Shown here one piece after another: positions 1-64,000 of a stretch of DNA of 64,000 nt. The DNA comes from a virus. The first letter of the stretch is position 1, and the number at the start of each line of letters is the position of its first letter. Position numbers and translations under genes: made by a program. The DNA is taken from positions 62,001 through 126,000 of IMG/VR virus record IMGVR_UViG_3300042691_041259; one strand, 5' to 3'. The notes under the pieces were generated by a model. It saw only the letters and a program-made list of their open reading frames with translations. It was not told the DNA's origin and did not search any database.

Positions 1-992
1 TTATGAATGTCTTCTTTATTTACAACCTTTCCATTGATCTTTACTTGAGACTCGCTGATTTCAATCACTTTGTCTCCTGAGTATAACTTAATCAAGCCTT
101 CAGCCACAATTACGTTATCCCAGGTAAGAATATCAGCTACTGCTTTGAAAGATTCTGGAAGAGCTGTTATCTCATCGCTTGATGCAATGGCAATAGAATT
201 ACCTTCTTTTTTGTATACTTGTGAACCTGCAAGGAAAAACTCGCTGGATTCTGCTATGAAAACTGGTGAATATACTCGGTTGATATTGCAGCTAGTATCG
301 CTTGCTGCTATATGGAAAGCTCTTTCAGATTCAGAAAGAAACTTATGCAGATTTTTTACATTTGGATCAAATAAAAACTGTGAAGCCTTTTCCATGAGCT
401 TTACTCTTGAAGAAGAATTGCGATTGTTCAAATACTCATCTAATTGAGCAGACATTGCTGGCATTAAATAGTTTGAAGTAGAACGCTTAATGTTTTCTAC
501 AATTTTGTAGATTGTAATTTCTTCACGGAATTTCTCAGAATTCTCTGTCAATGATTTCAAACATTCATTAACAGTAGGATCCCAGTTAAATGGTGTGAGG
601 GAAGCGATAACGCTTTCAATAATCATCCATTCTGGTTGTGCAGTCACAGCTTTAAGCTTTTCAAACATATATGAGAAAGCTGGATGCTTTGAGATCTCAG
701 ACTCGCCAATAACAGCAAATGTCTTCTTTACTCCGAGATTGTTTAAGTTTTCGATTCTCTTTTCGATAACGTTCATTGAAATGAACTGCTTTGCAGACTC
801 ATCCTCAATTTTTGACAGACCTTCAATAAGTGTGTTCAAAATATCTGCCTCAAGAACTGAGTTTTCTTCTGCAGAAATAGCATAGGCGTTATTGCTGTCG
901 ATTCGACGGATAGCCTCGTTGCATGCATTAAGTACTGCGGTTGACGTTGTTTTGGTCTGCAGTGTTTCAATTCTATTTCTTAGTGTAGACAT
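1..992 (-). CDS. Hypothetical protein, cut by the left window edge
   Basis: An open frame runs from an ATG at 992 to the window edge without a stop, giving about 330 residues with the C-terminus missing. It begins MSTLRNRIETLQTK and is mostly predicted helical, with no membrane segment, signal peptide or catalytic motif that I recognise. A GATATATAG element lies at 1023-1031, which groups it with the virion-type genes here. It is directly downstream of the gp15-like tail gene, so a structural or assembly role is plausible but unproven. Confidence 0.8.
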   Translation of the reverse strand, partial: MSTLRNRIETLQTKTTSTAVLNACNEAIRRIDSNNAYAISAEENSVLEADILNTLIEGLSKIEDESAKQFISMNVIEKRIENLNNLGVKKTFAVIGESEISKHPAFSYMFEKLKAVTAQPEWMIIESVIASLTPFNWDPTVNECLKSLTENSEKFREEITIYKIVENIKRSTSNYLMPAMSAQLDEYLNNRNSSSRVKLMEKASQFLFDPNVKNLHKFLSESERAFHIAASDTSCNINRVYSPVFIAESSEFFLAGSQVYKKEGNSIAIASSDEITALPESFKAVADILTWDNVIVAEGLIKLYSGDKVIEISESQVKINGKVVNKEDIH

Positions 993-1022
993 GTGCCTTA
1001 TTTTGTTTTTATTTTCTTCTAA

Positions 1023-1031
1023 CTATATATC
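1023..1031 (-). promoter_or_regulatory. Candidate late promoter (GATATATAG)
   Basis: The minus strand reads GATATATAG, 30 bases upstream of the ATG at 992. The same 9-mer recurs before several structural and internal-protein genes. By analogy with the T4 late element TATAAATA it may be a late promoter; this is inferred from recurrence and position only. Confidence 0.45.
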
Positions 1032-1057
1032 TCTCCCTTTTAGCAATCTATGAAACA

Positions 1058-2590
1058 TTACTTGACAGTTATGTGACCATCGATAAGCCCGCCTTGTATT
1101 AAAGTCAAAGGCGAGGATAAGTTAGCGTTGTTTGTTATTTGTATTTCGTTAGTTGCTTCCATTATTTGCTCAACAGTACTACCGATAGGAATACCAGCTC
1201 CTACAACAGGCATACCTATATAGATACCAAGAGCGTCAAGGTTGCCCGCTATTGATATGTTTGGTATAAGATTTGTGAGCATATTTGACCCGTTAGTGGT
1301 CTGTGCCTGAAATTCTATAGGCTTTCTTAAAATTTGCGAGACGCTTTCATTATTTGCGTCCTCTATCAAAAGCTCAAATTTGTTTACCGGAGTAGGATCA
1401 AAATCTGCGCCAACCGCATATACGGTAGATCCTATTATCGTGCCAGCAACTACGTTTGGCGATATTGTTGGCGCTATAGTTGCATGAGACGTATCATTAA
1501 CTATAATGCTATCCGTTCCCAGGTATGTATAACCTCCATTAAGAACTATGATATTTTCTACGTTTCCAAGAGCATTGATGATTGCTCTTAACGAAGCGCC
1601 CTGTCCAGATTGCGTGCTTACAAAAGCTTTTGTTGTTTCTGGTTTGGTTTCCGCTCCACTTGTGTTAAAGAATGGGATGTTCCATGTATAAGACCCAGAG
1701 TTTTTTAGATTTTTGACAATTGGAATCCAATCTGGATTGCCCACTCTTCTATAGTATATGTTAACTCTGGTAATAGGGCCTGTGTTTGTCCATGAAATAA
1801 TCGATTGGCCGGAAGAAAAGTAAATTTCACCATGGCTTGGCGAAGTGATTTCAAATCTTGGAAGATTGTATTTTTCATCAGATTTCCACTCAATGTTTGG
1901 TCCGCCTGGGTAATTCATACGGTTTCCGCCAAATCTTTCCGTAGTTGGATCGGTAACTGGGAAGTATGTTTCCAATTGCAATGGAACGTTGAAAGCAATT
2001 TCTGTTTCTGACTGATACGTGAATTCGAAAGTCTTTTCTATTCCTTGGTCTTCTGGGAATCCTACTTGGCATGGAACACGGAAACCTCTAAACTCTACTG
2101 AAAATACTTGTGTTTTGTAAAAAGTCTCTAGCACCGATTGCTGTATCTTAAAAGCATCAAGAGAAGTATCCGCTACAATCTTTACATCAAAGTTCATTGA
2201 TAGCGGTATTGGATTGATGAATGCGTTATATGTAATAACATCATTGCCAATCTGCTTTACATAATTGCCTCGTACAAATCGGTTAGCCATCATATTGGTG
2301 TTGATGGTACTGGAACTGAGAGTAACTATTCCACGAGGTATTGGATCAACATTTCCATCCACCATCTGAGGAGTCATACATTCATTCCACTGAAGAAAAT
2401 AGTCCTGTAAAAACCTCTCATCTCCACCAAAGTTATAGTAGAAAGGAACTGTCACCGATTTGATATCGGTATCCGAATAGATGTTTTCATACTGAACTTT
2501 ACTATTCAGAAGATTGACTAAACCAACAATCACAGCTCGCGCATGTACATTGTCCGTATTGTACTTATGTAGGTAGTTGGAAGTTGGCAA
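1058..2590 (-). CDS. gp15-like tail completion/sheath stabiliser with Ig-like and repeat domains
   Basis: 510 residues. Residues about 1-235 match the pattern of T4 gp15, which caps the tail and stabilises the contracted sheath: an early SVTVPFYY strand, a segment NPIPLSMNFDVKI followed by an amphipathic helix, then a long beta region ending LQLETYFPV. Beyond that are additions T4 gp15 lacks: an Ig-like domain (about 248-310, pattern ISWTNTGPITRVNIYY ... SYTWNIPF), a GGYTYLGTDSIIV segment, and a C-terminal module with GSNMLTN and GMPVVGAGIPIGSTV that also occurs in the giant structural protein at the right edge. Start preceded by a GATATATAG element. The gp15 assignment rests on pattern similarity, not an alignment. 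Confidence 0.6.
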   Translation of the reverse strand: MPTSNYLHKYNTDNVHARAVIVGLVNLLNSKVQYENIYSDTDIKSVTVPFYYNFGGDERFLQDYFLQWNECMTPQMVDGNVDPIPRGIVTLSSSTINTNMMANRFVRGNYVKQIGNDVITYNAFINPIPLSMNFDVKIVADTSLDAFKIQQSVLETFYKTQVFSVEFRGFRVPCQVGFPEDQGIEKTFEFTYQSETEIAFNVPLQLETYFPVTDPTTERFGGNRMNYPGGPNIEWKSDEKYNLPRFEITSPSHGEIYFSSGQSIISWTNTGPITRVNIYYRRVGNPDWIPIVKNLKNSGSYTWNIPFFNTSGAETKPETTKAFVSTQSGQGASLRAIINALGNVENIIVLNGGYTYLGTDSIIVNDTSHATIAPTISPNVVAGTIIGSTVYAVGADFDPTPVNKFELLIEDANNESVSQILRKPIEFQAQTTNGSNMLTNLIPNISIAGNLDALGIYIGMPVVGAGIPIGSTVEQIMEATNEIQITNNANLSSPLTLIQGGLIDGHITVK

Positions 2591-2605
2591 AACTTAGTGC
2601 TTTTT

Positions 2606-2614
2606 CTATATATC
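2606..2614 (-). promoter_or_regulatory. Candidate late promoter (GATATATAG)
   Basis: GATATATAG on the minus strand, followed by AAAAAG, 15 bases before the ATG at 2590 of the tail completion gene. It lies between this gene and the gp46 stop. Promoter status is inferred from the repeated motif. Confidence 0.45.
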
Positions 2615-4291
2615 TTAGCTAACCGGTTCAATACTTAGTTCAGAGAACCCGTTCTTCTTTTCAATTTCCACTCGGTAGTTAAATAGCTCAGTAGGTAAGC
2701 TACTATGGTTGATTACAAATGTATGCAGACCTAGTTCTCGAGAAGTATTTGATAGCACTCCTAAAATATGCCAGATTCCATCGGAATCAATAGATGAAAA
2801 GATTTCGTCTAGGAAAATGAGGTTCAGTCCATGAAACTTAATTTTCATAATTTTGATCAAGGCAATAAGGACCGCAAAGTCAACCTTCTTTCGCTCGCCC
2901 GTGCTTAATTGGTCTACGGAAACATCGTATCCCATGTGCATAATTTTTACGCCAAAGTCTTCTCCAAATGTAACTCGATAGTCTACGTTAAGATCCTTTA
3001 GAACTTTACGGACTTCCTGGTTGAGAACCGGTACGATCCTTTTAATGGCTGACAGCTTTACTCCTCGGTCTCCAAAGACTTCCTCAATTATTTTATAGAA
3101 ATGAGCCTTCTTTTCTTCCTCATCCTTTTTCTTGATAGCTTCTTCTCGCTTACGACCAGAATCCTCAATGATATTTTTAAGGGAGCTGGTTTGTTCATCT
3201 TTTATCAGCTCGTCAGAAAGAGAACCAAGATCTTTTTGTAAAGCCAAAATTTTGGCTCGAGCTGTAGTCTTCTTATTATTAAGATCCGTTTTGATTTCAG
3301 AAATCTTTTTGCCACTTTCGTCAAGCTTCTTTTGAGATTCCCGTATGTCACCAAGTTCTTTTTCAATTTCCACCGACTCTTCCGCAATCTGTTCTAAAAG
3401 ATTTTTGTGGTAGTCAGTATGCAAGTCACTTCCGCAAGTAGGACAGCAGTCATTGTTATACAAGGTTTCTTTCTCTTTCCGGGTCCTCAGTTCATACTGT
3501 TTTTCGGTAAGTTGCTTTCCAATCTCTCTAAGAGAAGCCTTTAAGGTTCCTTCGCGTTCTTCTACCTCAGTCAGCCTAATATCGGCTTCCTTAATATACG
3601 CCTGCACTTTTTGAATGCTTTCAATCAATTGAGTTTTCTTTTCCTCATCGGCAGACTTTAACTTTTCAAAAAGTATCTGCAGCTCATCAGAAGAAGTTTC
3701 AATGGATCTTTCCAAAACCGAAATCTCGGTTTCAACATTGGTGATACTTTCGCGAATTGTTTTGATGTGTTCCTTTACATGCCACCTCATAATTCCAAGC
3801 ATTTCTAGTCCAAAAAGCTTGTCAATAATTAGACGCTTATCGTACGGAGACATTCCCAAGAACGACTTAAAGTCGTTAATTGAGAGCGAAACTATATTGT
3901 TAAAAATGTAGTATGGCATTCCCAGGATCTCTTCCTCAAGAAACTCTTGCACATTTCTCTTCCCTGCCTGGTCATATTCCTTTCCATTGATAGAAACTCG
4001 GAAAAAGTTAGGGGCAAGTCCGCGTTCAATAGAAACTTCAACGCCTGCCATTTTTTCCACTACAATTTTCACATACATATTTCCATTGAAGCGGTTAGGA
4101 ATATCCCGGTTCTTCTTATTATCCAGCTTTCCATAAAGGCCGTACTTGATAACATCGGATATGGTGGATTTGCCAGCGCCATTATGGCCAGTCACTACAT
4201 AAAAGGCTCCTTGGTTTGGATCAAATTGGATTTTTTGTAGTCGGTTCCCGTATGAGCCGAAGTTCTTAAAAGCAATTTCTTTTATTTTCAT
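2615..4291 (-). CDS. 46: gp46-like recombination nuclease subunit (SbcC/Rad50-type ATPase)
   Basis: 558 residues, close to T4 gp46. It is an ABC-type ATPase that partners the gp47 nuclease to resect DNA ends for recombination-dependent replication. Visible: Walker A GHNGAGKS (35-42), a coiled coil (about 180-275) leading to a zinc hook CPTCG (283-287), a returning coiled coil, the ABC signature LSTGERKK (from 462) and Walker B LNLIFLDE (489-496), with a terminal switch histidine in VINHSS. The start overlaps the gp47 stop as ATGA, implying translational coupling. All domains are intact. Confidence 0.95.
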   Translation of the reverse strand: MKIKEIAFKNFGSYGNRLQKIQFDPNQGAFYVVTGHNGAGKSTISDVIKYGLYGKLDNKKNRDIPNRFNGNMYVKIVVEKMAGVEVSIERGLAPNFFRVSINGKEYDQAGKRNVQEFLEEEILGMPYYIFNNIVSLSINDFKSFLGMSPYDKRLIIDKLFGLEMLGIMRWHVKEHIKTIRESITNVETEISVLERSIETSSDELQILFEKLKSADEEKKTQLIESIQKVQAYIKEADIRLTEVEEREGTLKASLREIGKQLTEKQYELRTRKEKETLYNNDCCPTCGSDLHTDYHKNLLEQIAEESVEIEKELGDIRESQKKLDESGKKISEIKTDLNNKKTTARAKILALQKDLGSLSDELIKDEQTSSLKNIIEDSGRKREEAIKKKDEEEKKAHFYKIIEEVFGDRGVKLSAIKRIVPVLNQEVRKVLKDLNVDYRVTFGEDFGVKIMHMGYDVSVDQLSTGERKKVDFAVLIALIKIMKIKFHGLNLIFLDEIFSSIDSDGIWHILGVLSNTSRELGLHTFVINHSSLPTELFNYRVEIEKKNGFSELSIEPVS

Positions 4292-5373
4292 TCGGTGGTT
4301 CCTTTACTTAGATTTTGAAGTGTTTTGTTGTAAAACTGTGTGGAAGCTTTAAACAACTTTTCTTTTAGAGCATCATTGTATGGCAGAGTTTGGATATGCA
4401 TTTCAATCATTCTCAAGAGATTGATTTCCTCAGTCTCTACCGGCAAGTCTTCATCGTTCTCAGATTCAACCGTGGTTATTACATAGTTAAGTTTACGGTA
4501 ACCGGTAAAAGCCTCGGTAAACATGGAAAACGGAAACCATGAAGCCCAGGTTGCATCCACCATTACATCCACATAGTTATTAAAGAACATTTTCTGCAAG
4601 TCTTCTATTGACTGATCCATGAGCCAAGCCAATTTGTATTTTACAAACTTAGGTGAATGTTCATTAACAAACTGTTGTTCTTCCAGCGTTTCCAAGTCCA
4701 ACAGCCAAACGCTTTTAGTATTTCCGTTATCGCTTCGGGTGAGCTGATATGGAGATCCAAGCATTCGAACATTTTTAAAAGACTGTGCCCAGTGAATGTG
4801 GCCTGAATAAACCTTTTGAAAGTTTTTGAAAGTATCAACATCGTTTCCTTCTTCTACCTTTTGAGTCTTATTGAAGGTGAATCCTCGGATATCCGTGTGA
4901 CAGAATACCAGATCAGCATAGTTCTCTGGGTTATTAAGGACTTCAGATTCTGCTTCATGTCCATCACGCCATGGCATCATTAAAGCAGTGCGCTTTCCGA
5001 ACCGAACCTTTGCAGGCTCTTCAAATACATGTATGTTTGGATTGTTTTTGAAGATCCTTAATGAATTGATTTCATTAGAACTCTTCATAAAGATATCGTG
5101 ATTGCCTATAATCATATAGGTAGGCAATATTGATGCTACGTCTTCAAAAATTGCAATGCCTTTGTTCATTACATATAGGTTAATTGACTGACGAGAGTCA
5201 AATACATCCCCACAATGAACTAATACATCTCCGGGCTGATAGTGTTCTTTCAGTATTGGAATAAAAAAGTCTCGAAAATAAGACTCAATATTGTCCATCC
5301 ACTCTCGAGAATTTGATCTCACACCCAAGTGAGTATCGCTAATCAGCCATATACGTTTTGCATCAATAGTCAT
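4288..5373 (-). CDS. 47: gp47-like recombination nuclease subunit (SbcD/Mre11-type)
   Basis: 361 residues from the ATG at 5373. A manganese-dependent metallophosphoesterase that works with gp46 to process DNA ends. The phosphoesterase motifs appear in order: DTHLG (13-17), HCGDVFD, GNHD, CHTD and GHIH. An upstream in-frame ATG at 5424 would add 17 residues overlapping the preceding gene; I prefer 5373 because it lies just past the preceding stop at 5375 and puts the first motif at the usual distance from the N-terminus. Stop overlaps the gp46 start. Confidence 0.93.
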   Translation of the reverse strand: MTIDAKRIWLISDTHLGVRSNSREWMDNIESYFRDFFIPILKEHYQPGDVLVHCGDVFDSRQSINLYVMNKGIAIFEDVASILPTYMIIGNHDIFMKSSNEINSLRIFKNNPNIHVFEEPAKVRFGKRTALMMPWRDGHEAESEVLNNPENYADLVFCHTDIRGFTFNKTQKVEEGNDVDTFKNFQKVYSGHIHWAQSFKNVRMLGSPYQLTRSDNGNTKSVWLLDLETLEEQQFVNEHSPKFVKYKLAWLMDQSIEDLQKMFFNNYVDVMVDATWASWFPFSMFTEAFTGYRKLNYVITTVESENDEDLPVETEEINLLRMIEMHIQTLPYNDALKEKLFKASTQFYNKTLQNLSKGTTE

Positions 5374-5374
5374 A

Positions 5375-5797
5375 TTAGAAAAGTCTGTGTATTTTTTTCT
5401 TTTTGAAAATGCCGTACTCCTCATCCATCTCTTTCAATAAGACTTCTTTATGTTTAACGCTCATTTCTCGGTAAAGAACTTCGTAACCCATTTCCATAAA
5501 GTCGGCTACTGCGATAAACTTTTCCATTAAGCGCATGTCGCGAGTTTTATCCAGTTCAATCTCAAAGTAGTAAAAGATTTTGCAGGAGTCTCCTTTTGGA
5601 ATTTTTCGGTTGGCAACGTATGATTGATAAAACGGAGCAGTTTTGAAAATTTCCAGTAACAATTGCTGCACTTCCATTGAAGTGTACTCATCCATTACAT
5701 CAAAGCTGTCCGGAGTATCAATCCTCATTTTAGGAAACGGCTCATACTCGATTTCTCCTGTATTGTACCGGTTGTTAAAGATTTTGTCTTCTTTCAT
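5375..5797 (-). CDS. Hypothetical protein between helicase and gp47
   Basis: 140 residues, MKEDKIFNNRYNTGEIEYEP..., charged and soluble-looking, without a motif I recognise. It begins just after the helicase stop at 5799 and ends just before the gp47 start, so it is part of the same tightly packed replication/recombination operon. A role as a replisome accessory factor is possible from position only. Confidence 0.75.
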   Translation of the reverse strand: MKEDKIFNNRYNTGEIEYEPFPKMRIDTPDSFDVMDEYTSMEVQQLLLEIFKTAPFYQSYVANRKIPKGDSCKIFYYFEIELDKTRDMRLMEKFIAVADFMEMGYEVLYREMSVKHKEVLLKEMDEEYGIFKKKKIHRLF

Positions 5798-5798
5798 G

Positions 5799-7100
5799 TT
5801 ACTCAGTTATTATTTCAGTTGTTGCATCTTCGGTGATGCGCATATAATCGTAATCGATTAAGAATTTCTTTCGGCTATTCTTGTAGCCATCATCACGGTT
5901 TGCCAGAAGCTTTAATGTATATTCCCGGTTTGCGTGCATGATCTCGTCTTGAATGATACCAAACATGGCATCCACCGTATGACCTAATGCAGAAGACTCG
6001 CTAATGTTGGTAATGGAAAGATCCGTTGAGCCAAAGCCTGAGCGGTTTACCTGTGTTGCGGTTACAATTGCCCAGTCGTTTCTCATTGCCATTGCCCTGA
6101 GATCTTCCGCAATCTGCTTGATCTTCATGTACATATTCTCGGAATTTGGATTTCGCCAGTTCTTCAAGATATTTACATAGTCGAGTACAATCAATTTAAA
6201 CTTGATGCCTTTAGTTTCCTCCATTTTCTTTAAGTACTTTTCCACATCGGGAACGCCAGCAGAGGATGTTGGAAATTCTTTTACCCAAAGTTTACCAGGA
6301 ACTTTAAGACTATCATAACCCACATTACCAAGTTTCTTCTTCATGGAAACTTCATCTCTGGACTTATCATTATAGTCACGCATAGAAATTCCCAAAAGGT
6401 TTGCACCTAAACGTTTGATAAGTTTTCGGTCCCGCATCTCAAGAGAGATTACCGCAGTGTTATGACCTTCCCGAACACTATTGGCCGCAAGATTAGCAAG
6501 CCAGATTGACTTACCGATTTTCATTTCACCAATAAAACAGAATAGTGCTTTAGAATAAAAGCCACCACCAAGAACTAAATCAAGATAGCCATACCCGGTG
6601 GTAAATGTATCCTTTGTTGGCTGTAAGTGAGAATCAGGATTAAAGAAGTCAAGACCTTCGTCAAATCCAAACTCGATAGAGTTTCTTTCGTTAACGATTT
6701 CCTTTACCTTTGATACGATTTCCTTAATGTTTTCTGCCGTTACCTTAGTGGTTTTTAAGTAACTGATTACATCAAAGATAGAAGTGTCCAGGTTCTTATA
6801 CTCAATCCAGGATTCCGTGGTTTCCTTCAGCCATTCTTCCTCGTATTCTGTCAGGTTTACATCAAACAGCGATACTAGATTGGTTTCGGATAGAGTTTCC
6901 TCTAGGCCTTGCATTTTGGCAAGTTCCAATATCTGATGACGAGTCGGAGCGTCGTGATACTTTGTGCAGAATTCCCTGCTCAGTTCATATACCTTTTTGA
7001 TTAAGCCGGATTCAAAAAAGCGTGGATCAACCACGCCTTGAAGTTCACGATTTTGTAAAAGATAATGAAAGAAGATTTTTTCTAGGTGTACGGATGTCAT
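5799..7100 (-). CDS. 41: Replicative DNA helicase, gp41/DnaB type
   Basis: About 433 residues from the ATG at 7100. A RecA-fold hexameric helicase that unwinds the lagging strand and works with the gp61-type primase. The C-terminal domain shows Walker A GEMKIGKS, Walker B LIVLDYVNIL, the downstream ATQVNRSG (sensor/DNA-binding loop region) and SALGHTVDAMFGI. The N-terminal part is a helical domain as in DnaB. A start at 7151 is open but overlaps the preceding gene; 7100 gives the conventional MTSVHLEKIFFHYLL opening and has a TGAATATAA element just upstream. Confidence 0.92.
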   Translation of the reverse strand: MTSVHLEKIFFHYLLQNRELQGVVDPRFFESGLIKKVYELSREFCTKYHDAPTRHQILELAKMQGLEETLSETNLVSLFDVNLTEYEEEWLKETTESWIEYKNLDTSIFDVISYLKTTKVTAENIKEIVSKVKEIVNERNSIEFGFDEGLDFFNPDSHLQPTKDTFTTGYGYLDLVLGGGFYSKALFCFIGEMKIGKSIWLANLAANSVREGHNTAVISLEMRDRKLIKRLGANLLGISMRDYNDKSRDEVSMKKKLGNVGYDSLKVPGKLWVKEFPTSSAGVPDVEKYLKKMEETKGIKFKLIVLDYVNILKNWRNPNSENMYMKIKQIAEDLRAMAMRNDWAIVTATQVNRSGFGSTDLSITNISESSALGHTVDAMFGIIQDEIMHANREYTLKLLANRDDGYKNSRKKFLIDYDYMRITEDATTEIITE

Positions 7101-7107
7101 ATAACAA

Positions 7108-7116
7108 TTATATTCA
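7108..7116 (-). promoter_or_regulatory. Candidate early/middle upstream element (TGAATATAA)
   Basis: TGAATATAA on the minus strand, 7 bases before the helicase ATG at 7100. The same 9-mer precedes the clamp, topoisomerase, dUTPase and SSB genes. Here it lies very close to the ATG, so a promoter would give a very short leader; it could instead act in translation initiation. Confidence 0.3.
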
Positions 7117-7141
7117 CATTTAGGATAAGGTTTCAGATGTA

Positions 7142-7426
7142 CTATATCCAAGGATGCTTGGCCACTCGGTAAGCTCCTTCAGTAAATTCTAGCCAGCCTT
7201 CTTTCTGAAGCTTTGGCAAGGAATCTGCCAAATCCTCTTCTTCCAGGCGGGTAGTGACTTCTCTTAAAATGTCTTTTGCAATAAACGGCTCGGTAAGCTT
7301 TTCTCGTTCGCTAAGCACCGTTACAATTTCATACAAAAGATCAATGGTCGATGGGTACCCATCGACCATTTTGTATACCTCAAGCGCGTATTTTGCCTGA
7401 AGCTTGTTTCTATCAATTCTCATCAT
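7142..7426 (-). CDS. Hypothetical protein downstream of UvsX, possibly winged-helix
   Basis: 94 residues, helix-rich with a C-terminal segment (EGWLEFTEGAYRVAKHPW) that looks like the wing of a winged-helix fold; this is a guess from pattern. The start overlaps the UvsX stop region and the end overlaps the longest possible helicase start. Its 5' part contains a perfect 28-bp palindrome (7343-7370), encoding MVDGYPSTI, which probably serves a second purpose at RNA or DNA level. It could be a helicase-loading or recombination accessory protein by position. Confidence 0.75.
   Translation of the reverse strand: MMRIDRNKLQAKYALEVYKMVDGYPSTIDLLYEIVTVLSEREKLTEPFIAKDILREVTTRLEEEDLADSLPKLQKEGWLEFTEGAYRVAKHPWI
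7343..7370 (-). terminator. Perfect 28-bp palindrome inside the gene after UvsX; likely hairpin terminator/attenuator
   Basis: The half-site AATGGTCGATGGGT is followed directly by its exact reverse complement. As RNA it gives a 12-bp stem with a GUAC loop. On the minus strand it lies 42 bases after the UvsX stop, inside the next coding sequence, followed by GATCTTTTG, a weak T-rich tail. Termination or attenuation after UvsX is likely; a dimeric protein-binding site is the alternative. Confidence 0.5.
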
Positions 7427-8642
7427 CTTGTATCAGATCACTAATTTCTTCGTTCTCGATATCTCCAAGCGATGCTATATTTGGCAGCTTAAACATATTT
7501 TGAATGAACGTTTCATCAAGTTGTTTTAACAGCTCCTTAGTAAATACTTTTGCTGTGAAGAGTTCTTGTGGCTTAATTACATCGAATAGGTGAGCAACCG
7601 CAATAGTTCTTGAAGTTTCTTTTGCTTCCAAGTAAAACTTATCCTCAGTGCCATCCTCATTCTTGCGAATAATCTCAGTAGCTTTTACTTCGGCATGCTT
7701 TGGATTGTCTTCTTTGTAATACTTCAGGAAGTCCTTTTCCGCAAGCAGCTTTCCTCTTTGGATTCCACAGTTTTCCCAGCTTAAAAATTGCTCCAGTCCA
7801 ACATAAGGATTCATACCTTTGTAGAAGCTGATGTGAAACTTGATAGGTAATGGACGAGCAAAACGGTTTTTTGCAGGCTTTGAAGTTACAATGATACCAG
7901 TCTTATTGGTTCCATCTTCTTTCAGTCCAGCCTTTGAAAGCTGTAAGATTACTGATGCATTATAGATTGCACCGCCTCCACCTGAAATTGTTTGCCCTGG
8001 AACATATGAACCGATAGTTGCATACGTGTGGTTAGTGAATACAAATGGAATTTTTAATTCTGCCAGGTCAGCTGTGATAACACGGAAGAGAGAACGCAAT
8101 TCCTGCTGCTTGGTCATATCTCGTTTGTCCGAACCGCTGATAGCATCGGAACGCTCTTTTGTAGTTGCCAGGTTACCCAAAGAGTCTAGTACCAACATAA
8201 TTTTTGGAAGCGCCTTTCCACCTTCTTTTGCTTTTTTCAATTGGTCGCATAGGTGAGCAACAAACTGTCGAACTTCAAGTGGAGTACTTACAGGTTGGTA
8301 GCGAAACTTTTCTGGATCCACGCCAAAATTTTGAATTATGTCCTGGTCCACCGCTGCTTCAGAATCGCAGTAAATGATATTGTAATCCATCTCCTGTGCT
8401 TCACGACAGATGTTTAACGCCAAGAAAGTTTTGCCAGTTCCAGACTCGCCAGCCAAGCAGATTGAACGGCTATTTGGAATACCACCAAAAAGAGATCCAC
8501 TCAGCTGAGCATTGAGTAGATAGTTTCCTGTGCTAATCCATTCATCAATTCGTGAGTATGAATTATTTGAAATTACCGATCCTTTAGAGTTGATTTTGGT
8601 CAGTTGTTCGTCGAGTTCGTTGAATGAGAATTCTTTTGCCAT
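7413..8642 (-). CDS. uvsX: UvsX-type recombinase (RecA/Rad51 family)
   Basis: 409 residues, similar to T4 UvsX. It forms filaments on single-stranded DNA and drives strand exchange in recombination-dependent replication and repair. Walker A GESGTGKT (65-72), Walker B IMLVLDSLGNL, and the DNA-contact region SGGGGAIYNAS are visible, and the C-terminus is acidic (LGDIENEEISDLIQDDEN) as in recombinases regulated by SSB partners. A 54-residue gene precedes it and a hairpin-containing gene follows. Confidence 0.93.
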   Translation of the reverse strand: MAKEFSFNELDEQLTKINSKGSVISNNSYSRIDEWISTGNYLLNAQLSGSLFGGIPNSRSICLAGESGTGKTFLALNICREAQEMDYNIIYCDSEAAVDQDIIQNFGVDPEKFRYQPVSTPLEVRQFVAHLCDQLKKAKEGGKALPKIMLVLDSLGNLATTKERSDAISGSDKRDMTKQQELRSLFRVITADLAELKIPFVFTNHTYATIGSYVPGQTISGGGGAIYNASVILQLSKAGLKEDGTNKTGIIVTSKPAKNRFARPLPIKFHISFYKGMNPYVGLEQFLSWENCGIQRGKLLAEKDFLKYYKEDNPKHAEVKATEIIRKNEDGTEDKFYLEAKETSRTIAVAHLFDVIKPQELFTAKVFTKELLKQLDETFIQNMFKLPNIASLGDIENEEISDLIQDDEN

Positions 8643-8646
8643 TATT

Positions 8647-8811
8647 TTACTTTATTTTTTTGACTTCCATCAAAATTAGTTCTAGATCAGTTATTACTGA
8701 GTACAATGGGTTTGATGGCTTGTTTTCGTATTCAATTTTTGCTAAGCTAATAGCGGCTGCAATGTTTCTTTCAATTGCATCAAAATTGGTTTCTTCTTTT
8801 TTCTTTGCCAT
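8647..8811 (-). CDS. Small hypothetical protein, 54 aa
   Basis: An ATG at 8811 opens a 54-codon frame (MAKKKEETNFDAIERN... ending MEVKKIK) with TAA at 8647-8649. It exactly fills the gap between the polymerase C-terminal gene (stop at 8813) and UvsX (start at 8642), with no overlap, which supports it as real. Helical, with basic ends. Function unknown. Confidence 0.65.
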   Translation of the reverse strand: MAKKKEETNFDAIERNIAAAISLAKIEYENKPSNPLYSVITDLELILMEVKKIK

Positions 8812-8812
8812 A

Positions 8813-9997
8813 TTAGAAGAGCTGTGTTCTTACAATAATTTCAGGTGAGATTGGTGGAAGACCGATTGCTGAAATGAAACGGTTCAGTGGTTCAATCAAT
8901 CCTTTGGAAAACTGTGTGTCGTAATCAACCGGAGGAGCAAGCTCAGCCGGGAAGTTTCCGGGAAGGAACGCAAATACGTTTTCCTCACCGCGTTCTGCTT
9001 TTGCATAATAATACCGCACCTTATCGCCTGAGCGAATGAGCTGGTATTTGCCTTTCCACTTAGAAGTATTCAACAAATAATTATGGTAACCAGCCGCTCG
9101 AACGTGGATTGGACAACCTGAATTGATTACCAATTTCTTTCGATCTTCGGATATTCCTTTTTCATAGTCGCCAACGGCTGAAGAGAACGAAACGTTCTCA
9201 ATGTTTTCCATAATGAATGTTTGCTTTTCCTTCTTTAAGATTTCCGCAAAAGCTTTCAAATTAAGTTTGTTCTTTTCCCGGAAAATGTATTCCAGCATAG
9301 TCTTCATTCGAAGACGAATGAATGAAGGAGTAGACGACTGCGCAATTTCAACGCCTTTTGCTTTAATTTTCTTTTGAGGTTCATAGAAAACTCCAGGATC
9401 TTTCCAACGAATGTCCAATACATACTTTTTCTTACGAAGGAAGATTGCAGAATATGAGATTGTTTCCATCTCAAGATCTTGTATGTTCTCAGTTCCCCAT
9501 AATTCGGCATATCTATCAAATGCTTTTTTAAGGTAGTCCTTTAGTCGATGATTATAGACGCCAAGAACAAAATTAGTTGGATCCTCACCAGCCCAGTCCG
9601 AGCCAAACAGAGGTTCCTGAAAAGAAACGTAAGCCGAATCGGTGTCGCCATAGATTGTGACTTCGCCTTTTACAATTTCGGCTTTCGTAATACCAAGCTT
9701 TTTGTGGAGCTCAGTATCACGATGCCAAAATTCTTGGAAATACCTGTTAATGGTTTTAGATACAAACTTAATAATGTCTTGACCTTGCAGCGTAATGGCT
9801 TCCGCAACTCTTACATTATAGCCTACAAAGTAAGGCGATGCCGTTGCACCATAGATTGAGTTGATGAAGATTTTTATTGCCTGCTCCTCGTTAGTTTTTT
9901 CATTCATTACAAGGCTCAGTCGAGCAATTTCAGCCTGGATTTCTTCTCGCGAAGAAGCCGCTGGATCAATTTTACAATGTTTGTATTCTATCGTCAT
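8813..9997 (-). CDS. 43B: DNA polymerase B, C-terminal half (palm motifs B and C, thumb)
   Basis: 394 residues. It carries family-B motif B KIFINSIYG (42-50) and motif C YGDTDSAY (116-123, metal-binding D118 and D120), then the thumb. The exonuclease and motif A are missing here and lie in a separate gene at 22567-23946. The combined length, 459 plus 394 residues, is close to T4 gp43. The break falls in the fingers, between motifs A and B. The start overlaps the stop of the GIY-YIG endonuclease as ATGA. The two proteins must assemble to make an active polymerase; this is inferred. Confidence 0.92.
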   Translation of the reverse strand: MTIEYKHCKIDPAASSREEIQAEIARLSLVMNEKTNEEQAIKIFINSIYGATASPYFVGYNVRVAEAITLQGQDIIKFVSKTINRYFQEFWHRDTELHKKLGITKAEIVKGEVTIYGDTDSAYVSFQEPLFGSDWAGEDPTNFVLGVYNHRLKDYLKKAFDRYAELWGTENIQDLEMETISYSAIFLRKKKYVLDIRWKDPGVFYEPQKKIKAKGVEIAQSSTPSFIRLRMKTMLEYIFREKNKLNLKAFAEILKKEKQTFIMENIENVSFSSAVGDYEKGISEDRKKLVINSGCPIHVRAAGYHNYLLNTSKWKGKYQLIRSGDKVRYYYAKAERGEENVFAFLPGNFPAELAPPVDYDTQFSKGLIEPLNRFISAIGLPPISPEIIVRTQLF

Positions 9998-10572
9998 ACT
10001 TTTTTGGCGTGTGTATTACCGTTCATCAATTCTTCTTTTTGTTTTCTAAGGCGTTCCGCCTTTGGATTTTCACGCCAAAATCTTCTAAGTGATTCAGAAC
10101 GTTTTCTTTTGGTGTCTTCACTTTGCTGATGAGATCTGAGAGTTTCAGAGATTTTTGAATTTGTTTCTGGAGTTCTCTTCCATTTTCCATATTTGCCTTT
10201 ACCGCTTTTAGAAAGCGCAGCTTTATGAGATTCCGAAAGAGGCCGGTATTCCCGCTTTTTATCGTGTTTTATTCCAAAAGTTCCATATCCACCACCTAGT
10301 TTTAGATTCATGCACATTGGATCATCTAATACTTCTTGAGTTACTAATTGAGATTCACGCAATTTTAATTTTTCACGGTCATCGCAAAATTCAAGTATTT
10401 CAATTGAAAAATTTTCTCGGCCATGCTTTTTAATAGCTTTTGCTAGTAATGTGCCACTTCCGATATATCCATCATTCAGATTAGACGTGGAATGCATTCC
10501 AATGTAAAACTTTCCGTTTACCTTATTTGTAGTTTTATACACGTAATGATAGGTGTGCGGTTTTCTTGGCAT
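9994..10572 (-). CDS. GIY-YIG homing endonuclease, free-standing
   Basis: 192 residues. The N-terminal GIY-YIG nuclease domain shows YHYVYKTTNKVNGKFYIGMH (residues about 8-27) and GYIGSGTLL. The second half has two NUMOD3-like DNA-binding repeats (LSESHKAALSKSGKGK and RTPETNSKISETLRS), then basic SEDTKRKRSESLRRFW. Such enzymes cut intron-less or intein-less alleles to spread themselves. It abuts and overlaps the polymerase C-terminal half, so it may have caused or marked the polymerase split. Its start codon is buried in a near-perfect inverted repeat. Confidence 0.92.
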   Translation of the reverse strand: MPRKPHTYHYVYKTTNKVNGKFYIGMHSTSNLNDGYIGSGTLLAKAIKKHGRENFSIEILEFCDDREKLKLRESQLVTQEVLDDPMCMNLKLGGGYGTFGIKHDKKREYRPLSESHKAALSKSGKGKYGKWKRTPETNSKISETLRSHQQSEDTKRKRSESLRRFWRENPKAERLRKQKEELMNGNTHAKKV

Positions 10573-10612
10573 TTGATAGTATAGTTATTTTGACTATATA
10601 TCAAATGCCAAG
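10565..10612 (-). promoter_or_regulatory. Inverted repeat hiding the endonuclease start codon
   Basis: The arm 10565-10584 and the arm 10594-10612 pair over 19 bp with one bulged base, around a 9-base loop. The endonuclease ATG (10572-10570) is inside one arm, paired with the other. The upstream arm contains the candidate late promoter GATATATAG (10594-10602). Read-through transcripts from the clamp should mask the ATG, while transcripts starting at the internal promoter would lack the upstream arm. This copies the arrangement known for T4 I-TevI. Confidence 0.65.
10594..10602 (-). promoter_or_regulatory. Candidate late promoter inside the endonuclease hairpin
   Basis: GATATATAG on the minus strand, 21 bases before the endonuclease ATG and within the distal hairpin arm. 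Initiation just downstream would remove the masking arm. Confidence 0.5.
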
Positions 10613-10625
10613 GAACAAAAAGAGT

Positions 10626-11375
10626 CTACTCCGCTTTTCCGATGATTGTTTTTGTTTCTGTTTCGATTGATGAGAAAACGATACGGTCTCCTGAGAGGTA
10701 TGCAATTGCATCCTCACGATCCAAGAAGCCGAACTGGTTTTTGTAGATCGAAATTGAAACATCATCAGTAGGCTGATCAATATGCATCAGGGAAAGATCA
10801 TAACTGCGACCGGTAACTTTTACCTGGCCTTTGTTTACATCCAGTGTAAGCAACTTGTGGTCGCTATCAATTGTTGAGATGGATGAAATACGCTTCTGAT
10901 GTTCTTTGGTAAGAACAAAGTTGATAGGAGCAGACTCCGTGTTTGAGATACGGTCCATCATTTCGTCAGTGATGTGTGTAAACAAACGAAGACTTGCGCA
11001 TTGGAAGTTGATTTTCAAGCTTGGGCTTGAGAGAACCACCTCAGTACCAATCATGCCATCAGCAGTGTTTTCATACTTCAGGATAAATTCCACATCGGTG
11101 TCAGAAAAATGCTTGAATGCGTCAGTCAATTTGTCAACGCTGAAAATACCAAAAAGAACATTCTGTCCTGTGGCATTAGCAGATTCCATATCAAAAATCT
11201 GACTCATGTCAATTTTTGAAGATTTTACTACGCTACGTTCCGGCGTGTGGGTTTTGGCTTTAAGATAGCCGTTTTCAATTTCGAGAAGCAGTGTGCTCTC
11301 GATTGATGAGAATCGCTTAAGAAAGTTTGTGAACTCAGAAGCTGACTTTACTTTAAATGTGATTTGTTCTGCCAT
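10626..11375 (-). CDS. 45: Sliding clamp, gp45 type
   Basis: 249 residues, close to T4 gp45 (228). It opens MAEQITFKVKSASEFTNFLKRFSSIE and continues with alternating strands and amphipathic helices typical of the PCNA-like fold, with a C-terminal ...IVFSSIETETKTIIG strand. The trimeric ring tethers the polymerase to DNA and in T4 also activates late transcription. Upstream is a TGAATATAA element; downstream lies the endonuclease hairpin. Confidence 0.85.
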   Translation of the reverse strand: MAEQITFKVKSASEFTNFLKRFSSIESTLLLEIENGYLKAKTHTPERSVVKSSKIDMSQIFDMESANATGQNVLFGIFSVDKLTDAFKHFSDTDVEFILKYENTADGMIGTEVVLSSPSLKINFQCASLRLFTHITDEMMDRISNTESAPINFVLTKEHQKRISSISTIDSDHKLLTLDVNKGQVKVTGRSYDLSLMHIDQPTDDVSISIYKNQFGFLDREDAIAYLSGDRIVFSSIETETKTIIGKAE

Positions 11376-11393
11376 TTTACTTTTTGTTTGATT

Positions 11394-11402
11394 TTATATT
11401 CA
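11394..11402 (-). promoter_or_regulatory. Candidate early/middle upstream element (TGAATATAA)
   Basis: TGAATATAA followed by AATC on the minus strand, 18 bases before the clamp ATG at 11375. One of at least seven copies in the window. Confidence 0.4.
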
Positions 11403-11418
11403 GAAGTTAAACTTAGTT

Positions 11419-12069
11419 TTAGATGATGTCATCAACCAGGCCATTCTTACGACAGATAGCTGAATTCCACCAGATGTCATGTTTCAAAATCTCATCCAAT
11501 TTCTCGGCCTTGATTTTAGTGCGTTCTAAATACCATTCTTTCATGGTCTTCATAATCTCCTCGTTGCTTTTGTAACTGTCTTGCAACTCAGTAAATTTAC
11601 CCCATGAAGAATCGCTCAGCTCATGAATGAGCATATAAGCGTTTTTGCGCATCAGCCTACGAGTTCCTGAAGTAGAAATAACAGTGGCAGCAGAAGCCGC
11701 ACAGCCTTCCACAATAGTGACTACGGGAACGGTGGTCTTGATCCTCTCAATGGTATCTGCGATTGCAAACGCCGAAAAGAGTTCTCCACCATAAGAATTG
11801 ATGTGCAACCAGATAGGTGGCGGTGAATTCACTTCATACATACTGTTGAAGACTCCAGCCAGGTTTTGCATAGAAGCCTGGTGCAGCTTTTGATTCAACA
11901 GCAAAGCAGACTCGGGAGTTACCGGTGCATAGAAGTAAATGTGATCTCCGTGAGTAGAGATAAGTGGATTACTTTCGTAGTAGTCCTCGTTACGCTTCGA
12001 GCGTGGATGTTTGAGATTCTGCATCTCGTTGTTCATTGGATCCATAATGTTCATTGTAAAACTTGTCAA
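11419..12069 (-). CDS. ClpP-like serine protease
   Basis: 216 residues with the ClpP/crotonase fold pattern: LHINSYGGELFSAFAIADTI, the nucleophile region GCAASAATVI (catalytic serine), and YMLIHEL with the catalytic histidine. Aspartate should follow in the C-terminal part. ClpP acts as a chambered protease; in several phages a ClpP-like enzyme is the prohead protease, and that would matter here given the many leader-bearing proteins. Its position between clamp and topoisomerase does not settle this. The start at 12069 overlaps the previous gene by 80 bases; ATGs at 12045 or 12024 are alternatives. Confidence 0.85.
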   Translation of the reverse strand: MTSFTMNIMDPMNNEMQNLKHPRSKRNEDYYESNPLISTHGDHIYFYAPVTPESALLLNQKLHQASMQNLAGVFNSMYEVNSPPPIWLHINSYGGELFSAFAIADTIERIKTTVPVVTIVEGCAASAATVISTSGTRRLMRKNAYMLIHELSDSSWGKFTELQDSYKSNEEIMKTMKEWYLERTKIKAEKLDEILKHDIWWNSAICRKNGLVDDII

Positions 12070-12382
12070 CTGCTACTTCCAGGTCTACATACAAAGGAAA
12101 GTTTTGTACCATATCTTCAATTTTCATGGTTCTGAATTTTTCATCAGTTCCATAAATGGCAACACCTTCGCCTCTTGCGTAGTACTGAACAGCAATAAAT
12201 TTTCTGTCATTTACTGAAATGTGCCAGGCAACATTTCGCGTTGTTGATTTAGGAATTTTAACAAGCTTCCAGGGCTTGGACTTTCGATCAAAGGTAGGGT
12301 TGAGATTGATCTCACGCATTACCTTTACATGAACGTCTGTTAGGTTGCCCGAAGGCGTTTCTCTAGATGTTGTAATTCGCAT
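11990..12382 (-). CDS. Hypothetical protein between topoisomerase A and ClpP
   Basis: 130 residues, MRITTSRETPSGNLTDVHVK..., mixed strand/helix with a Ser/Thr/Glu-rich C-terminus. It starts immediately at the topoisomerase stop (12383), implying coupled translation, and its last 80 bases overlap the ClpP-like gene in another frame. No recognisable domain. Confidence 0.7.
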   Translation of the reverse strand: MRITTSRETPSGNLTDVHVKVMREINLNPTFDRKSKPWKLVKIPKSTTRNVAWHISVNDRKFIAVQYYARGEGVAIYGTDEKFRTMKIEDMVQNFPLYVDLEVAVDKFYNEHYGSNEQRDAESQTSTLEA

Positions 12383-13780
12383 TTATTCTTCGTTTGATGT
12401 TTCCGTTTCTTCAGTCTCAAGGTCTCCGTCCCAGAGTTCAATTCCGTCAATTTCGCCTTCATCCTCAAATAGGTTTGTGGCGGCAGCCTTACTCATAGTA
12501 CCGCGTTTTACGGCAGTGTCCTCCATTTTTGCAAGTTCAGTAGTTGCTACTGCAAGTTCTTTTGCCTGGTCGGAAACTTGTTTCTCGAGTTTTGCAATTT
12601 CCTTGCGAGTCCGTTCAAGCTCTTGTGAGTTAAGGGATTTCAGATAGATAGATTCCAATCGACGCTTTACTCTTGAATTGGAAGTAACCTTTTCCAAGAA
12701 CTTGTCAACCTCGGTTTCTCCACGTTGCTTTTCAAGCATATATACCAGGTACTTCTCTTTACAGCGTTGAAATTCCAACTCATCATTGGCTTCCAGCATA
12801 AAGTGTTCAGCACGTTTTACTCGCAACTGAGCAATACGGTACTTAAAATCTGTGATGTAGTCTTCAATTCGGTCGTACTCGAGAACTAATCCGTCTTTTA
12901 CAAATACTGGTGTTTCTGTTACTAGCATTTTTGTGCCTTTCATAATTGCGTCAGAAAAAGCATTCCAGCCTTCAAGGTCACCAGAATATCGAAGGAGAAT
13001 ATCCACATTTGTAGAGGAATTGTTAGTTACCTTTACTCCAGGATGGTAGTTCATTATTGAATCCAGCTTCTTTAGGAACGAACCGTACTTCATTAAAGGA
13101 GGAAGCTCGGTAACTCGCATCCATCGTTCAGCATCATTCTTTTCAACTACGCCTTCAATCAGCCATGATTTATTAAGACCTTGATAACGTGTGATTTTTC
13201 CGTTAAAGCCTTTAAACACTGGCTTAACCTCAGTGATTTTTCCATCCAAGAACTTCTGTACATCAGAAAGACTTCTTGGCAATACTGTGGTTTTGTAACC
13301 TACGGCAATACCGATGATAGTGGTTGTTAGACCAATTGGCAAGTCAACCCAGAGAGGATCCCATCCAGTCTCGTCATTTCGAGTATTAAGGAATACGTTC
13401 TTTCGAATTGTTTCCGAAATGCCCGGAGCAATTTTTACAGAGGTATAACGAGCAGCTGAAGGTTCTTGTTGAACTGGTGTTCCAAAGAATCCATCACCTA
13501 GTAGCAGCTGTTCCGAGCAACCAAACGGACGAGCCAGTTTATTAACCGCTCCCGTAAGTGATTTGTCACCGTGGTGATATCCATCAGAAATGCAGGATCC
13601 TACTACCGAAATTGTTTTATTGAAATTGGAAGGAGCGTTAACCAGAATGAATCTCTGAACATTAGTCAAACCATCATAAAAAGATGGAATGCCTCGGTTT
13701 TCCAATACGTACAATGCGTAATTTCGAAAGTTTGTGTTAATCTGCTTTGAAATGGGTAAGTTGTAGATTTTTTTCGCCAT
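12383..13780 (-). CDS. 52: DNA topoisomerase II, subunit A type (gp52)
   Basis: 465 residues, close to T4 gp52. It holds the breakage-reunion domain of the type IIA enzyme, with the active-site tyrosine Y112 in the AARYTSV motif and the preceding YHHGDKSLTGAV region. The C-terminal third is coiled coil and ends in an acidic tail. It partners the ATPase subunit at 15912-17729; in T4 the enzyme helps replication initiation. A TGAATATAA element lies 21 bases upstream. Confidence 0.93.
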   Translation of the reverse strand: MAKKIYNLPISKQINTNFRNYALYVLENRGIPSFYDGLTNVQRFILVNAPSNFNKTISVVGSCISDGYHHGDKSLTGAVNKLARPFGCSEQLLLGDGFFGTPVQQEPSAARYTSVKIAPGISETIRKNVFLNTRNDETGWDPLWVDLPIGLTTTIIGIAVGYKTTVLPRSLSDVQKFLDGKITEVKPVFKGFNGKITRYQGLNKSWLIEGVVEKNDAERWMRVTELPPLMKYGSFLKKLDSIMNYHPGVKVTNNSSTNVDILLRYSGDLEGWNAFSDAIMKGTKMLVTETPVFVKDGLVLEYDRIEDYITDFKYRIAQLRVKRAEHFMLEANDELEFQRCKEKYLVYMLEKQRGETEVDKFLEKVTSNSRVKRRLESIYLKSLNSQELERTRKEIAKLEKQVSDQAKELAVATTELAKMEDTAVKRGTMSKAAATNLFEDEGEIDGIELWDGDLETEETETSNEE

Positions 13781-13801
13781 TTTATTTTATAGCATTTATG
13801 T

Positions 13802-13810
13802 TTATATTCA
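13802..13810 (-). promoter_or_regulatory. Candidate early/middle upstream element (TGAATATAA)
   Basis: TGAATATAA on the minus strand 21 bases before the topoisomerase A start at 13780 and just downstream of the terminator at 13848-13875, so this gene probably begins a new transcript. Confidence 0.45.
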
Positions 13811-13847
13811 AATAAAGGATAAAAGTTTCAAAAGCTATTAACAAAAG

Positions 13848-13875
13848 AAAAGTCTCTACTTGCGTAGAGACTTTT
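13848..13875 (-). terminator. Intrinsic terminator after the outer-membrane-like gene
   Basis: A perfect 12-bp stem (AAAAGTCTCTAC and its complement) with a 4-base loop, followed on the minus strand by CTTTTG. It lies 21 bases past the stop at 13897. Confidence 0.8.
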
Positions 13876-13896
13876 CCAATAGTGTTTGTTTTCAGT

Positions 13897-14535
13897 TTAG
13901 AAGTAGAGAGACAAGAAGATCGATCCGTCCAGGTTATCAACTCCAAGATTCAATGAAGTAGCTTTGTCAACCTTTCCGTAAGAAAGACCCCAGCCATATT
14001 CAGCACCGAGAGAAACTTTAGGTGCTACAAAATACTGTGCACCCAAGAAACCGCGAACGTTTACGTCAAAAGCATTTGGGGCTTTCGTTTCTACAGAGCT
14101 TATAGTAGTTTTTCCATTTGAAAAGCCAACTCCAGCTTCAGCTCCATAAAAGCCTTGCAAACGGCCATGACCACGGAAGTTCTGTACGCCTGCACCAAGA
14201 GCAATGCTTGTACCGGTAGTCTTTACTGAATCAGCTGATGTATTTGTATAACCAATTCCAACTTTTACACGGTAAGCCTTGGTATCAGTCTTCATATAGC
14301 TACCAGTAATGGTGTTGACGTTTTGGTACGCCATGTTTACGCTATTTTCGCTGTGACCGATAAAGTTTCCAAAGTAGTTCAAAACAGGGGTTGCATCAAA
14401 ACCAAGCGAACAGTCGCCGGCTTGTGGAAGAATAGCCTTGCCAGTCTTGTTACAACATGCAGCTGGCGTTTCCACCTGTGCATTAGCAATAGTGAGCCCA
14501 AATACAAGGGCAATCGTCAAAAACAGATTTTTCAT
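13897..14535 (-). CDS. Secreted outer-membrane beta-barrel-like protein
   Basis: 212 residues. It starts with a signal peptide, MKNLFLTIALVFGLTIANAQ, of the style common in Bacteroidota, with cleavage likely near residue 19/20. The rest alternates polar and hydrophobic residues in short glycine-rich strands (VKVGIGYTNTSA, ALGAGVQNF, GAEAGVGFSNG, SLGAEYGWGLSYG) and ends in SIFLSLYF, with a terminal aromatic as in porin-like barrels. It has its own terminator and a private upstream region. A phage-encoded outer-membrane barrel could block superinfection or alter the host surface; inferred. Whether it was recently acquired from a host I cannot tell. Confidence 0.75.
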   Translation of the reverse strand: MKNLFLTIALVFGLTIANAQVETPAACCNKTGKAILPQAGDCSLGFDATPVLNYFGNFIGHSENSVNMAYQNVNTITGSYMKTDTKAYRVKVGIGYTNTSADSVKTTGTSIALGAGVQNFRGHGRLQGFYGAEAGVGFSNGKTTISSVETKAPNAFDVNVRGFLGAQYFVAPKVSLGAEYGWGLSYGKVDKATSLNLGVDNLDGSIFLSLYF

Positions 14536-14601
14536 TTGATTGATTTGTTTGTTTATGTTTATTTAGCAGTAGATATATTCACAAAATGTAAAAAGTTTCA
14601 C

Positions 14602-14629
14602 AAAAAAAGAGGCTATTGTTAATAGCCTC
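14602..14629 (-). terminator. Intrinsic terminator
   Basis: A 9-bp stem (GAGGCTATT and complement) with a 3-base loop, followed on the minus strand by TTTTTTTG. It lies just after the stop of the gene ending at 14636. Confidence 0.85.
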
Positions 14630-14635
14630 CATTTG

Positions 14636-14893
14636 TTAAAGATTCTTTAAAATCTCTGCCGTACTTTTTATTGTGTCCTCCACTTCCGTTCGTTTAGAAT
14701 CATCCATGACTACGGTGATTACTACCCGATCTTTAGACTTACCGTCGGGCTGATTGTCAAGTACCTCAGCTCCAAGAGGTTTAAGGTCGTTCAACAAATT
14801 GAACGTGTTAAAGTCTTTACCGACTTTCAGCAAATAGCGGTACTGCTTTTTGCCTTCATAAAGAAACTCTACGTAATTTGATACGTGTCTCAT
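14636..14893 (-). CDS. Small hypothetical protein, possible leader-family member
   Basis: 85 residues. The opening MRHVSNYVEFLYEGK weakly resembles the shared leader, with LYE as a possible cleavage site, but the rest of the leader pattern is loose. The body is an alternating strand/helix domain (KQYRYLLKVGKDFN ... DRVVITVVMDDSKR). It overlaps the stop of the ferritin-like gene by four bases and ends at a strong terminator, so it closes a transcript. Confidence 0.7.
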   Translation of the reverse strand: MRHVSNYVEFLYEGKKQYRYLLKVGKDFNTFNLLNDLKPLGAEVLDNQPDGKSKDRVVITVVMDDSKRTEVEDTIKSTAEILKNL

Positions 14894-15249
14894 TTAAGAG
14901 TCAATAAGTATTTGAGTTTGTCAAGCGCTGCTTTGATCTCATCGCAAATGTTCTTTAATTCGCTATCGCCATCTGCAATAAACGCGTTAGAGAAGAAGTC
15001 CAGCAAGCCATCAATAAAGGGTTCAACTTTAATGTTGTCAATATCGGCAACCGCAATCTGCTTCATGCCACCAAACTTGGGACGGCCATACTTACCGCTA
15101 TATGCTTCAATCAAGCTGTCAAACAGCTCATCCAATGTATCGTAAGTCATGCCAAAAGCATTATGCTCTGCGTAGCTTTCTGTTTGCCAGTGTAATACTC
15201 GCAACTGTGCCTGGATTTGTAGCACGTTATTTAAGAGTTCTTTTTCCAT
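14890..15249 (-). CDS. Dps/ferritin-like four-helix protein
   Basis: 119 residues, almost wholly helical. The segment LHWQTESYAEHNAFGMTYD ... LFDSLIEAYSGKYGRP has the His/Asp/Glu spacing seen in Dps and ferritin helices (HW...H...D..D..E). It is shorter than Dps (about 160 residues), so it may be a reduced relative rather than a working iron-storage protein. It overlaps the downstream small gene by ATGA. A second, longer ferritin is at 35387-35959. Confidence 0.65.
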   Translation of the reverse strand: MEKELLNNVLQIQAQLRVLHWQTESYAEHNAFGMTYDTLDELFDSLIEAYSGKYGRPKFGGMKQIAVADIDNIKVEPFIDGLLDFFSNAFIADGDSELKNICDEIKAALDKLKYLLTLK

Positions 15250-15305
15250 TTATCTTTTTTGGTTTTTACGCTTCTTGTATAATCATTGCATCAATGATAT
15301 GACCT

Positions 15306-15623
15306 TTATTTGTTTACCCAAGCACCTTCTTCTCCGTATGTGTATACGGCAACTTCGGAATTGTGCTTAACCGCAATAAGTTCCATTTTGTCCCAGTCTG
15401 AATCCTTCTTCAACTCATCAGCTACACCGGATTGATCGTATTTCTTTAACTTCTTGTCAAAGTCTTTTCCAACCGCAGTGTCAACCACCTGCCATGCATT
15501 GTCATCTCCGTATACAAAGGCAGTATTGCCAGGTTTTACTTGGTCAAACGACTTTGGATTGTATTTAACAGCTTCGCTCATAGAATCGCTGATGAAGCTT
15601 TCATATGTTTTAATATGTTTCAT
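15306..15623 (-). CDS. Leader-family protein, 105 aa (putative head internal protein)
   Basis: Starts MKHIKTYESFISDSMSEAV, a clear member of the shared leader family, although the expected (I/L)-x-E site is replaced by ISD followed by MSE. The body is a small, strand-rich domain with WQVVD and VAVYTYGEEGAW. Leader-type proteins are inferred to be packaged in the head; this one has no recognised enzymatic motif. Confidence 0.8.
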   Translation of the reverse strand: MKHIKTYESFISDSMSEAVKYNPKSFDQVKPGNTAFVYGDDNAWQVVDTAVGKDFDKKLKKYDQSGVADELKKDSDWDKMELIAVKHNSEVAVYTYGEEGAWVNK

Positions 15624-15649
15624 TCCTTTGATTATTTTATTTGTAGAAG

Positions 15650-15877
15650 TTAGTCTTTGTATTCAGCTCTTTCCTCGGCCTTTGCAGCATCAATGATATC
15701 GATGATGCAATCTGCTAATCTATCTGCATGTTTATAGTCTAAGATTGCTCCAGTTGCTTGTAGCTCCTTTTCCAAAGCTTCCACAGCTACTTTAACTTCA
15801 CCTTCCAAACTTGGTCTGATAGCTTTTGTTATTGCTCCTTCATTTAAGAAGTTCTCAAATGTGCGTACGTGCTTCAT
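15650..15877 (-). CDS. Leader-family protein, 75 aa (putative head internal protein)
   Basis: Starts MKHVRTFENFLNEGAITKA with an LNE site after residue 13. The rest is helical, with an acidic face (KVAVEALEKELQ, DAAKAEERAEYKD). A GATATATAG element lies 20 bases upstream, matching expression with virion genes. No known fold recognised. Confidence 0.8.
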   Translation of the reverse strand: MKHVRTFENFLNEGAITKAIRPSLEGEVKVAVEALEKELQATGAILDYKHADRLADCIIDIIDAAKAEERAEYKD

Positions 15878-15897
15878 TCTTTGATTTTTTTTACCTA

Positions 15898-15906
15898 CTA
15901 TATATC
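15898..15906 (-). promoter_or_regulatory. Candidate late promoter (GATATATAG)
   Basis: GATATATAG on the minus strand, 20 bases before the ATG at 15877 of a leader-family gene and just after the topoisomerase ATPase stop. Confidence 0.5.
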
Positions 15907-15911
15907 TTAGG

Positions 15912-17729
15912 CTATAGAGCGCCTTCTAACCACTTCTTACGTTTGTTAGAATTTAAACCGAAAGCAATATCAATGTACTTACCCGAGGTACGGTCATTTT
16001 TGATCTTGAACATGGCTCGCTCGGCCATGACAACTTCCCAGTCCTGAATGCTTAATGAACCCAGACCCTTAAGGTAGCGGACGTTGCTCATCTTATTACC
16101 AGCCTTTTCATAATTACCAAAATCTTCCAATGAGTAAAAGTATTGCCTTTTGCTATTAACATCTATTGATGCAAGCGGCGTAATAAGAATATTGAGTTTT
16201 CCACTTTCAATTACATCAGGGAACCATTTATAGAAGAGGTTGATTACCAAGGAGGCAATGTGACCAATACCATCCGGGTCCCAGTCAGTTGCAATGGCAA
16301 CGTTTGCAAAGGTACAGCCTTTACCATTTCCAGGTTCCAGATTAAGGATGTTCATCAAGTCAATAATCTCCGCGTTGGTTCCCAAGTCCCTAACGGTGCG
16401 GGCATTCTTAATCTTACCTTTAAGTGAGTAGACTCCGTCAGTTCGAGGATCACGCTTTTGCAGAATGGATCCCATTGCCGAAGAGCCTTCCACAATAAAC
16501 AGGGTTCCTTTAGACTGAGAAGGCGGGAAGTACTTGTCGCTTACCTTTTTGTTGGCAGCTTTTTTCTTGGCCTTCAGATTATTAAGGTCTTGCTTTAGGT
16601 TTCGTTCGTCAATTTTCTTTCGAATAATCTGAAAGATTTCCGATCCAAGAAGTTGACGCTTAAGCTTTCCATAAAACTTCTTTTCCAACAGTGGTTGAAT
16701 TTCCCAGCGGCCACCTGCGTACTTGGTCTTATTTTGGTCGCCAAATTTGACAAGCTTAGGCGGAAGATTAAGAACAAACATGGTTCCATAAAATGCGTGT
16801 GCATCATTATAGTCAAACATCTCGTTTACCCAGTCATACATAATACGTTGGTGAATGCCTGAGCAGTTGGCGCCATTGATAAATGATACCGAAGTACCAT
16901 TGGCATAGCCTTCCCAGAGGAAGAAAGTTCCAACGTCGGTATGAACCTCAAGGAAGAGCTCGGGTAGAAATGGCAGGTCCAGGTTGAGTTCTTTTCCATC
17001 AAACACAAACTCAAGCTTCATGTTCTGAAGCTGTTGGTCGCGCTTGAGCAAGAACTGTCGAAACGCAAACATGGTATGAAGATACTCTTGATCCCATGTG
17101 CATCCTTTGAACGTGTCTTTTCGAGGCGTGTATGTAATAGTAGTACCAGTCTGTGCTTTGCCTACTGGTGAACATGTTTCCTCGCTCTTTTCAAAGCGAT
17201 TCCACTTGATGCAATAGTCCACTTCGCTATTGACTGTGTGAACCTCAAAAGAGTCAGATAGCATATTTACCAGAGCTGCACCAACACCATTGGTGCCTAT
17301 AAGACTTTCGGAAGAGTTTTCATTGTAAAAGTTGGATCCAGCACGTAGCATTGAGAGAGCCGTTTCCACATTACTCAAACCAGTTTTGCTGTTAGCCTTT
17401 TCAGCATTGACAAACCCGCCTCCGGTATCAACCACTTTTACTTGATTGGTCTTGGAATTGATTTCTACTCGGATCTTTGGCATTACGCCTTTCATGCGCT
17501 TGGCTTCATCAAATGCGTTATCAACAATTTCATTAAGCATCTTATAGAAGCCTACTGAAATTACTTTAGGTTTAGCAACGATTCGGCCGTTCTTACCGCC
17601 TTCATCAACTTCAATGATCTGCACTTTTTCGTCAGAGCGTTCAACCGAACCAATATACATGGTAGGTCGATGTAGTACGTGCTCAAAGTCCGAGAGAGCT
17701 ACGATTTCTTTACTGTTGTTTTTTGCCAT
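15912..17729 (-). CDS. 39: DNA topoisomerase II, ATPase/TOPRIM subunit (gp39 type)
   Basis: 605 residues, GyrB/gp39-like. The GHKL ATPase shows LHRPTMYIGS, EIVDNAFDEAKR and VDTGGGF, then an SLIGTNGVGAA lid region; the TOPRIM part shows FIVEGSSAMG and DWDPDGIGH with the metal-binding acidic residues. Together with gp52 it forms the phage type IIA topoisomerase. T4 splits the large subunit into gp39 and gp60; here it is one continuous gene. Confidence 0.93.
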   Translation of the reverse strand: MAKNNSKEIVALSDFEHVLHRPTMYIGSVERSDEKVQIIEVDEGGKNGRIVAKPKVISVGFYKMLNEIVDNAFDEAKRMKGVMPKIRVEINSKTNQVKVVDTGGGFVNAEKANSKTGLSNVETALSMLRAGSNFYNENSSESLIGTNGVGAALVNMLSDSFEVHTVNSEVDYCIKWNRFEKSEETCSPVGKAQTGTTITYTPRKDTFKGCTWDQEYLHTMFAFRQFLLKRDQQLQNMKLEFVFDGKELNLDLPFLPELFLEVHTDVGTFFLWEGYANGTSVSFINGANCSGIHQRIMYDWVNEMFDYNDAHAFYGTMFVLNLPPKLVKFGDQNKTKYAGGRWEIQPLLEKKFYGKLKRQLLGSEIFQIIRKKIDERNLKQDLNNLKAKKKAANKKVSDKYFPPSQSKGTLFIVEGSSAMGSILQKRDPRTDGVYSLKGKIKNARTVRDLGTNAEIIDLMNILNLEPGNGKGCTFANVAIATDWDPDGIGHIASLVINLFYKWFPDVIESGKLNILITPLASIDVNSKRQYFYSLEDFGNYEKAGNKMSNVRYLKGLGSLSIQDWEVVMAERAMFKIKNDRTSGKYIDIAFGLNSNKRKKWLEGAL

Positions 17730-17820
17730 TAGTTTATCTTAGAGTACATTTATTTTTGTGTACATTATTTATATTAACCCAAGTAATAAAGTTTTTCTAT
17801 GGTCACCTCTATACACTAGA

Positions 17821-19653
17821 TTAGCCTTCATTGATGACGGAATAAGATATAATCCGGATGCCTTTTTTACGGGCTTCTGCCATTTTGCTGCTAGTAGAAT
17901 TAAGATCATCGGTAAAAAGAACCTTTGCATCTTTTAAACCTGTATGGTGATAGCCTTTTGCTTTAGCAGATTCAATGAATTCTTGTTTGGTTTTAAAGCC
18001 AGCGCCTTTTGGTGAACCTGTCATTTCAAAAGAAATGCTTTCCTTTGAGATTGCTTCGGGCAGAACTACCTTAATGTATTTACTGATTTCCGCCACAGCA
18101 TTTTCATATGCTATACGTTTTGGTTGACCTGGTTCATAGCCGTTAACCACAGCTTTTTCCAAACCATGGAATGAATAATCAACTCCTGAAATGTAGTTGC
18201 CAATCTGTGTAGCAGTAGTTCTTCCCATATTACGAGAAGCCAAGATCATTAAGATTTCTTTTGGAGTAATTTCCTTGATACGGGCAAGCTGTTCAAGCAT
18301 ATTAGCCAGGATTTTTCCGTCCTTGAAACCTTTAGAGATTAAGATCTCCTTATTGAATTTGTTAGGATTCAACAATTCCAAACCGCTGCGGTAACCTACC
18401 GAAAATAGTTGTTTAATCATTGAACCGCCAACCCCGTCAAGATCCAGCCATGCTACGCCTTGGTAAAATTTATGCCATTCCAAAAGATAGCAGGATTCAT
18501 TTTCACACATTAGATGAACTCCGGTTTTAACCAATTCCGAACCACATTTACAGTGAGACGGATGCTCAAATTCTGTAACATTTCCAGGACTGATTACTCG
18601 AAGAATCTGAGGAATGATATCGCCAGATTTTGCAATAGCCACCTGTGCTCCTGGGTAAGCACCCATGTTTTTCAGATACGTGTAATTAAACAGTGCAGCT
18701 CGTGAAACGGTAGAACCATCCAGATCCACCGGTTCCATCACAGCAACTGGAGTAACCGCGCCGGTTTTACCATATTGCCAAGAAATAGATTTGATGGTAG
18801 TAACCGCCTCTTTAGGAGGAAACTTAATAGCCACTGCCCAGTTGGGATCATGGCTATTTTCACCCCAGACTGGTCGAAGGCCTTCCGGCGCCTTAATCAC
18901 AAAACCATCCAATTGGTATTCGGAAGTTTTGCGGTAATCTACCATGTCTTTGTAAGCGGCCTCAAAATTACTAGCACCGCCATAAAAGATATGAGCGGTA
19001 TGTTTGAATCCAGGAACCCGAGGTGTAACATAGATTATTTCGCCATCTTTATGTTGACGAACTTCCAGTGGTATGAAGTCAAGATCCTGAATAACTTCAG
19101 TAGGATTCTCGTCCCGGTTCAGGACGCCTGCCACATAGTTACGAGGATTCTTAAAAGAAGCGTACTTGGAATTAAAAGTAGCTATACGTATAACTACCTC
19201 GCCTCGAACTTCTACAGTTCCGCTAAGGTCAATTGTTTCTGGTAGATTGTGTTTTACCTTGTCAGTAATATCCCGACCTTTATTACCATTACCACGGGTG
19301 AGAACCTGTGAAAGACTTCCATCTACGTAAATTGCATTTGCAGCGTTTCCATCGTATTTTGGAGTGTATTCAAAAGAGTTAGATCCAAATTTATTCATCC
19401 ATGCTACCGCGGATTCAGTAGGAGGGTTTCCATCAAGAGAAGCTTGATACTTTGCCAGAGACAGCATTGGCGATGGATGAGAATACTTGGCTTTACGATC
19501 ATCGGCACCTACGATATACGGAACATCAGAACCAAGAGAAAGCAAGTCTGCTTCCAAACGGTCAAATTCATCATCAGTAAGAATAGGGGTTCCACTATAA
19601 TAGGCTTCCTTAGCAGCCATGTATTGTTGTTCTAAATCGAAACGGTTACTCAT
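17821..19653 (-). CDS. ligA: NAD+-dependent DNA ligase (LigA type)
   Basis: 610 residues. It has an N-terminal domain Ia (YYSGTPILTDDEFDRLE), HPSPMLSL, and the adenylation motif TPKYDGN with lysine K99, then an OB fold, a four-cysteine zinc finger (CKCGSEL ... CENESC), helix-hairpin-helix segments and a C-terminal BRCT-like domain. Domain Ia is the NMN-binding mark of NAD-dependent ligases. T4 itself uses an ATP-dependent ligase, so this is a different solution. It lies about 90 bases upstream of the topoisomerase subunit. Confidence 0.93.
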   Translation of the reverse strand: MSNRFDLEQQYMAAKEAYYSGTPILTDDEFDRLEADLLSLGSDVPYIVGADDRKAKYSHPSPMLSLAKYQASLDGNPPTESAVAWMNKFGSNSFEYTPKYDGNAANAIYVDGSLSQVLTRGNGNKGRDITDKVKHNLPETIDLSGTVEVRGEVVIRIATFNSKYASFKNPRNYVAGVLNRDENPTEVIQDLDFIPLEVRQHKDGEIIYVTPRVPGFKHTAHIFYGGASNFEAAYKDMVDYRKTSEYQLDGFVIKAPEGLRPVWGENSHDPNWAVAIKFPPKEAVTTIKSISWQYGKTGAVTPVAVMEPVDLDGSTVSRAALFNYTYLKNMGAYPGAQVAIAKSGDIIPQILRVISPGNVTEFEHPSHCKCGSELVKTGVHLMCENESCYLLEWHKFYQGVAWLDLDGVGGSMIKQLFSVGYRSGLELLNPNKFNKEILISKGFKDGKILANMLEQLARIKEITPKEILMILASRNMGRTTATQIGNYISGVDYSFHGLEKAVVNGYEPGQPKRIAYENAVAEISKYIKVVLPEAISKESISFEMTGSPKGAGFKTKQEFIESAKAKGYHHTGLKDAKVLFTDDLNSTSSKMAEARKKGIRIISYSVINEG

Positions 19654-19680
19654 TTGGTTTTTATTGACAGTATAAAAATA

Positions 19681-19715
19681 ACCAAAAAAGCCGAAAGAAA
19701 AAAATCTTTCGGCTT
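19681..19715 (-). terminator. Intrinsic terminator
   Basis: An 11-bp perfect stem (AAGCCGAAAGA and complement) with a 6-base loop, followed on the minus strand by TTTTTTGG. It terminates the small gene that ends at 19742. Confidence 0.85.
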
Positions 19716-19741
19716 AAAGTTATTAACAATTTTACTGCTTA

Positions 19742-19939
19742 TTAGAATCCTTTTGTGGCAATACCTTTTTCAATGGCTTCCAATGCTTTTGCTTCTGAGA
19801 GCATTGCATTCATTTTATTGCCATATGAGTTTAAGCCTTTTGCCATGTAACCACCGCGTGAAGTTTTTACGATAGTACATTCTGTGAACGGTACGTTCTT
19901 TTCCTTACGTTTCAAATCGTAAGCTGTCAAATTTTCCAT
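19742..19939 (-). CDS. Small hypothetical protein, 65 aa
   Basis: MENLTAYDLKRKEKNVPF... with ATG at 19939. An upstream in-frame ATG at 19981 would include the GATATATAG element and overlap the previous gene, so 19939 is preferred. A strand pair (ECTIVKTSRGGYMAKG) followed by a helix; no known family. Own candidate late promoter and own terminator, so it is probably a short monocistronic message. Confidence 0.75.
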   Translation of the reverse strand: MENLTAYDLKRKEKNVPFTECTIVKTSRGGYMAKGLNSYGNKMNAMLSEAKALEAIEKGIATKGF

Positions 19940-19964
19940 GATGTTTTTTTGTAGTTTAGTTTGG

Positions 19965-19973
19965 CTATATATC
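19965..19973 (-). promoter_or_regulatory. Candidate late promoter (GATATATAG)
   Basis: GATATATAG on the minus strand, 25 bases before the ATG at 19939. It overlaps the stop of the preceding gene. Confidence 0.45.
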
Positions 19974-20658
19974 AAAAGCATCTATCTTCCAACTGCTGAA
20001 GTATCGCACACTTTTCGTATTGCTCGGCTTGCAGGTACATACCTTTGATAAGGTCCAACACTCGTTTAAGGTTTTCCTTTTTGGTGCGGACTGTTACCAG
20101 GCTCTCATCCAAGAGTACTCCGTTCTGAAATTGTATTGGAGAGGCTGTAATGTAGTTGTATACCTTTTCCAAGAATTCGGCGGTGCCTTCATCAATTACC
20201 ACTTCTCCAATTGGAGGCTCATAAGTGTATTCCTCTTTTGGCGTAAAGTTGAACTGTGAATTAAAGAACTCTATTGGATTGACTGTCCAATCTGGGTTTT
20301 CCTCTTTTAATTTCTTTAAGGCCAAGGCATTTTGCAGAGAAAGCAGCATACCGCTATCCACCATGTCTGATGTAACAAATTGATCTTCGTATTCCATCAG
20401 ATCCCAGTCTCTTGGAAGCTGTTGCGGAGGTACCACCACAATTTCTCCGTACAAGGCCACTTCAAAAAAGAACGAAGCAAGCTCGTTGTATTGAGAATCA
20501 TTTATGGCTTTTTCTTTCTGCATTACCCAAACTGGTCCCACTTTAAAAGGTTCCACCCAACCTCCTACAAGGTCATTGAGCTCGTCAATAGTGAAGGTCG
20601 TTCCGTTTTCTGGACGGAACGACCTTACGATCTTTTCAGTTGTTAGTATAATTGCCAT
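19972..20658 (-). CDS. DUF3846-like N-terminus with UVR-like C-terminal motif
   Basis: 228 residues from the ATG at 20658, three bases after the ribonucleotide reductase stop. Residues about 20-70 (TIDELNDLVGGWVEPFKVG ... NDSQYNELASFF) resemble DUF3846, a small phage-borne domain. The last 25 residues (LIKGMYLQAEQYEKCAILQQ) have the spacing of a UVR motif, the UvrB-UvrC interaction helix pair. The middle is unassigned. Role unknown; an ATG at 20691 would overlap the reductase. Confidence 0.6.
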   Translation of the reverse strand: MAIILTTEKIVRSFRPENGTTFTIDELNDLVGGWVEPFKVGPVWVMQKEKAINDSQYNELASFFFEVALYGEIVVVPPQQLPRDWDLMEYEDQFVTSDMVDSGMLLSLQNALALKKLKEENPDWTVNPIEFFNSQFNFTPKEEYTYEPPIGEVVIDEGTAEFLEKVYNYITASPIQFQNGVLLDESLVTVRTKKENLKRVLDLIKGMYLQAEQYEKCAILQQLEDRCF

Positions 20659-20660
20659 TG

Positions 20661-22517
20661 TTATACGATTTCGCAGGCCCCACCAGCGCATGCAGCTTCT
20701 CCTTTCAGATCGGTTGCATCTTCAATTTCGATTACTTTAGTGAGGTCTACATTATGTAAATTTTGGTACAGCTCATTAAATTGTTCTTCGGTGATATTTT
20801 CAAACGGAGCCTGAACATAGGTACCACCGTCATACGGAAGTACTGATAGTCCATTGTAGTATTTGCGGTTCTTCCACATCCATTCGCCAACAGTTGCCCA
20901 CTCGTCTTCTTTGATAGAAACTGTAGCAGATACGTTATGACTATTGTAACCACTTTTGTGACCGGGCTTAATCCATTCGCTGCTGAATTTCTTTACACGG
21001 TTGAGAAGATCCAAAGCAGACTCAGTACGAAGGATAGCACCTTTAGGAGCTCTTTGTGGAATTTCAATTACCGCTGTAGTATGAGGAGAGAAGAACTCGT
21101 CCTTTACCAGTTCTGGATGATTTTCAGCCAGGTAGTTGTAAATTGCCTCGTTCTTTCCTACGCGTACTCGGCGGATGTAGAAGTCGTTATGCCAAGCGTG
21201 AATACCAGATGATGAACCTACAACAAGAGAAGTAGTTCCGCTAGGCTTAACAGTGGTGGTACGAGCTGCAGGATTGATTCCAATAACAGCAGCCACTCTT
21301 TCATTCTCAGCACGAACCGCTTTTGAAGCAGCTGTGAGATCGTAATTAAGGACTGCGCCCGAACCAATGCCGGTCATGCCAACACCTACCAGTGCATCTT
21401 TCTCAGTAGTACGCTTCCAAACTGGACGGAGGTAGTGAAAGTCTGTGTAGCCAGCTTGGAGCGTTCCAATAAACGCTGCAGCTTTAGCACGTTCTACCAA
21501 GTCTTCTTGGCTTTCCACATCGCTAACATTCATTTCTGTAAGATTGCAAAACTGGAAAGGACGCAGAGCAATTTCACAGCATGGATTGGTTCCCCAATCT
21601 TTGTCGTTTGAGAAGTATAAACCAGGTTCACCTGATCCCGATGCTTCAATTTTCTTCCAAATATCTTGAAACTCTTCCTCGGTGATACGATTACGAATGA
21701 TTACTGCGCTATTGTTTGAGCGACCGCGCTGTGGGTTAAGTTCCCACCAGTTGCCAAACTTGCAAGTAAGCATTTCATCGTCATCAAAAGAGAACAGAGA
21801 AATCAAGGCAGCACGACGGATACCACCGGCAAGTACCGCATCAGCAATATGGCAAACAATATCGTGAACCTCAATAGGAGAAAGCTTGTCGCCATTTTCC
21901 TTACGGTCCAGGATAAGTTCCAAATTACTTAGGCAGCGCTTAAGTGGCTCAGGTCCAGGAGCCTTACCACCGGATGTTACAAGACGAGCACCCTTTGGAC
22001 GAACATCGCTAAAATCAAAGACTGGCTTATAGCCTCCATGAAAATACGACTTCATCAAAAACTTCACGGCATCAGCCCATCCTTCAATACTGTCGCCTAC
22101 AAGGAAACGGCGGTTTTTCTTGGGTTTGATGATTTCAGGAAGTTTTTCTACGTGATGGGATTGAACAGAATAGCCAACACCTGTTCCTCCTAATAATAGG
22201 AACATCACTTCGCCAAACGCTCTCCAGTCGTCAACTGGAAGGTAGGCACAATTAAAAATACGGTTCGGTGAAATTTCGATAGGTTTTCCACCAAATTGCA
22301 TACTTCTCATAGAAGGCAGAACCTTCTTGGTCTTTACAAAATTCTCGTAAACGTTTTCAATTTCGTCGGATAAGGCAGGGTACTTCTTCTTATGCATTTC
22401 TTTGTTGCGGTCAGAAATTTCTTCCCATGTTTCTCTGCGTTGTTTGTCCTCTTGGTACTTCGAGTACTTCATAAAGACTGTGATATCACTGAGGATATCA
22501 ATGGATTTGTCCTTCAT
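20661..22517 (-). CDS. nrdJ: Ribonucleotide reductase, adenosylcobalamin-dependent (class II)
   Basis: 618 residues. Makes deoxyribonucleotides using B12, with no oxygen or radical-subunit requirement. Visible: first redox cysteine in FNCAYLPVDD, the LGGTGVGYSVQ loop, the active-site NPCCEIAL (Asn, Cys, Glu), and a C-terminal redox pair in CAGGACEIV. The length and the N-terminal pattern fit the monomeric type. No NrdB radical subunit is nearby, in keeping with class II. T4 encodes class Ia instead. The host must supply or import cobalamin. Confidence 0.92.
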   Translation of the reverse strand: MKDKSIDILSDITVFMKYSKYQEDKQRRETWEEISDRNKEMHKKKYPALSDEIENVYENFVKTKKVLPSMRSMQFGGKPIEISPNRIFNCAYLPVDDWRAFGEVMFLLLGGTGVGYSVQSHHVEKLPEIIKPKKNRRFLVGDSIEGWADAVKFLMKSYFHGGYKPVFDFSDVRPKGARLVTSGGKAPGPEPLKRCLSNLELILDRKENGDKLSPIEVHDIVCHIADAVLAGGIRRAALISLFSFDDDEMLTCKFGNWWELNPQRGRSNNSAVIIRNRITEEEFQDIWKKIEASGSGEPGLYFSNDKDWGTNPCCEIALRPFQFCNLTEMNVSDVESQEDLVERAKAAAFIGTLQAGYTDFHYLRPVWKRTTEKDALVGVGMTGIGSGAVLNYDLTAASKAVRAENERVAAVIGINPAARTTTVKPSGTTSLVVGSSSGIHAWHNDFYIRRVRVGKNEAIYNYLAENHPELVKDEFFSPHTTAVIEIPQRAPKGAILRTESALDLLNRVKKFSSEWIKPGHKSGYNSHNVSATVSIKEDEWATVGEWMWKNRKYYNGLSVLPYDGGTYVQAPFENITEEQFNELYQNLHNVDLTKVIEIEDATDLKGEAACAGGACEIV

Positions 22518-22566
22518 TGTTGTTGGCTATTGTAATTTTTTTGATTGTTGAGGGTCCTTGAGGGGT

Positions 22567-23946
22567 TCAAACTATATATTTTTTCAATTCCTCAATCTCC
22601 TGTTCTATTTCCTGAGCGGTCTTCTTGGCCGCCTTTCTTTTTCCATAGTATTCAACCAGGATACTTTTGAATACCGATTCTTCATCTCGCGTAAAGATTG
22701 CGCCTGACGCTGTTTTAATGTACTTTTCCAGATCCACTTCTTCGCCAGGTGCCACGTTCTTTACGTAACTTTCCGGAGAGATATTCCACTGCCTCATTAC
22801 CGTCGGGTACAGAGAAGCGAAGTCAAAGGAGGTAACCCACTGATAGAGTCCGGTCTTGGGCTCGTGCACAAAAGCACCTTCATAAGCCTCGCGCTTTTTC
22901 TTGGAAGTATCCGCCTTTGGAAATACTCGATTTCTTCGGCAGTTTTCTCGAGCCATTGCAGCTTCCGCCATCCAGATTGGAGAATACGCTCGAGTGGCTT
23001 CCACCTTGGAAATGTTTCCTAGTTTGAGGAACGCCATCATGGTGTTCAGCTTACGGTCAATCATCTGTACAAGCTTGGCATCCACCGCATTATAGAAAAC
23101 GTATTGGTCAAAGTCAGATTCGTAAAGCTCTTGAAGAGTACCCGAGTACTTTACCTTTTGTACGCCTAATGCAGCTTTGGCTACCCAGTCCAGTGTATTG
23201 TTTTCTTTTACATCAATACTTCTATCCCACTTCTTATATACATCCAAATAATCCACTACCAATCGGTGCTGTGGAAGTTCATCTTGTCCTACAAGCTTTC
23301 GAGAAGGAGAAGCGGCAGAAGGATCAATATTGAGACGTTTGCAGCGGTTAATCAAATAAGTCCAGTCAAAACCTATGAAGTTCCAACCAGTGATTACCGG
23401 CATTTTTTGAATTGCCTTGTAAAAGAATGTGTATAACATATCATACTCAGACTTAAAGTACAAGTAACTAAAGTCAACTTCCTCTTTCAGATATTCATTA
23501 ATGCGCTTTCCAATTGACTCAATCTCCTCGGCTTTGAGAACTTTGGTTCCCATTACAATGATCTTGTTTTCTCGGCAAAAAGCCACTGTGGTTACAGGAA
23601 ACTTGGCAGTCTCTGGCTTAGGCCACTCATCGGTAACTTCTACCTCGATATCCACAAAGAACTTCTTGGGTATGTTGAACTCGTAAATGTCACGAGTCTC
23701 TTCTTCGGGAAGAGACCATAAGTATTCTTCCAACCTCCACTTACTCAAGAATTTTGCTCTTCTTTTTTTCACAGCCTTCCCATCCCAGCTCTTAACGCCC
23801 GGTTCAGCCTGACGATCTCGCTCATCGCAGTATTCCCATTCATACATTTCTGATGACGGAATGAGAAACTTTTTAATGGCAATGTCGCCGTCCTTGTCAA
23901 AAAAGGATATTTGAAGAGTTGAATCTCTTTGTTCGATATCTATCAT
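22567..23946 (-). CDS. 43A: DNA polymerase B, N-terminal half (exonuclease and motif A)
   Basis: 459 residues. The 3'-5' exonuclease motifs are FVDIEVEV (Exo I, D99 and E101), NFIGFDWTYLI (Exo II) and YNAVDA (Exo III); motif A is DFASLYPTVMRQWNISP. The protein ends in a helix (KKTAQEIEQEIEELKK) that should be half of the fingers. Motifs B and C are in the separate gene at 8813-9997. The start overlaps the dUTPase stop. No intein-like ends are visible, so the halves probably associate without splicing. Confidence 0.92.
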   Translation of the reverse strand: MIDIEQRDSTLQISFFDKDGDIAIKKFLIPSSEMYEWEYCDERDRQAEPGVKSWDGKAVKKRRAKFLSKWRLEEYLWSLPEEETRDIYEFNIPKKFFVDIEVEVTDEWPKPETAKFPVTTVAFCRENKIIVMGTKVLKAEEIESIGKRINEYLKEEVDFSYLYFKSEYDMLYTFFYKAIQKMPVITGWNFIGFDWTYLINRCKRLNIDPSAASPSRKLVGQDELPQHRLVVDYLDVYKKWDRSIDVKENNTLDWVAKAALGVQKVKYSGTLQELYESDFDQYVFYNAVDAKLVQMIDRKLNTMMAFLKLGNISKVEATRAYSPIWMAEAAMARENCRRNRVFPKADTSKKKREAYEGAFVHEPKTGLYQWVTSFDFASLYPTVMRQWNISPESYVKNVAPGEEVDLEKYIKTASGAIFTRDEESVFKSILVEYYGKRKAAKKTAQEIEQEIEELKKYIV

Positions 23947-24434
23947 GCATTTCCAGTTGAGCCAAACCCGCCTGCGCCACGGTCTGTTGTTTCTGTATAG
24001 AGTTCTTCCATCGGAACTTCCAATGTGCTTGCGTAATTGATAGGAATAAGCAAGAATTGAACCAGCTTTTCTCCCGGTGTAATTGTTACCGTTCCTGTAT
24101 CATTTACGTAGTTTCCATCTGTAAAGTATTCCTTGTTTTCATTGGTATTGATCATATTGATATGAACCTCACCTTGGTAGTCTTCATCAACTACGCATGC
24201 GCCTACAATCAATCCAGTTTTAGAGGCCACGCCGCTCTTATTGAAAGCAATTAGGGCATGCCCTGCTGGTATGTTGACCTTAATCCCACTTGGAATCAAG
24301 ATCCGATCTCCTGGTAAGACTACTCGAGGCTGCCCATTGTTCCAGTCGTTAGGAACAAAAAAGTCCACTCCCGCGGACTGAGCAGTTCCTCGAGACGGAG
24401 ATTTCACGTCTCGAAGTTTGCTGTACTTAATCAT
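23943..24434 (-). CDS. dut: dUTPase
   Basis: 163 residues from the ATG at 24434 (an ATG at 24509 is open but covers the TGAATATAA element). Trimeric dUTPase motifs are in order: SAGVDFF, NKSGVASKTGL, VVDEDYQGEV, the TPGEKLVQFLL strand and the glycine-rich RGAGGFGSTG tail. It hydrolyses dUTP to dUMP, keeping uracil out of DNA and feeding dTMP synthesis. It overlaps the polymerase N-terminal half by four bases. Confidence 0.93.
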   Translation of the reverse strand: MIKYSKLRDVKSPSRGTAQSAGVDFFVPNDWNNGQPRVVLPGDRILIPSGIKVNIPAGHALIAFNKSGVASKTGLIVGACVVDEDYQGEVHINMINTNENKEYFTDGNYVNDTGTVTITPGEKLVQFLLIPINYASTLEVPMEELYTETTDRGAGGFGSTGNA

Positions 24435-24457
24435 GTATATGTTTTTTGAATTTGATT

Positions 24458-24466
24458 TTATATTCA
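24458..24466 (-). promoter_or_regulatory. Candidate early/middle upstream element (TGAATATAA)
   Basis: TGAATATAA followed by AATC on the minus strand, 23 bases before the dUTPase ATG. It drives leftward from the divergent region 24435-24676. Confidence 0.45.
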
Positions 24467-24582
24467 CGGCCGTTACCAGGTTTTCCAAATTGTATAATAT
24501 GTTTATCAAAACTTTTTGCCAAAGGTGTATAAAATAGTTATCAGAACGGTTAGGAGTAAGACTATCTAGCTAGGCACTGAGC

Positions 24583-24615
24583 TATGTCAATTAGACACTT
24601 CATTATGTCAATTAG
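24583..24615. repeat. Two direct repeats TATGTCAATTAG upstream of hsp20
   Basis: TATGTCAATTAG occurs at 24583-24594 and 24604-24615, 21 bases apart, two helical turns, in the 242-base divergent spacer between dUTPase and hsp20. This layout suits a pair of operator sites on one face of the helix. The rest of the spacer has a CTAGCTAG palindrome near 24566 and nothing else I can identify. Confidence 0.5.
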
Positions 24616-24676
24616 TCATAAAAAGAGCACTGGCACACTTTTGATAGATTATTAGGAAAAAACAAAATATAAAACT

Positions 24677-25036
24677 ATGCACAGAGCAACATCAATCTTT
24701 AATGCCGTTGATGACATGTTTGAGTTCGTCAACCACAATTCATCAACCTACTCAAAGACCGACCTTCGTCAAGACGAGAACGGTTACGCCATCGATATTC
24801 TCCTTCCTGGGTTCTCCAAAGAAGAAGTGACAGTGCGCACTGAAGGTAAAAACCTTATTGTAGAGGCAAGCACTGAGAGAAAGCTACCTAAGTTTCTCAA
24901 CAGCAGCATGAAGAAGACGTTCCAGGTAGATAACTTGGATTCTGAATCTGTCACTGCAAAACTTGAAAATGGCGTACTAACTATTGAATTCTCTACCGAG
25001 GCGAAGAAAAATGCTCGGAGCATCAGTATTCTGTAA
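24677..25036 (+). CDS. hsp20: Small heat-shock protein, Hsp20/alpha-crystallin family
   Basis: 119 residues, the only convincing plus-strand gene in the window. The alpha-crystallin domain spans most of it: IDILLPGFSKEEVTVRTEG, then LIVEAST, FLNSSMKKTFQV and the ENGVLTIEF strand, with a C-terminal SISIL for the I-x-I type anchor. These ATP-independent chaperones hold unfolding proteins; T4-like cyanophages often carry one. It seems more G/C-rich than its neighbours. It ends at a bidirectional hairpin shared with the convergent gene. Confidence 0.92.
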   Translation: MHRATSIFNAVDDMFEFVNHNSSTYSKTDLRQDENGYAIDILLPGFSKEEVTVRTEGKNLIVEASTERKLPKFLNSSMKKTFQVDNLDSESVTAKLENGVLTIEFSTEAKKNARSISIL

Positions 25037-25053
25037 GAGACTGGTGTAAAAGA

Positions 25054-25079
25054 AAAAAGCGGTCTAATGGCCGCTTTTT
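25054..25079. terminator. Bidirectional terminator between hsp20 and the leader-gene cluster
   Basis: A 9-bp stem (AAAAAGCGG and complement) with an 8-base loop, with A- and T-tracts on the two sides, between convergent genes ending at 25036 (plus) and 25078 (minus). Confidence 0.8.
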
Positions 25080-25314
25080 ATTTGTCTTTCTTTCCAAAAA
25101 GCTCATGATACTTCTTGGTGTGTTTAGATGTCTTTAATTGCTTCTTACCTTTAGTATCTCCAGGAAGCTCTTTGTAAGCATTAGGATCATCGTCATCAGC
25201 GGCAGCTTGATCCGCCATCTGATCTTTCTTCTTATCTGCAGTGCTTTTGCTAATTCCTTTGTAGTAAGGATGCTCTTCAGCTAAGAAGCTTTCGTATGTC
25301 TTTACGTGTTTCAT
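25078..25314 (-). CDS. Leader-family protein, 78 aa, basic
   Basis: Starts MKHVKTYESFLAEEHPYY with an LAE site. The remainder is very polar and lysine-rich with an aspartate run (AAADDDDPNAYKELPGD ... KHTKKYHELFGKKDK), likely disordered, as seen in DNA-condensing internal proteins. It is last in the leader cluster and ends in the bidirectional terminator. Confidence 0.8.
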   Translation of the reverse strand: MKHVKTYESFLAEEHPYYKGISKSTADKKKDQMADQAAADDDDPNAYKELPGDTKGKKQLKTSKHTKKYHELFGKKDK

Positions 25315-25316
25315 CT

Positions 25317-25577
25317 TTATTTATGGAGCTTTTCAAAATAGTCTATTAGGCCTTCAATAGCCTTTTCCTTGGTCTTGAATATGTCGTCGGCCTCGGTCAT
25401 GCCTGTTCCCGACTTATTTTCTCGGTGCCAAGTCCATCCACCCAGATGAGTATCTTTGTATATCTCAACTTTATGACCTTTGTAAGTTCCTTCGTAATAA
25501 CCAGTAGTAATCTTACGAAGTTTTAGATCAGAAGCGGATTCATTAACAAAACTTTCAAATGTGCGGACGTGTTTCAT
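25317..25577 (-). CDS. Leader-family protein, 86 aa
   Basis: Starts MKHVRTFESFVNESASD with a VNE site. The body is a small strand-rich domain (GYYEGTYKGHKVEIYKDTHL, WTWHRENKSGTG) then a helix (KEKAIEGLIDYFEKLHK); it resembles small phage domains of unknown function. Packed between two other leader genes with 2-6 base gaps. Confidence 0.8.
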   Translation of the reverse strand: MKHVRTFESFVNESASDLKLRKITTGYYEGTYKGHKVEIYKDTHLGGWTWHRENKSGTGMTEADDIFKTKEKAIEGLIDYFEKLHK

Positions 25578-25583
25578 TTCTTA

Positions 25584-25907
25584 CTATCCTTTTACTTCAT
25601 CGGCCAAGTCTTTATCAGCCTTGCCCCATGTACCTTTGCCTTTAGTAAGGAAGCTGTTAACACGAGCATATGCCCACTGTTCTTGCCCAGCTCCTGGACG
25701 GTGCCCACTCTTCCATGCAGCCATACCACGACGAAAAACCGCGCGAATGATTCCAATAGGAACGCCAGTCTCTTCAGCTTTTTTCTTTAGACCAGTTTCT
25801 ACAGCATCGTTGTCAATAGGACTACGGTCTGTGGATTTCTGTTCGCTGTCATCAGCTTCCCAGATCTTTTCCCACTCAAAACTTTCAAATGCGCTTATAT
25901 GTTTCAT
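25584..25907 (-). CDS. Leader-family protein with DUF5824-like domain
   Basis: 107 residues. The leader is MKHISAFESFEWEKIWEADD with IWE as the likely site. Residues about 45-103 (GVPIGIIRAVFRRGMAAWKSG ... AYARVNSFLTKGKGTWGKAD) match the pattern of the phage family annotated DUF5824, a compact helical domain of unknown function also found in capsid-region proteins. This is one of several known domains hitched to the leader. Confidence 0.8.
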   Translation of the reverse strand: MKHISAFESFEWEKIWEADDSEQKSTDRSPIDNDAVETGLKKKAEETGVPIGIIRAVFRRGMAAWKSGHRPGAGQEQWAYARVNSFLTKGKGTWGKADKDLADEVKG

Positions 25908-25912
25908 ACCTT

Positions 25913-26251
25913 TTACTTTTTTACGTAAATCGCTCCAATGATACCGCCTTTTCCGAAAACTTTGGCCTTGATTACTTTTTTATCTGGTGATAATCTAGCC
26001 TCACCCTGATATGATTGCGATCTCCAAATAACTTCCCATTTTTCCGTATCAGACGCATACTTCTTTATCATTTTGTCATATTCGCCCTTTGGAGCTTTAT
26101 CGTCAAACATGATGTATGCATCGTAGTCTTTACCCAGGACCTTATCAACGACATTTTTTCTCATTTCGTCATCGGTAAAATTGGAGTTGCCGCCAAGAAA
26201 CGCGTAATGCGATTCGGCAATAAAACTTTCAAAATTGTGTACGTGTTTCAT
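25913..26251 (-). CDS. Leader-family protein, 112 aa
   Basis: From the ATG at 26251 it starts MKHVHNFESFIAESHYAF with an IAE site. An upstream ATG at 26371 would add 40 residues overlapping the previous gene and is rejected because the leader is then internal. The body has a helix and a strand domain (AYIMFDDKAPKGEYDKM, EVIWRSQSYQGEARL, IIGAIYVKK). Function unknown. Confidence 0.8.
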   Translation of the reverse strand: MKHVHNFESFIAESHYAFLGGNSNFTDDEMRKNVVDKVLGKDYDAYIMFDDKAPKGEYDKMIKKYASDTEKWEVIWRSQSYQGEARLSPDKKVIKAKVFGKGGIIGAIYVKK

Positions 26252-26451
26252 TCTTCTACTTGTTTTTCTACCAGCTCCATTTCTGGACTGAGTTCTGTTA
26301 GTCGATGATTGGTGGTGGCTCCTCGGTAGTCTTTTACTTTGGCGTACACCACGTTGTTTTCCGTAACCCAAAAGCCTACAACCTTTCCAGTCTTTCCTCC
26401 GACTTTTACTGTTGCGTTTTTGAGTTCTCGAGCATCTCTCATTTTTTCCAA
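26248..26451 (-). CDS. Small hypothetical protein, 67 aa
   Basis: MEKMRDARELKNATVKVGG... has no leader. It is strand-rich (KVVGFWVTENNVVYAKVKDY) like a small SH3-type barrel and overlaps the following leader gene by ATGA. Function unknown; its place inside the cluster suggests co-expression with the internal proteins. Confidence 0.7.
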   Translation of the reverse strand: MEKMRDARELKNATVKVGGKTGKVVGFWVTENNVVYAKVKDYRGATTNHRLTELSPEMELVEKQVEE

Positions 26452-26456
26452 TCTTT

Positions 26457-27059
26457 TTAGGATAGGTAGCCTGAGATAAATTTAGAGTCTTCTACCAAGG
26501 AATCAAAAGTGTTTTCTACGTTCTCATCAATATCACTGATATTGTAACATACAATGAAACCAATGAGTTTCTTCTTAATGCAAAAAATTGGAACTGTTAC
26601 AAATTGCTGAATTCCAAGTCGATCCATTTCCTGGCGGTCTTTCATTTCAAGGTCTTCACTTAGTGTTGAGAAGCATTCCTTTTTAAGCATTGTAGAAATC
26701 CAGCGTGGGTATTCTGATGCCAAAATGTTCTGATGATCCCGTTTAGTCTTTTCATAGCCAGGCGCCACAGACTCATAGGTCATAGAGAATTTTTTCATGC
26801 TTCTTCCTTGAAAATACTTTCCACCGTTGTGGAACTGGAAAATTGAGGCCCGGTCAAATTGGTGTTTTTCTCTCAGTCCGTCCAGCCATTCTTGAACCTG
26901 AATCATTTCTTCAATGTCAGACTCCTCAATGTTTTCCTCTTTTTCTTTTGCATTTTTCGCTTTCCTATTGTCATAGTTATTCTTTACCATAACCGTGATT
27001 AGTGCAGCAACTATTGATCCTGCAGCTGTAATGACAGCCTTTAATAATTCCGTGTCCAT
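26457..27059 (-). CDS. Membrane-anchored GAF-like protein
   Basis: 200 residues. One N-terminal membrane segment (about 7-24, ITAAGSIVAALITVMV), a charged linker (KNAKEKEENIEESDIEEM) and a GAF-like sensor domain (about 60-200: FDRASIFQFHNGG, ESVAPGYEKT, QFVTVPIFCIKKKLIGFIVC). GAF domains bind small molecules or nucleotides. No catalytic domain is attached. It may sit in the host inner membrane; whether it senses or is a sponge is unknown. Confidence 0.7.
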   Translation of the reverse strand: MDTELLKAVITAAGSIVAALITVMVKNNYDNRKAKNAKEKEENIEESDIEEMIQVQEWLDGLREKHQFDRASIFQFHNGGKYFQGRSMKKFSMTYESVAPGYEKTKRDHQNILASEYPRWISTMLKKECFSTLSEDLEMKDRQEMDRLGIQQFVTVPIFCIKKKLIGFIVCYNISDIDENVENTFDSLVEDSKFISGYLS

Positions 27060-27062
27060 CTG

Positions 27063-27200
27063 TTACCTCCCCTGGCCTACGTAAGCCTTTTTGTAATTTT
27101 TTGAGTTTTTGTTTTTACTATCTTTCTTTGAGTGCCTTCCGAGTTTCTTCTTTACTTTTTCTGTGAAATTTTTGCCTGGTTCATTTTTTGATTTTGCCAT
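27063..27200 (-). CDS. Small basic protein, 45 aa
   Basis: An ATG at 27200 opens MAKSKNEPGKNFTEKVKKKL... ending KAYVGQGR, TAA at 27063-27065. It fills the 160-base gap between its neighbours without overlap. Extremely basic (many Lys/Arg) and likely disordered; the C-terminal KNYKKAY-GQGR pattern resembles short proteins of other large phages that I cannot name. Nucleic-acid binding is plausible. Confidence 0.65.
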   Translation of the reverse strand: MAKSKNEPGKNFTEKVKKKLGRHSKKDSKNKNSKNYKKAYVGQGR

Positions 27201-27219
27201 CTCTCATCAAATGCTTTTT

Positions 27220-27906
27220 TTACTTGGGCGGAGCAAGATCCAACTCTTTCATCATATCAACTAGTTCGTTGTATCCGATTTCGCGAAAGTCTTTTTCCAA
27301 CCGCTTTCTATCTGTGTGAGGTGATCCTGAGACTACCTCAGATATTTTCTTTTTCAACTTGTCATCTCCGGTGTCAAATGCGGAAAGAATTCTTTGCACA
27401 TTTACATCACCTAAAGCCATTTCTTCAATATAGGCTTCATAAAGTTTAACGTGTTTCATCTTTTTCTTCTTTTTCTTTTTTGTTCCGGCACCGAAAGTAT
27501 CTCCGCTTCCAACTTTACCAGAAGCGGCAGGTGTAACGTTTCCCATACCTGGTGTATTTGCTACGCTTGCAGCTGGCGCGCCAAAATCTTCTTCAACCTT
27601 TTTTGACTTTTTACCAGTCACAAAATCCATAAAAGCTTGGACCAGCGGATCTGTTTGATCACGCTTCATTGCCATTGCTTGACCAGCCATCATCTGTGGT
27701 TGAGTATCCCACCAGTAGTAGTATTCTTCCACATGGTTAGGTAGCCCTTCATGTTTTGTAGAAGCAAAGTCCTTCAGCTGTTTTAATGTCATGGAATCCG
27801 CAAGGTCTTTTACCTCATCACTTGCGTCTTTTGGATCCATCTCATCTTTTTTCAAGGCGTATGCCATGGCCATCAATTTTTGCTGGGCTTTGGATGTTGC
27901 TGGCAT
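27220..27906 (-). CDS. DUF3008-like protein fused to an internal leader-family segment
   Basis: 228 residues. Residues 1-65 (MPATSKAQQKLMAMAYALKK ... DFASTKHEGLP) match the pattern of DUF3008, a small phage/plasmid-borne family. A low-complexity linker ends in seven lysines, then at residue 150 comes MKHVKLYEAYIEEMALG, a complete leader with IEE site, followed by a 60-residue helical body. The ATG at 27459 could start its own 79-residue protein in frame, or two genes have fused. It is the only leader not at a protein N-terminus. Confidence 0.75.
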   Translation of the reverse strand: MPATSKAQQKLMAMAYALKKDEMDPKDASDEVKDLADSMTLKQLKDFASTKHEGLPNHVEEYYYWWDTQPQMMAGQAMAMKRDQTDPLVQAFMDFVTGKKSKKVEEDFGAPAASVANTPGMGNVTPAASGKVGSGDTFGAGTKKKKKKKMKHVKLYEAYIEEMALGDVNVQRILSAFDTGDDKLKKKISEVVSGSPHTDRKRLEKDFREIGYNELVDMMKELDLAPPK

Positions 27907-27907
27907 A

Positions 27908-28090
27908 TTATTTGCCTCCTAATGTTATGATTGATTGACGAGCATCCTCAATTGCTTGTAAGGTCTGCTTCATATTCTTGTCATCTGCAATTGATGAAGC
28001 CTCATCAAAGCACTTTAAGATTTCTTGAAGCTGCGGAGTTAGCGCCTCTTCAATTGACATTTTTTCTTTGAATTCTCCAAAAGACCTCAT
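27908..28090 (-). CDS. Small helical protein, possible leader family
   Basis: 60 residues, MRSFGEFKEKMSIEEALTPQ..., with an F-x-x-F pattern and IEE then A, a loose leader match. The rest is one or two helices (LQEILKCFDEASSIADD). Start overlaps the previous stop by ATGA. Confidence 0.65.
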   Translation of the reverse strand: MRSFGEFKEKMSIEEALTPQLQEILKCFDEASSIADDKNMKQTLQAIEDARQSIITLGGK

Positions 28091-28422
28091 TTCTGTGACG
28101 TTAATTTTTCGTGGATTCTCTTGCCTTCTGCAGACAGAGTATAGTACTTGATTCCTTCTTCCTCTTTCAGTTTGAAATACTTGGAATTAGCTTTCAGCCA
28201 ACCAGTATTAGTCTTTCTACCAGTTTCTTCATTCATCATCTTCAGGAACTGTGACATTTCTTCTTCACTCACCTTTCCTTTTTCGTTAACAAGTGAAAGG
28301 ATTCTTTCTCTGACTGGCGCATAGTTGGAAACCACCTTTTGGGGGTGCGACTCCGTGTATTTTCTTTTTACAACTACTATCGCTTCGTTAAGGAATTCGT
28401 TATATGATTTTACATGACTCAT
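28087..28422 (-). CDS. Leader-family protein with winged-helix-like body
   Basis: 111 residues. Leader MSHVKSYNEFLNEAIVV with LNE site. The body has helices (APVRERILSLVNEKGKVSEEEM, FLKMMNEETG) and a C-terminal KYFKLKEEEGIKYYTLSAEG resembling a wing and recognition strand, so a DNA-binding role is possible. A GATAAATATAG-like element lies 18 bases upstream. Confidence 0.75.
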   Translation of the reverse strand: MSHVKSYNEFLNEAIVVVKRKYTESHPQKVVSNYAPVRERILSLVNEKGKVSEEEMSQFLKMMNEETGRKTNTGWLKANSKYFKLKEEEGIKYYTLSAEGKRIHEKLTSQK

Positions 28423-28453
28423 CAGTCTTTCTGTATTTTTCTATATTTATCTC

Positions 28454-30133
28454 TTATAGGTATGCTTTCTGCTGCCAAGATGATTGCATTTGTGGCCAAA
28501 AGCTGTGAGTACACTGTGGGAATACTCCTTTGAACGCTTTGTAATCTTCTCTTTCAATACAGTCCCTAATTGCATTTGCTTCTTGCGACTGGATCTGAAA
28601 GATACTGTTTTCATATTTCTTTCCAGAAATGGTATTATGTGTATCTGCTTCTTTAACCAACGCATTAGTAGATCTTCCTACATATATGTCTCCAATCTGG
28701 CGGCCGCCTCCAGCCTTTAGCAGCTTCTTTAAACTGGGATCTTTCATAGATTCATAACAGTCAAACAAGTGTGGGTATTCTTTCACAAGTTGCTTCCCAA
28801 CAATATCTCCTTGTTCTGGATCCATTCCCCAGAGGCAATTACGGCCAGCTGCTGAATCATGGATAAGCACAAAAGATTTTCCACTAAATTTAAGTATCCT
28901 CTCGCACTCTGCCAGAACCTTGTTTGTAATTTCTCCCATGTTCATAAATAGCAGATTGCATTCATGCACCACCTCAGGTTTTTCATCCTCACTAGTAGTC
29001 ATAAAAGGCATTGCAAAATAAGATTGCATCATGCCTACGGCTCTCATTGCTTGGTCTTCCGAAAACCCAGTCTCTTCTCTGAAGTCAACTTCTTTTTCTT
29101 CCTTTTCAAGAATGGTGTTAAACTCAGGAAACCCAGAGTCCTCGGCATTTCTAACCGATTCTTCCAGAGTATAGATCTTCTGATTAAAGTTTTCCACAAA
29201 TGATTCTGTGAGCAGCCCGCCTGGCTTTTTAGGTTTTCTTAGGTTTACCAAGAAGATGCCTAGCAAATACTCGTAATCTTTATGAGATTCTAGTATTGAG
29301 AGAGTCTTGGGATTGCGTACCCATCTGCGATTAAACTTGCCGGACTTCTCTAGAAAGCTGGGTTTTTTAATTCCCATTTCCAAGAACTCAGATCCTTTTT
29401 CTTCAACGAAACGGTTGAAAGCTTCAGATACCAATTCAATATACCTTTCGTCAGGCCTTTCCGATCTAAATACAAAGCGATCAAAATCAAGTCTTTGGAT
29501 GTGTTCGTACATCTGAAGCATGAGGAGGTCAAATACCTGGCTCTTTTGTTCTCGTACTTCTCTTTCGCAAAGCGGTGCAATTTTGGCAATTCCGTCATCT
29601 CCTTTAAGAATGAATGTTTTTTGTGGCGCGCTTTCAAAAATAGGTTGTTGACCATTTTTCAATGAAGTCATAAGGGATTCAATTACCGAACCGTCAATAA
29701 GGCCTTCCAACTCTTCACCTGATTTTACATGCAAAAGGTTAGCCCATTTTGCTATAATATGATTTTCATTGATCTGCTTTATCACTTTCCCGTATTGTCT
29801 TACTGTAATATCTGTAAGAGTCAGCCCTCTTTCTGGAACCCAGCTAAAGCCAAACCTATGGCTTTTAGGCAGATTTAGAACTATGGCTTCGGGAAGCTTT
29901 TCAACTTTTGAAATTGCACTTTCATATAGATCACTGACAGTTCTGTCAATTCTATTAAGTGGCTTTTCGGAATTCTTTCCATAAAAACGGAGCTTTCCGT
30001 TCTTTGAAAGTTCAAAGGAGAAGCGATACGCTTCCGCCTTTTCAGTTACGCGCAGACCGGACGATAGAAAGTTTCTTGTCCATTCTTCTCCACGCTTTGC
30101 ATAGATTTCTTGTAAAGTGTTAATACCTGCCAT
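28454..30133 (-). CDS. Possible ligase/nucleotidyltransferase-fold protein
   Basis: 559 residues. The N-terminal region has EKAEAYRFSFE followed by GKLRFYGKN and, about 75 residues on, HRFGFSWVPERGLTLTDITV, which have the spacing of ligase-type motifs I to III (nucleotide lysine, then a catalytic strand). Motif IV/V are not clear to me. The C-terminal half is mixed, with AGGGRQIGDIYVGRST and a tryptophan-rich tail. It may be a divergent DNA/RNA ligase or capping-type enzyme; low confidence in function, high in gene. A second ligase-like gene is at 37156-38478. Confidence 0.8.
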   Translation of the reverse strand: MAGINTLQEIYAKRGEEWTRNFLSSGLRVTEKAEAYRFSFELSKNGKLRFYGKNSEKPLNRIDRTVSDLYESAISKVEKLPEAIVLNLPKSHRFGFSWVPERGLTLTDITVRQYGKVIKQINENHIIAKWANLLHVKSGEELEGLIDGSVIESLMTSLKNGQQPIFESAPQKTFILKGDDGIAKIAPLCEREVREQKSQVFDLLMLQMYEHIQRLDFDRFVFRSERPDERYIELVSEAFNRFVEEKGSEFLEMGIKKPSFLEKSGKFNRRWVRNPKTLSILESHKDYEYLLGIFLVNLRKPKKPGGLLTESFVENFNQKIYTLEESVRNAEDSGFPEFNTILEKEEKEVDFREETGFSEDQAMRAVGMMQSYFAMPFMTTSEDEKPEVVHECNLLFMNMGEITNKVLAECERILKFSGKSFVLIHDSAAGRNCLWGMDPEQGDIVGKQLVKEYPHLFDCYESMKDPSLKKLLKAGGGRQIGDIYVGRSTNALVKEADTHNTISGKKYENSIFQIQSQEANAIRDCIEREDYKAFKGVFPQCTHSFWPQMQSSWQQKAYL

Positions 30134-30191
30134 CTGTTTTTCGGCTTTGAGGTTTTTGTTTTTTCAACCCACATTATGAATTGTATACTAT

Positions 30192-31079
30192 TTATCCAAT
30201 TCCTTCGGGCAGCGGAAGCCCGGAATCATCAAGCTTTTTCTTATAGTCGCTCATGATATCATTTAAGCTTCCAGGATACTTAAAGTCTCCGGAAGTGAGC
30301 AACGAATAAAGTTTTTCATACGTATCAATATCAGAAGGCTTATGTCCACCATTAAATAGCAAGTCTACCACGCCTTGCGGCTCTCGAGTGATGAGTTTGT
30401 CATATTCGCTTAGAAGCTTCGCGGTCTTTACTAGTCCTTTCTTGCCTTCAAAGCTTTTTCTTACTTCCACAATGCCTTGATTTAACCTAACCACGTAGGC
30501 TTTGTACTCGGCAGTTTCTCCTTTGTCGGTTGTCTTTGTGGCCTCGAAAAAAGACTTGCCAATTGCTGCCATAAGCAAAAGGTTTCGGTATGCTCCTTTG
30601 TATTTAGACTCCGCAATTCGAAAGTCGGGTGAGTGGTAGATAAAAGTGCTCCATTCCAGGTCAGTGGAAAGCATGAGGTCAACTTGCCCAACACCATTTT
30701 TATAGTCTCCACCGATTGGAGCTCCAATACTTACTTGATTGAATCCTACTGCAAGTTTGGTGCTCATACCCATATCTTTTAATTTGTCATTCAAAGCAAA
30801 CAGAACTTTCTCGAGAGACACTCCTAAATGTCCAGCAATCTTGTCAGCCGAAACCGCCAAGTCAATGTCTCCGCTGGTTTGATCCGCCAATTTTTTGCCG
30901 GCACTTCCAAGAATTGCTGCATCATCTTTTATACCAGTTAGACCAATCTGTGGAAACACATTTTTTTCTACCCATGCTATGGTAGATTCTATTTGATCCT
31001 GTTTAAAAGGCACGGCATTCTCAATGGAGTTTCCGCTTTCAAATATGAACTGTTCAAATAGCTTAACGTATCTTTTCAT
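30192..31079 (-). CDS. Leader-family protein with Pol-beta-type nucleotidyltransferase fold
   Basis: 295 residues from the ATG at 31079; an ATG at 31124 would put the leader inside the protein. It starts MKRYVKLFEQFIFESGN with IFE site. Residues about 50-90 show ILGSAGKKLADQTSGDIDLAV, the G-S ... D-x-D nucleotidyltransferase signature; a third acidic residue is expected in GQVDLMLST. Such enzymes add nucleotides to RNA, proteins or small molecules. An injected transferase would modify host targets early; inferred. Confidence 0.85.
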   Translation of the reverse strand: MKRYVKLFEQFIFESGNSIENAVPFKQDQIESTIAWVEKNVFPQIGLTGIKDDAAILGSAGKKLADQTSGDIDLAVSADKIAGHLGVSLEKVLFALNDKLKDMGMSTKLAVGFNQVSIGAPIGGDYKNGVGQVDLMLSTDLEWSTFIYHSPDFRIAESKYKGAYRNLLLMAAIGKSFFEATKTTDKGETAEYKAYVVRLNQGIVEVRKSFEGKKGLVKTAKLLSEYDKLITREPQGVVDLLFNGGHKPSDIDTYEKLYSLLTSGDFKYPGSLNDIMSDYKKKLDDSGLPLPEGIG

Positions 31080-31600
31080 TATTCCCAGTCTTTTCTCTTT
31101 GATGCTTCTGAAGCAGTTAGCCATTTTCCATCAACTACATCATAGTAGATTGAATCGTTTGGCTCGCCTGGAAAGATTAGCGAACAGCCATTGCTGCCAC
31201 CGCCAGCGTGCTTATAGCTATAGTTAAGAGTTGCCCAGATATATGGTGCAAACTCAAAGTTTTCACCAGACGCCTTGTTAATCTGTGGGAATCCGCCGCC
31301 AGAAAAAGTATTGATATAGACTTCAGCAAAACCATATTGCATAACACCTAGATCTTTACCGGTTAGTGGTTTGCTGTCGAAAGAAATACGCTTGCCGTGT
31401 GCTTTAGCAGTTAGCGCATTGTATTTAATTCCTTGGCGGCTTAGCAAATCGTTAAGAGCCGGACCGGCGTTCTTAAGAATATCAGCCATTAGGGTTGCTT
31501 CATCCTTGAATTTAGGATTGCTGGTGTAAAGAGTGTTGTCTTCGTTGAGGACATCAGCATTTTCGTTCAAATAGTTATCAAAAGACTTAATGTGTTTCAT
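31079..31600 (-). CDS. Leader-family protein, 173 aa
   Basis: Starts MKHIKSFDNYLNENADV with LNE site. The body is strand-rich with a glycine-rich region (VYINTFSGGGFPQINK, YKHAGGGSNGCSLIFPGEP) and no recognised family. Its stop touches the start of the nucleotidyltransferase gene, suggesting coupled translation. Confidence 0.8.
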   Translation of the reverse strand: MKHIKSFDNYLNENADVLNEDNTLYTSNPKFKDEATLMADILKNAGPALNDLLSRQGIKYNALTAKAHGKRISFDSKPLTGKDLGVMQYGFAEVYINTFSGGGFPQINKASGENFEFAPYIWATLNYSYKHAGGGSNGCSLIFPGEPNDSIYYDVVDGKWLTASEASKRKDWE

Positions 31601-31859
31601 TATATTTTGTTATTTTGGCTTCTAAATCCGTGGTGCCACGTATCACACGATGCATTACACCTTTTGGAATATAGATCGGTTTATTTATCCACGTAGGAAG
31701 TTGATTATCGAACTGAAATTGCCAGTCGTTTTCGTTTAGAGGTTCAACTATGCGGTCTTCGTCATCCCAATGCCACTTAAGTTCCATCTCGTCCAGATCC
31801 GCTGAAAAAGTCCGTATTACTACGGACTCACTAATTTTCTTTTCGGAATATGGCTTCAT
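31587..31859 (-). CDS. Cupin-like small protein
   Basis: 90 residues, MKPYSEKKISESVVIRTFS... The LKWHWDDEDR ... QFQFDNQLP ... IYIPKGVMHRVIRGT pattern has cupin-type strands with His/Glu-type residues (HW, MH), which may bind a metal. The first 12 residues weakly resemble the leader, with ISE. It overlaps both neighbours by a few bases. Confidence 0.7.
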   Translation of the reverse strand: MKPYSEKKISESVVIRTFSADLDEMELKWHWDDEDRIVEPLNENDWQFQFDNQLPTWINKPIYIPKGVMHRVIRGTTDLEAKITKYNETH

Positions 31860-32089
31860 TCTGTCACTTCAAATACCGCTTCGCCTACCTTTACAGTTTT
31901 ACCTAATAGATCATCAATAAAGTAGATGTTTCCATAATTGTCCTCAAATCGCATATCATCAGTAAATTCATCTGATGCTTTTAACACTTGTAAAATTTCT
32001 GCAGGGCTCTCAGACACCTGTTCTTTTCCGCTGTTATCTAGAACATCAGCAAAGAGCACAATTTCTATAAGACTATTTTCAGTAAACAT
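31856..32089 (-). CDS. Small hypothetical acidic protein, 77 aa
   Basis: MFTENSLIEIVLFADVLDNSG..., acidic, mixed strand and helix, no leader and no recognised motif. Start overlaps the preceding stop by 11 bases and its own stop overlaps the next gene by ATGA. Confidence 0.7.
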   Translation of the reverse strand: MFTENSLIEIVLFADVLDNSGKEQVSESPAEILQVLKASDEFTDDMRFEDNYGNIYFIDDLLGKTVKVGEAVFEVTE

Positions 32090-32300
32090 TAGGTATAGGT
32101 TTTTTCCTTTTGGTAAGTTCCGCTTTTACTTCTTCAAGATCTTTACTGAGAAGCTCGGCTTCTTTCTTTTTTCCACGCGATTCTGCAGCCTTCTTTTCAT
32201 TGGAAAGCTCTATAACTTGAGCAGCCAATTCATTGTTAGAGTACGCACTCCAAGAATCTGTTTCATTTAAAAAGTTTTCAAATGTTTTTACGTGTTTCAT
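32079..32300 (-). CDS. Leader-family protein, 73 aa, coiled coil
   Basis: From the ATG at 32300 it starts MKHVKTFENFLNETDSW with LNE site; an ATG at 32315 would cover the TGAATATAA element. The body is a charged coiled coil (VIELSNEKKAAESRGKKKEA). Unusually for this family, a replication-type TGAATATAA element lies 5 bases upstream. Confidence 0.8.
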   Translation of the reverse strand: MKHVKTFENFLNETDSWSAYSNNELAAQVIELSNEKKAAESRGKKKEAELLSKDLEEVKAELTKRKKPIPNVY

Positions 32301-32305
32301 ATTGC

Positions 32306-32314
32306 TTATATTCA
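32306..32314 (-). promoter_or_regulatory. Candidate early/middle upstream element (TGAATATAA)
   Basis: TGAATATAA on the minus strand 5 bases before the ATG at 32300, very close to the start as before the helicase gene. It may act in translation rather than transcription. Confidence 0.3.
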
Positions 32315-32319
32315 TATTT

Positions 32320-32859
32320 TTACCAAGGTTCTTCTGAGCTTAAACCAAGTTGTTTTCCAAATAGTGAAGGAGCATAGCACGCCCAAAAACCTGCGGTGGT
32401 TGGATCCATCTTCTTTTTCAGATCGCACTGTTGGCGGGACCAAAAGCTTGCTGAAGCTTTAGGATCATCGTTTTTAATACTGAGACCGCTAGTATCGCCC
32501 CATGTGATCTTTACTGCAATGATATTTCCATCATCATCTTTCTTTCCACTATTATGATAGACTGTAAACTTTTTATCTCCTCCGCGGAAAGGGGTGTCGA
32601 GTTCTACGTCGATCATTTTTCCATCAGAAGTTTTAAACTTGGCCTTGGTTCCCACTTCTAAATTAGAGGCCATCCAAGCAGCCTTGTCCGAGAGAATCAC
32701 ATTATCCTCGTCCCAATACTTCTTGGTTTCTTCAAAAAGCTCTTTATAGGCTTGGCTGCCTAGACGGTAAATTGAGTTGGTAATGTCCAACCCGTTTTCC
32801 ATGTGGTAGCGAAATCCCTCAGAAACCTGAAAGTCTTCAAATGTCTTTACGTATTTCAT
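32320..32859 (-). CDS. Leader-family protein, 179 aa
   Basis: Starts MKYVKTFEDFQVSEGFRY with VSE as the likely site. The body holds strand pairs (DGKMIDVELDTPFRGGDKKF, IIAVKITWGDTSG) and a cysteine-containing C-terminus (SRQQCDLKKKMD, FWACYAPSLFG). Family not recognised. Leader DNA is almost identical to that of the next gene upstream. Confidence 0.8.
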   Translation of the reverse strand: MKYVKTFEDFQVSEGFRYHMENGLDITNSIYRLGSQAYKELFEETKKYWDEDNVILSDKAAWMASNLEVGTKAKFKTSDGKMIDVELDTPFRGGDKKFTVYHNSGKKDDDGNIIAVKITWGDTSGLSIKNDDPKASASFWSRQQCDLKKKMDPTTAGFWACYAPSLFGKQLGLSSEEPW

Positions 32860-32860
32860 G

Positions 32861-33238
32861 CTAGTATATGATTTTAACAGGTACTTCTTTGACCCCTATT
32901 TCTTGTAGAGCTAGCATGCGGTGTGAACCATCGTGAAACGATGGCGCAAGGCCTTTATCGTACTGAAACTTATCAGCAAACCACATAGTTGGTGCTGGAA
33001 TATCTTTGGCATTTCCTCGGAATTCTTTAACATAATTAGCAACTTTGGTTTTATTAACTTCAAATCTATGATGTTGGACTCTCTTTAAGAAGTCAATAGG
33101 ACTCATGTTAACAATAATCTGTATAAACTCACTACTATGCTTCTTTAAATCATCATCCCAATCTTCACGACCAGTAGTATCCGTGTTAAATGATATAGTC
33201 TCATTTAGGAAGTCTTCAAATGTCTTTACGTATTTCAT
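32861..33238 (-). CDS. Leader-family protein with ParB-like domain
   Basis: 125 residues. Leader MKYVKTFEDFLNETISF with LNE site. The end, PAPTMWFADKFQYDKG ... FHDGSHRMLALQEIG followed by VKEVPVKIIY, matches the ParB/Srx-type pattern (D-G-x-H-R then a P-V strand), a fold used by CTPases, nucleases and modification enzymes. Because the leader suggests entry with the DNA, it may act on DNA or nucleotides at the start of infection; inferred. Confidence 0.82.
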   Translation of the reverse strand: MKYVKTFEDFLNETISFNTDTTGREDWDDDLKKHSSEFIQIIVNMSPIDFLKRVQHHRFEVNKTKVANYVKEFRGNAKDIPAPTMWFADKFQYDKGLAPSFHDGSHRMLALQEIGVKEVPVKIIY

Positions 33239-33243
33239 AAGTG

Positions 33244-34293
33244 TTATCTTCCTTGAAATTTGTTGATGTTTTGGTTAATTACAACTCCTCTAAATATATC
33301 TATAGATCTATCTATTACCGGCTCAGCCATCCATTTTTCAGGGTTAATAATAGTTTCCAAGTACGGAACTAGCGCATTAGAAATTTCTCGTGATGCAGCA
33401 TTCCACAAGTATGTAGGAGTATGATCTACTGAGTAATATGAAATGCCTCTTTCAAGTTCAATAATTGGACTTTCAAATGTGGTAGGTTCTGCAAAGTAGA
33501 ACCCCATGCCTTTATCACAGCTGATGTCTATGATTGCTACGTTATTTCTAAGGAGCGCAAGTTCATTGGGAGTTTTTACATACATTAGTGGAGAATTTAC
33601 ATTCTGCAGTATGCCATTGAATATGATATCCGCGTCGGCAAGATCACTACTTAGGTCATCGGTAGAAATGCACTTATACCATACGTCCGGATTTTTATCA
33701 GCTACCAAGTGTGAAGGCCTTTGAGTGTACACCGTGATATTATTGAATCCGCGACCCTGCAATGCATAGATTGCGCCTCGACTTACAGACCCATAGCCTA
33801 AAACTACTACTTTCTTTCTTGGACCGTAATGACCGTCCATTCCTTTAAGTTCTAAGAAATGCAAAACTCCGGCATACCCCGCAAGTTCATTGTTCCTATA
33901 GAATATGTGTAACTTTCCGTGCTTATTTGTTAGATTCATTTCTTCCCAAGCAAGCAGTGTTAGCTTCTTTTCAATTGCCAAATCAGCAATATCTTTCTGC
34001 TGTACCGCGTGTGTCCAGCCACAAAGGATTCCGCCTTCTTTCATCTGTTCCAGGTCTGCTGCAACAGGCTTTGGCAAAATAATGATGTCACAGTTATACA
34101 GCTGTTCTCTTGGAGCTACTCTACAGCCAAAATTCAAAAAGTACTCATCGGAGTACCCATAGTCAGCGCCATAGCCTTCTTCAAACACAAGCTGCTCTCG
34201 GACGCTTTTCTCAATTTTACGAATATGCTCGGGATAAATTGGAATGCGTTTTTCGTTTTCCTTATACGATGTTTTGAATACTCCTGTTGTCAT
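33244..34293 (-). CDS. N5-(carboxyethyl)ornithine synthase/alanine dehydrogenase-like oxidoreductase
   Basis: 349 residues. The N-terminal TSYKENEKRIPIYPEHIRKI, GWTHAVQQKDIADLA, YAGYAGVLHFLEL, the Rossmann VVVLGYGSVSRGAI and the C-terminal TPTYLWNAASREISNAL all follow the pattern of carboxyethylornithine synthase, an NADPH-linked opine-forming relative of alanine dehydrogenase. It may reductively condense an amino acid with a keto acid. No leader. Its start overlaps the ATP-grasp gene stop by four bases, so the two probably work in one pathway. Such an enzyme is rare in phages as far as I know. Confidence 0.85.
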   Translation of the reverse strand: MTTGVFKTSYKENEKRIPIYPEHIRKIEKSVREQLVFEEGYGADYGYSDEYFLNFGCRVAPREQLYNCDIIILPKPVAADLEQMKEGGILCGWTHAVQQKDIADLAIEKKLTLLAWEEMNLTNKHGKLHIFYRNNELAGYAGVLHFLELKGMDGHYGPRKKVVVLGYGSVSRGAIYALQGRGFNNITVYTQRPSHLVADKNPDVWYKCISTDDLSSDLADADIIFNGILQNVNSPLMYVKTPNELALLRNNVAIIDISCDKGMGFYFAEPTTFESPIIELERGISYYSVDHTPTYLWNAASREISNALVPYLETIINPEKWMAEPVIDRSIDIFRGVVINQNINKFQGR

Positions 34294-35378
34294 TTCTTAT
34301 CTAGGTTGAAAAAGTACCGATAACCGTCTTTTGCTTTGGGATCTGTTATGAGTTCATAATCCATTGCCCATTGCGACGATTGAATTTCCTTTTTGTATTT
34401 TGGCCAGTAGTTCTGGTGTCCAGGAACTACGTATTTTTTGTAGATGTCTTCCAAGAATTCGTCGGGAAGCTGCTCACCGTAAAAGTCTTCATAAATTGCT
34501 TTATAGACTTCGCACATTTTCACGCTTCCCAACCCGGTTGCGGATGAAGTTTCCATCACCCACAGCTTTCCTTTCTTATCTACTACAATATCCAGCGACC
34601 AAAGGTTTAAGTCCAAGTCTTTCTTAATATCTGAACAGATTTGCAGAACGCTTTTGATAAATTCAGGAGAAACCTTATTTCTGTCTTGGTACACATATGT
34701 AAAAGCAATTTTTTCATTTGCTTTCTTGGTCTTAATAGAGCGGTCCTCATCAATGGTAGGAACTCGTTCATTAATGATGATGATCTGGTCCTGGCAAAAT
34801 ACTACCCGGTATTCTCTTTCAAAATCAATAAACTGGCAAAAAAGATCAAAATCTTCTTTGCTTTTCTTTAGTTCTTCGGGAGTGTCAAACTTTTGAACTC
34901 CTAATCCACTGTGGCCATTTTTAATTTTGGCAATCACAGGAAAACCAACAGCTCCGTCTAGCGCTTCTTTTTTAGAAAACACTGTTTTTGGAAGCCACTT
35001 GTATTTTCCAAAAGTTTTGCCAAACAAGGTTTTATCGCCCGACGTTGGCAAAAGTTCTCTTTTATTGTATAAGAGATCGCTGTTTACCTTTTTATTTTTG
35101 ATAAACATTTCAGACTCTTTGTCCTGTCCGCCTCCGTAATAGAGAAGCGGAATTCCATCTACAATCTGAACCTTTTCATTGTCAAAATCATCTTTGGTAA
35201 AGTAATTATGAAACAGCGCATTTTTAGCGGCCATGTTGTATTTTTTTTCGCGGCCGTTTACATCTCCCGAAGTTGTGCGTATGTCATTGGACTGCATGAC
35301 CCAGCCAACTTTCTTGGCGTACTTGTCATACATATTGGCTTCAAAGATAAATTGTTCGTAGAGTTTAACGTGTTTCAT
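34290..35378 (-). CDS. Leader-family ATP-grasp ligase
   Basis: 362 residues. Leader MKHVKLYEQFIFEANMY with IFE site. ATP-grasp marks: FPVIAKIKNGHSGLGV (glycine-rich loop region), FCQFIDFEREYRVVF, and WSLDIVVDKKGKLWVMETS with the metal-binding Asp and Glu; ATGLGSVKM follows. ATP-grasp enzymes join a carboxylate to an amine or thiol using ATP, as RimK and glutathione synthetase do. Paired with the opine-type dehydrogenase, it could make a modified amino acid or peptide, or tag a protein; inferred. Confidence 0.88.
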   Translation of the reverse strand: MKHVKLYEQFIFEANMYDKYAKKVGWVMQSNDIRTTSGDVNGREKKYNMAAKNALFHNYFTKDDFDNEKVQIVDGIPLLYYGGGQDKESEMFIKNKKVNSDLLYNKRELLPTSGDKTLFGKTFGKYKWLPKTVFSKKEALDGAVGFPVIAKIKNGHSGLGVQKFDTPEELKKSKEDFDLFCQFIDFEREYRVVFCQDQIIIINERVPTIDEDRSIKTKKANEKIAFTYVYQDRNKVSPEFIKSVLQICSDIKKDLDLNLWSLDIVVDKKGKLWVMETSSATGLGSVKMCEVYKAIYEDFYGEQLPDEFLEDIYKKYVVPGHQNYWPKYKKEIQSSQWAMDYELITDPKAKDGYRYFFNLDKK

Positions 35379-35386
35379 AAAAATTG

Positions 35387-35959
35387 TTATCCAAAGTATT
35401 CATTTTCAAAGTATAGAATCTCGAACTTGCTATCCGTGTTGATCAAGGTCAACGCGTTCAGAAGATCTGAGTATTCGCCCACTGCTTCATTCTGAATGTC
35501 AACATACCCTTGAATGAAGTTAAATGTAGCACAGTGAATGTCACAAAGAATTCTTTGACCTTTTTCACAGTACTTGTCATACAAATCGTATTCCATTTGG
35601 TAAGCGCGATTAATGATATCTACCAGGCTTACAAAATCAACTCGTGTAGGAGCTTGCGGAATGGCTGGCATTTCGTTCCACTGTACAAGGTAGTCCTGTA
35701 GACCTTTTGCGTGTTCTAGTTCGCTTGCCGCTTCAGCTTCAAAGAAAGCGGCTGCTTTTTTGTAGTTTACATTATTACACCAGTTTGCAGCATTTCTGTA
35801 GAAGTAATGCGCTGTATACTCGTCACCAATACGGTCATTGAGCATATTCACAACTTCTGCAGGAAGCTTATTAGGTGTGATTGGCTTAACCGCAGTCAGA
35901 TCAATTGCTTCATTGATCGTAATGTTGTTATCGCCTTTGAATGTTTGAAAAGTTTTCAT
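35387..35959 (-). CDS. Ferritin-like protein, likely leader-family variant
   Basis: 190 residues with the ferritin four-helix pattern: DRIGDEYTAHYFYRNAANW, FFEAEAASELEHAKGLQDYL (E-x-x-H) and YVDIQNEAVGEYSDLL, giving ferroxidase-site Glu and His. The opening MKTFQTFKGDNNITINEAI has MKTF-x-x-F and an INE site, so it may also be packaged. Ferritins store iron and limit oxidative damage; a head-borne ferritin would be unusual. It sits between two leader-type enzymes. Confidence 0.85.
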   Translation of the reverse strand: MKTFQTFKGDNNITINEAIDLTAVKPITPNKLPAEVVNMLNDRIGDEYTAHYFYRNAANWCNNVNYKKAAAFFEAEAASELEHAKGLQDYLVQWNEMPAIPQAPTRVDFVSLVDIINRAYQMEYDLYDKYCEKGQRILCDIHCATFNFIQGYVDIQNEAVGEYSDLLNALTLINTDSKFEILYFENEYFG

Positions 35960-36544
35960 CTATTTTATGTATTTTCTTAGCTCATCAAAGTACTTATGAA
36001 GCTCTTTAGGCATCTGTTCGTCGAAAGCTTTTTTGTCGTCGTCCTTTAATGCCTGACGAACTTTAGTTCCGCTTGGCCCACCGTCCTCTCTTGCGTCTAC
36101 CATCTTTACATTAAAGGATGGATCAACTGGAGTATCAGTTTTTGGACCAGTGATATATTCAACTTGTCTTTTGTAATCCGAGAATCGGTCACTTCCGCAA
36201 CCAACACCCATCGGCTCATAACCTTTGCTGCGTAGGAATTGCACCATCAGCGGTATTACCGTCTTTTGACCTTGTGGATAAATGAAATAGTCAGCAATGT
36301 AATTGTTAGCTTTTACCACATCGGCTCCCATCTTTTCCAGCAATGAATCCGGAAATGGAGACTCTTCTTTTTTGGAAAGAATTTGAATAGGTATCACAGG
36401 TAAGCCAAATTCCTCAGAAGTTCTTTTCAAAGCTGCCAAATGTCCATTGTGAAATGGCTGGAACCTTCCAGGAAAGAACACCACTTTTTGGCCTTCTTTC
36501 TCAAAAATAAAGCTTTCAAATGTCTTAACGTATTCTTTTCTCAT
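35960..36544 (-). CDS. Leader-family nucleotidylyltransferase (HxGH, NMNAT-like)
   Basis: 194 residues. Leader MRKEYVKTFESFIFEKEG with IFE site, directly followed by VVFFPGRFQPFHNGH, the nucleotidylyltransferase HxGH motif, and later DGGPSGTKVRQAL, a version of the second motif of NMN/NaMN adenylyltransferases and FAD-type enzymes. GVGCGSDRF is a third conserved strand. It probably transfers AMP or CMP to a small substrate, most simply making NAD from NMN. The nearly contiguous leader and catalytic core support cleavage after residue 14. Confidence 0.88.
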   Translation of the reverse strand: MRKEYVKTFESFIFEKEGQKVVFFPGRFQPFHNGHLAALKRTSEEFGLPVIPIQILSKKEESPFPDSLLEKMGADVVKANNYIADYFIYPQGQKTVIPLMVQFLRSKGYEPMGVGCGSDRFSDYKRQVEYITGPKTDTPVDPSFNVKMVDAREDGGPSGTKVRQALKDDDKKAFDEQMPKELHKYFDELRKYIK

Positions 36545-37146
36545 TATGCAATATCTTTTGATTCAATCAATGTATACGTAAAAGAATTTCCATGCAGCAA
36601 AGCAGCCTTGCTGCAAATTGCCATGAATTGTTTAAAGTCTTTAATTCTTTTAAACACCTGACAGCCTTCGCTCCAGTTTTCTACGTATTGGCTTTCTGTT
36701 TTGGGATTGCTTCTGTGTATGTTAATTCCAAAAAGCCCTTCATCTACAATAACCTCATTAAAGGTCATATCTTTGTTTTTATCTCGCCAAACTTTTACAA
36801 GTCTTTGCTGGCAAAGAGCCTCATATTTTCCTTGATGCAGACGAATAGTATGCGATCCTCTGTATTGGTTAGGTATGAGTCTAGCAACACCCTTTGGATT
36901 GCTGTAATTCTTTACCGCCTTTGTTCCTGGATCAGTAGTGCATGCCCAAGAAAAAAACTTCCATTCACCGTTTTCCTTGTATGAAATAGTCAACAAATCG
37001 TCAAAAAGATTTGTGACCGACTTTCCAGTTGAAGAGTTTCTAACCCCAACAATGTTGACATCAAACCCTTTATTTTCTTCATCGTCAAACCAAACATATC
37101 CTTTGTTTTGTACGGCAGCTTTTATTTTTTCCAGTGTAAGACTCAT
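36544..37146 (-). CDS. Possible L,D-transpeptidase-like (YkuD-type) protein
   Basis: 200 residues. The region GINIHRSNPKTESQYVENW followed by SEGCQVF has the H ... S-x-G-C pattern of YkuD-type cysteine enzymes acting on peptidoglycan. The N-terminus MSLTLEKIKAAVQNKGYVWF lacks a signal peptide. If correct it may be a cell-wall enzyme for lysis or entry. Other cysteine-peptidase folds are not excluded. It shares a base with the gene to its left. Confidence 0.55.
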   Translation of the reverse strand: MSLTLEKIKAAVQNKGYVWFDDEENKGFDVNIVGVRNSSTGKSVTNLFDDLLTISYKENGEWKFFSWACTTDPGTKAVKNYSNPKGVARLIPNQYRGSHTIRLHQGKYEALCQQRLVKVWRDKNKDMTFNEVIVDEGLFGINIHRSNPKTESQYVENWSEGCQVFKRIKDFKQFMAICSKAALLHGNSFTYTLIESKDIA

Positions 37147-37155
37147 AACAAACTA

Positions 37156-38478
37156 TTATTTTTTATAGGCAAGTATGCTTCGGATTTGATGAAGCGGAGC
37201 AAAAATTCCAGTATACTTATAGAGCTTACCTTTGAATACAAAAGTAATTCCTTCGGTAGGTACTATACTTTCCAGTCCGCCAGCAGCTGCTACTCGAGTA
37301 AGCTCGTGTTCCAGCTTTGCTACATCTTTTTCATCACCATTAGTGCGAATAGAAGAAATCACAGAATCAATTTCTTTTCTCATAGAAGCTGCAGCAGCTG
37401 TAGGATTAGCTGACAAAAACGCACTGATGTTTTTCATCATTTCAGTTCCAACTTCCAGGAAGAGACTTTCCAACGGACCGTATACCTTTCTTTTGAGTTC
37501 TTTTCCACGGCTCTTTTCCATGTCAACAAACCAGTTAGCTCCTTCGCCCAAGTCTTTTTTCAGCTGTGCCGCAGTGTATGACTTGTCAATGTCTGCTATT
37601 CTTCGAGCCAAACCGTCCATTGAATTTTCTGGAATTTCCACTTTTGCTTTAGCAGCTTCTTCCTTCAGAATTTTCTTAGCCATGCCTAAAGCATAATCAC
37701 CAACCGTACTGTTAGAAGTAGAACCGCTTTCTGCCATAATGGAATCAAGCTTGCTCTTGTAATAGGAAGCCCGTTCCTTTGTTTTTGGAAATGGAATAGA
37801 AGCTATATCTTGCGGACCTCGAACAAAGAAAGTTTCTTGAGCAGTTGCATTAGCATCCGCCACAAGTTTTCCAAGTTCTCTACCGGCCTGCTTATCTTCA
37901 CCAATTGCGTTACCATCTGCATCGTGTTCAACTACGCCATGAAATACAAGCATATTCTGTCCATACGGAACAGTATTTTGTGTAATAGGCGTAATGACTT
38001 CAACCGAAGCAAAATTCTTTCCATCGTTAAAGTACTTCTTTTTGTCAGCTTCTGACAGTGAATTGATGGCACCAGTAAGATCTTTCATAGCCGCATTATA
38101 TGCGGTTTCAATATCACCTCGGCCCGCAAACATACTTGCGATACCCGCAGAATCCAAAGCAGCTTCTCCACCATTTTTAAGGTGAGACTTGTTACGAGCC
38201 GCAATAAGCTTCCCGTTTTTCCAAGAGATCATGATGTTTTGACCGTCGGTCTTTTCTTGAACAAAGTTCTCAGGCCCGAACGCGCCGCTAACGGTGGCCT
38301 CAATCATTTCGCGAAGGTCTGCCATCGTCAGTCCTACGTCTTCAAACGGATGACTGATATGGCCGTACGCTCCACCTTCATTTACCGCATTCCACTCTGC
38401 CCAAGAATTAGTACGGCCTTCGTAAAGCCTTACTTGTTCAAGAAATGCATTGTAGCTGTATAGTCTGTTTGTACTCAT
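37156..38478 (-). CDS. ATP-dependent ligase-like nucleotidyltransferase
   Basis: 440 residues. Motif I FVQEKTDGQN (adenylated lysine K-T-D-G), GKLIAARNKSHLKNGG, motif III FASVEVITP, and motif IV/V region EGITFVFKGKLYKYTGIF are in the right order for a DNA or RNA ligase or a related capping-type enzyme. The middle (about 200-370) is helical and longer than in small ligases. The opening MSTNRLYSYNAFLEQVRLYEG is a possible weak leader with LYE. A role in RNA repair is plausible; substrate unknown. Confidence 0.75.
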   Translation of the reverse strand: MSTNRLYSYNAFLEQVRLYEGRTNSWAEWNAVNEGGAYGHISHPFEDVGLTMADLREMIEATVSGAFGPENFVQEKTDGQNIMISWKNGKLIAARNKSHLKNGGEAALDSAGIASMFAGRGDIETAYNAAMKDLTGAINSLSEADKKKYFNDGKNFASVEVITPITQNTVPYGQNMLVFHGVVEHDADGNAIGEDKQAGRELGKLVADANATAQETFFVRGPQDIASIPFPKTKERASYYKSKLDSIMAESGSTSNSTVGDYALGMAKKILKEEAAKAKVEIPENSMDGLARRIADIDKSYTAAQLKKDLGEGANWFVDMEKSRGKELKRKVYGPLESLFLEVGTEMMKNISAFLSANPTAAAASMRKEIDSVISSIRTNGDEKDVAKLEHELTRVAAAGGLESIVPTEGITFVFKGKLYKYTGIFAPLHQIRSILAYKK

Positions 38479-38684
38479 TAGAATGTGCTGTCCATTATTA
38501 CTTTTGCGATATCATCAATTAAACCGCTTTTAGCAACATCCGCGCCTGGCTTAAGATAGTTTTCTTTCATCATATGTTCAATAATGACTGTTGCAAGAAC
38601 TTTAGCGCCTGATGGCTTATTCTTCCCTGCTACTTGTACTGCTGCTTCGGCAACAAATGTCTCAAATGATTTAGTGTAATTCAT
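38478..38684 (-). CDS. Leader-family protein, 68 aa
   Basis: Starts MNYTKSFETFVAEAAVQV with VAE site, followed by a short helical body (KVLATVIIEHMMKENYLK) that would be about 57 residues after cleavage. Sequence-packed: its stop overlaps the ligase-like start by ATGA and its start abuts the next stop. Confidence 0.8.
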   Translation of the reverse strand: MNYTKSFETFVAEAAVQVAGKNKPSGAKVLATVIIEHMMKENYLKPGADVAKSGLIDDIAKVIMDSTF

Positions 38685-38957
38685 TTACGGTGCTGTTTTT
38701 ACATGATCTATGAATGCTTCAAAGGCCTTTGTAAGATCCTCATACGCTTCATCAAGATTCGTAATATCTTTCTGATTAGGCACACCCGACACTGGATTGG
38801 GTTCTAGCGTTGCACGCATTGCAAGCTCTGCGGCTGCGGCTTTCGCCTTCTTTTGCAGATCAAGATATTTGTTAACATACTGCTTGAGGCGTGCCTCAGA
38901 AGGACTCGCCTCGTTGATTCCGTTTTCAAATTCTGAAAAGTTCATCTTATTTGGCAT
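38685..38957 (-). CDS. Leader-family protein, 90 aa, helical
   Basis: Starts MPNKMNFSEFENGINEASPSE with INE site. The body is alanine-rich helix (LKQYVNKYLDLQKKAKAAAA) then EAYEDLTKAFEAFIDHV. Alanine- and lysine-rich helices suit a scaffold/core component. An ATG at residue 5 is an alternative start. Confidence 0.75.
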   Translation of the reverse strand: MPNKMNFSEFENGINEASPSEARLKQYVNKYLDLQKKAKAAAAELAMRATLEPNPVSGVPNQKDITNLDEAYEDLTKAFEAFIDHVKTAP

Positions 38958-39375
38958 CTTTTTCAGTATCGATTTCGCCTTCCTTGTTTACTTCTTCTCC
39001 CTGCTCTTCTTCTTTCTTAGGCTTAGCATCTTTTACTTCTTCACCGCCTTCTTGCGCGTCTTCAGCAGCAGGGAGTTTTTCAGTTTCTTTAGCATCTTTA
39101 GCAGCAGGAATTTCAGCTTCTTTAACACCAGCTTCATCTTTTTCTTTTTCAACTTTGTCTTTTGCCGCAGGCTTAACACCTTTGCCAGCATCCCAGTCAG
39201 CTGCAATCTCATTGAAGAACTCTTTCTTCTTCTCGTCGTCCAAGTCAGCAGGAGATTCTACTCCGTACTTTGCAAGTTTTGCTTGGAAATAGTCTTGGTA
39301 AGACTTTTGCAGCTCTGATTTTTTAGCATCTTCGGCTTCGCGGATTGAACCAATCCATTCACTAAATTTTTTCAT
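38947..39375 (-). CDS. Acidic leader-family protein, 142 aa (head core-like)
   Basis: Starts MKKFSEWIGSIREAEDAKK with IRE site, then a helix and a long, very acidic Glu/Lys/Ala/Asp region (KDAKETEKLPAAEDAQEGG, KEGEIDTEKDAK), disordered. Such charged proteins resemble head-core (prohead scaffold) or internal-protein components; assignment is by composition only. Confidence 0.75.
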   Translation of the reverse strand: MKKFSEWIGSIREAEDAKKSELQKSYQDYFQAKLAKYGVESPADLDDEKKKEFFNEIAADWDAGKGVKPAAKDKVEKEKDEAGVKEAEIPAAKDAKETEKLPAAEDAQEGGEEVKDAKPKKEEEQGEEVNKEGEIDTEKDAK

Positions 39376-39384
39376 TGTTCTATT

Positions 39385-40209
39385 TTATTTTATGTTTTCT
39401 TTTTTCTTTTGGAGCTTTTTAATCTCATCATTTATGCTCTGAATTGCAGACATAGCTTTTTTAGCCCCCGGATCGCTTGAATCACCTCCGTATTCATCCT
39501 CAATTTTTTTATTGAGAGACTTTTGTTTTTGCATCAGCGAATTTATCTTATCATCAATTTCTTGAACTTTATCGCTAACGCTACTTTCTTCATCTTTTTT
39601 CTTTACAAAGAAAATAGTATTTCCTTTAGGAGTATTTATAGGACCTGAACTATCATACTTTTTAGGGTCGGGAACTTCTGGACCGCCCTCCCCGGGCTTG
39701 TATTGATACATGCCCGCATCCTTTGCTTGCTTGACAGCTTTATCATAAATTTCCTTTGTTTTCTCGCTACTCATTATCCAGTATTCTTTTTTACCATCTG
39801 GATTAACGACTGACGCAGTTTTTGGGAACCCTTCAGAATCAGCTTCTTCGTATCGATCCTGGTCGGTTTTTACAAAGCCTTTAGATTCCAAATCTTCTTT
39901 TTTCTTTGCATAGTCCTCTTTTGCCTGTTCGGCCTTATCTTTTAGCAGATCTACCTGTTTTTGAATAATTTCCTTTTTCTTTGTGGAACCTTCCCCTTCA
40001 ACATCTTTCTTGGCACCTATTAAAGCTTTGATTTTGTCTCGTATAGCAGAAAGCAGTCCTTCATTCATGCATTCATCAATATTAACAAATTCAATAATCT
40101 CTTCTTCTGTTAAAGAATTAAATACATCAGAATTTTCTACTTCCAGCGTAAAACTTTTAATAGATTCTTTTAGAGCAAATTGCTCAAATTTCATAATACG
40201 AGTTTTCAT
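39385..40209 (-). CDS. Leader-family protein, 274 aa, coiled coil
   Basis: Starts MKTRIMKFEQFALKESIKS with LKE site. It is rich in Lys/Glu coiled coil (KKKEIIQKQVDLLKDKAEQA, EIDDKINSLMQKQKSLNKKI) with a small central strand domain (FPKTASVVNPDGKKEYW). It may be a core/scaffold component; no enzyme motif seen. An additional possible cleavage site, VEGEG, lies near residue 75. Confidence 0.78.
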   Translation of the reverse strand: MKTRIMKFEQFALKESIKSFTLEVENSDVFNSLTEEEIIEFVNIDECMNEGLLSAIRDKIKALIGAKKDVEGEGSTKKKEIIQKQVDLLKDKAEQAKEDYAKKKEDLESKGFVKTDQDRYEEADSEGFPKTASVVNPDGKKEYWIMSSEKTKEIYDKAVKQAKDAGMYQYKPGEGGPEVPDPKKYDSSGPINTPKGNTIFFVKKKDEESSVSDKVQEIDDKINSLMQKQKSLNKKIEDEYGGDSSDPGAKKAMSAIQSINDEIKKLQKKKENIK

Positions 40210-40223
40210 TTTTCTTATTTTTT

Positions 40224-40610
40224 TTATGACATTCCGTAGATGTTCTGGAATTTTCCGTAGTATTTATCCAACTCCTCACTAAGTATTTTGGTAACAGCTT
40301 CCTGACCCATTCCTACCGCATCGGCAAGCTTCTTGATGATATCTTCATCAATACGAAGTTTTTTGTCCATTGCATGAACAAAGGTAGTAACACACTGGTT
40401 AATGAGAGTTTCTAACTGCTTATCGCCTTCGGCTTTAGGCCAAAATATGTCAAGCAGATGAGATCTGAGTCCATCTAAAGTGGGGTCTGCGTGGTTAACT
40501 CCCGATGCTACGGGATTGTTAGTCATGGGAAGATCGTGAGACTTGGAACTCTTTGCGTTTCCTGCTCCTCTTGCATAACCCTCGTTAAGAAATTCTTTGA
40601 AAGACTTCAT
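40224..40610 (-). CDS. Leader-family protein, 128 aa
   Basis: Starts MKSFKEFLNEGYARGAG, the shortest leader, with LNE at residues 8-10, closely like the T4 form MKTYQEFIAE. Then a Ser/Lys-rich stretch and a helical domain (LRSHLLDIFWPKAEG, IIKKLADAVGMGQEAVTKIL). Has its own GATATATAG element 16 bases upstream and heads the long leftward leader-gene run. Confidence 0.8.
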   Translation of the reverse strand: MKSFKEFLNEGYARGAGNAKSSKSHDLPMTNNPVASGVNHADPTLDGLRSHLLDIFWPKAEGDKQLETLINQCVTTFVHAMDKKLRIDEDIIKKLADAVGMGQEAVTKILSEELDKYYGKFQNIYGMS

Positions 40611-40626
40611 TTACCGGATATTTATG

Positions 40627-40635
40627 CTATATATC
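40627..40635 (-). promoter_or_regulatory. Candidate late promoter (GATATATAG)
   Basis: GATATATAG on the minus strand 16 bases before the ATG at 40610, at the boundary between UvsW and the leader-gene block. It would drive that block. Confidence 0.5.
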
Positions 40636-40637
40636 CG

Positions 40638-42167
40638 TTAGAAAGAAACTTTATAGAGCTTATAGGGGAACCCTTGCTGTTTGTAGATTTTCATACGATC
40701 TTCTCCGTGCTTCATCAAATAGTTTTTATTCTTGGAACCGATAGAAAAGTCGTCCACAAAGTCAATGATATTTACCTTTTCCTTTCCTTCATACAGACGC
40801 ATTCCTCGACCGATTGATTGACGAACAATCTTTTCGCTTTTGTAAGATTCCACAAAGAAAACGTTGTGAATGTTATTGATGGAAATACCCGTTGAAAATG
40901 TTCCAAAGGAAGCAACCATAATTTTATTGGTTCCCTCTTCCATTCTTTTAATATAGTCTTCTCGCATATCTGGAGGAGTACTGCCATCTACATAAAATAC
41001 TTCTTTATCGGCGGTATGCTCTCGAATATAGTCATAGATTCTTCTTCCATATTGATCTTTTACATTCTGGAAAAGGACCAAGGAATTCTTGGTAGTTTTG
41101 CAAATAAAGTTACATACGTATAGGAATCGCGGACGGTTTTCTACCACCATCCGTTTCTCAATTTCTAGCAATTTAGCTCCATCAAGATCCCCGCTGTTCT
41201 TCTGTTCTCGTAATGACTCAAGTTTTTCTCGCACATCATGGTCCATATAGTCCATTTGTACAATCTTTACCTGTATTGGAGTGGCGTACTTATTTTCGGT
41301 AAGGAATGAGGCGCTAATGTTATTTACTTGCGGACCCAGGTATGCTTGAATGGTAAGAGCTTCAGTACTCCCGTTTTGTAGCATAGTTCCTGATAGGCCA
41401 ACCGCATAGGTAGCATCCATACAGTTTACCAAGATCTTTTTAATAGAACTTGCATTGGTATGATGCGCTTCATCCACAAGGACTGCGTCAATGCCTTCAA
41501 AGAAATAAAGCTCGCGCTTTACCAGTGATTGATATGTTCCTATAATGAGTTCTACGTCTTTCTTGGTTTTATCAGTACCTCCATGAATAAGCTGGGTAAC
41601 AAATTCCAGCTTTTTATTATTGTACAGCTCAAAGTCCTCGTTGGTCTGTAGAATCAAATTTGTATTAGGAACTACAATCATTAGACGGCTAGCTTTTCTG
41701 CGATCAATCATATATGCAAAAAGCATAAACATAATCAAGGTCTTTCCAGCAGAAGTCGCAATTTCACTAATGCTCCGTCGATATTTAAGGATTGGAATGC
41801 ACGCATCTACTTGATAGTCGCGAGGCTTAATTTTTGGATGGTCACTAAAGAATTCTGACACCCATGATCGAAAGTCTGCTTCATCAAAATCATTGTCAAT
41901 TACGCCTTCAAATCCTGCCACTTCAAGCTTAAAGCTATACTTATGGCATGTCTCCTTTAATTCATTCCAAAGCCCAACCGGGATTCGGTTGTAACGGTCA
42001 ATAAAAGATATGTAGCCATCCCATACCTTCTTTTTTACTAGCGGATGGAACCGCCAATTACTAATGCGTTTTTTAAAGGAGTGACGGATTTGATCCATCT
42101 CCAGTTCCGTGGCATCAGTTATCTGTATGAAACGTTTGTCTTGAGTTACTTCGGCTTTCACTTCCAT
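40638..42167 (-). CDS. uvsW: UvsW-type SF2 helicase
   Basis: 509 residues, same size as T4 UvsW. An N-terminal DNA-binding region is followed by helicase motifs: I ATSAGKTLIMF, II VDEAHH, III VGLSGTMLQNG, then ISINNIHNVFFVES and VI SIGRGMRLYEG. In T4 it remodels recombination intermediates and R-loops and turns off origin initiation late. It abuts the PD-(D/E)XK nuclease by two bases. Confidence 0.9.
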   Translation of the reverse strand: MEVKAEVTQDKRFIQITDATELEMDQIRHSFKKRISNWRFHPLVKKKVWDGYISFIDRYNRIPVGLWNELKETCHKYSFKLEVAGFEGVIDNDFDEADFRSWVSEFFSDHPKIKPRDYQVDACIPILKYRRSISEIATSAGKTLIMFMLFAYMIDRRKASRLMIVVPNTNLILQTNEDFELYNNKKLEFVTQLIHGGTDKTKKDVELIIGTYQSLVKRELYFFEGIDAVLVDEAHHTNASSIKKILVNCMDATYAVGLSGTMLQNGSTEALTIQAYLGPQVNNISASFLTENKYATPIQVKIVQMDYMDHDVREKLESLREQKNSGDLDGAKLLEIEKRMVVENRPRFLYVCNFICKTTKNSLVLFQNVKDQYGRRIYDYIREHTADKEVFYVDGSTPPDMREDYIKRMEEGTNKIMVASFGTFSTGISINNIHNVFFVESYKSEKIVRQSIGRGMRLYEGKEKVNIIDFVDDFSIGSKNKNYLMKHGEDRMKIYKQQGFPYKLYKVSF

Positions 42168-42169
42168 TT

Positions 42170-42949
42170 CTAGTCATTTTTAGAGTCTTTAAGGTTCTTG
42201 AGGTATTCAATGATAGGTTTTTTATTCCAGTTTTTGTGATAGTTCTCGCAAAGAAGCCGAAAATTTTCACGTTCATTGAGCAGATCAGTTCCTTCTAACA
42301 CTATTTTCTGTACTCCTTCTGGATAGGAAATCCACACTTCGGCTCTTTTTACCTTTCGGCCGGTTCTTTCTTCGTATGCAATGGAGTACGCGCCTAACTG
42401 CTTACGATATTTTTTAACTTGGTCTTCGCCTCTTGGAGAGCTTGCGCTTTTAAAGTCTCCCAGAATATCTCCATCTTCAATTTCTTCAATATACCCAAAG
42501 TCTGCCGTACCTGCAAACATACATTCATGAGACCATAAAAACTTTTCCGAAAACAGCGGTCTTTTCATCTGCTGAAACAGTTCGGATTCCAACATATTGT
42601 AAAAGAGGTCACGGCCTTTTGCAATAGTTCTCTCCTCGTATTTTCCTGCAAGCTCTTTAGAAGTTTTCTTTTGTGTGTATAAAAGGCATGCATCGCTTTT
42701 ACCATGGTAACCCATACAAATAAGGTAATTTTCCAGGAAAGTATGCATCACAGTTCCACGGTTAGCTGCATTGGAAGAAATACGTGCAAGTTCTTCAGCT
42801 CCAATATCCTCTGAAAGCTTTTCCAGCCAGGGCTGTGGCTCAGAAGAAAGCACAGTTGTTACTGATGGGTAGATGCGAATGTCTTCGCCATCCCGTACCA
42901 TGTAAACTCTCCCATGAGGAGTATCGACTCTTTTTATGTTTGCGTTCAT
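42170..42949 (-). CDS. PD-(D/E)XK exonuclease-like protein
   Basis: 259 residues. FAGTADFGYI, then DILGDFKSAS and KYRKQLGAYSIAYEE form the RecB/Cas4-type nuclease motifs (D, D-x-K, then Q-Y-type helix); an upstream RGTVMHTFLENYL supplies the conserved His/Glu. It likely digests or processes DNA ends. Lies between UvsW and an uncharacterised coiled-coil gene. Confidence 0.85.
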   Translation of the reverse strand: MNANIKRVDTPHGRVYMVRDGEDIRIYPSVTTVLSSEPQPWLEKLSEDIGAEELARISSNAANRGTVMHTFLENYLICMGYHGKSDACLLYTQKKTSKELAGKYEERTIAKGRDLFYNMLESELFQQMKRPLFSEKFLWSHECMFAGTADFGYIEEIEDGDILGDFKSASSPRGEDQVKKYRKQLGAYSIAYEERTGRKVKRAEVWISYPEGVQKIVLEGTDLLNERENFRLLCENYHKNWNKKPIIEYLKNLKDSKND

Positions 42950-43407
42950 CCTCTTCGGTATTCTTCTAAAGCTATTCGATGTTTTACTCCATAACAGATA
43001 GTGTCTATGCTTCTGAGTGTTTCCCTCATATAATCCAAATGATTTTGTAGCAGCTCTCGTCTTTCTACAATATCTGCAAGGTCAACATCAATAAACAACA
43101 TCTTTGGATCCTTATCTAGCCTTAGATCGTAATTTTGAGTATAGTGCAAGTATCTTTCCCGCTTTCTCTCTCGGTAGATTCGATTCAGTTTTGAAGAATG
43201 AGCAACAAGCTCGTGTACATAGTCTCCAGCAATCTGTCTTTGACTATATAGGTCTGTAAGAAGCTCTGCTACATCATAAATGTTTTTCAGTCTCTCAGTA
43301 AGAGAACTTACTTTGGTAGTCCACTCTTCTCGTTCTGTCGCAAACCTTTGGTAAAGGCTGTCGTTCTTAGAAGAGGCTTCCTGCACCGTTGTCTTTTCTT
43401 CTGACAT
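42946..43407 (-). CDS. Hypothetical coiled-coil protein
   Basis: 153 residues, MSEEKTTVQEASSKND..., nearly all helical with charged heptads (LTERLKNIYDVAELLTDLYS, LDYMRETLRSIDTICYG). Overlaps the next gene by ATGA. No recognised family; perhaps a replication accessory by position. Confidence 0.75.
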   Translation of the reverse strand: MSEEKTTVQEASSKNDSLYQRFATEREEWTTKVSSLTERLKNIYDVAELLTDLYSQRQIAGDYVHELVAHSSKLNRIYRERKRERYLHYTQNYDLRLDKDPKMLFIDVDLADIVERRELLQNHLDYMRETLRSIDTICYGVKHRIALEEYRRG

Positions 43408-43558
43408 ACACGTTATTTTTAGTAGACTTCAATCGTGGTTGTTCCGCCACAAAATCGGTCAGAGTATTTATTTCAGGCAAATTTGTTTGAAAAAATGCCA
43501 GGCCTTTCAGCTTTATCGGAGCTTCCAACCAAATCTGCTCAGATCCAATATGCGTCAT
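43367..43558 (-). CDS. Small hypothetical protein between primase and coiled-coil gene
   Basis: 63 residues from the ATG at 43558 (MTHIGSEQIWLEAPIKLKG...), overlapping the primase end by 20 bases and the downstream start by 41. Without it, 43408-43538 would be a 131-base gap in a region where gaps are absent. An ATG at 43618 is possible but overlaps the primase more. Function unknown. Confidence 0.55.
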   Translation of the reverse strand: MTHIGSEQIWLEAPIKLKGLAFFQTNLPEINTLTDFVAEQPRLKSTKNNVYVRRKDNGAGSLF

Positions 43559-44621
43559 ACTTATTGGTTGAGAAGAAGTCTCCGAATCTTGGGAGGCTGA
43601 TTTGTTTTCGTTTTGCATAAACTATCAGGTCGGTCAAGTCTATTTTTTTGTTGCCGTATGGTATTTTAGCGGTATCCAAGTACTTTTTCCACAAGAACAC
43701 TGGATAGCCTACTAGAAGCTTTTCCATTGAAGCCTCTCTGCCTGCGGCATCGTAGTCGTACATATACCGAACGCTTCCCATTTCAAGAGGAAAGTCAATC
43801 TTGGAAGAACATGTTGCGACAGCATTTTTAAAGAGGAAGCTATCCAGCGGGCCTTCAAATACCGTAATAGGTTGTTTAAAGTCAAGCTGAAGTATTCCAA
43901 AAGTAGTAGATATTTTGTCAATTTCCAATACATCCTCGGTAGGTTGAACACCTAAGTCTTCATAAATACGCGAAAGCTTCCAGGTCATATACTTGGGAGT
44001 TGACTTGAAATTACGTACCTGAAAACCTAATGCCCGGTCTGTCCCGGGAACCATGTGGTAAATGTAGAGCTTTTCCTTTTCGGAATCCCAAGAAAACTTG
44101 GTAAACTCCGGCTGACATCTTTTCTTTAGATACTGAAAAATACGAGCATTGTCTACTGGAACTGCTCCATAAAATTCATCCAGTGCCGAACGGCTGAGAG
44201 AAACTTTTTCAATTAGACCTTTATCAAGAAAAACAAAAGGATCAATTGATTTTGTACTAGGAGCAAATTCTTGTTGCTGGCTCTGGATGTAAATGATTTC
44301 ATTAGTGTCCAGCTGTTTAGAAAAGTCTTTGAATAATCCACGGACTGTGGTATGCTTTCCACAGTTATAGCAGTGATAGCCAAAGTTTTCCGTGTAGATA
44401 TTACCACGCTTTTTGTGGAGTTCGCTATACGAATCACCACAATAAGGGCATGCAAAATTAAGTCTTCCGACTTTCTCAGAAATTCTCCTTTTCTCGTGCT
44501 CCGGGAAGCGGCTATCTAAAATTTCTTGAAGAAGCTTTTGAATCTTTGCATTGAGCTCAGTCGGATCAACTTCCTTGGAATTAAAAGAAAAGGAGAATGA
44601 GTCAAACTCATTCTCCTTCAT
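43539..44621 (-). CDS. 61: DNA primase, gp61 type
   Basis: 360 residues from the ATG at 44621. Zinc-binding domain CPYCGDS ... CYNCGKH near the N-terminus, then the RNA polymerase/TOPRIM domain with FEGPLDSF (catalytic Glu) and YMYDYDAAGRE (D-x-D). It makes lagging-strand primers with the gp41-type helicase. A farther ATG at 44684 would overlap the SSB. Its first 32 bases contain a strong hairpin that probably ends the SSB transcript. Confidence 0.9.
   Translation of the reverse strand: MKENEFDSFSFSFNSKEVDPTELNAKIQKLLQEILDSRFPEHEKRRISEKVGRLNFACPYCGDSYSELHKKRGNIYTENFGYHCYNCGKHTTVRGLFKDFSKQLDTNEIIYIQSQQQEFAPSTKSIDPFVFLDKGLIEKVSLSRSALDEFYGAVPVDNARIFQYLKKRCQPEFTKFSWDSEKEKLYIYHMVPGTDRALGFQVRNFKSTPKYMTWKLSRIYEDLGVQPTEDVLEIDKISTTFGILQLDFKQPITVFEGPLDSFLFKNAVATCSSKIDFPLEMGSVRYMYDYDAAGREASMEKLLVGYPVFLWKKYLDTAKIPYGNKKIDLTDLIVYAKRKQISLPRFGDFFSTNKYDAYWI
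44590..44618 (-). terminator. 13-bp hairpin inside the primase start, likely SSB terminator/attenuator
   Basis: AAGGAGAATGAGT pairs perfectly with its complement over 13 bp around a 3-base loop. On the minus strand it follows the SSB stop by 16 bases, begins right after the primase ATG and is followed by TTCTTTTAATT, a T-rich tail. It both fits an intrinsic terminator for SSB and encodes KENEFDSFS of the primase. Confidence 0.65.
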
Positions 44622-44634
44622 TGTTGGGTTTATA

Positions 44635-45567
44635 TTAGAGTGAGTCGAATAGTTCATCATCAAAAGACTTACTGTCGAAATCATCTAGATTCAAGTCCGC
44701 CAAACCATCTCCGGTTGAAGAACTGATACTCGGAAGAGAATCAGATTTTTCTACCTGTGCAGTTGTTGTTGGAGCTTTTGCTACAGATTCACGATTAGTC
44801 TTTTCCGCGCTTGCGATGACTCTGCCACCAGGAACCGTGTTACGAATTACTTCATTTACAAAGTCCTCAGTTCCTTGATCCCAGTCTTGGTAATCATAAG
44901 AAGAAAGATCTGGTGATTGATCCAAGAAAGATTTGATCTTGCCCATATCATCGGCAGTCTTTTCCATTGCCTTACCATCCAAATTTACCGGCATTCTTTC
45001 ATCCAAGAATCGGCAGTTGTCGTAGTTATTGTAACCCGCAACCTTTGTAATGTGTACCAGGAAAGGCTTACCTTCAAACAAGTCAAAAGGAATATGTGGC
45101 TTACCAAACTCAGGCTTCATTTCTGCTTGAAGTTTGTTAAAGATCTTTACGCCATACGGCCATACCATAATCTTTCCTACGTTGTCAGGATTGTTATCGT
45201 CCTTCACAATTTGTACAAGTGAAGCGAAACGCTGACGGCGAGAAAAGTTTTCCGCCATTTTCTGTTCGGCAACAGAATCAGATTTTTTAAACTTCCAGAA
45301 CATATCCTGGAGGATTGATTTTTTACCGACTGTTGAAGGGCAATCTACCATTTTAGCCTCGTCATTGGCAGGATTAACCAACCAGCATGACCACTTTTTC
45401 ATGATAGATTTTTTAGGATCTTTGTGCCAAGGCAAGAATCGAACTACTGCCTTGTAAACGCCATCGCGACCTGCATTTGCATCAGGTTTAAAGATGTTTG
45501 ATTGTCTTTTTTCTTCAACTTTAAAGTCGTCTACTGAAAGGTTGAAAATGTCATTGAGATTTTCCAT
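44635..45567 (-). CDS. 32: Single-stranded DNA-binding protein, gp32 type
   Basis: 310 residues, like T4 gp32 (301). N-terminal basic/hydrophobic region, then an OB-like core (YKAVVRFLPWHKDPKKSIMK, WPYGVKIFNKL, KPFLVHITKVAGYNNYD) and a low-complexity linker leading to the acidic tail LNLDDFDSKSFDDELFDSL that recruits partners. I do not see the gp32 zinc Cys/His set clearly. It coats ssDNA in replication and recombination. A TGAATATAA element lies 46 bases upstream. Confidence 0.9.
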   Translation of the reverse strand: MENLNDIFNLSVDDFKVEEKRQSNIFKPDANAGRDGVYKAVVRFLPWHKDPKKSIMKKWSCWLVNPANDEAKMVDCPSTVGKKSILQDMFWKFKKSDSVAEQKMAENFSRRQRFASLVQIVKDDNNPDNVGKIMVWPYGVKIFNKLQAEMKPEFGKPHIPFDLFEGKPFLVHITKVAGYNNYDNCRFLDERMPVNLDGKAMEKTADDMGKIKSFLDQSPDLSSYDYQDWDQGTEDFVNEVIRNTVPGGRVIASAEKTNRESVAKAPTTTAQVEKSDSLPSISSSTGDGLADLNLDDFDSKSFDDELFDSL

Positions 45568-45613
45568 TTGTTTTTTAGTGATTTTAAGTTACTTTGAGGG
45601 ATTTATTTGATTT

Positions 45614-45622
45614 TTATATTCA
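45614..45622 (-). promoter_or_regulatory. Candidate early/middle upstream element (TGAATATAA)
   Basis: TGAATATAA on the minus strand, 46 bases before the SSB ATG at 45567, in the 55-base spacer after the upstream coiled-coil gene. Confidence 0.4.
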
Positions 45623-45928
45623 TCAGGGATAAAAGGTTTCCGTCCTATTTTCACTTGCCCACGTAGAGGCAATTCTTTTTAGTTCGGTTATTTCTATTCC
45701 AGACTTTTCTGATAGATTGATAAACCATTGAGATTCTGCTTTCCGTGTGTCTTCTAGTTCTTTCACAATGTCTCCTTGAAGAGCAATCACTTTCTGTACG
45801 TGATCTTCTAAATTCTTCAGCTCTGCATAGAGCTGATCATATTTGTTGACAAAATTGGCAATAGTTTCAAAATCATCCTTTTGAAACGGCTGCCCATTCT
45901 TCAACTCGATAGAGCTTTCTGAAATCAT
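45623..45928 (-). CDS. Hypothetical coiled-coil protein, 101 aa
   Basis: MISESSIELKNGQPFQKDD..., helical with heptad repeats (NKYDQLYAELKNLEDHVQKV) and no known family. It overlaps the end of the next gene upstream and lies just before the SSB. Confidence 0.7.
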   Translation of the reverse strand: MISESSIELKNGQPFQKDDFETIANFVNKYDQLYAELKNLEDHVQKVIALQGDIVKELEDTRKAESQWFINLSEKSGIEITELKRIASTWASENRTETFYP

Positions 45929-46076
45929 CGATGTTTAGTCCTTTTAGAGTTGCGAAAGATTGCTCAGCCCATTCCAGGCTTTCGCTTCTTAATTTTGCGA
46001 TCTTTTCCTTTGCCGGGTCAGATGCTTGATAAAAGTAATATGTTGTTATTGTATCTTCCATATCGTTTATATTCAT
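45873..46076 (-). CDS. Small hypothetical protein, 67 aa
   Basis: MNINDMEDTITTYYFYQAS... from the ATG at 46076, which overlaps the resolvase stop by ATGA. ATGs at 46115 and 46061 are alternatives; a TGAATATAA element overlaps this start (46067-46075), so 46061 is also credible. Helical, acidic; function unknown. Confidence 0.7.
   Translation of the reverse strand: MNINDMEDTITTYYFYQASDPAKEKIAKLRSESLEWAEQSFATLKGLNIDDFRKLYRVEEWAAVSKG
46067..46075 (-). promoter_or_regulatory. Candidate early/middle upstream element (TGAATATAA)
   Basis: TGAATATAA on the minus strand, lying on the stop of the resolvase and the start of the small gene; 5 bases before the ATG at 46061. Its placement inside coding sequence makes it the weakest of the set. 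Confidence 0.25.
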
Positions 46077-46714
46077 TTGGTGTTTAAAGTTTTCTCTAAA
46101 GTTTTTGCTATCCAATACGAATCTACAATATCGTCAACGGGCTTAAGCCAGGCACCTTTCTTTGTCTGAAATTCTGCTGGTGCTGTTCGCAAAGCCTGTG
46201 CAAAAGTAGAATCACAATCTGAATTTATGAACGCCTCGATCATCTGTTCTTTCTTAAAGTTTCCCTTTCCGGCAGTTGCCTTAATGGTCATAGGAGAAAA
46301 GAACCAGAGCTGGTCTGGACTGATTTTGCAGTCCTCAATTAAAAAAGATCGAAGCAACCATTGATACCCACTAATCTGGGCTAAACGGTTTCCGCTTGAC
46401 CCAAAGGAAAATCCTTCAATTGCTATTTGATCTTCCTCGTTAAAAGACCAGGCAGAAAGCATTTTTGAAATGCTACGAGTCTGCATTAAGCCATCCTTAA
46501 TGGAAGATCTTTCACGGTCAGTAAGTTTTGCGGATTTTGGTAGTGATTGCTCATCGGGTAATGCTATTACATTTACACCGTGTTGTTGAAGCGTAAGAAA
46601 AAAGTCTTCCTTGGCTACACTTTGTCTTGCAAATGTATAGAATTTCCATTCACCTGCATCTGTAAGCAGTGTAATGGCAGGAGACTTAATTGAAAAGTCT
46701 ATGCCTGCTATCAT
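46073..46714 (-). CDS. RuvC-like Holliday junction resolvase
   Basis: 213 residues of RNase H-type fold with acidic motifs: GIDFSIKSPAI (first Asp), IAIEGFSFGSSG (Glu) and PVDDIVDSYWIAKT (D ... D). T4 uses endonuclease VII (gp49) for this; a RuvC-like enzyme is an alternative resolvase. It would cut branched DNA before packaging. Confidence 0.85.
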   Translation of the reverse strand: MIAGIDFSIKSPAITLLTDAGEWKFYTFARQSVAKEDFFLTLQQHGVNVIALPDEQSLPKSAKLTDRERSSIKDGLMQTRSISKMLSAWSFNEEDQIAIEGFSFGSSGNRLAQISGYQWLLRSFLIEDCKISPDQLWFFSPMTIKATAGKGNFKKEQMIEAFINSDCDSTFAQALRTAPAEFQTKKGAWLKPVDDIVDSYWIAKTLEKTLNTK

Positions 46715-47037
46715 TTTCCGATGTTTTTACCTATTGCGGATCCCAAAGCTGTAGAAACCAATCGTGAAGTAAGCATATCATAGAGGATTCCTCTTTCAAC
46801 GCCTAATGCATTTGCAATAATTTTTCCGATTGTTGGACCTACCAAGAAACCTGCTGCGCCTCCGATGATTGATCCCAGGATCCCTTCATCAATGCTTGCA
46901 ACACCGTGTATTTCTACAGCCTCTTGAATTTCTTTGTAGATTCGTTCTGCTTCAGCCTTTTCAGATTCGTTTAGGTAGCTCAGATCCATGCTTTCTTCCA
47001 GCAATTGAACCTTACGTGATTCGTCAAATGTTTTCAT
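46711..47037 (-). CDS. Glycine-rich membrane-like small protein
   Basis: 108 residues, MKTFDESRKVQLLEESMDL... with a C-terminal glycine- and alanine-rich hydrophobic half (GILGSIIGGAAGFLVGPTIG, ALGSAIGKNIG) that may insert in membranes. The opening is a possible weak leader. A holin-like or pore-forming role is conceivable but unproven. Stop overlaps the resolvase start by four bases. Confidence 0.65.
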   Translation of the reverse strand: MKTFDESRKVQLLEESMDLSYLNESEKAEAERIYKEIQEAVEIHGVASIDEGILGSIIGGAAGFLVGPTIGKIIANALGVERGILYDMLTSRLVSTALGSAIGKNIGK

Positions 47038-47038
47038 T

Positions 47039-47239
47039 CTATAGCAATTTTTTAAGCTCTTCTAGGAACGGCCCGTAATTACGATCGCCGTAATCATCTT
47101 CCATAATTTTGGCAACAGCCGCAGCAAAGTCTTTATATGACATGCTGTCGTCTATTTTTTCCATTCCGGCTTTTATGTGTTTAACCAAGCTGGAAACGGT
47201 TGAAGATGATTCATTGATAGCCTCGTTGAAAGATTTCAT
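47039..47239 (-). CDS. Small protein with short leader, 66 aa
   Basis: MKSFNEAINESSSTVSS... with INE as a possible site, then a helical body (LVKHIKAGMEKIDDS, YGPFLEELKKLL). Its GATATATAG element 15 bases upstream fits the virion set. Confidence 0.7.
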   Translation of the reverse strand: MKSFNEAINESSSTVSSLVKHIKAGMEKIDDSMSYKDFAAAVAKIMEDDYGDRNYGPFLEELKKLL

Positions 47240-47254
47240 GCCATTTAATTTTTT

Positions 47255-47263
47255 CTATATATC
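47255..47263 (-). promoter_or_regulatory. Candidate late promoter (GATATATAG)
   Basis: GATATATAG on the minus strand, followed by AAAAAATT, 15 bases before the ATG at 47239. It overlaps the stop of the tail-tube-like gene. Confidence 0.45.
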
Positions 47264-47807
47264 ACTGAAGCGTTTTGATGATTCTGATGTAGTTATACTT
47301 AAAGCTGGCAGTAAAGTTACGGAATTCCGCGGTATTTGAAGCGTAATTAAGCTCCAATTCTGATATACCTGACATTACTACCTGTTGAAAGTTGATAGCT
47401 ACAAATTCAAAACCTGTATGATCCAAAAATCCCAGATTAAGATCTGGAAGATACTTCTTTTTATTGTCCAGGTCCCAATACGCAAACATTTGGTCAAACA
47501 TAATCCAGTAGTTTATCCAGCCTTCATATGATTTAAATGTTATCGTAAACTGTCGATCCAAATATCGCTCAAATCTTTTACCACCTTTAGCAGTCACCGG
47601 TTCTTCATATAGAAGCTGTTCCACAGTATCGGCAGTAAGCGCGGGAAATGTAACCGACTGGATACTTGCGCTCATATAGTCCTCAATACTTTCATATGGA
47701 ATCGGTAGCCTTTTTAAGTATGTAGTATACTTTTCAGTAACCGTAGGATAGAAAAAGTTCTTAGGAAACCGTACAAGAAAATTGTTGTTTTTGCTATTTA
47801 ATATCAT
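47262..47807 (-). CDS. Tail-tube or gp54-like tail protein
   Basis: 181 residues. IQSVTFPALTADTVEQLLYE, YLDRQFTITFKSYEGWINYW and the closing GISELELNYASNTAEFRNFT fit the tail-tube/tube-initiator fold shared by T4 gp19 and gp54. Position between leader genes and large structural genes supports a virion role; which of the two it is cannot be told here. Confidence 0.55.
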   Translation of the reverse strand: MILNSKNNNFLVRFPKNFFYPTVTEKYTTYLKRLPIPYESIEDYMSASIQSVTFPALTADTVEQLLYEEPVTAKGGKRFERYLDRQFTITFKSYEGWINYWIMFDQMFAYWDLDNKKKYLPDLNLGFLDHTGFEFVAINFQQVVMSGISELELNYASNTAEFRNFTASFKYNYIRIIKTLQ

Positions 47808-47819
47808 GGTTTGCTTTTA

Positions 47820-50030
47820 TTAGCCTCTAGTATTATCGCCAAGGCCTCCACTTGACGTGTTTGTATTTCCTTTAGTTGTAGGATTGTTAGAAGAGTTAAA
47901 CCCTTTTTCTGGTTCAGCCGGCTTTTCAACATTCGGCATAAGACTCACTTGCGGATTGTCGCCAAACATACTCAATACGTTGCTAATAAACCCTGGTATT
48001 TCTACAATGTTTGGTGTAGGACCGCCATTTGCAGCTTGCTGAATAGCAGTCTGTGTAGCGGCTTGCGCGCTGGTCATTGTAGCTTGCTCCACTTGAGTAA
48101 TTTCTTGCTGCGCTGTTTGTTGAGCATCCAATACGGCATTTGCCACAGAACTTGGAGGTTTACCACCAGTTTCCGTGGTTACAGTAGTTGTATTTCCGCC
48201 ATTCATCTGATTGCTCGCAGAAGCTATATTAGCTGTTGCCTGCGCAAGTGCTTGTTGCTTATCCTTTATTTGCGAATCTAAAGAATCTAGCACACTCTTA
48301 ATATCTTTTGTTTTTCCGTCAGCTTTGTTTTGCAGCGAATCAAATTTCCCTGAATATATCACGGTTTCGGGATTGGTTTGATTGACTATAAAATAGTCTT
48401 TGTCGGTGCTAGCCAAAATCTTTGTTGCAGAAGAAGAATCAATCTTAAATACAACTTCACCCATATTAGGATTGGCAAGATTAATGTCAATATACGCAGG
48501 GATAGATACTTTTATTCCATCCGTAGTGTTAAATGTAAGTGCAACATTACCTATAAAGGAAGACAGATCAAACGATACATTCTGACTCTTATCCGCTGAT
48601 AGCGTAAAGATTTTGAATTTTATCATATTGTCAAACGGGCCTATGTAAATTGTATTAGTCCCTTGTGGATATACCACCTCTCCAAGAGTCGCGCTTAAAT
48701 CTGCCGCGCTACTAATACTAATCATATTGATATCATAGAAAACTGGTGTAACTACGTTCTGAGTTATGATTTCTTTTGGTATAGTCAATCCTGCGATAGA
48801 TGCGTTATCCGATGAAGACATTTGTACAATCTTATTGTATACTTTCACAGGAGTAAACCCTTGTAAAACATTGATCTTCTCTAGTTGCTTTCCGTACTTC
48901 TTTACATTGGTAGAAGTATAAGAAGCTTTTCGAACAATTTCTGTGTTGTCTACTCTATTGAAAAATCTCATAGTGTAGTCAATGGTATAAGAAAATGCTA
49001 GTGATGAGTTCATAATTACCGGGCGGTAGATCATAGGTTGATCAAAGTTTCCGTCTTGTAGCATTGTCATATTAGCAGATCTTACCTGTCCAGTCCCAAT
49101 CTGCTCGTAGAGTTCTATTTGGTTAATTACTACCCAGTCACCACCTACGGAATTTAAGTCATTGATATAGACTTCCAAGAAAGCGCCATTCCATGTAGGG
49201 TAGTACTCAATATAATCATTGAATTCGTCTTCCTTAATTACCAAACCTAGCTGTGAATAGTTATCCGCTGAGTTAAACACCGCGTTGTAAGAATTTCCAG
49301 TGTACAAATACAGATTGCCGTTTAGAGTTTCCGTGTAGTCAACTTCAAACAGGTGTGCGGTGATTTGTGAATTTTGTTGGAATCCTACATTATTAAATGT
49401 GTAATTGTAACCAATAGTGTTGGTAGCAGTCGGGCTATTCCAAAAGTCTTGTTGTACTGTGTATAGTGAAGGAACCTTTACGTCAATGTATCGGTCATAC
49501 AGGCGGTCTCCTAAAAACAGAGGATTTGAATTAAACTCTATTTGCTCCTGTCCTTTAAGATATACATAATTGCATGCGTCAAACAGACGGTTTTGAGTAG
49601 AACTATTTAAAGTCCATTCTTTCCATTGCAGTTGTAAGATTATACCGTCTAACCCAGGAAAATCAAAGCCTGATAGTATGTGTAACCTTGCAGTATCATA
49701 ACGGCCAGCTAATGTAGAAAGATTAGGAGTCTCAGTTTCAACTACAAAATTTGAATTTGTAAGATAGATTGGAACTGCCGTATCAATATCAAAATATGCC
49801 CACTTATTAAGCAGTGGACCCATTCTTCCAGCCGAGCGGTCCAACACGTTTCCTGTCAGTTTTACTGAAGGATTAGTATTAAGGAACTGATAGGTTCCCA
49901 TGTACTTATTTTCCAGTCGAAGAGCGCCGGCGCTACCGGCCGCTCCTGAAATTGGAATAAGCTCGTTATTGTATTGATATTCAAGAAGAGCGTACCTGCT
50001 AATCTGTATGTATGCGGAAGTTCCTGACAT
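47820..50030 (-). CDS. Large virion structural protein, 736 aa
   Basis: MSGTSAYIQISRYALLEYQY... strand-rich for about 560 residues, then a Gln/Ala/Thr-rich region (QQALAQATANIASASNQMNG, TSAQAATQTAIQQAANGG) and an Asn/Gly/Ser tail. No enzyme motif. Likely a baseplate or tail component by company; homologue unknown to me. Confidence 0.75.
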   Translation of the reverse strand: MSGTSAYIQISRYALLEYQYNNELIPISGAAGSAGALRLENKYMGTYQFLNTNPSVKLTGNVLDRSAGRMGPLLNKWAYFDIDTAVPIYLTNSNFVVETETPNLSTLAGRYDTARLHILSGFDFPGLDGIILQLQWKEWTLNSSTQNRLFDACNYVYLKGQEQIEFNSNPLFLGDRLYDRYIDVKVPSLYTVQQDFWNSPTATNTIGYNYTFNNVGFQQNSQITAHLFEVDYTETLNGNLYLYTGNSYNAVFNSADNYSQLGLVIKEDEFNDYIEYYPTWNGAFLEVYINDLNSVGGDWVVINQIELYEQIGTGQVRSANMTMLQDGNFDQPMIYRPVIMNSSLAFSYTIDYTMRFFNRVDNTEIVRKASYTSTNVKKYGKQLEKINVLQGFTPVKVYNKIVQMSSSDNASIAGLTIPKEIITQNVVTPVFYDINMISISSAADLSATLGEVVYPQGTNTIYIGPFDNMIKFKIFTLSADKSQNVSFDLSSFIGNVALTFNTTDGIKVSIPAYIDINLANPNMGEVVFKIDSSSATKILASTDKDYFIVNQTNPETVIYSGKFDSLQNKADGKTKDIKSVLDSLDSQIKDKQQALAQATANIASASNQMNGGNTTTVTTETGGKPPSSVANAVLDAQQTAQQEITQVEQATMTSAQAATQTAIQQAANGGPTPNIVEIPGFISNVLSMFGDNPQVSLMPNVEKPAEPEKGFNSSNNPTTKGNTNTSSGGLGDNTRG

Positions 50031-50039
50031 TCTACTTAT

Positions 50040-50831
50040 TTATTTTACTCGATAGTTTATACCAAACGTTACTCCGATACCAACATAAACCGATGGCCCG
50101 GCAGATCCAAATCCATATGAAATGTTAGGTCCTACAGTTGCTCCAAGCCCCCACTTTTTTGGAGAACCAAAAAGCGGATTATTTTTTCCAGGGATTATTG
50201 CGCCTTCAATATCGCTAACACCAAAATTAGGATGATCGCTTTTTACAAAGATCTTGTAATCATCTCCTTCTTTTGTAAGCCCGGTTACAATCTTAAAACC
50301 ATTAACATCCTTTGTAATGTCGGTTAGCCCTGGAACCACTGTGCTGTCATTTAGCAAAGTGAGTCGTGTAAACCCTTCAAGCTGTTTGAAGTTTCCAGAA
50401 GAATACATTGTGTCCATTCCCCAAGAGAGTTTGTAATTCTTAGGCCACGGGCTTTCTACAATAGTGATATCCTGATTGTCAGGAATTTGCTCTAACAGTG
50501 TTCTTAATCCGCGATTTTGCGACTTTAATGAAGCATTAGTAGAAGTGAGTTGTAACACATTACCTTTTTGCTTTGCCACTTCTGCTGCAAGTTCCGCATT
50601 AAGTTTTTCCAACTCTTTTTTGGTAGCAATAAGGGTAAGCTTCTCAGTTTGGATTTCGCCAGCACGATTTTTGGTCTCACGAATAGTATCTAAAAGAGCC
50701 TTTTCATTTTGCTGATGTCTTTCAACTTGACTTTTTAAGTCCGTGGAAGATCCGCACTCTTTTAACAGCAATATCAGTAATATGATGATTGCCGCAAAAA
50801 GAACTGTATTTGTGTTAAGTTTAAATTTCAT
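50040..50831 (-). CDS. Membrane-anchored coiled-coil protein (possible spanin-like)
   Basis: 263 residues: N-terminal membrane segment (about 9-24, VLFAAIIILLILLLKE), coiled coil (about 30-120), then a strand-rich domain ending NISYGFGSAGPSVYVGIGVT, like an outer-membrane barrel half. An inner-membrane anchor joined to a periplasmic rod resembles spanins, which fuse inner and outer membranes at lysis. This is inference; a tail-tip or host-interaction role is also possible. It abuts the giant fibre gene. Confidence 0.6.
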   Translation of the reverse strand: MKFKLNTNTVLFAAIIILLILLLKECGSSTDLKSQVERHQQNEKALLDTIRETKNRAGEIQTEKLTLIATKKELEKLNAELAAEVAKQKGNVLQLTSTNASLKSQNRGLRTLLEQIPDNQDITIVESPWPKNYKLSWGMDTMYSSGNFKQLEGFTRLTLLNDSTVVPGLTDITKDVNGFKIVTGLTKEGDDYKIFVKSDHPNFGVSDIEGAIIPGKNNPLFGSPKKWGLGATVGPNISYGFGSAGPSVYVGIGVTFGINYRVK

Positions 50832-53800
50832 TAGAAACTTGATCTTGCGTATGATTTTCTGTACTGAACAATATTTTGACCACGTAAAGTAATACTTCCA
50901 AAAGGAGCATACGGATACACAAACTCTTGTCCATTATCTAGAGTGGTAGCATTTGTGTTAAACCAAAATCGGGTTTCTGCATTTATTTTATTTTCTATCA
51001 AAGTTTGATAAGCCCCATTAGTCAAGTCAAATACGTCTAGGGTTATATCTCTGTCCCAATCTGACCATTTATATTCGGAATCTGCAGGAACAGGTCTTCC
51101 ACCTGCTCCATTATTACCCGCAACATACTGGTCCCAATCGCCACTCGACGAGCTTATTGGATTCCTTTTTGCTCCTGATAGAAAAATAGGTTTATCGAAC
51201 ATGATTTCGATAGCTATAGAATTAAATTGTTGACCGCTTGAAACTGTTGAACCTATTTCGTCGGCATATTGCGGAGTTATTCTCCACTGAAAATTAACAT
51301 TTCTATTCCAGGCGTCTTCTCCAAAAGATCTCCAGACTATTGCATCAAAATATTGAGGTACTGTTACAAGAACAGTATGAGCATCAAACGCTGGATCAAT
51401 TGTACCCACGTATTGAAGCCAGTTTTTCATTAAGAATTTATAGCCATTTACATTTGCTAAGCTTTTCTTGAAATATTGATCGTAAACAAGACCAATTCTT
51501 GTATCAGGGAAATACGTCCCTGGAGCAGAGGCCGCAGTCTGCCACGGGTTTGCTCCAAAAAGACCCACTTTAGCTGAACCAGCGTCTTGCGAATCCGGAT
51601 CAACGCCGTCAGGAAACGCATTGGGAGTAACTGCCATAGCTACGTTCCAATCTTGAATTTGTTGGGTCCATTCTGCCATGCTAAAAGGCCTTAATAATGG
51701 ATCAGCTTGATATGTGCTCCAGTACCAATCAGTAAATCTGCCCGTCCATGTTTTTGAAACTAATGGAATGGCATCTTTATTATAGATAACATTACTGCCT
51801 TCTCCGGATCGATTGTACGGAGACCCGTCCCAATTGGGTGTGCTATACGCAGTTCCGATAACATTATTGTTATCCCAATGGTTTCTTTCTGAATACGGAA
51901 GAGGATCTCCCGCGTCGCTCAGATAATCCGATCCCACAACGGCAGTTCCCGGGTACCATGCTCTAAATTCAGACCAGTTACCGAAATTGGCTCCGCCACC
52001 AAATTGTCTTTCATAAAAATATGGATCTATTTGGTTAGGCAATCCGTCAAAATCATTGTCCAATGATATATCGTAAGTAAATCGAATATACTGCACCCAT
52101 CGTGCATCAATCCCAATCCAATTTCCACCAACGACTTGATCGCCGTCTCCATCGGGATTAAATGCTTGTAAGGCTTGACCGTAAGTACCCGCGGCGTAAG
52201 GACTATGTACATAGTATTCATAGTTGCTGCCAGCGCCATCAGTGCCTATGATTCCGGAGAGCGGAAGAGTCTCCGCGCCATTATTGAATGTAACAGTTCG
52301 AGGCTCGAGAGTTATATTGAAATCAAAGAGAACGTAATTCTCATTAAGTCTTCTATATCTTATTCCGCTTGACCAGTTTGTATTGATAAAATCTTCATTA
52401 AACTGTGTTCCGTTTTCATTAACAAAGTTTGATATGTCATCTCCATTGTAACTTTTAATTCCCCAATACAAATCAAGGTCTCGCGTAACCTCCGCCCATA
52501 CGCTTTGTGTTGGGTCAAGCGGGTTAATTCCATAAATTCCGCTTTCAATACCCCATTGATGAGGATACACAGGACTTCCTGGAAGCTTTACATATTGAAT
52601 TGGCAGCATTTCGTACGAAAACTGATCTGCCGTATTTTGTTGATTAAATCGATACACGCCTGCAGTTGCTTGGGAAAACAAACCTACTTTTTGAACTTCG
52701 TATGCAGTGACTCGATCAACACGCAGTCTTTGAGGATTGCCACCGCTAGGAGTAGGATATAAATTTGCAAGACCTGGCTGGTCCTGTTCACGGTTACCCA
52801 TGTGATCGGTAACTACCAAGAATGTTCCTCCAGTATTGTCTGCTTTTGGTATGGTATAAGTTCTTAAAGAAGCGTCAGTTTGCGCAGAATCAATAACAGT
52901 AGTGACTTTCATTAGAGGAGCAAGCCCTGCGTTAATCAGGTTTGTAATCTCTCCGGAAGTTAGTCCTGAAGCAGCGCTTTCCATTGTCATGTAGTCCGGC
53001 GCACCAAAAGTTAAAAGTAGTTTTGGTGAAGCAGTACGAGCTGTATAAATTTCTTGAGTTGCTGCAGAAGATGCATCCACCACAGTGGTTATATCTGTTG
53101 AATCCCCATTGCTTCTTATGAATTCATAGCCATCTCCAAGAACAAAGTTATTAAGTCGAACTACTGCGCTGCTAAGAGGTTCTCTTCTAAAAGTTGCTGT
53201 TGCAATAGTAGTTCCTGCATTGTAAATCAAAGAGCCAAGTATTGCTGCTGAAGCGGATGTAGGAATCCATATTTCAGCAAATGGATCAAGAACGCTGCCA
53301 TTTACTTCGCGAGTGTAACTAAATGTACCATTTGCCCAAAAATACGGATAGCCATTTGTAAGCGTATTGTATGACGGTTGATATAAACCAGTTGAACTAA
53401 ATTCCGTAGGATGCGGCAAAGTAACCTTTGGGCAATATTGTAATATGTCATCTCCATCTGTCCAGCCTCCTAGGAAATTAGCCGTGTAACTCATTATTCT
53501 ACCCAAGTTATCAAAGGTAAACGTGTGTACTGCCAACGACCAAAGAGCTTCAGTAGGAGTTCCGTCTATTCCAAAATAACGTTTTGCCCATGTAGCATTT
53601 GCATCATCGGTAATTGTAATAACACCACCCGTTCCAGAAGGTGTGCCTCCAGTACTAAGAAAAAATCCAGGATAACCATATCCTCTGCTTTCTATATGGT
53701 GGCCAATTCTAGACTGCGCTTTTTCTGCCGCAACCTCCAATCGAATGTTTTCAGAAAGAGTAGCTTGCGAATTGATCTGCGCTATTTGTCGAGGAGTCGC

Positions 53801-56800
53801 ATATGTTGGACCATAAGAAGCGTTTGCGTATCCGTAATAATCGGTTGTTCCTGGAACCCACACGCCTGATGGATTTGAAGAATATGACAGAGGCCCAGTT
53901 GCTGTCGGATTTTCTCCAGAAACTGCTGGATATGCATTTCCTAAGTAGTTAATATATCCTGTTGTTGGATCTCTATACAGCGCTGGGTATGCATTTTCAT
54001 CTAAACCGGGCGCATTTCCAATACCAATGTTTCCATCAGAATCAAATAGGATCTTTATGCTATTTACAATTTCACGTTGACCAATCCCCTGTTGTTCCCA
54101 TCGAGCATAATCAGATCCTCCGTCCCTGCCAGCTGCAATAAATGCAAAGCCAAGACGTCCTTCATCATCTGCCAATATGGCAGCGCCTCCATTTGCATCA
54201 TACGGTCTATTGTAAAGACCATCAATATTTACATCTCCGGTAGAATCAGGAAGACCTTGAGCACCGGTTCTCCAAACTGACGCGTATTGATCGTTTGCAA
54301 CCCCATCCACTCCTATGTTATCCAAACCCGCGTCCTGCCCTGCAGAATCGCCCTTTCCAAGAAGGTCTCGATAGAGATTAAAGCCAATATACTTATTAGG
54401 ATTAAAGTACGCGTTATACGCGCCTCCGTGAACCGCAGCAATTGCGTTAGATGTTGTTCCAGGTGTGTTTATAGCAAGCGCTAGATTAGAACCATTTGTG
54501 GTTGGATTAAAAGTTGCAAGTGTTGGCCCAGATGCGCTTGCTGCTTCTCGTGTTGGATAGTTCTTTACGTTTGCCGACCATGGAGTATAGGCCACTGCAG
54601 GAGATGAAAGTGTCACACCGTAATCGTATGCATAATCAAAAATTGCTGCATTGTATTTGTAAGCTTCACCTATGTAATCTATTGAAATTTGGAAATTGCT
54701 AGGCAGCGGGTAGTCTTCACCTACTGCAGGCAGAGCATTTAATCCGTCAACAGTACCTGGAGTAGCTGCTTCATCAAACATAAATGCCTTGTATCCATTT
54801 TTTCCAAAGAAATGGGATCGAGTTCTTGGATACAGAGTATGCATTCCAATCCCTGATAATGCGGCATAACCTACGTATTTGTCTGTTGTTTGATCAACCG
54901 AAAGAGGTGAAATGGATAATGAAAATTCAATTGACTGATAGTTTGCATCCACACCAATTTCTTGTGGCGGATTAGCAGCTCCTGAAACGCTACCGCCTCC
55001 CACTGGAGACGCCCCAAGACGAAGAGCTCCTTTGTGCAGCCAACCTCCATTTCTAGAAGGATTGTAATGATCTACCGGAGTACCAAATCTTCCTCCAAAA
55101 TTTTCTAAATAGCCATTAGCAAAAGTAGGAGTTCGTGAGTCTGATCTATAAACCAGCGCCTCATATCTTATTGCTGCTGCTGATTTTACGCTTGTAGTGA
55201 TACCGATGACTTGCGGTTCTGAAGCTGGCGGATTGACAGCTCCAAAGAGCACGTCATTAAACACACCGCCGTTGTACCAATCACTAAAAGTATTAGGGGC
55301 CGTTTGATACAGTGGGTTATCAGAGTATGGGCCGGTTGCATTAGAATCGTATATCAGTCCAGGCTGTGCTCTTTCAATTGTAAATGCAGCAGCCTTCATT
55401 CTTCTACGTGGAAGCCAAGTAGTGTATGATAACCAAGATTTATCTTCATCGGTATATGGTCCCGATTCAAGAGCCTCCACATAATTAGTGATAGTTTCTT
55501 GAGCTTCATTTTCTGGTCTCCAGTCGGCGTGAACGTGCAACCTTGCACTTGGTTCAAATACTCCAACCCTATCCATAGTAACGGTTCCAATACCGGTATT
55601 TCTCAAAGGCGAAAAATACGCAATAGGCAAACTCTGTAAGATGTTGTTATCAGCTGCCGTATCATAATTGGTAGGGCCGGTTGGCATATTTGAAGTGTAG
55701 ATAAGTACGCCATCGGTGGAAACGCTTGCAGGTATTACGCCAGCTCCAGCCTTTCCTCGAACCATTACCCCGGCAGAACGAACAAGTTCTTGCGTAGATG
55801 TAACATCTGCGTCAGACGCGTCAGGCAATTCAGCGTATATAGAAGTTCCATACCATGATTGACGGTTATTGTATACCCAATTGTCGTAGCCGGTATAAGT
55901 TTGCTGGTTTCCTGAGATTGCACCGTCAATCATCATCTGCCCAGTAAACATTGAATGGTAGCCTTGATATACCTTCCATGCGTAATCAGTATTCCACTCC
56001 ATAATAGTGGTTCCGGTTCGCAAATCAAATGGCGCGTACGCAGCAACTGTTGGATCGTTTTCAAGAGATGTAAACGATTCAGTGTCTTGCGGCATCATAT
56101 TCATAAATTGGTTTGATGTCATAAACCTTCTAACATCAAACAGCATCTCACCAGTATTTGTGGATCCTGTTAAATTTCCACCAAGATTAAAAAAGTCATC
56201 TATTCCATCACGAGTGGTAAAATTATGAATCTTTATGCTACCTGCTGTACCATCTGCTGGAGAAAGTTGATAGTAACCTAAAGTGGTACTTGAATCTACA
56301 GCGGTTCCTGTATAGCCTCTGTTAGTAAAAAATACAATTGGCGAGTATGCGTCAATTGAAACATTATAAAGAGGCTGTACAAATAAATTTTGATTTGCTC
56401 CAGGGCTTAGAGGAGACGGACCGCTGAGCGGCACCGGGTTTCCACCTACCGTATACGGTGCATAAATTATATCTCCCGAGTCAGTGGTTCTAAATCCACG
56501 CGCTTTCATATTGTCAAAATAGCGCGGACCATCAATGCTCATCTTAAACAGGGAGCGGTCTATACCCGAGTTTAATCTTGGGCTATTAAGATAGTCCCAG
56601 TCGTAAATTAGGCCAGTTTCGTTATCCGAAGTGGATCCGCCGTCTTCGTCATATGAAGTTATCCACACTGTTCCAAATTTGGAAGACATGCGTGCATTTG
56701 GAATATCAAAAGGTGCTTGCGTTAGCGGATCTGGCGGGCCAGGAGGGCTATTATATGCGCTTGACGCAATTAAACCCAGATAGTTTGTTCGATCTGATAC

Positions 56801-57394
56801 CCATACTCCAGCAGCGGCAGCAATAATTGCCGAAGTGTTAAGCGGGTACCAATACCAGTCAGGTCCTGTCCACGATCCGCCATCAACATCTAAATAATAC
56901 GGAGATTCTACGTAGTATTCAGATGGTTGGCCATCAATTGCTGTAGCCGATCCGCCTTCTGCTAACGGTGTAGGATCGGGAATATCCAAATACTTCCACC
57001 ATCCAAGCTGATTGTTATCAAAATAGAGCTGACCGTGAACTACTGGAAGCGATGTTGGTCCAGTTCCCCAAGGACCCCATGCATTAGGACCCGTAGTCAG
57101 AAATTCATAAGATCTGTCATTATACGCTGGCGGCGGGAAGAGTACACTGCCTGATGGTGTCACCAAGCTACCGGTGGTACTAAAAGGTATAATCTGTGTG
57201 GAAGGACCAGTAGCGCCAATCGGTCCAGAAGGACCTGTTGCGCCCTGTTTACCAGGAAGCCCGGGAATTCCCTGTTCTCCGCGAACTCCTTGTGGACCTC
57301 CGTTTGACAATGAAATTGTTTGAAAATTTGCATTGAGTTTTGCAACCAGCGTTGATATACTATCGCTGTCGAGTATGTTTTGAAGTGTCAGCAT
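50831..57394 (-). CDS. Giant tail fibre-like protein, 2187 aa
   Basis: The N-terminus is a helix (about 1-30) then 11 collagen-like G-X-Y triplets (residues 33-65: GPQ, GVR, GEQ, GIP ...), typical of trimeric phage fibres. The rest is beta-rich, Gly/Tyr/Asn/Trp-rich, with repeated short Y-D-N-G loops and no chaperone or enzyme motif seen. Its stop overlaps the membrane-coiled-coil start. Probably a host-recognition fibre or adhesin at the baseplate rim. An AATATATAG variant element lies 24 bases upstream. Confidence 0.85.
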   Translation of the reverse strand: MLTLQNILDSDSISTLVAKLNANFQTISLSNGGPQGVRGEQGIPGLPGKQGATGPSGPIGATGPSTQIIPFSTTGSLVTPSGSVLFPPPAYNDRSYEFLTTGPNAWGPWGTGPTSLPVVHGQLYFDNNQLGWWKYLDIPDPTPLAEGGSATAIDGQPSEYYVESPYYLDVDGGSWTGPDWYWYPLNTSAIIAAAAGVWVSDRTNYLGLIASSAYNSPPGPPDPLTQAPFDIPNARMSSKFGTVWITSYDEDGGSTSDNETGLIYDWDYLNSPRLNSGIDRSLFKMSIDGPRYFDNMKARGFRTTDSGDIIYAPYTVGGNPVPLSGPSPLSPGANQNLFVQPLYNVSIDAYSPIVFFTNRGYTGTAVDSSTTLGYYQLSPADGTAGSIKIHNFTTRDGIDDFFNLGGNLTGSTNTGEMLFDVRRFMTSNQFMNMMPQDTESFTSLENDPTVAAYAPFDLRTGTTIMEWNTDYAWKVYQGYHSMFTGQMMIDGAISGNQQTYTGYDNWVYNNRQSWYGTSIYAELPDASDADVTSTQELVRSAGVMVRGKAGAGVIPASVSTDGVLIYTSNMPTGPTNYDTAADNNILQSLPIAYFSPLRNTGIGTVTMDRVGVFEPSARLHVHADWRPENEAQETITNYVEALESGPYTDEDKSWLSYTTWLPRRRMKAAAFTIERAQPGLIYDSNATGPYSDNPLYQTAPNTFSDWYNGGVFNDVLFGAVNPPASEPQVIGITTSVKSAAAIRYEALVYRSDSRTPTFANGYLENFGGRFGTPVDHYNPSRNGGWLHKGALRLGASPVGGGSVSGAANPPQEIGVDANYQSIEFSLSISPLSVDQTTDKYVGYAALSGIGMHTLYPRTRSHFFGKNGYKAFMFDEAATPGTVDGLNALPAVGEDYPLPSNFQISIDYIGEAYKYNAAIFDYAYDYGVTLSSPAVAYTPWSANVKNYPTREAASASGPTLATFNPTTNGSNLALAINTPGTTSNAIAAVHGGAYNAYFNPNKYIGFNLYRDLLGKGDSAGQDAGLDNIGVDGVANDQYASVWRTGAQGLPDSTGDVNIDGLYNRPYDANGGAAILADDEGRLGFAFIAAGRDGGSDYARWEQQGIGQREIVNSIKILFDSDGNIGIGNAPGLDENAYPALYRDPTTGYINYLGNAYPAVSGENPTATGPLSYSSNPSGVWVPGTTDYYGYANASYGPTYATPRQIAQINSQATLSENIRLEVAAEKAQSRIGHHIESRGYGYPGFFLSTGGTPSGTGGVITITDDANATWAKRYFGIDGTPTEALWSLAVHTFTFDNLGRIMSYTANFLGGWTDGDDILQYCPKVTLPHPTEFSSTGLYQPSYNTLTNGYPYFWANGTFSYTREVNGSVLDPFAEIWIPTSASAAILGSLIYNAGTTIATATFRREPLSSAVVRLNNFVLGDGYEFIRSNGDSTDITTVVDASSAATQEIYTARTASPKLLLTFGAPDYMTMESAASGLTSGEITNLINAGLAPLMKVTTVIDSAQTDASLRTYTIPKADNTGGTFLVVTDHMGNREQDQPGLANLYPTPSGGNPQRLRVDRVTAYEVQKVGLFSQATAGVYRFNQQNTADQFSYEMLPIQYVKLPGSPVYPHQWGIESGIYGINPLDPTQSVWAEVTRDLDLYWGIKSYNGDDISNFVNENGTQFNEDFINTNWSSGIRYRRLNENYVLFDFNITLEPRTVTFNNGAETLPLSGIIGTDGAGSNYEYYVHSPYAAGTYGQALQAFNPDGDGDQVVGGNWIGIDARWVQYIRFTYDISLDNDFDGLPNQIDPYFYERQFGGGANFGNWSEFRAWYPGTAVVGSDYLSDAGDPLPYSERNHWDNNNVIGTAYSTPNWDGSPYNRSGEGSNVIYNKDAIPLVSKTWTGRFTDWYWSTYQADPLLRPFSMAEWTQQIQDWNVAMAVTPNAFPDGVDPDSQDAGSAKVGLFGANPWQTAASAPGTYFPDTRIGLVYDQYFKKSLANVNGYKFLMKNWLQYVGTIDPAFDAHTVLVTVPQYFDAIVWRSFGEDAWNRNVNFQWRITPQYADEIGSTVSSGQQFNSIAIEIMFDKPIFLSGAKRNPISSSSGDWDQYVAGNNGAGGRPVPADSEYKWSDWDRDITLDVFDLTNGAYQTLIENKINAETRFWFNTNATTLDNGQEFVYPYAPFGSITLRGQNIVQYRKSYARSSF

Positions 57395-57418
57395 CTATGA
57401 TTTTCTATATTACTTTTT

Positions 57419-57427
57419 CTATATATT
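57419..57427 (-). promoter_or_regulatory. Variant late element (AATATATAG) before the giant fibre gene
   Basis: The minus strand reads AATATATAG followed by AAAAAG and a second TAATATAG, 24 bases before the ATG at 57394. It differs from the common 9-mer by its first base and overlaps the stop of the upstream gene. Confidence 0.35.
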
Positions 57428-60400
57428 TAGATCCTTTTAAGTACCGCGCTTATGGAATACGCATTAGCAGCTTTTGTATCTAGCGTTTTTTCCAAAGAAT
57501 AAACAAAGCTACTCTGTGAAGTATTTTTGAAATTACTATCTGTACGATATCCGGCAGCCAGTTTGTCCGCTTCTGTGAGTTCCAACTCCAACACGGGAAG
57601 ACCTTCTCCATTATTTGCGTATAAAAGTATCTGTGTTACTTCATACAGTGGAATGATATTCTTTTCAATATACTCAGACTTTAGTACATCAAGCTCTGCT
57701 TGCGTGTATGTAATATCTGAAATTCCAAGAGAATTAAACCATGCAAATTCATCAAAACTTCCTGACGCAAGAATTCCCTCAAGCAATGCGCGTTTTAATC
57801 GTGTTCTCAAGTCTAAGCGTATCTGTAACAGTGGGAATGTTTGAAGCGAATTATTTTCTACTGTATTTGGAGAAGCTATTGTGGTAACTCCAATAGATTT
57901 TTTAGGTTGTATTACCTCAAAATTAACTTCACCTTCTATAAAAGTTTGAAACTCAAATGTCTTTGGCACCGCCATTGCTTTACTTGCTAAAAACACTTTA
58001 GTCTCTAACATTTCTTGTGTTCCTGAAAGATCCGCATAACTAGTGGTAGTCCTATACTTTCTATAGAAAGAGGCATCCCACGAGCTATCCAATGCAGAAA
58101 GATTTCTCTTATCAATGGAAACTTCTCCTATTAGCGGATACAAACTTTTGTAAGCCGATGTTCTTGAAATTCGTAAAACTTCTTCGTCAGAAACTTTATT
58201 GTAAAAGTAGTTTCTCATAAGTCCGGCTACCGAGGATACACTATTGATATGCGTATTCTTCAAAACGTAATCAGTCTCAAAGTGACGTGTAAAGCTTTCA
58301 TCCTCTCGTGCCCAGAAGCTTATGACTTCATTAGTCTTTGGTTCGTATAATCCTCTGTGTCTAAATTCAAATTCCTGTTCTTTTGTTTTTGTTAAATCAT
58401 AGCCAATAAACTCTGTATTTTCATATTCCAATGGTTTATCCAGGTCATCGCTATAGAAGTATCTACTTAATTTTTTAATTTTATCAAATTCTACAAATTG
58501 CAATGAAAAATCAGGGTTTGATTGTATAACAGAACCTGTTGTTGTTATTTTCCTATGCAAAATGTAATTTGATTGTTGGTTAAACATTTTTGAAATTGAT
58601 GCAAAAGATATAAAGTTTTTCCGATACTGATAAAAAAGTGAGCCACCTCTCAGATTAAAAGTTTGGTATGTATTATATGTAGTATTGATGACAAAGTTTT
58701 GCGAAGCTGAAACATAAGGATACGGAGGATAGCTTGGAAGATTTGATGGTAGCGTTACAAAACCAACATTGGTACTTGTAGTGGCTCTTACATTTATATC
58801 TGTAATATCAGAAACTCTGAAAGATCTATATCTTTCAGGAGTACTAAACGCCAAATAGTCAAGTTTTATATCATCAGCAGCTGCGCGAGAATCATAAACA
58901 ACTATTGAGCTTCTACCATTATTAAATGTATTTTTGCTCGCTACTCCAATCTCACTAAGAAATCCGTCCACCGTCATGGAAGATGCATCATAAGAAAAAT
59001 CCTCTAAATTAGGGGAAGACGTAAAAAACGGAATACCATATCCTATTAGGAATGAGTATGTAGCGCCTACTCCTGTAGAAGTTGCAGCCGTGCTAAGAGT
59101 AATTGTTGACGTGGTTTTAGCAGTTATAGTAGTGCCTGTTGGTATTCCACTTCCATAAACCAAAGCCCCTATATATGCATTATTAGGGGATGATACTCCT
59201 GTTAAAAGATTGGAACCGGTAGTTCTGTTTGCGGTAAACGTATTGTTGAACTCGTCGTTCCATCCACCTAAATAGTAGTCAATTGAGGTTCTATAATTGT
59301 CAAGCGTAGGAAATACCTCTTGATAGACTGGGTAGTAGTTTATGGAAGTGTCTGCAAAAGGATACGCAGAAGTGCCGTCTGTAGTAGTCAGCGGCTGAAA
59401 TATGATTTTGGTAATTAGGCTTGCTGGATCTTCAAATCCTCCAACCCATGCCTTTCCACCAAGTTTTGTATCATCCAACTCTAGTCGCCCGCCTCCTAAA
59501 AGCAGTTGTCGAGGCCGCATGATATTAAATGCTTTAGGGATGTCTTCTGCGTAATAACTCCAAGGAGCAACACCACTATTATTGTAAAAATAATTTGATG
59601 TTACTAAATATCCAGGAGAGCGCGTTGGCTGGGTTGTATAAGGAACTTCCATTGGATACTTATTGTCAACCGCTTCAGGGCCTACGTTATCATAAACCGG
59701 TCTAAAGAACTCACTAAAGGCTCCATATCCACCAATTGATTGCGTTTGCATTGAATTACGAAGCTGATCAATTGCGTAATAGAAAAATGAATAGTCTCCA
59801 AGACCAGCTTGCAATCTGTAGTCCTGTACGTGTATTGTAACTATGATTAAAATAGTCTTAAACAATTGGTTATCAATCACCTCAATATCGATAGGCTTCT
59901 CTTCTTCAAAATTGCCATGAGTAACGAATCTTGCAATGGAAGCAAATTTATAGAGATCAAATCTTTTAGATTCGTTAATCGGTGTTTTTGGAGTAACTGT
60001 AGTATCATAGTCAACCACATTGATCTTGGCACCTCTGAAAAGAGTCTGTGACAGGTCTAATCCGTTTATGTATTTGAAGAACGTGTATCGCTCTTCTCGG
60101 TTCTTTGGAACTTCTAATTTTTCCTGTGATATTTCATTTGGATAGCCTACAACAAAGTATTTCGTAAACCAGTCCTTAGTGTTATCAGTTGTTAAAAGCT
60201 CATACCAACTTTTATCCTGGTAAGCAATATCACTTAACTTCTGAAAGAAATAAGAACGTGATCCTTCAAGAGTTTCTTCAGGAAAATCTTTAGGGACGTT
60301 ATCCAGGTAAGGAAATTCATGAGTTAACAAAAGAGGCTCTGTAAAGTCGACTTCAGGATCTGGAGAAAAGTTTGTAATACCAAAAGCTGAAGAATTGTTA

Positions 60401-63400
60401 AGTCTATAATAGTTATCACGGGCATCTGTTCCTTCCTGCACCCATTTAAGTATGCTTGGCACTACCTTAGATTTTACAGCCAGATCTTTTTGCTGGTTTT
60501 CACGAAGTCTGTCATATTCAGAAAGCAACATTTGATATGTAAACTTTTCAAAGGACTGGTCATCGGAAAATCTTCCAATTGTTTCCAAGTCGTCGGCTGT
60601 TAAAAAGTCGGTCAAACTAGAAAATCCAGCAAATCTAGTAATGTTTGTATCTTTGTAATAGTTAGAGCCTTGTACCCGTATTTTGTACTTAATTGCCGTT
60701 GTGGGATCATCACTAGTATTATAGTCGCCCCATACATTTATTGCTGAAATACGTGCTTTGGTAAAAAAGCTCTCGTTGGTTCCATCCGTGTGTAAGAGTT
60801 TTCTTACAAAATTACGTGTACCTACTGCTGTATATTGTGGGCCTTTATTATCTTGTCCTGGATTTGCTCCTTGCGGATTCGCCGCATTAAACGGTCCTAA
60901 CGGTGGAGTCGCATCCCCTAAATAATCATTTGGAATTTCTAATACATCGTAAAAATAAGGTGGATATGTTGTATTCATCATTAATGTCTGCAAGCTTTTT
61001 GCTTGCTCGACATTATTTGCAATAGGAGTGGATCCGGCAAGCGGATCAATGTGAAGTATTGATACCGTTCGATCTACAAATTTCCATTTTTTATCATTAT
61101 TGTCAAAGAATTCAATATCCAATTCCAAATTGATAGTATCCAATGGAGAGCCTGTGTAATCTTCTACTATGATAGAAACATCATAATTTTCTCCCATATT
61201 AAGATTGATAGGATCTGTAAAATTTAAAGTTCCTGCCGAAAGAGCTGCTGTAAGAGAAGACGCAAGAGCGGGCTTACTTATTTTAATAGACCCAAGCGCT
61301 GGTAAAACAGCTGGAGTTACTTCTATGATTGTAGTATCTGCTTGTATATACGGTCCGCCAACTGCAAAAGTTGAATCTCTTAAAGGCATTCCTACAAAAA
61401 GATCATTTGGAAACGTAATATTGTTTATGATATCTGAACCGTTAGTCACATTACCAACAAAAGGAACAAACACAGAGCCTACCTCTTCACGATTAAAATA
61501 CCGTAGCAACTCTATAGTTGGTGCATAAGAGTACTCGGAGAAGTACGTATCCACATCAAATGTTTTGATTGGGAGAAGCGAAAATATACCAAAAGTTGGT
61601 CGATAGACTTGGTATGCCACTACTTTTTTATCCAATGTGTAGTAAAACTCATCTCGATCTTTGTCAATTTGGATGATTGAATAAATGTTATAGTCTGAAA
61701 AGTCAGAATTTTCCAAATACGGCAAAGAATATACATATTTTCCTTGCACATCCCAGCCTCTCAGTCTCGAGTAATTTCCTTTTTGCACCTGGAACCACTG
61801 TTGATAGACTTCTTTATCATTTGTTATTGATATTTCCCCCGCTTTAAAGGATACACTGGAAGCGGTTTCAGTTGCATTTTTGCTAATCACAACCGTTGAG
61901 GTATTTTCTCGAAGCTCTAAAATTACAGAGCCGACAGAAATTCCGGATCCACTAATAGGAGCCCCTACATATAGACTGTTAGGAAACGTTACAGATGTTA
62001 TTTGATCAGAAGCCAAAGCAATTGAACCGATAAAATTTGTATTTCGATCCGAATAGTATCTCTTGCCATCTTCAAAAGAAATTGCTGCTCGCGCTCTATT
62101 TCTTCTAACTCCACCAACAAAATACTGGCTGAGATGATCAGTGCCCCACTCAAAATGAATTAAAGCTGAAAAATTACCAGTTCCTGCTAGATCTATGCTA
62201 AATTCATCTATTTTAAGAACTGTAGAATCTGCAGGTGATATGTAAGTTGTGGAAGTTCCAGTCACATACGGATTATACGGATCAACGCCTTTTCTAATGT
62301 TAACCGACCATTGATCTGGAGTTGTAGAAATCTGTGTAGATGAGATAAAATAGTCAGAAACCGTATAAACTGGGGTGTACTCTTTCATTTGGAAAGAGAG
62401 TTCCGGAACGCTTGCGGTGGTTATTGCCAAATCAATATCGGCAGAAAGCGCAGCGCCTCCAATTAAATCTTTATCAATTGTTACTGTATCGGTATCTGAA
62501 TAACCGAATCCTCCATACGCAATAGTTACCGAGCTAATTGATCCTGTTCCATCTACAACAATATCAAAATTGGCAGCAACGCCACCTATAGGCGAAACAC
62601 TTGATGGTACATCATAATAAGAGCCCGTTGTATAACCGTTTGCTGTTGAAGTAATTCCAGTAATGCTATCAATTCTGCCTGTCAGTACATCTGCTGTAAA
62701 GCTTCCACGATTAGCGTTTCCTTTCTCGTAAAAGCCAGTGTTTCTTGGAACACTGATATTTTCTTTAAGCCGTCTTTTAATAGTGATTTTGTTTCCGTTC
62801 TCAAAATTCTCAAGAGATTTTATGTAAACGGAATCTCCTAGCGATTCTGCCTTTACAATGCAGTATTCAAAGGAATTGATACACTGTGCAATTGCTTGCG
62901 CAACCTGTGCTGGTGTACCTCTATTTGAAAATGTATTCTTATAGTCTCGCGTTTGTGGGTCATATACAGGATAGTCCCAGCCTTCTCCTGGAGAAAGGCC
63001 TACGGGATTTGCTTCAAGAATCCATTTGTATTGAAGATACTCCGTTTCACCATAGCACTCCAAATCTGTATTTAATCCGACAACACGATTTTGTGAAACA
63101 ATGTTTCCATTTTGCACACGAACCTCAAAAGAGTCTCCTACAGTAGGAGACCCTAGAAATTTGACAACCAAATAACTATCCACCCATGATGGTGAATTTG
63201 TTCCAGTAAACCCGGTAGTAAGATAGTCTTCTGGTAGAGATCCAAATACGCCAGTATCATTTTTCTGAACATCGTATTCTATATCGCCTCCTGGCGTGTT
63301 GATGATAGTAATTCTATAGTAATAGTCTCTCTGCTCCGAGCTGAGTTTTTCCAAAGAAATTTCAAAAGTTTCGTAATCGGCTATTGGCGTTTCATTTTTT

Positions 63401-64000
63401 AATATGTCTTCAATAACCATTACTACCTGTGAGTTTCCTCCGGGTAGAAGATCCGCATTACTTTGCGAAGAGATCTGTGTTATGCCTCCATAGTCGCTGA
63501 TGTTTTCTTGATTGTCAAATAGCTGTAATTGCGTAACTCTTTTAAAACTTGGAGATCCTGGAGTTCCATAATTTAATTCTTGAAGTTTATTGACTCTCTT
63601 AAAATTTCCAAATCGATCTTTTACATAAAAAAACCGAAGAGGATCATCCACCATTGAAGGCAGAGGAAACTTCCCATTTACAAATCCCGTGTACTCGGGT
63701 GTTGCTGAAGTGTTAATTGTTCCATCCGCCGGATTATGAAAATAGTCTACTGGCAGTTGTATGCCATTTGCGTTTGTTTGTACAAAAGGTTGAAGATTAT
63801 ACGGCTCTCCGTCAAGACCTAATTTTGGCAAAGGTGTTTGACCACTTATAGCGCCTAGAATTTCAGGAACAATTTCAAACTCTGCAAGCTGATTTTCTGT
63901 TACATAAAATCCATAGTATCTATTGATAGAGTACGGGGTTGCTTCCGTGTCATTAAACAAAAATTCCAAGTTGATTAGATTAGTACTAATTAAAGTATTT
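57427..64000 (-). CDS. Giant structural protein, cut by the right window edge (>2180 aa)
   Basis: The frame is open to the window's end, so the true start lies outside; a TTG at 63969 is not convincing. At least 2,190 residues, beta-rich. It contains at least three copies of a module with TxGSxxI ... lyvGmpvxGsGI ... sTxxi (for example GSNLLTGVSSPNNAYIGALV; SDIINNITFPNDLFVGMPLR; TSVTFPNSLYVGAPISGSGI) and one G-Y-T-G-S-Y plus YGGFGYSDTDTVTI segment. Related pieces appear in the gp15-like protein. Probably a baseplate or fibre-network component; no T4 homologue recognised. Confidence 0.8.
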   Translation of the reverse strand, partial: NTLISTNLINLEFLFNDTEATPYSINRYYGFYVTENQLAEFEIVPEILGAISGQTPLPKLGLDGEPYNLQPFVQTNANGIQLPVDYFHNPADGTINTSATPEYTGFVNGKFPLPSMVDDPLRFFYVKDRFGNFKRVNKLQELNYGTPGSPSFKRVTQLQLFDNQENISDYGGITQISSQSNADLLPGGNSQVVMVIEDILKNETPIADYETFEISLEKLSSEQRDYYYRITIINTPGGDIEYDVQKNDTGVFGSLPEDYLTTGFTGTNSPSWVDSYLVVKFLGSPTVGDSFEVRVQNGNIVSQNRVVGLNTDLECYGETEYLQYKWILEANPVGLSPGEGWDYPVYDPQTRDYKNTFSNRGTPAQVAQAIAQCINSFEYCIVKAESLGDSVYIKSLENFENGNKITIKRRLKENISVPRNTGFYEKGNANRGSFTADVLTGRIDSITGITSTANGYTTGSYYDVPSSVSPIGGVAANFDIVVDGTGSISSVTIAYGGFGYSDTDTVTIDKDLIGGAALSADIDLAITTASVPELSFQMKEYTPVYTVSDYFISSTQISTTPDQWSVNIRKGVDPYNPYVTGTSTTYISPADSTVLKIDEFSIDLAGTGNFSALIHFEWGTDHLSQYFVGGVRRNRARAAISFEDGKRYYSDRNTNFIGSIALASDQITSVTFPNSLYVGAPISGSGISVGSVILELRENTSTVVISKNATETASSVSFKAGEISITNDKEVYQQWFQVQKGNYSRLRGWDVQGKYVYSLPYLENSDFSDYNIYSIIQIDKDRDEFYYTLDKKVVAYQVYRPTFGIFSLLPIKTFDVDTYFSEYSYAPTIELLRYFNREEVGSVFVPFVGNVTNGSDIINNITFPNDLFVGMPLRDSTFAVGGPYIQADTTIIEVTPAVLPALGSIKISKPALASSLTAALSAGTLNFTDPINLNMGENYDVSIIVEDYTGSPLDTINLELDIEFFDNNDKKWKFVDRTVSILHIDPLAGSTPIANNVEQAKSLQTLMMNTTYPPYFYDVLEIPNDYLGDATPPLGPFNAANPQGANPGQDNKGPQYTAVGTRNFVRKLLHTDGTNESFFTKARISAINVWGDYNTSDDPTTAIKYKIRVQGSNYYKDTNITRFAGFSSLTDFLTADDLETIGRFSDDQSFEKFTYQMLLSEYDRLRENQQKDLAVKSKVVPSILKWVQEGTDARDNYYRLNNSSAFGITNFSPDPEVDFTEPLLLTHEFPYLDNVPKDFPEETLEGSRSYFFQKLSDIAYQDKSWYELLTTDNTKDWFTKYFVVGYPNEISQEKLEVPKNREERYTFFKYINGLDLSQTLFRGAKINVVDYDTTVTPKTPINESKRFDLYKFASIARFVTHGNFEEEKPIDIEVIDNQLFKTILIIVTIHVQDYRLQAGLGDYSFFYYAIDQLRNSMQTQSIGGYGAFSEFFRPVYDNVGPEAVDNKYPMEVPYTTQPTRSPGYLVTSNYFYNNSGVAPWSYYAEDIPKAFNIMRPRQLLLGGGRLELDDTKLGGKAWVGGFEDPASLITKIIFQPLTTTDGTSAYPFADTSINYYPVYQEVFPTLDNYRTSIDYYLGGWNDEFNNTFTANRTTGSNLLTGVSSPNNAYIGALVYGSGIPTGTTITAKTTSTITLSTAATSTGVGATYSFLIGYGIPFFTSSPNLEDFSYDASSMTVDGFLSEIGVASKNTFNNGRSSIVVYDSRAAADDIKLDYLAFSTPERYRSFRVSDITDINVRATTSTNVGFVTLPSNLPSYPPYPYVSASQNFVINTTYNTYQTFNLRGGSLFYQYRKNFISFASISKMFNQQSNYILHRKITTTGSVIQSNPDFSLQFVEFDKIKKLSRYFYSDDLDKPLEYENTEFIGYDLTKTKEQEFEFRHRGLYEPKTNEVISFWAREDESFTRHFETDYVLKNTHINSVSSVAGLMRNYFYNKVSDEEVLRISRTSAYKSLYPLIGEVSIDKRNLSALDSSWDASFYRKYRTTTSYADLSGTQEMLETKVFLASKAMAVPKTFEFQTFIEGEVNFEVIQPKKSIGVTTIASPNTVENNSLQTFPLLQIRLDLRTRLKRALLEGILASGSFDEFAWFNSLGISDITYTQAELDVLKSEYIEKNIIPLYEVTQILLYANNGEGLPVLELELTEADKLAAGYRTDSNFKNTSQSSFVYSLEKTLDTKAANAYSISAVLKRI

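Follow-up and report, generated by a model that had tools for sequence, protein, structure and literature searches.

Phage T4 has three capsid-targeting sequence (CTS) proteins, IPI, IPII and IPIII, which are small and of anti-restriction type. These T4 proteins (Ip1-3) are injected, and at least ten CTS proteins have been reported from the T-even phages together (PMC12373910). Mutagenesis of the T4 CTS showed that residues 4 and 7 act in targeting and residues 8 and 10 in processing, and IPIII was found to affect head assembly (PMC9026906). A second type of cargo is formed by the ejection proteins of phiKZ, 201phi2-1 and SPN3US. In phiKZ and 201phi2-1, 19 head proteins each are cleaved (PMC10052503), and the phiKZ ejection proteins feature long propeptides and an S80 protease (PMC5694885). 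Propeptides of the phiKZ type are mostly longer than 100 residues, share no single common short tag and are cut at SQE/AQE/TFE-type motifs.

A common leader in a large viral genome

The window analyzed here is a 64-kb stretch of a 202.5-kb viral record, in which about 20 proteins had been predicted to share a leader ending in a hydrophobic-x-E site. A leader profile was built iteratively from eight genomes, and leaders of at least 9 bits were called strong. Across the whole record, 22 strong leaders were found, compared to 0.1 per shuffled N-terminus set; 16 of these lie in the window (Table 1) and six lie outside it. Four variant leaders of 4.7-7.5 bits were also found in the window. Both the translations and the profile bore out the prediction, and the leader observation is confirmed. 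Leaders at 15623 and 38945 and an internal one at 27459 had been overlooked. Among the other starts that the original prediction listed, several as weak cases, the profile alone gave no support for 28090, 31859, 35959, 38478, 40209 and 47037, whereas 14893 scored as a variant and 47239 as strong. Although 35959 and 38478 fall below the profile, the former has an IPI-like N-terminus and the latter has relatives with a clear leader.

Leaders found by the profile are 10-15 aa long. At the positions of T4 residues 4 and 7, 99% of 209 leaders have F/Y and 98% have F/W/Y, respectively. At the processing site, P3 is L/I/V in 205/209 and P1 is E in 201/209, so that the Glu of the hydrophobic-x-E site is 96% conserved; several deviating leaders have D or a displaced E. 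These conserved positions, the aromatics and [LIV]xE, coincide with the targeting and processing residues of the T4 CTS.

The profile, trained without T4, was run on a 50-kb stretch of T4 containing 132 ORFs. ipIII and ipII ranked first, with 22.2 bits compared to 5.7 for the next ORF, and ipI ranked fourth (4.7 bits). A pattern match at 126 kb in T4 was set aside as chance; it is antisense inside gene 30. Like IPI, IPII and IPIII, the proteins found here combine a short N-terminal leader of 10-14 residues, two aromatics and [LIV]xE with unrelated bodies. The proposed likeness to the T4 CTS is therefore supported by the matching mutagenesis residues and the recovery of ipII and ipIII, as well as by an S77 protease beside a gp23-type major capsid protein (MCP) in relatives. 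The set had also been described as far larger than that of T4 and as including enzymes; the counts (15-52 leaders per genome) and the enzyme domain matches agree.

A protein tag on unrelated bodies

Similar N-termini on many neighboring genes could reflect a recent expansion of paralogues, or else a DNA or RNA element at repeated 5' ends, such as a recombination site or translation enhancer. The bodies already contradict paralogy, since all 22 in the record belong to separate families without similarity inside the genome. The 52 leader proteins of G004 fall into 50 families, and 70/115 leader-body families are singletons. An element in the nucleic acid is contradicted by leader codon choice, which follows genome-typical usage, and by the columns upstream of leader genes, which hold almost no information. 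We give this explanation practically no credence. Because leader codon usage is ordinary, upstream conservation is scant and the bodies are mutually unrelated, selection acts at the protein level: the leader is a protein tag under selection, neither a paralogous family nor a repeated DNA element. Its attachment is modular, with leaders present or absent among orthologues, e.g., DUF5856.

A late-promoter motif, TATAAATA, was not significantly enriched upstream of leader genes. Quicker turnover of leader genes was not seen either, with 9/17 common to G001 compared to 87/172 of other genes.

Protease-scaffold fusions and capsid proteins of relatives

The original prediction had proposed locating the prohead protease elsewhere in the genome. 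PF04586 and PF03420 did not find it in the record itself because the record ends inside the gp23 MCP gene; the Pfam Gp23 match covers only the C-terminal part, and the maturation site is beyond the record end. An S77 protease was found in 6/8 relatives, and in relatives with 90% MCP identity this gp21-type protease is directly upstream of the MCP. This virus presumably encodes one as well.

As in T4, the relatives pair an S77 protease with a gp23-type MCP. Protease and scaffold are separate genes in T4, whereas in the relatives the two form one protein; its scaffold part is made of 14-residue repeats with the core YSEYIAE, which follows the pattern of the leader FENFLNE. Among the [ILVM]xE sites of 70 protease-scaffold fusions, 34% are preceded by an aromatic at -6 and by an aromatic or His at -3, compared to 1.2% in the proteome. 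Motif spacings are 14/28/42, and 67/70 fusions exceed every shuffle. The predicted structure of the repeat region was of low confidence. All 32 distinct MCPs of relatives have an [LV]xE site at about residue 45 that lacks the aromatics, with a conserved HxLxE. The protease fused to a scaffold bearing leader-like repeats and the conserved LxE site in the MCPs are new here.

A search for the leader in related phages, also proposed originally, found seven relatives with 15-52 leaders each. LR756501, a 735-kb huge phage outside the training set, has 50 leaders compared to 0.4 expected. This phage, LR756500 and LR756504 have leader proteins and a fused protease with 3-14 motif repeats (YSEYIAE type) in the scaffold region, but differ by larger genomes and more diverged leaders. 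The main text of Al-Shayeb et al. (2020) on huge phages mentions neither capsid targeting nor injected proteins. The prohead core scaffolding protein and protease of Tenacibaculum phages PTm1 and pT24 is likewise a long S77 protease-scaffold ORF adjoining capsid genes; no leader was found in two 12-kb stretches of these phages, and across the whole records the DNA pattern was not above control. In G013 and G018, which have the fused protease, the DNA pattern revealed few leaders or none. Flavobacterium phage immuto, a cultured relative like the two Tenacibaculum phages, has a protease that is not fused, and 150 kb of its sequence contained no leader.

Another possible explanation is that the leader tags proteins for a different phage-made compartment or partner, such as a replication body or host-protease adaptor, and merely looks like a CTS. 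Its variable presence on orthologues would fit. However, the conserved Glu after hydrophobic-x is identical to gp21 specificity, the protease-scaffold protein contains the motif in an array and the profile finds T4 internal proteins, which makes this explanation very improbable.

Proposed packaging and delivery

We consider it likely, with a probability of about 0.88, that the leader is a T4-type CTS that docks cargo on the scaffold, and that the protease cuts after E and the mature proteins are injected. Late in infection, a tagged protein would dock on the prohead core through the two leader aromatics. The core would be the scaffold, fused to the gp21-type protease and containing [FY]xx[FY][LIV]xE in tandem repeats of 14 residues. 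Upon shell closure, the protease would cut leaders and scaffold repeats behind the Glu of their [LIV]xE, and the MCP at its HxLxE. Leader and scaffold peptides would exit while the tag-free proteins remain with the DNA, to be injected at infection and to act ahead of any phage gene expression. Such a big cargo processed by the prohead protease would resemble the ejection proteins of phiKZ, 201phi2-1 and SPN3US, but the leaders here are 10-15 aa and the relatives carry S77. Points that speak against the CTS reading are the record end inside the MCP gene, short of any protease, the lack of significant late-promoter enrichment, the few or absent leaders in G013 and G018 despite their fused protease, the deviating leaders and the low-confidence structure of the repeat region.

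Alternatively, the tagged proteins could mainly be prohead core components, targeted and cleaved in the same way, that serve head assembly instead of effector delivery. The leader does have the scaffold's own repeat motif, IPIII has its assembly role in T4 and a few leader proteins (32320-32859) are kept in most relatives. We regard this as unlikely, since the bodies are unrelated and often phage-specific, as the singletons show, several leader proteins are enzymes and T4 Ip1-3 are injected.

Returning to the CTS reading, we lean slightly toward a wider version of it, in which a unit of the scaffold, copied and detached, serves as the cargo tag. A T4-like lineage of ~140-735 kb would make a protease-scaffold polyprotein with up to ~14 tandem [FY]xx[FYH][LIV]xE repeats. 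A gene gaining a 5' unit would then encode a scaffold-mimicking, self-releasing passenger, and ~20-50 unrelated proteins per virus would be co-assembled and delivered. If true, large T4-like phages of Bacteroidota would generally use the strategy of injecting a complete set of enzymes, and phage head cargo could grow by the gain of a dozen codons per protein. The motif common to tag and scaffold points to a simple way of docking. What was a T4 curiosity would become a sequence rule, with the profile flagging about 20-50 probable injected proteins per uncultured large phage genome; most are without known function and would be a candidate list for counter-defense and host-takeover factors.

Individual tagged proteins

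Table 1. Leader-bearing genes in the window. All genes start at the higher coordinate; strong, at least 9 bits.
Position	Strand	Class	Leader	Next residue	Product or feature	Evidence
14636..14893	-	variant	MRHVSNYVEFLYE	G		7.5 bits
15306..15623	-	strong	MKHIKTYESFISD	S	Asp replaces Glu	profile
15650..15877	-	strong	MKHVRTFENFLNE	GA	75 aa	24.7 bits
25078..25314	-	strong	MKHVKTYESFLAE	E		profile
25317..25577	-	strong	MKHVRTFESFVNE	S		profile
25584..25907	-	variant	MKHISAFESFEWE	K	FESFEWE; DUF5824	profile, domain match
25913..26251	-	strong	MKHVHNFESFIAE	S		profile
27220..27906	-	internal	MKHVKLYEAYIEE		DUF3008, then poly-Lys and leader starting at 27459	translation, domain match
28087..28422	-	strong	MSHVKSYNEFLNE	A		profile
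30192..31079	-	strong	MKRYVKLFEQFIFE	S	pol-beta-type nucleotidyltransferase motif GSAGK..SGDIDLAV	profile, motif
31079..31600	-	strong	MKHIKSFDNYLNE	N		profile
32079..32300	-	strong	MKHVKTFENFLNE	T		profile
32320..32859	-	variant	MKYVKTFEDFQVSE		E displaced by one	profile
32861..33238	-	strong	MKYVKTFEDFLNE	T		profile
34290..35378	-	strong			ATP-grasp-like enzyme	profile; R2K_2 E 2e-4, under curated cut-off
35387..35959	-	weak case	MKTFQTFKGDNNITINEA		ferritin-like; IPI-like N-terminus	Ferritin E 4e-16; profile does not reach
35960..36544	-	strong	MRKEYVKTFESFIFE		just ahead of cytidylyltransferase/NMNAT-type domain (residue 23 on)	profile, domain match
37156..38478	-	degenerate			440 aa; KTDG motif	sequence comparison
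38478..38684	-	strong	MNYTKSFETFVAE	A		profile
38685..38945	-	strong	MNFSEFENGINE	A		profile
38947..39375	-	variant	MKKFSEWIGSIREAE			4.8 bits
40224..40610	-	strong	MKSFKEFLNE	G		profile
47039..47239	-	strong	MKSFNEAINE	S		profile

The product of 15306..15623 is predicted to be targeted yet poorly cut at its Asp site, for which T4 D10 is a precedent (PMC9026906). The internal leader in 27220..27906 may be either a fusion or a second start. The body encoded by 30192..31079 had no Pfam match. The N-terminus at 35959 reads MKTF..F.......INEA, similar to T4 IPI. The relatives of the 37156..38478 product with a clear leader are in LR756500 (MKFLKSYEEFLNE) and G001. Its KTDG motif had suggested an RNA ligase, which was withdrawn after an AlphaFold model gave no match with Foldseek against the PDB. 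PHROG "internal head protein" matches were set aside as well; they were weak and seen in G004 only, and the model also fires in Bacillus subtilis.

Orthologues differ in their leaders. The G005 homologue of the 31079..31600 product is leaderless, the G001 orthologue of 25584..25907 has its own leader, MSHVKLYEEFLWD, and the 32320..32859 body has the leader MKNIPEFEDFIRE in its G004 version.

A modular leader that resembles the T4 capsid-targeting sequence

The window spans bases 62001-126000 of a virus record of 202,505 bases. The original prediction described a large family of proteins that share a leader of the T4 capsid-targeting sequence (CTS) type. ORF translations placed the leader where it had been described, and the observation was confirmed. 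A first regular expression matched 28 of 673 longest ORFs, compared to a mean of 2.7 and a maximum of 8 in shuffled N-termini. An 11-column profile, grown from eight genomes and used at a threshold of at least 9 bits, found 22 leaders in the whole record against 0.1 expected. In the window alone, 16 ORFs passed this threshold, and there were four further variants. The profile search was also conducted in related phages, where seven relatives had 15-52 leaders each. There were none in G006, a T4-like phage that is more distantly related and has a protease of ordinary length. The column frequencies read [IVL][KP][TS][FY][ED][ED][F][LIV][N]E followed by S, A or G, with the Glu conserved at 96%.

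The leaders are neither a paralogous family nor a DNA element. Once stripped of their leaders, the 22 bodies of this record are all unrelated, each forming a family of its own, and one relative (G004) has 50 families among its 52 bodies. All genomes together gave 209 leader proteins in 115 families, 70 of them singletons. Codon choice at the conserved positions matches genome-wide usage and the 60 bases upstream show scarcely any conservation; the leader is therefore conserved at the protein level. It is also modular, being present or absent among orthologues. A DUF5856 protein carries it in the relative G005 and lacks it in the window. The cytidylyltransferase domain that starts soon downstream of a leader here makes up the N-terminal portion of a long protein without leader in marine relatives, and the neighboring 440-aa protein has a homologue in G006 that forms the C-terminal portion of a 1,214-aa protein. 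The counterparts of both are joined in one long leaderless protein in the marine relatives L027, L049 and L059, and probably likewise in Microcystis phage Mel-JY01 (440-aa and cytidylyltransferase/NMNAT-type parts).

The T4 comparison was made with a profile lacking any T4 sequence, run on 132 ORFs from a 50-kb piece of T4. The internal protein genes ipIII and ipII ranked top at 22.2 bits; the next ORF scored 5.7 and ipI 4.7. Mutagenesis of the T4 CTS assigned residues 4 and 7 mainly to targeting and residues 8 and 10 to processing (PMC9026906), and the leader studied here has its two aromatics and its [LIV]xE at exactly these positions. The T4-type reading is well supported, with the leader as a tag for a putative cargo that would be packaged, cleaved and injected. 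Asp at position 10 of the T4 CTS keeps targeting and blocks processing (PMC9026906), which makes the ORF with an Asp variant a natural test case.

The CTS has been described for T4 and T-even phages, which together have at least ten such proteins (PMC12373910). phiKZ-type phages also have a large processed cargo, but their propeptides are long and dissimilar. The literature searched, which covered only a minority of subscription journals, gave no account of a CTS set this large or of a scaffold repeat matching the CTS.

Cargo proteins

Enzymes had been predicted among the leader proteins, and the bodies matched in this record do include a cytidylyltransferase/NMNAT-type enzyme and an ATP-grasp-like protein, along with a pol-beta-type nucleotidyltransferase-motif protein and DUF5824. 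A ferritin-like body carries a weak leader. The bodies of the relatives also include GNAT, GT2, LicD, PAP2, KTSC and DUF5856 domains. Most bodies had no match. At one copy each, the mature leader proteins of this record sum to ~434 kDa. In T4, Ip1-3 are injected and inhibit GmrSD restriction (PMC12373910); by analogy, the small leader proteins would most likely serve in counter-defence. The enzymes may act at once on host metabolites.

Features of the window and, where marked L001, of the complete virus record
Position	Feature	Leader	Observation
14890-15249	DUF5856 protein	none	
15306-15623	ORF	Asp variant	
22567-23946	459-aa ORF		apparently exonuclease/N-terminal part alone of a family B DNA polymerase
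27220-27906	DUF3008 protein, poly-lysine stretch, second body	complete, internal (MKHVKLYEAYIEE), after the poly-lysine	would give two products from one ORF if cut at the internal leader
33244-34293	alanine dehydrogenase/PNT-like enzyme	none	inside leader-gene cluster, adjoining the ATP-grasp leader gene
35960-36544	cytidylyltransferase	leader	
37156-38478	440-aa protein, no Foldseek match in PDB	degenerate	KTDG motif; close to 35960-36544
L001 1926-3869; L001 6261-8717	large secreted-type proteins		left end of record

Protease, scaffold repeats and capsid protein

The record breaks off within gp23, so the protease of this virus is out of view. The T4 gp21 family (PF03420) was found in six of eight relatives, in five of them within open frames of 611-643 aa. 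In the relatives nearest by major capsid protein (MCP; 90% identity), a 631-aa protease ORF lies immediately upstream of the MCP. These ORFs are fusions, with the S77 domain first and then a helical region of 14-residue repeats. ELDHP and ISSRA motifs occur in all 70 distinct fusions. AlphaFold modelled the protease and C-terminal domains with confidence and the middle as helical at low confidence. Foldseek matches were prohead proteases of the T4 type and, in Tenacibaculum phages, the "prohead core scaffolding protein and protease".

The core of the scaffold repeat, [FY]xx[FYH][LIV]xE, is the same pattern as the leader. Across whole proteomes with N-termini excluded, it reached its highest density in the fusion protein, with 11 copies along the 631 aa of the one in the relative G001. 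Aromatics (or His at -3) accompany 34% of [ILVM]xE sites in the repeat region versus 1.2% elsewhere. For the repeat motif, 67 of the 70 fusions exceeded every one of 200 shuffles, and the most frequent spacings were 14, 28 and 42. Megaphage protease-scaffold proteins (L328, L330, L331) have near-perfect tandem YSEYIAENLDKNIA repeats, whose number differs among phages.

In 32 MCP sequences, [LV]xE is conserved near residue 45 without the aromatics, suggesting [LIV]xE as the protease site and a docking role for the aromatics. This agrees with the T4 mapping, and MCP cleavage near residue 45 is predicted. However, in T4 gp23, unlike the MCPs of the relatives, aromatics precede its own site, which leaves this division of roles tentative.

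Spread among phages

In many contigs of 130-290 kb, DNA patterns for the leader core exceeded the control and showed a strand bias. Core repeats were found in the fusions of four huge phages (735-kb LR756501, 636-kb LR756504, 635-kb LR745206 and 462-kb LR756500; PMC7162821). LR756501 has 50 leader proteins versus 0.4 expected, and some of their bodies are related to one another. No leader was found within the 150 kb read of the cultured Flavobacterium phage immuto, which has an unfused protease, and leaders were not above control in Tenacibaculum phages PTm1/pT24. The C-termini of the two secreted-type proteins of this virus resemble type IX secretion sorting domains, which point to a Bacteroidota host.
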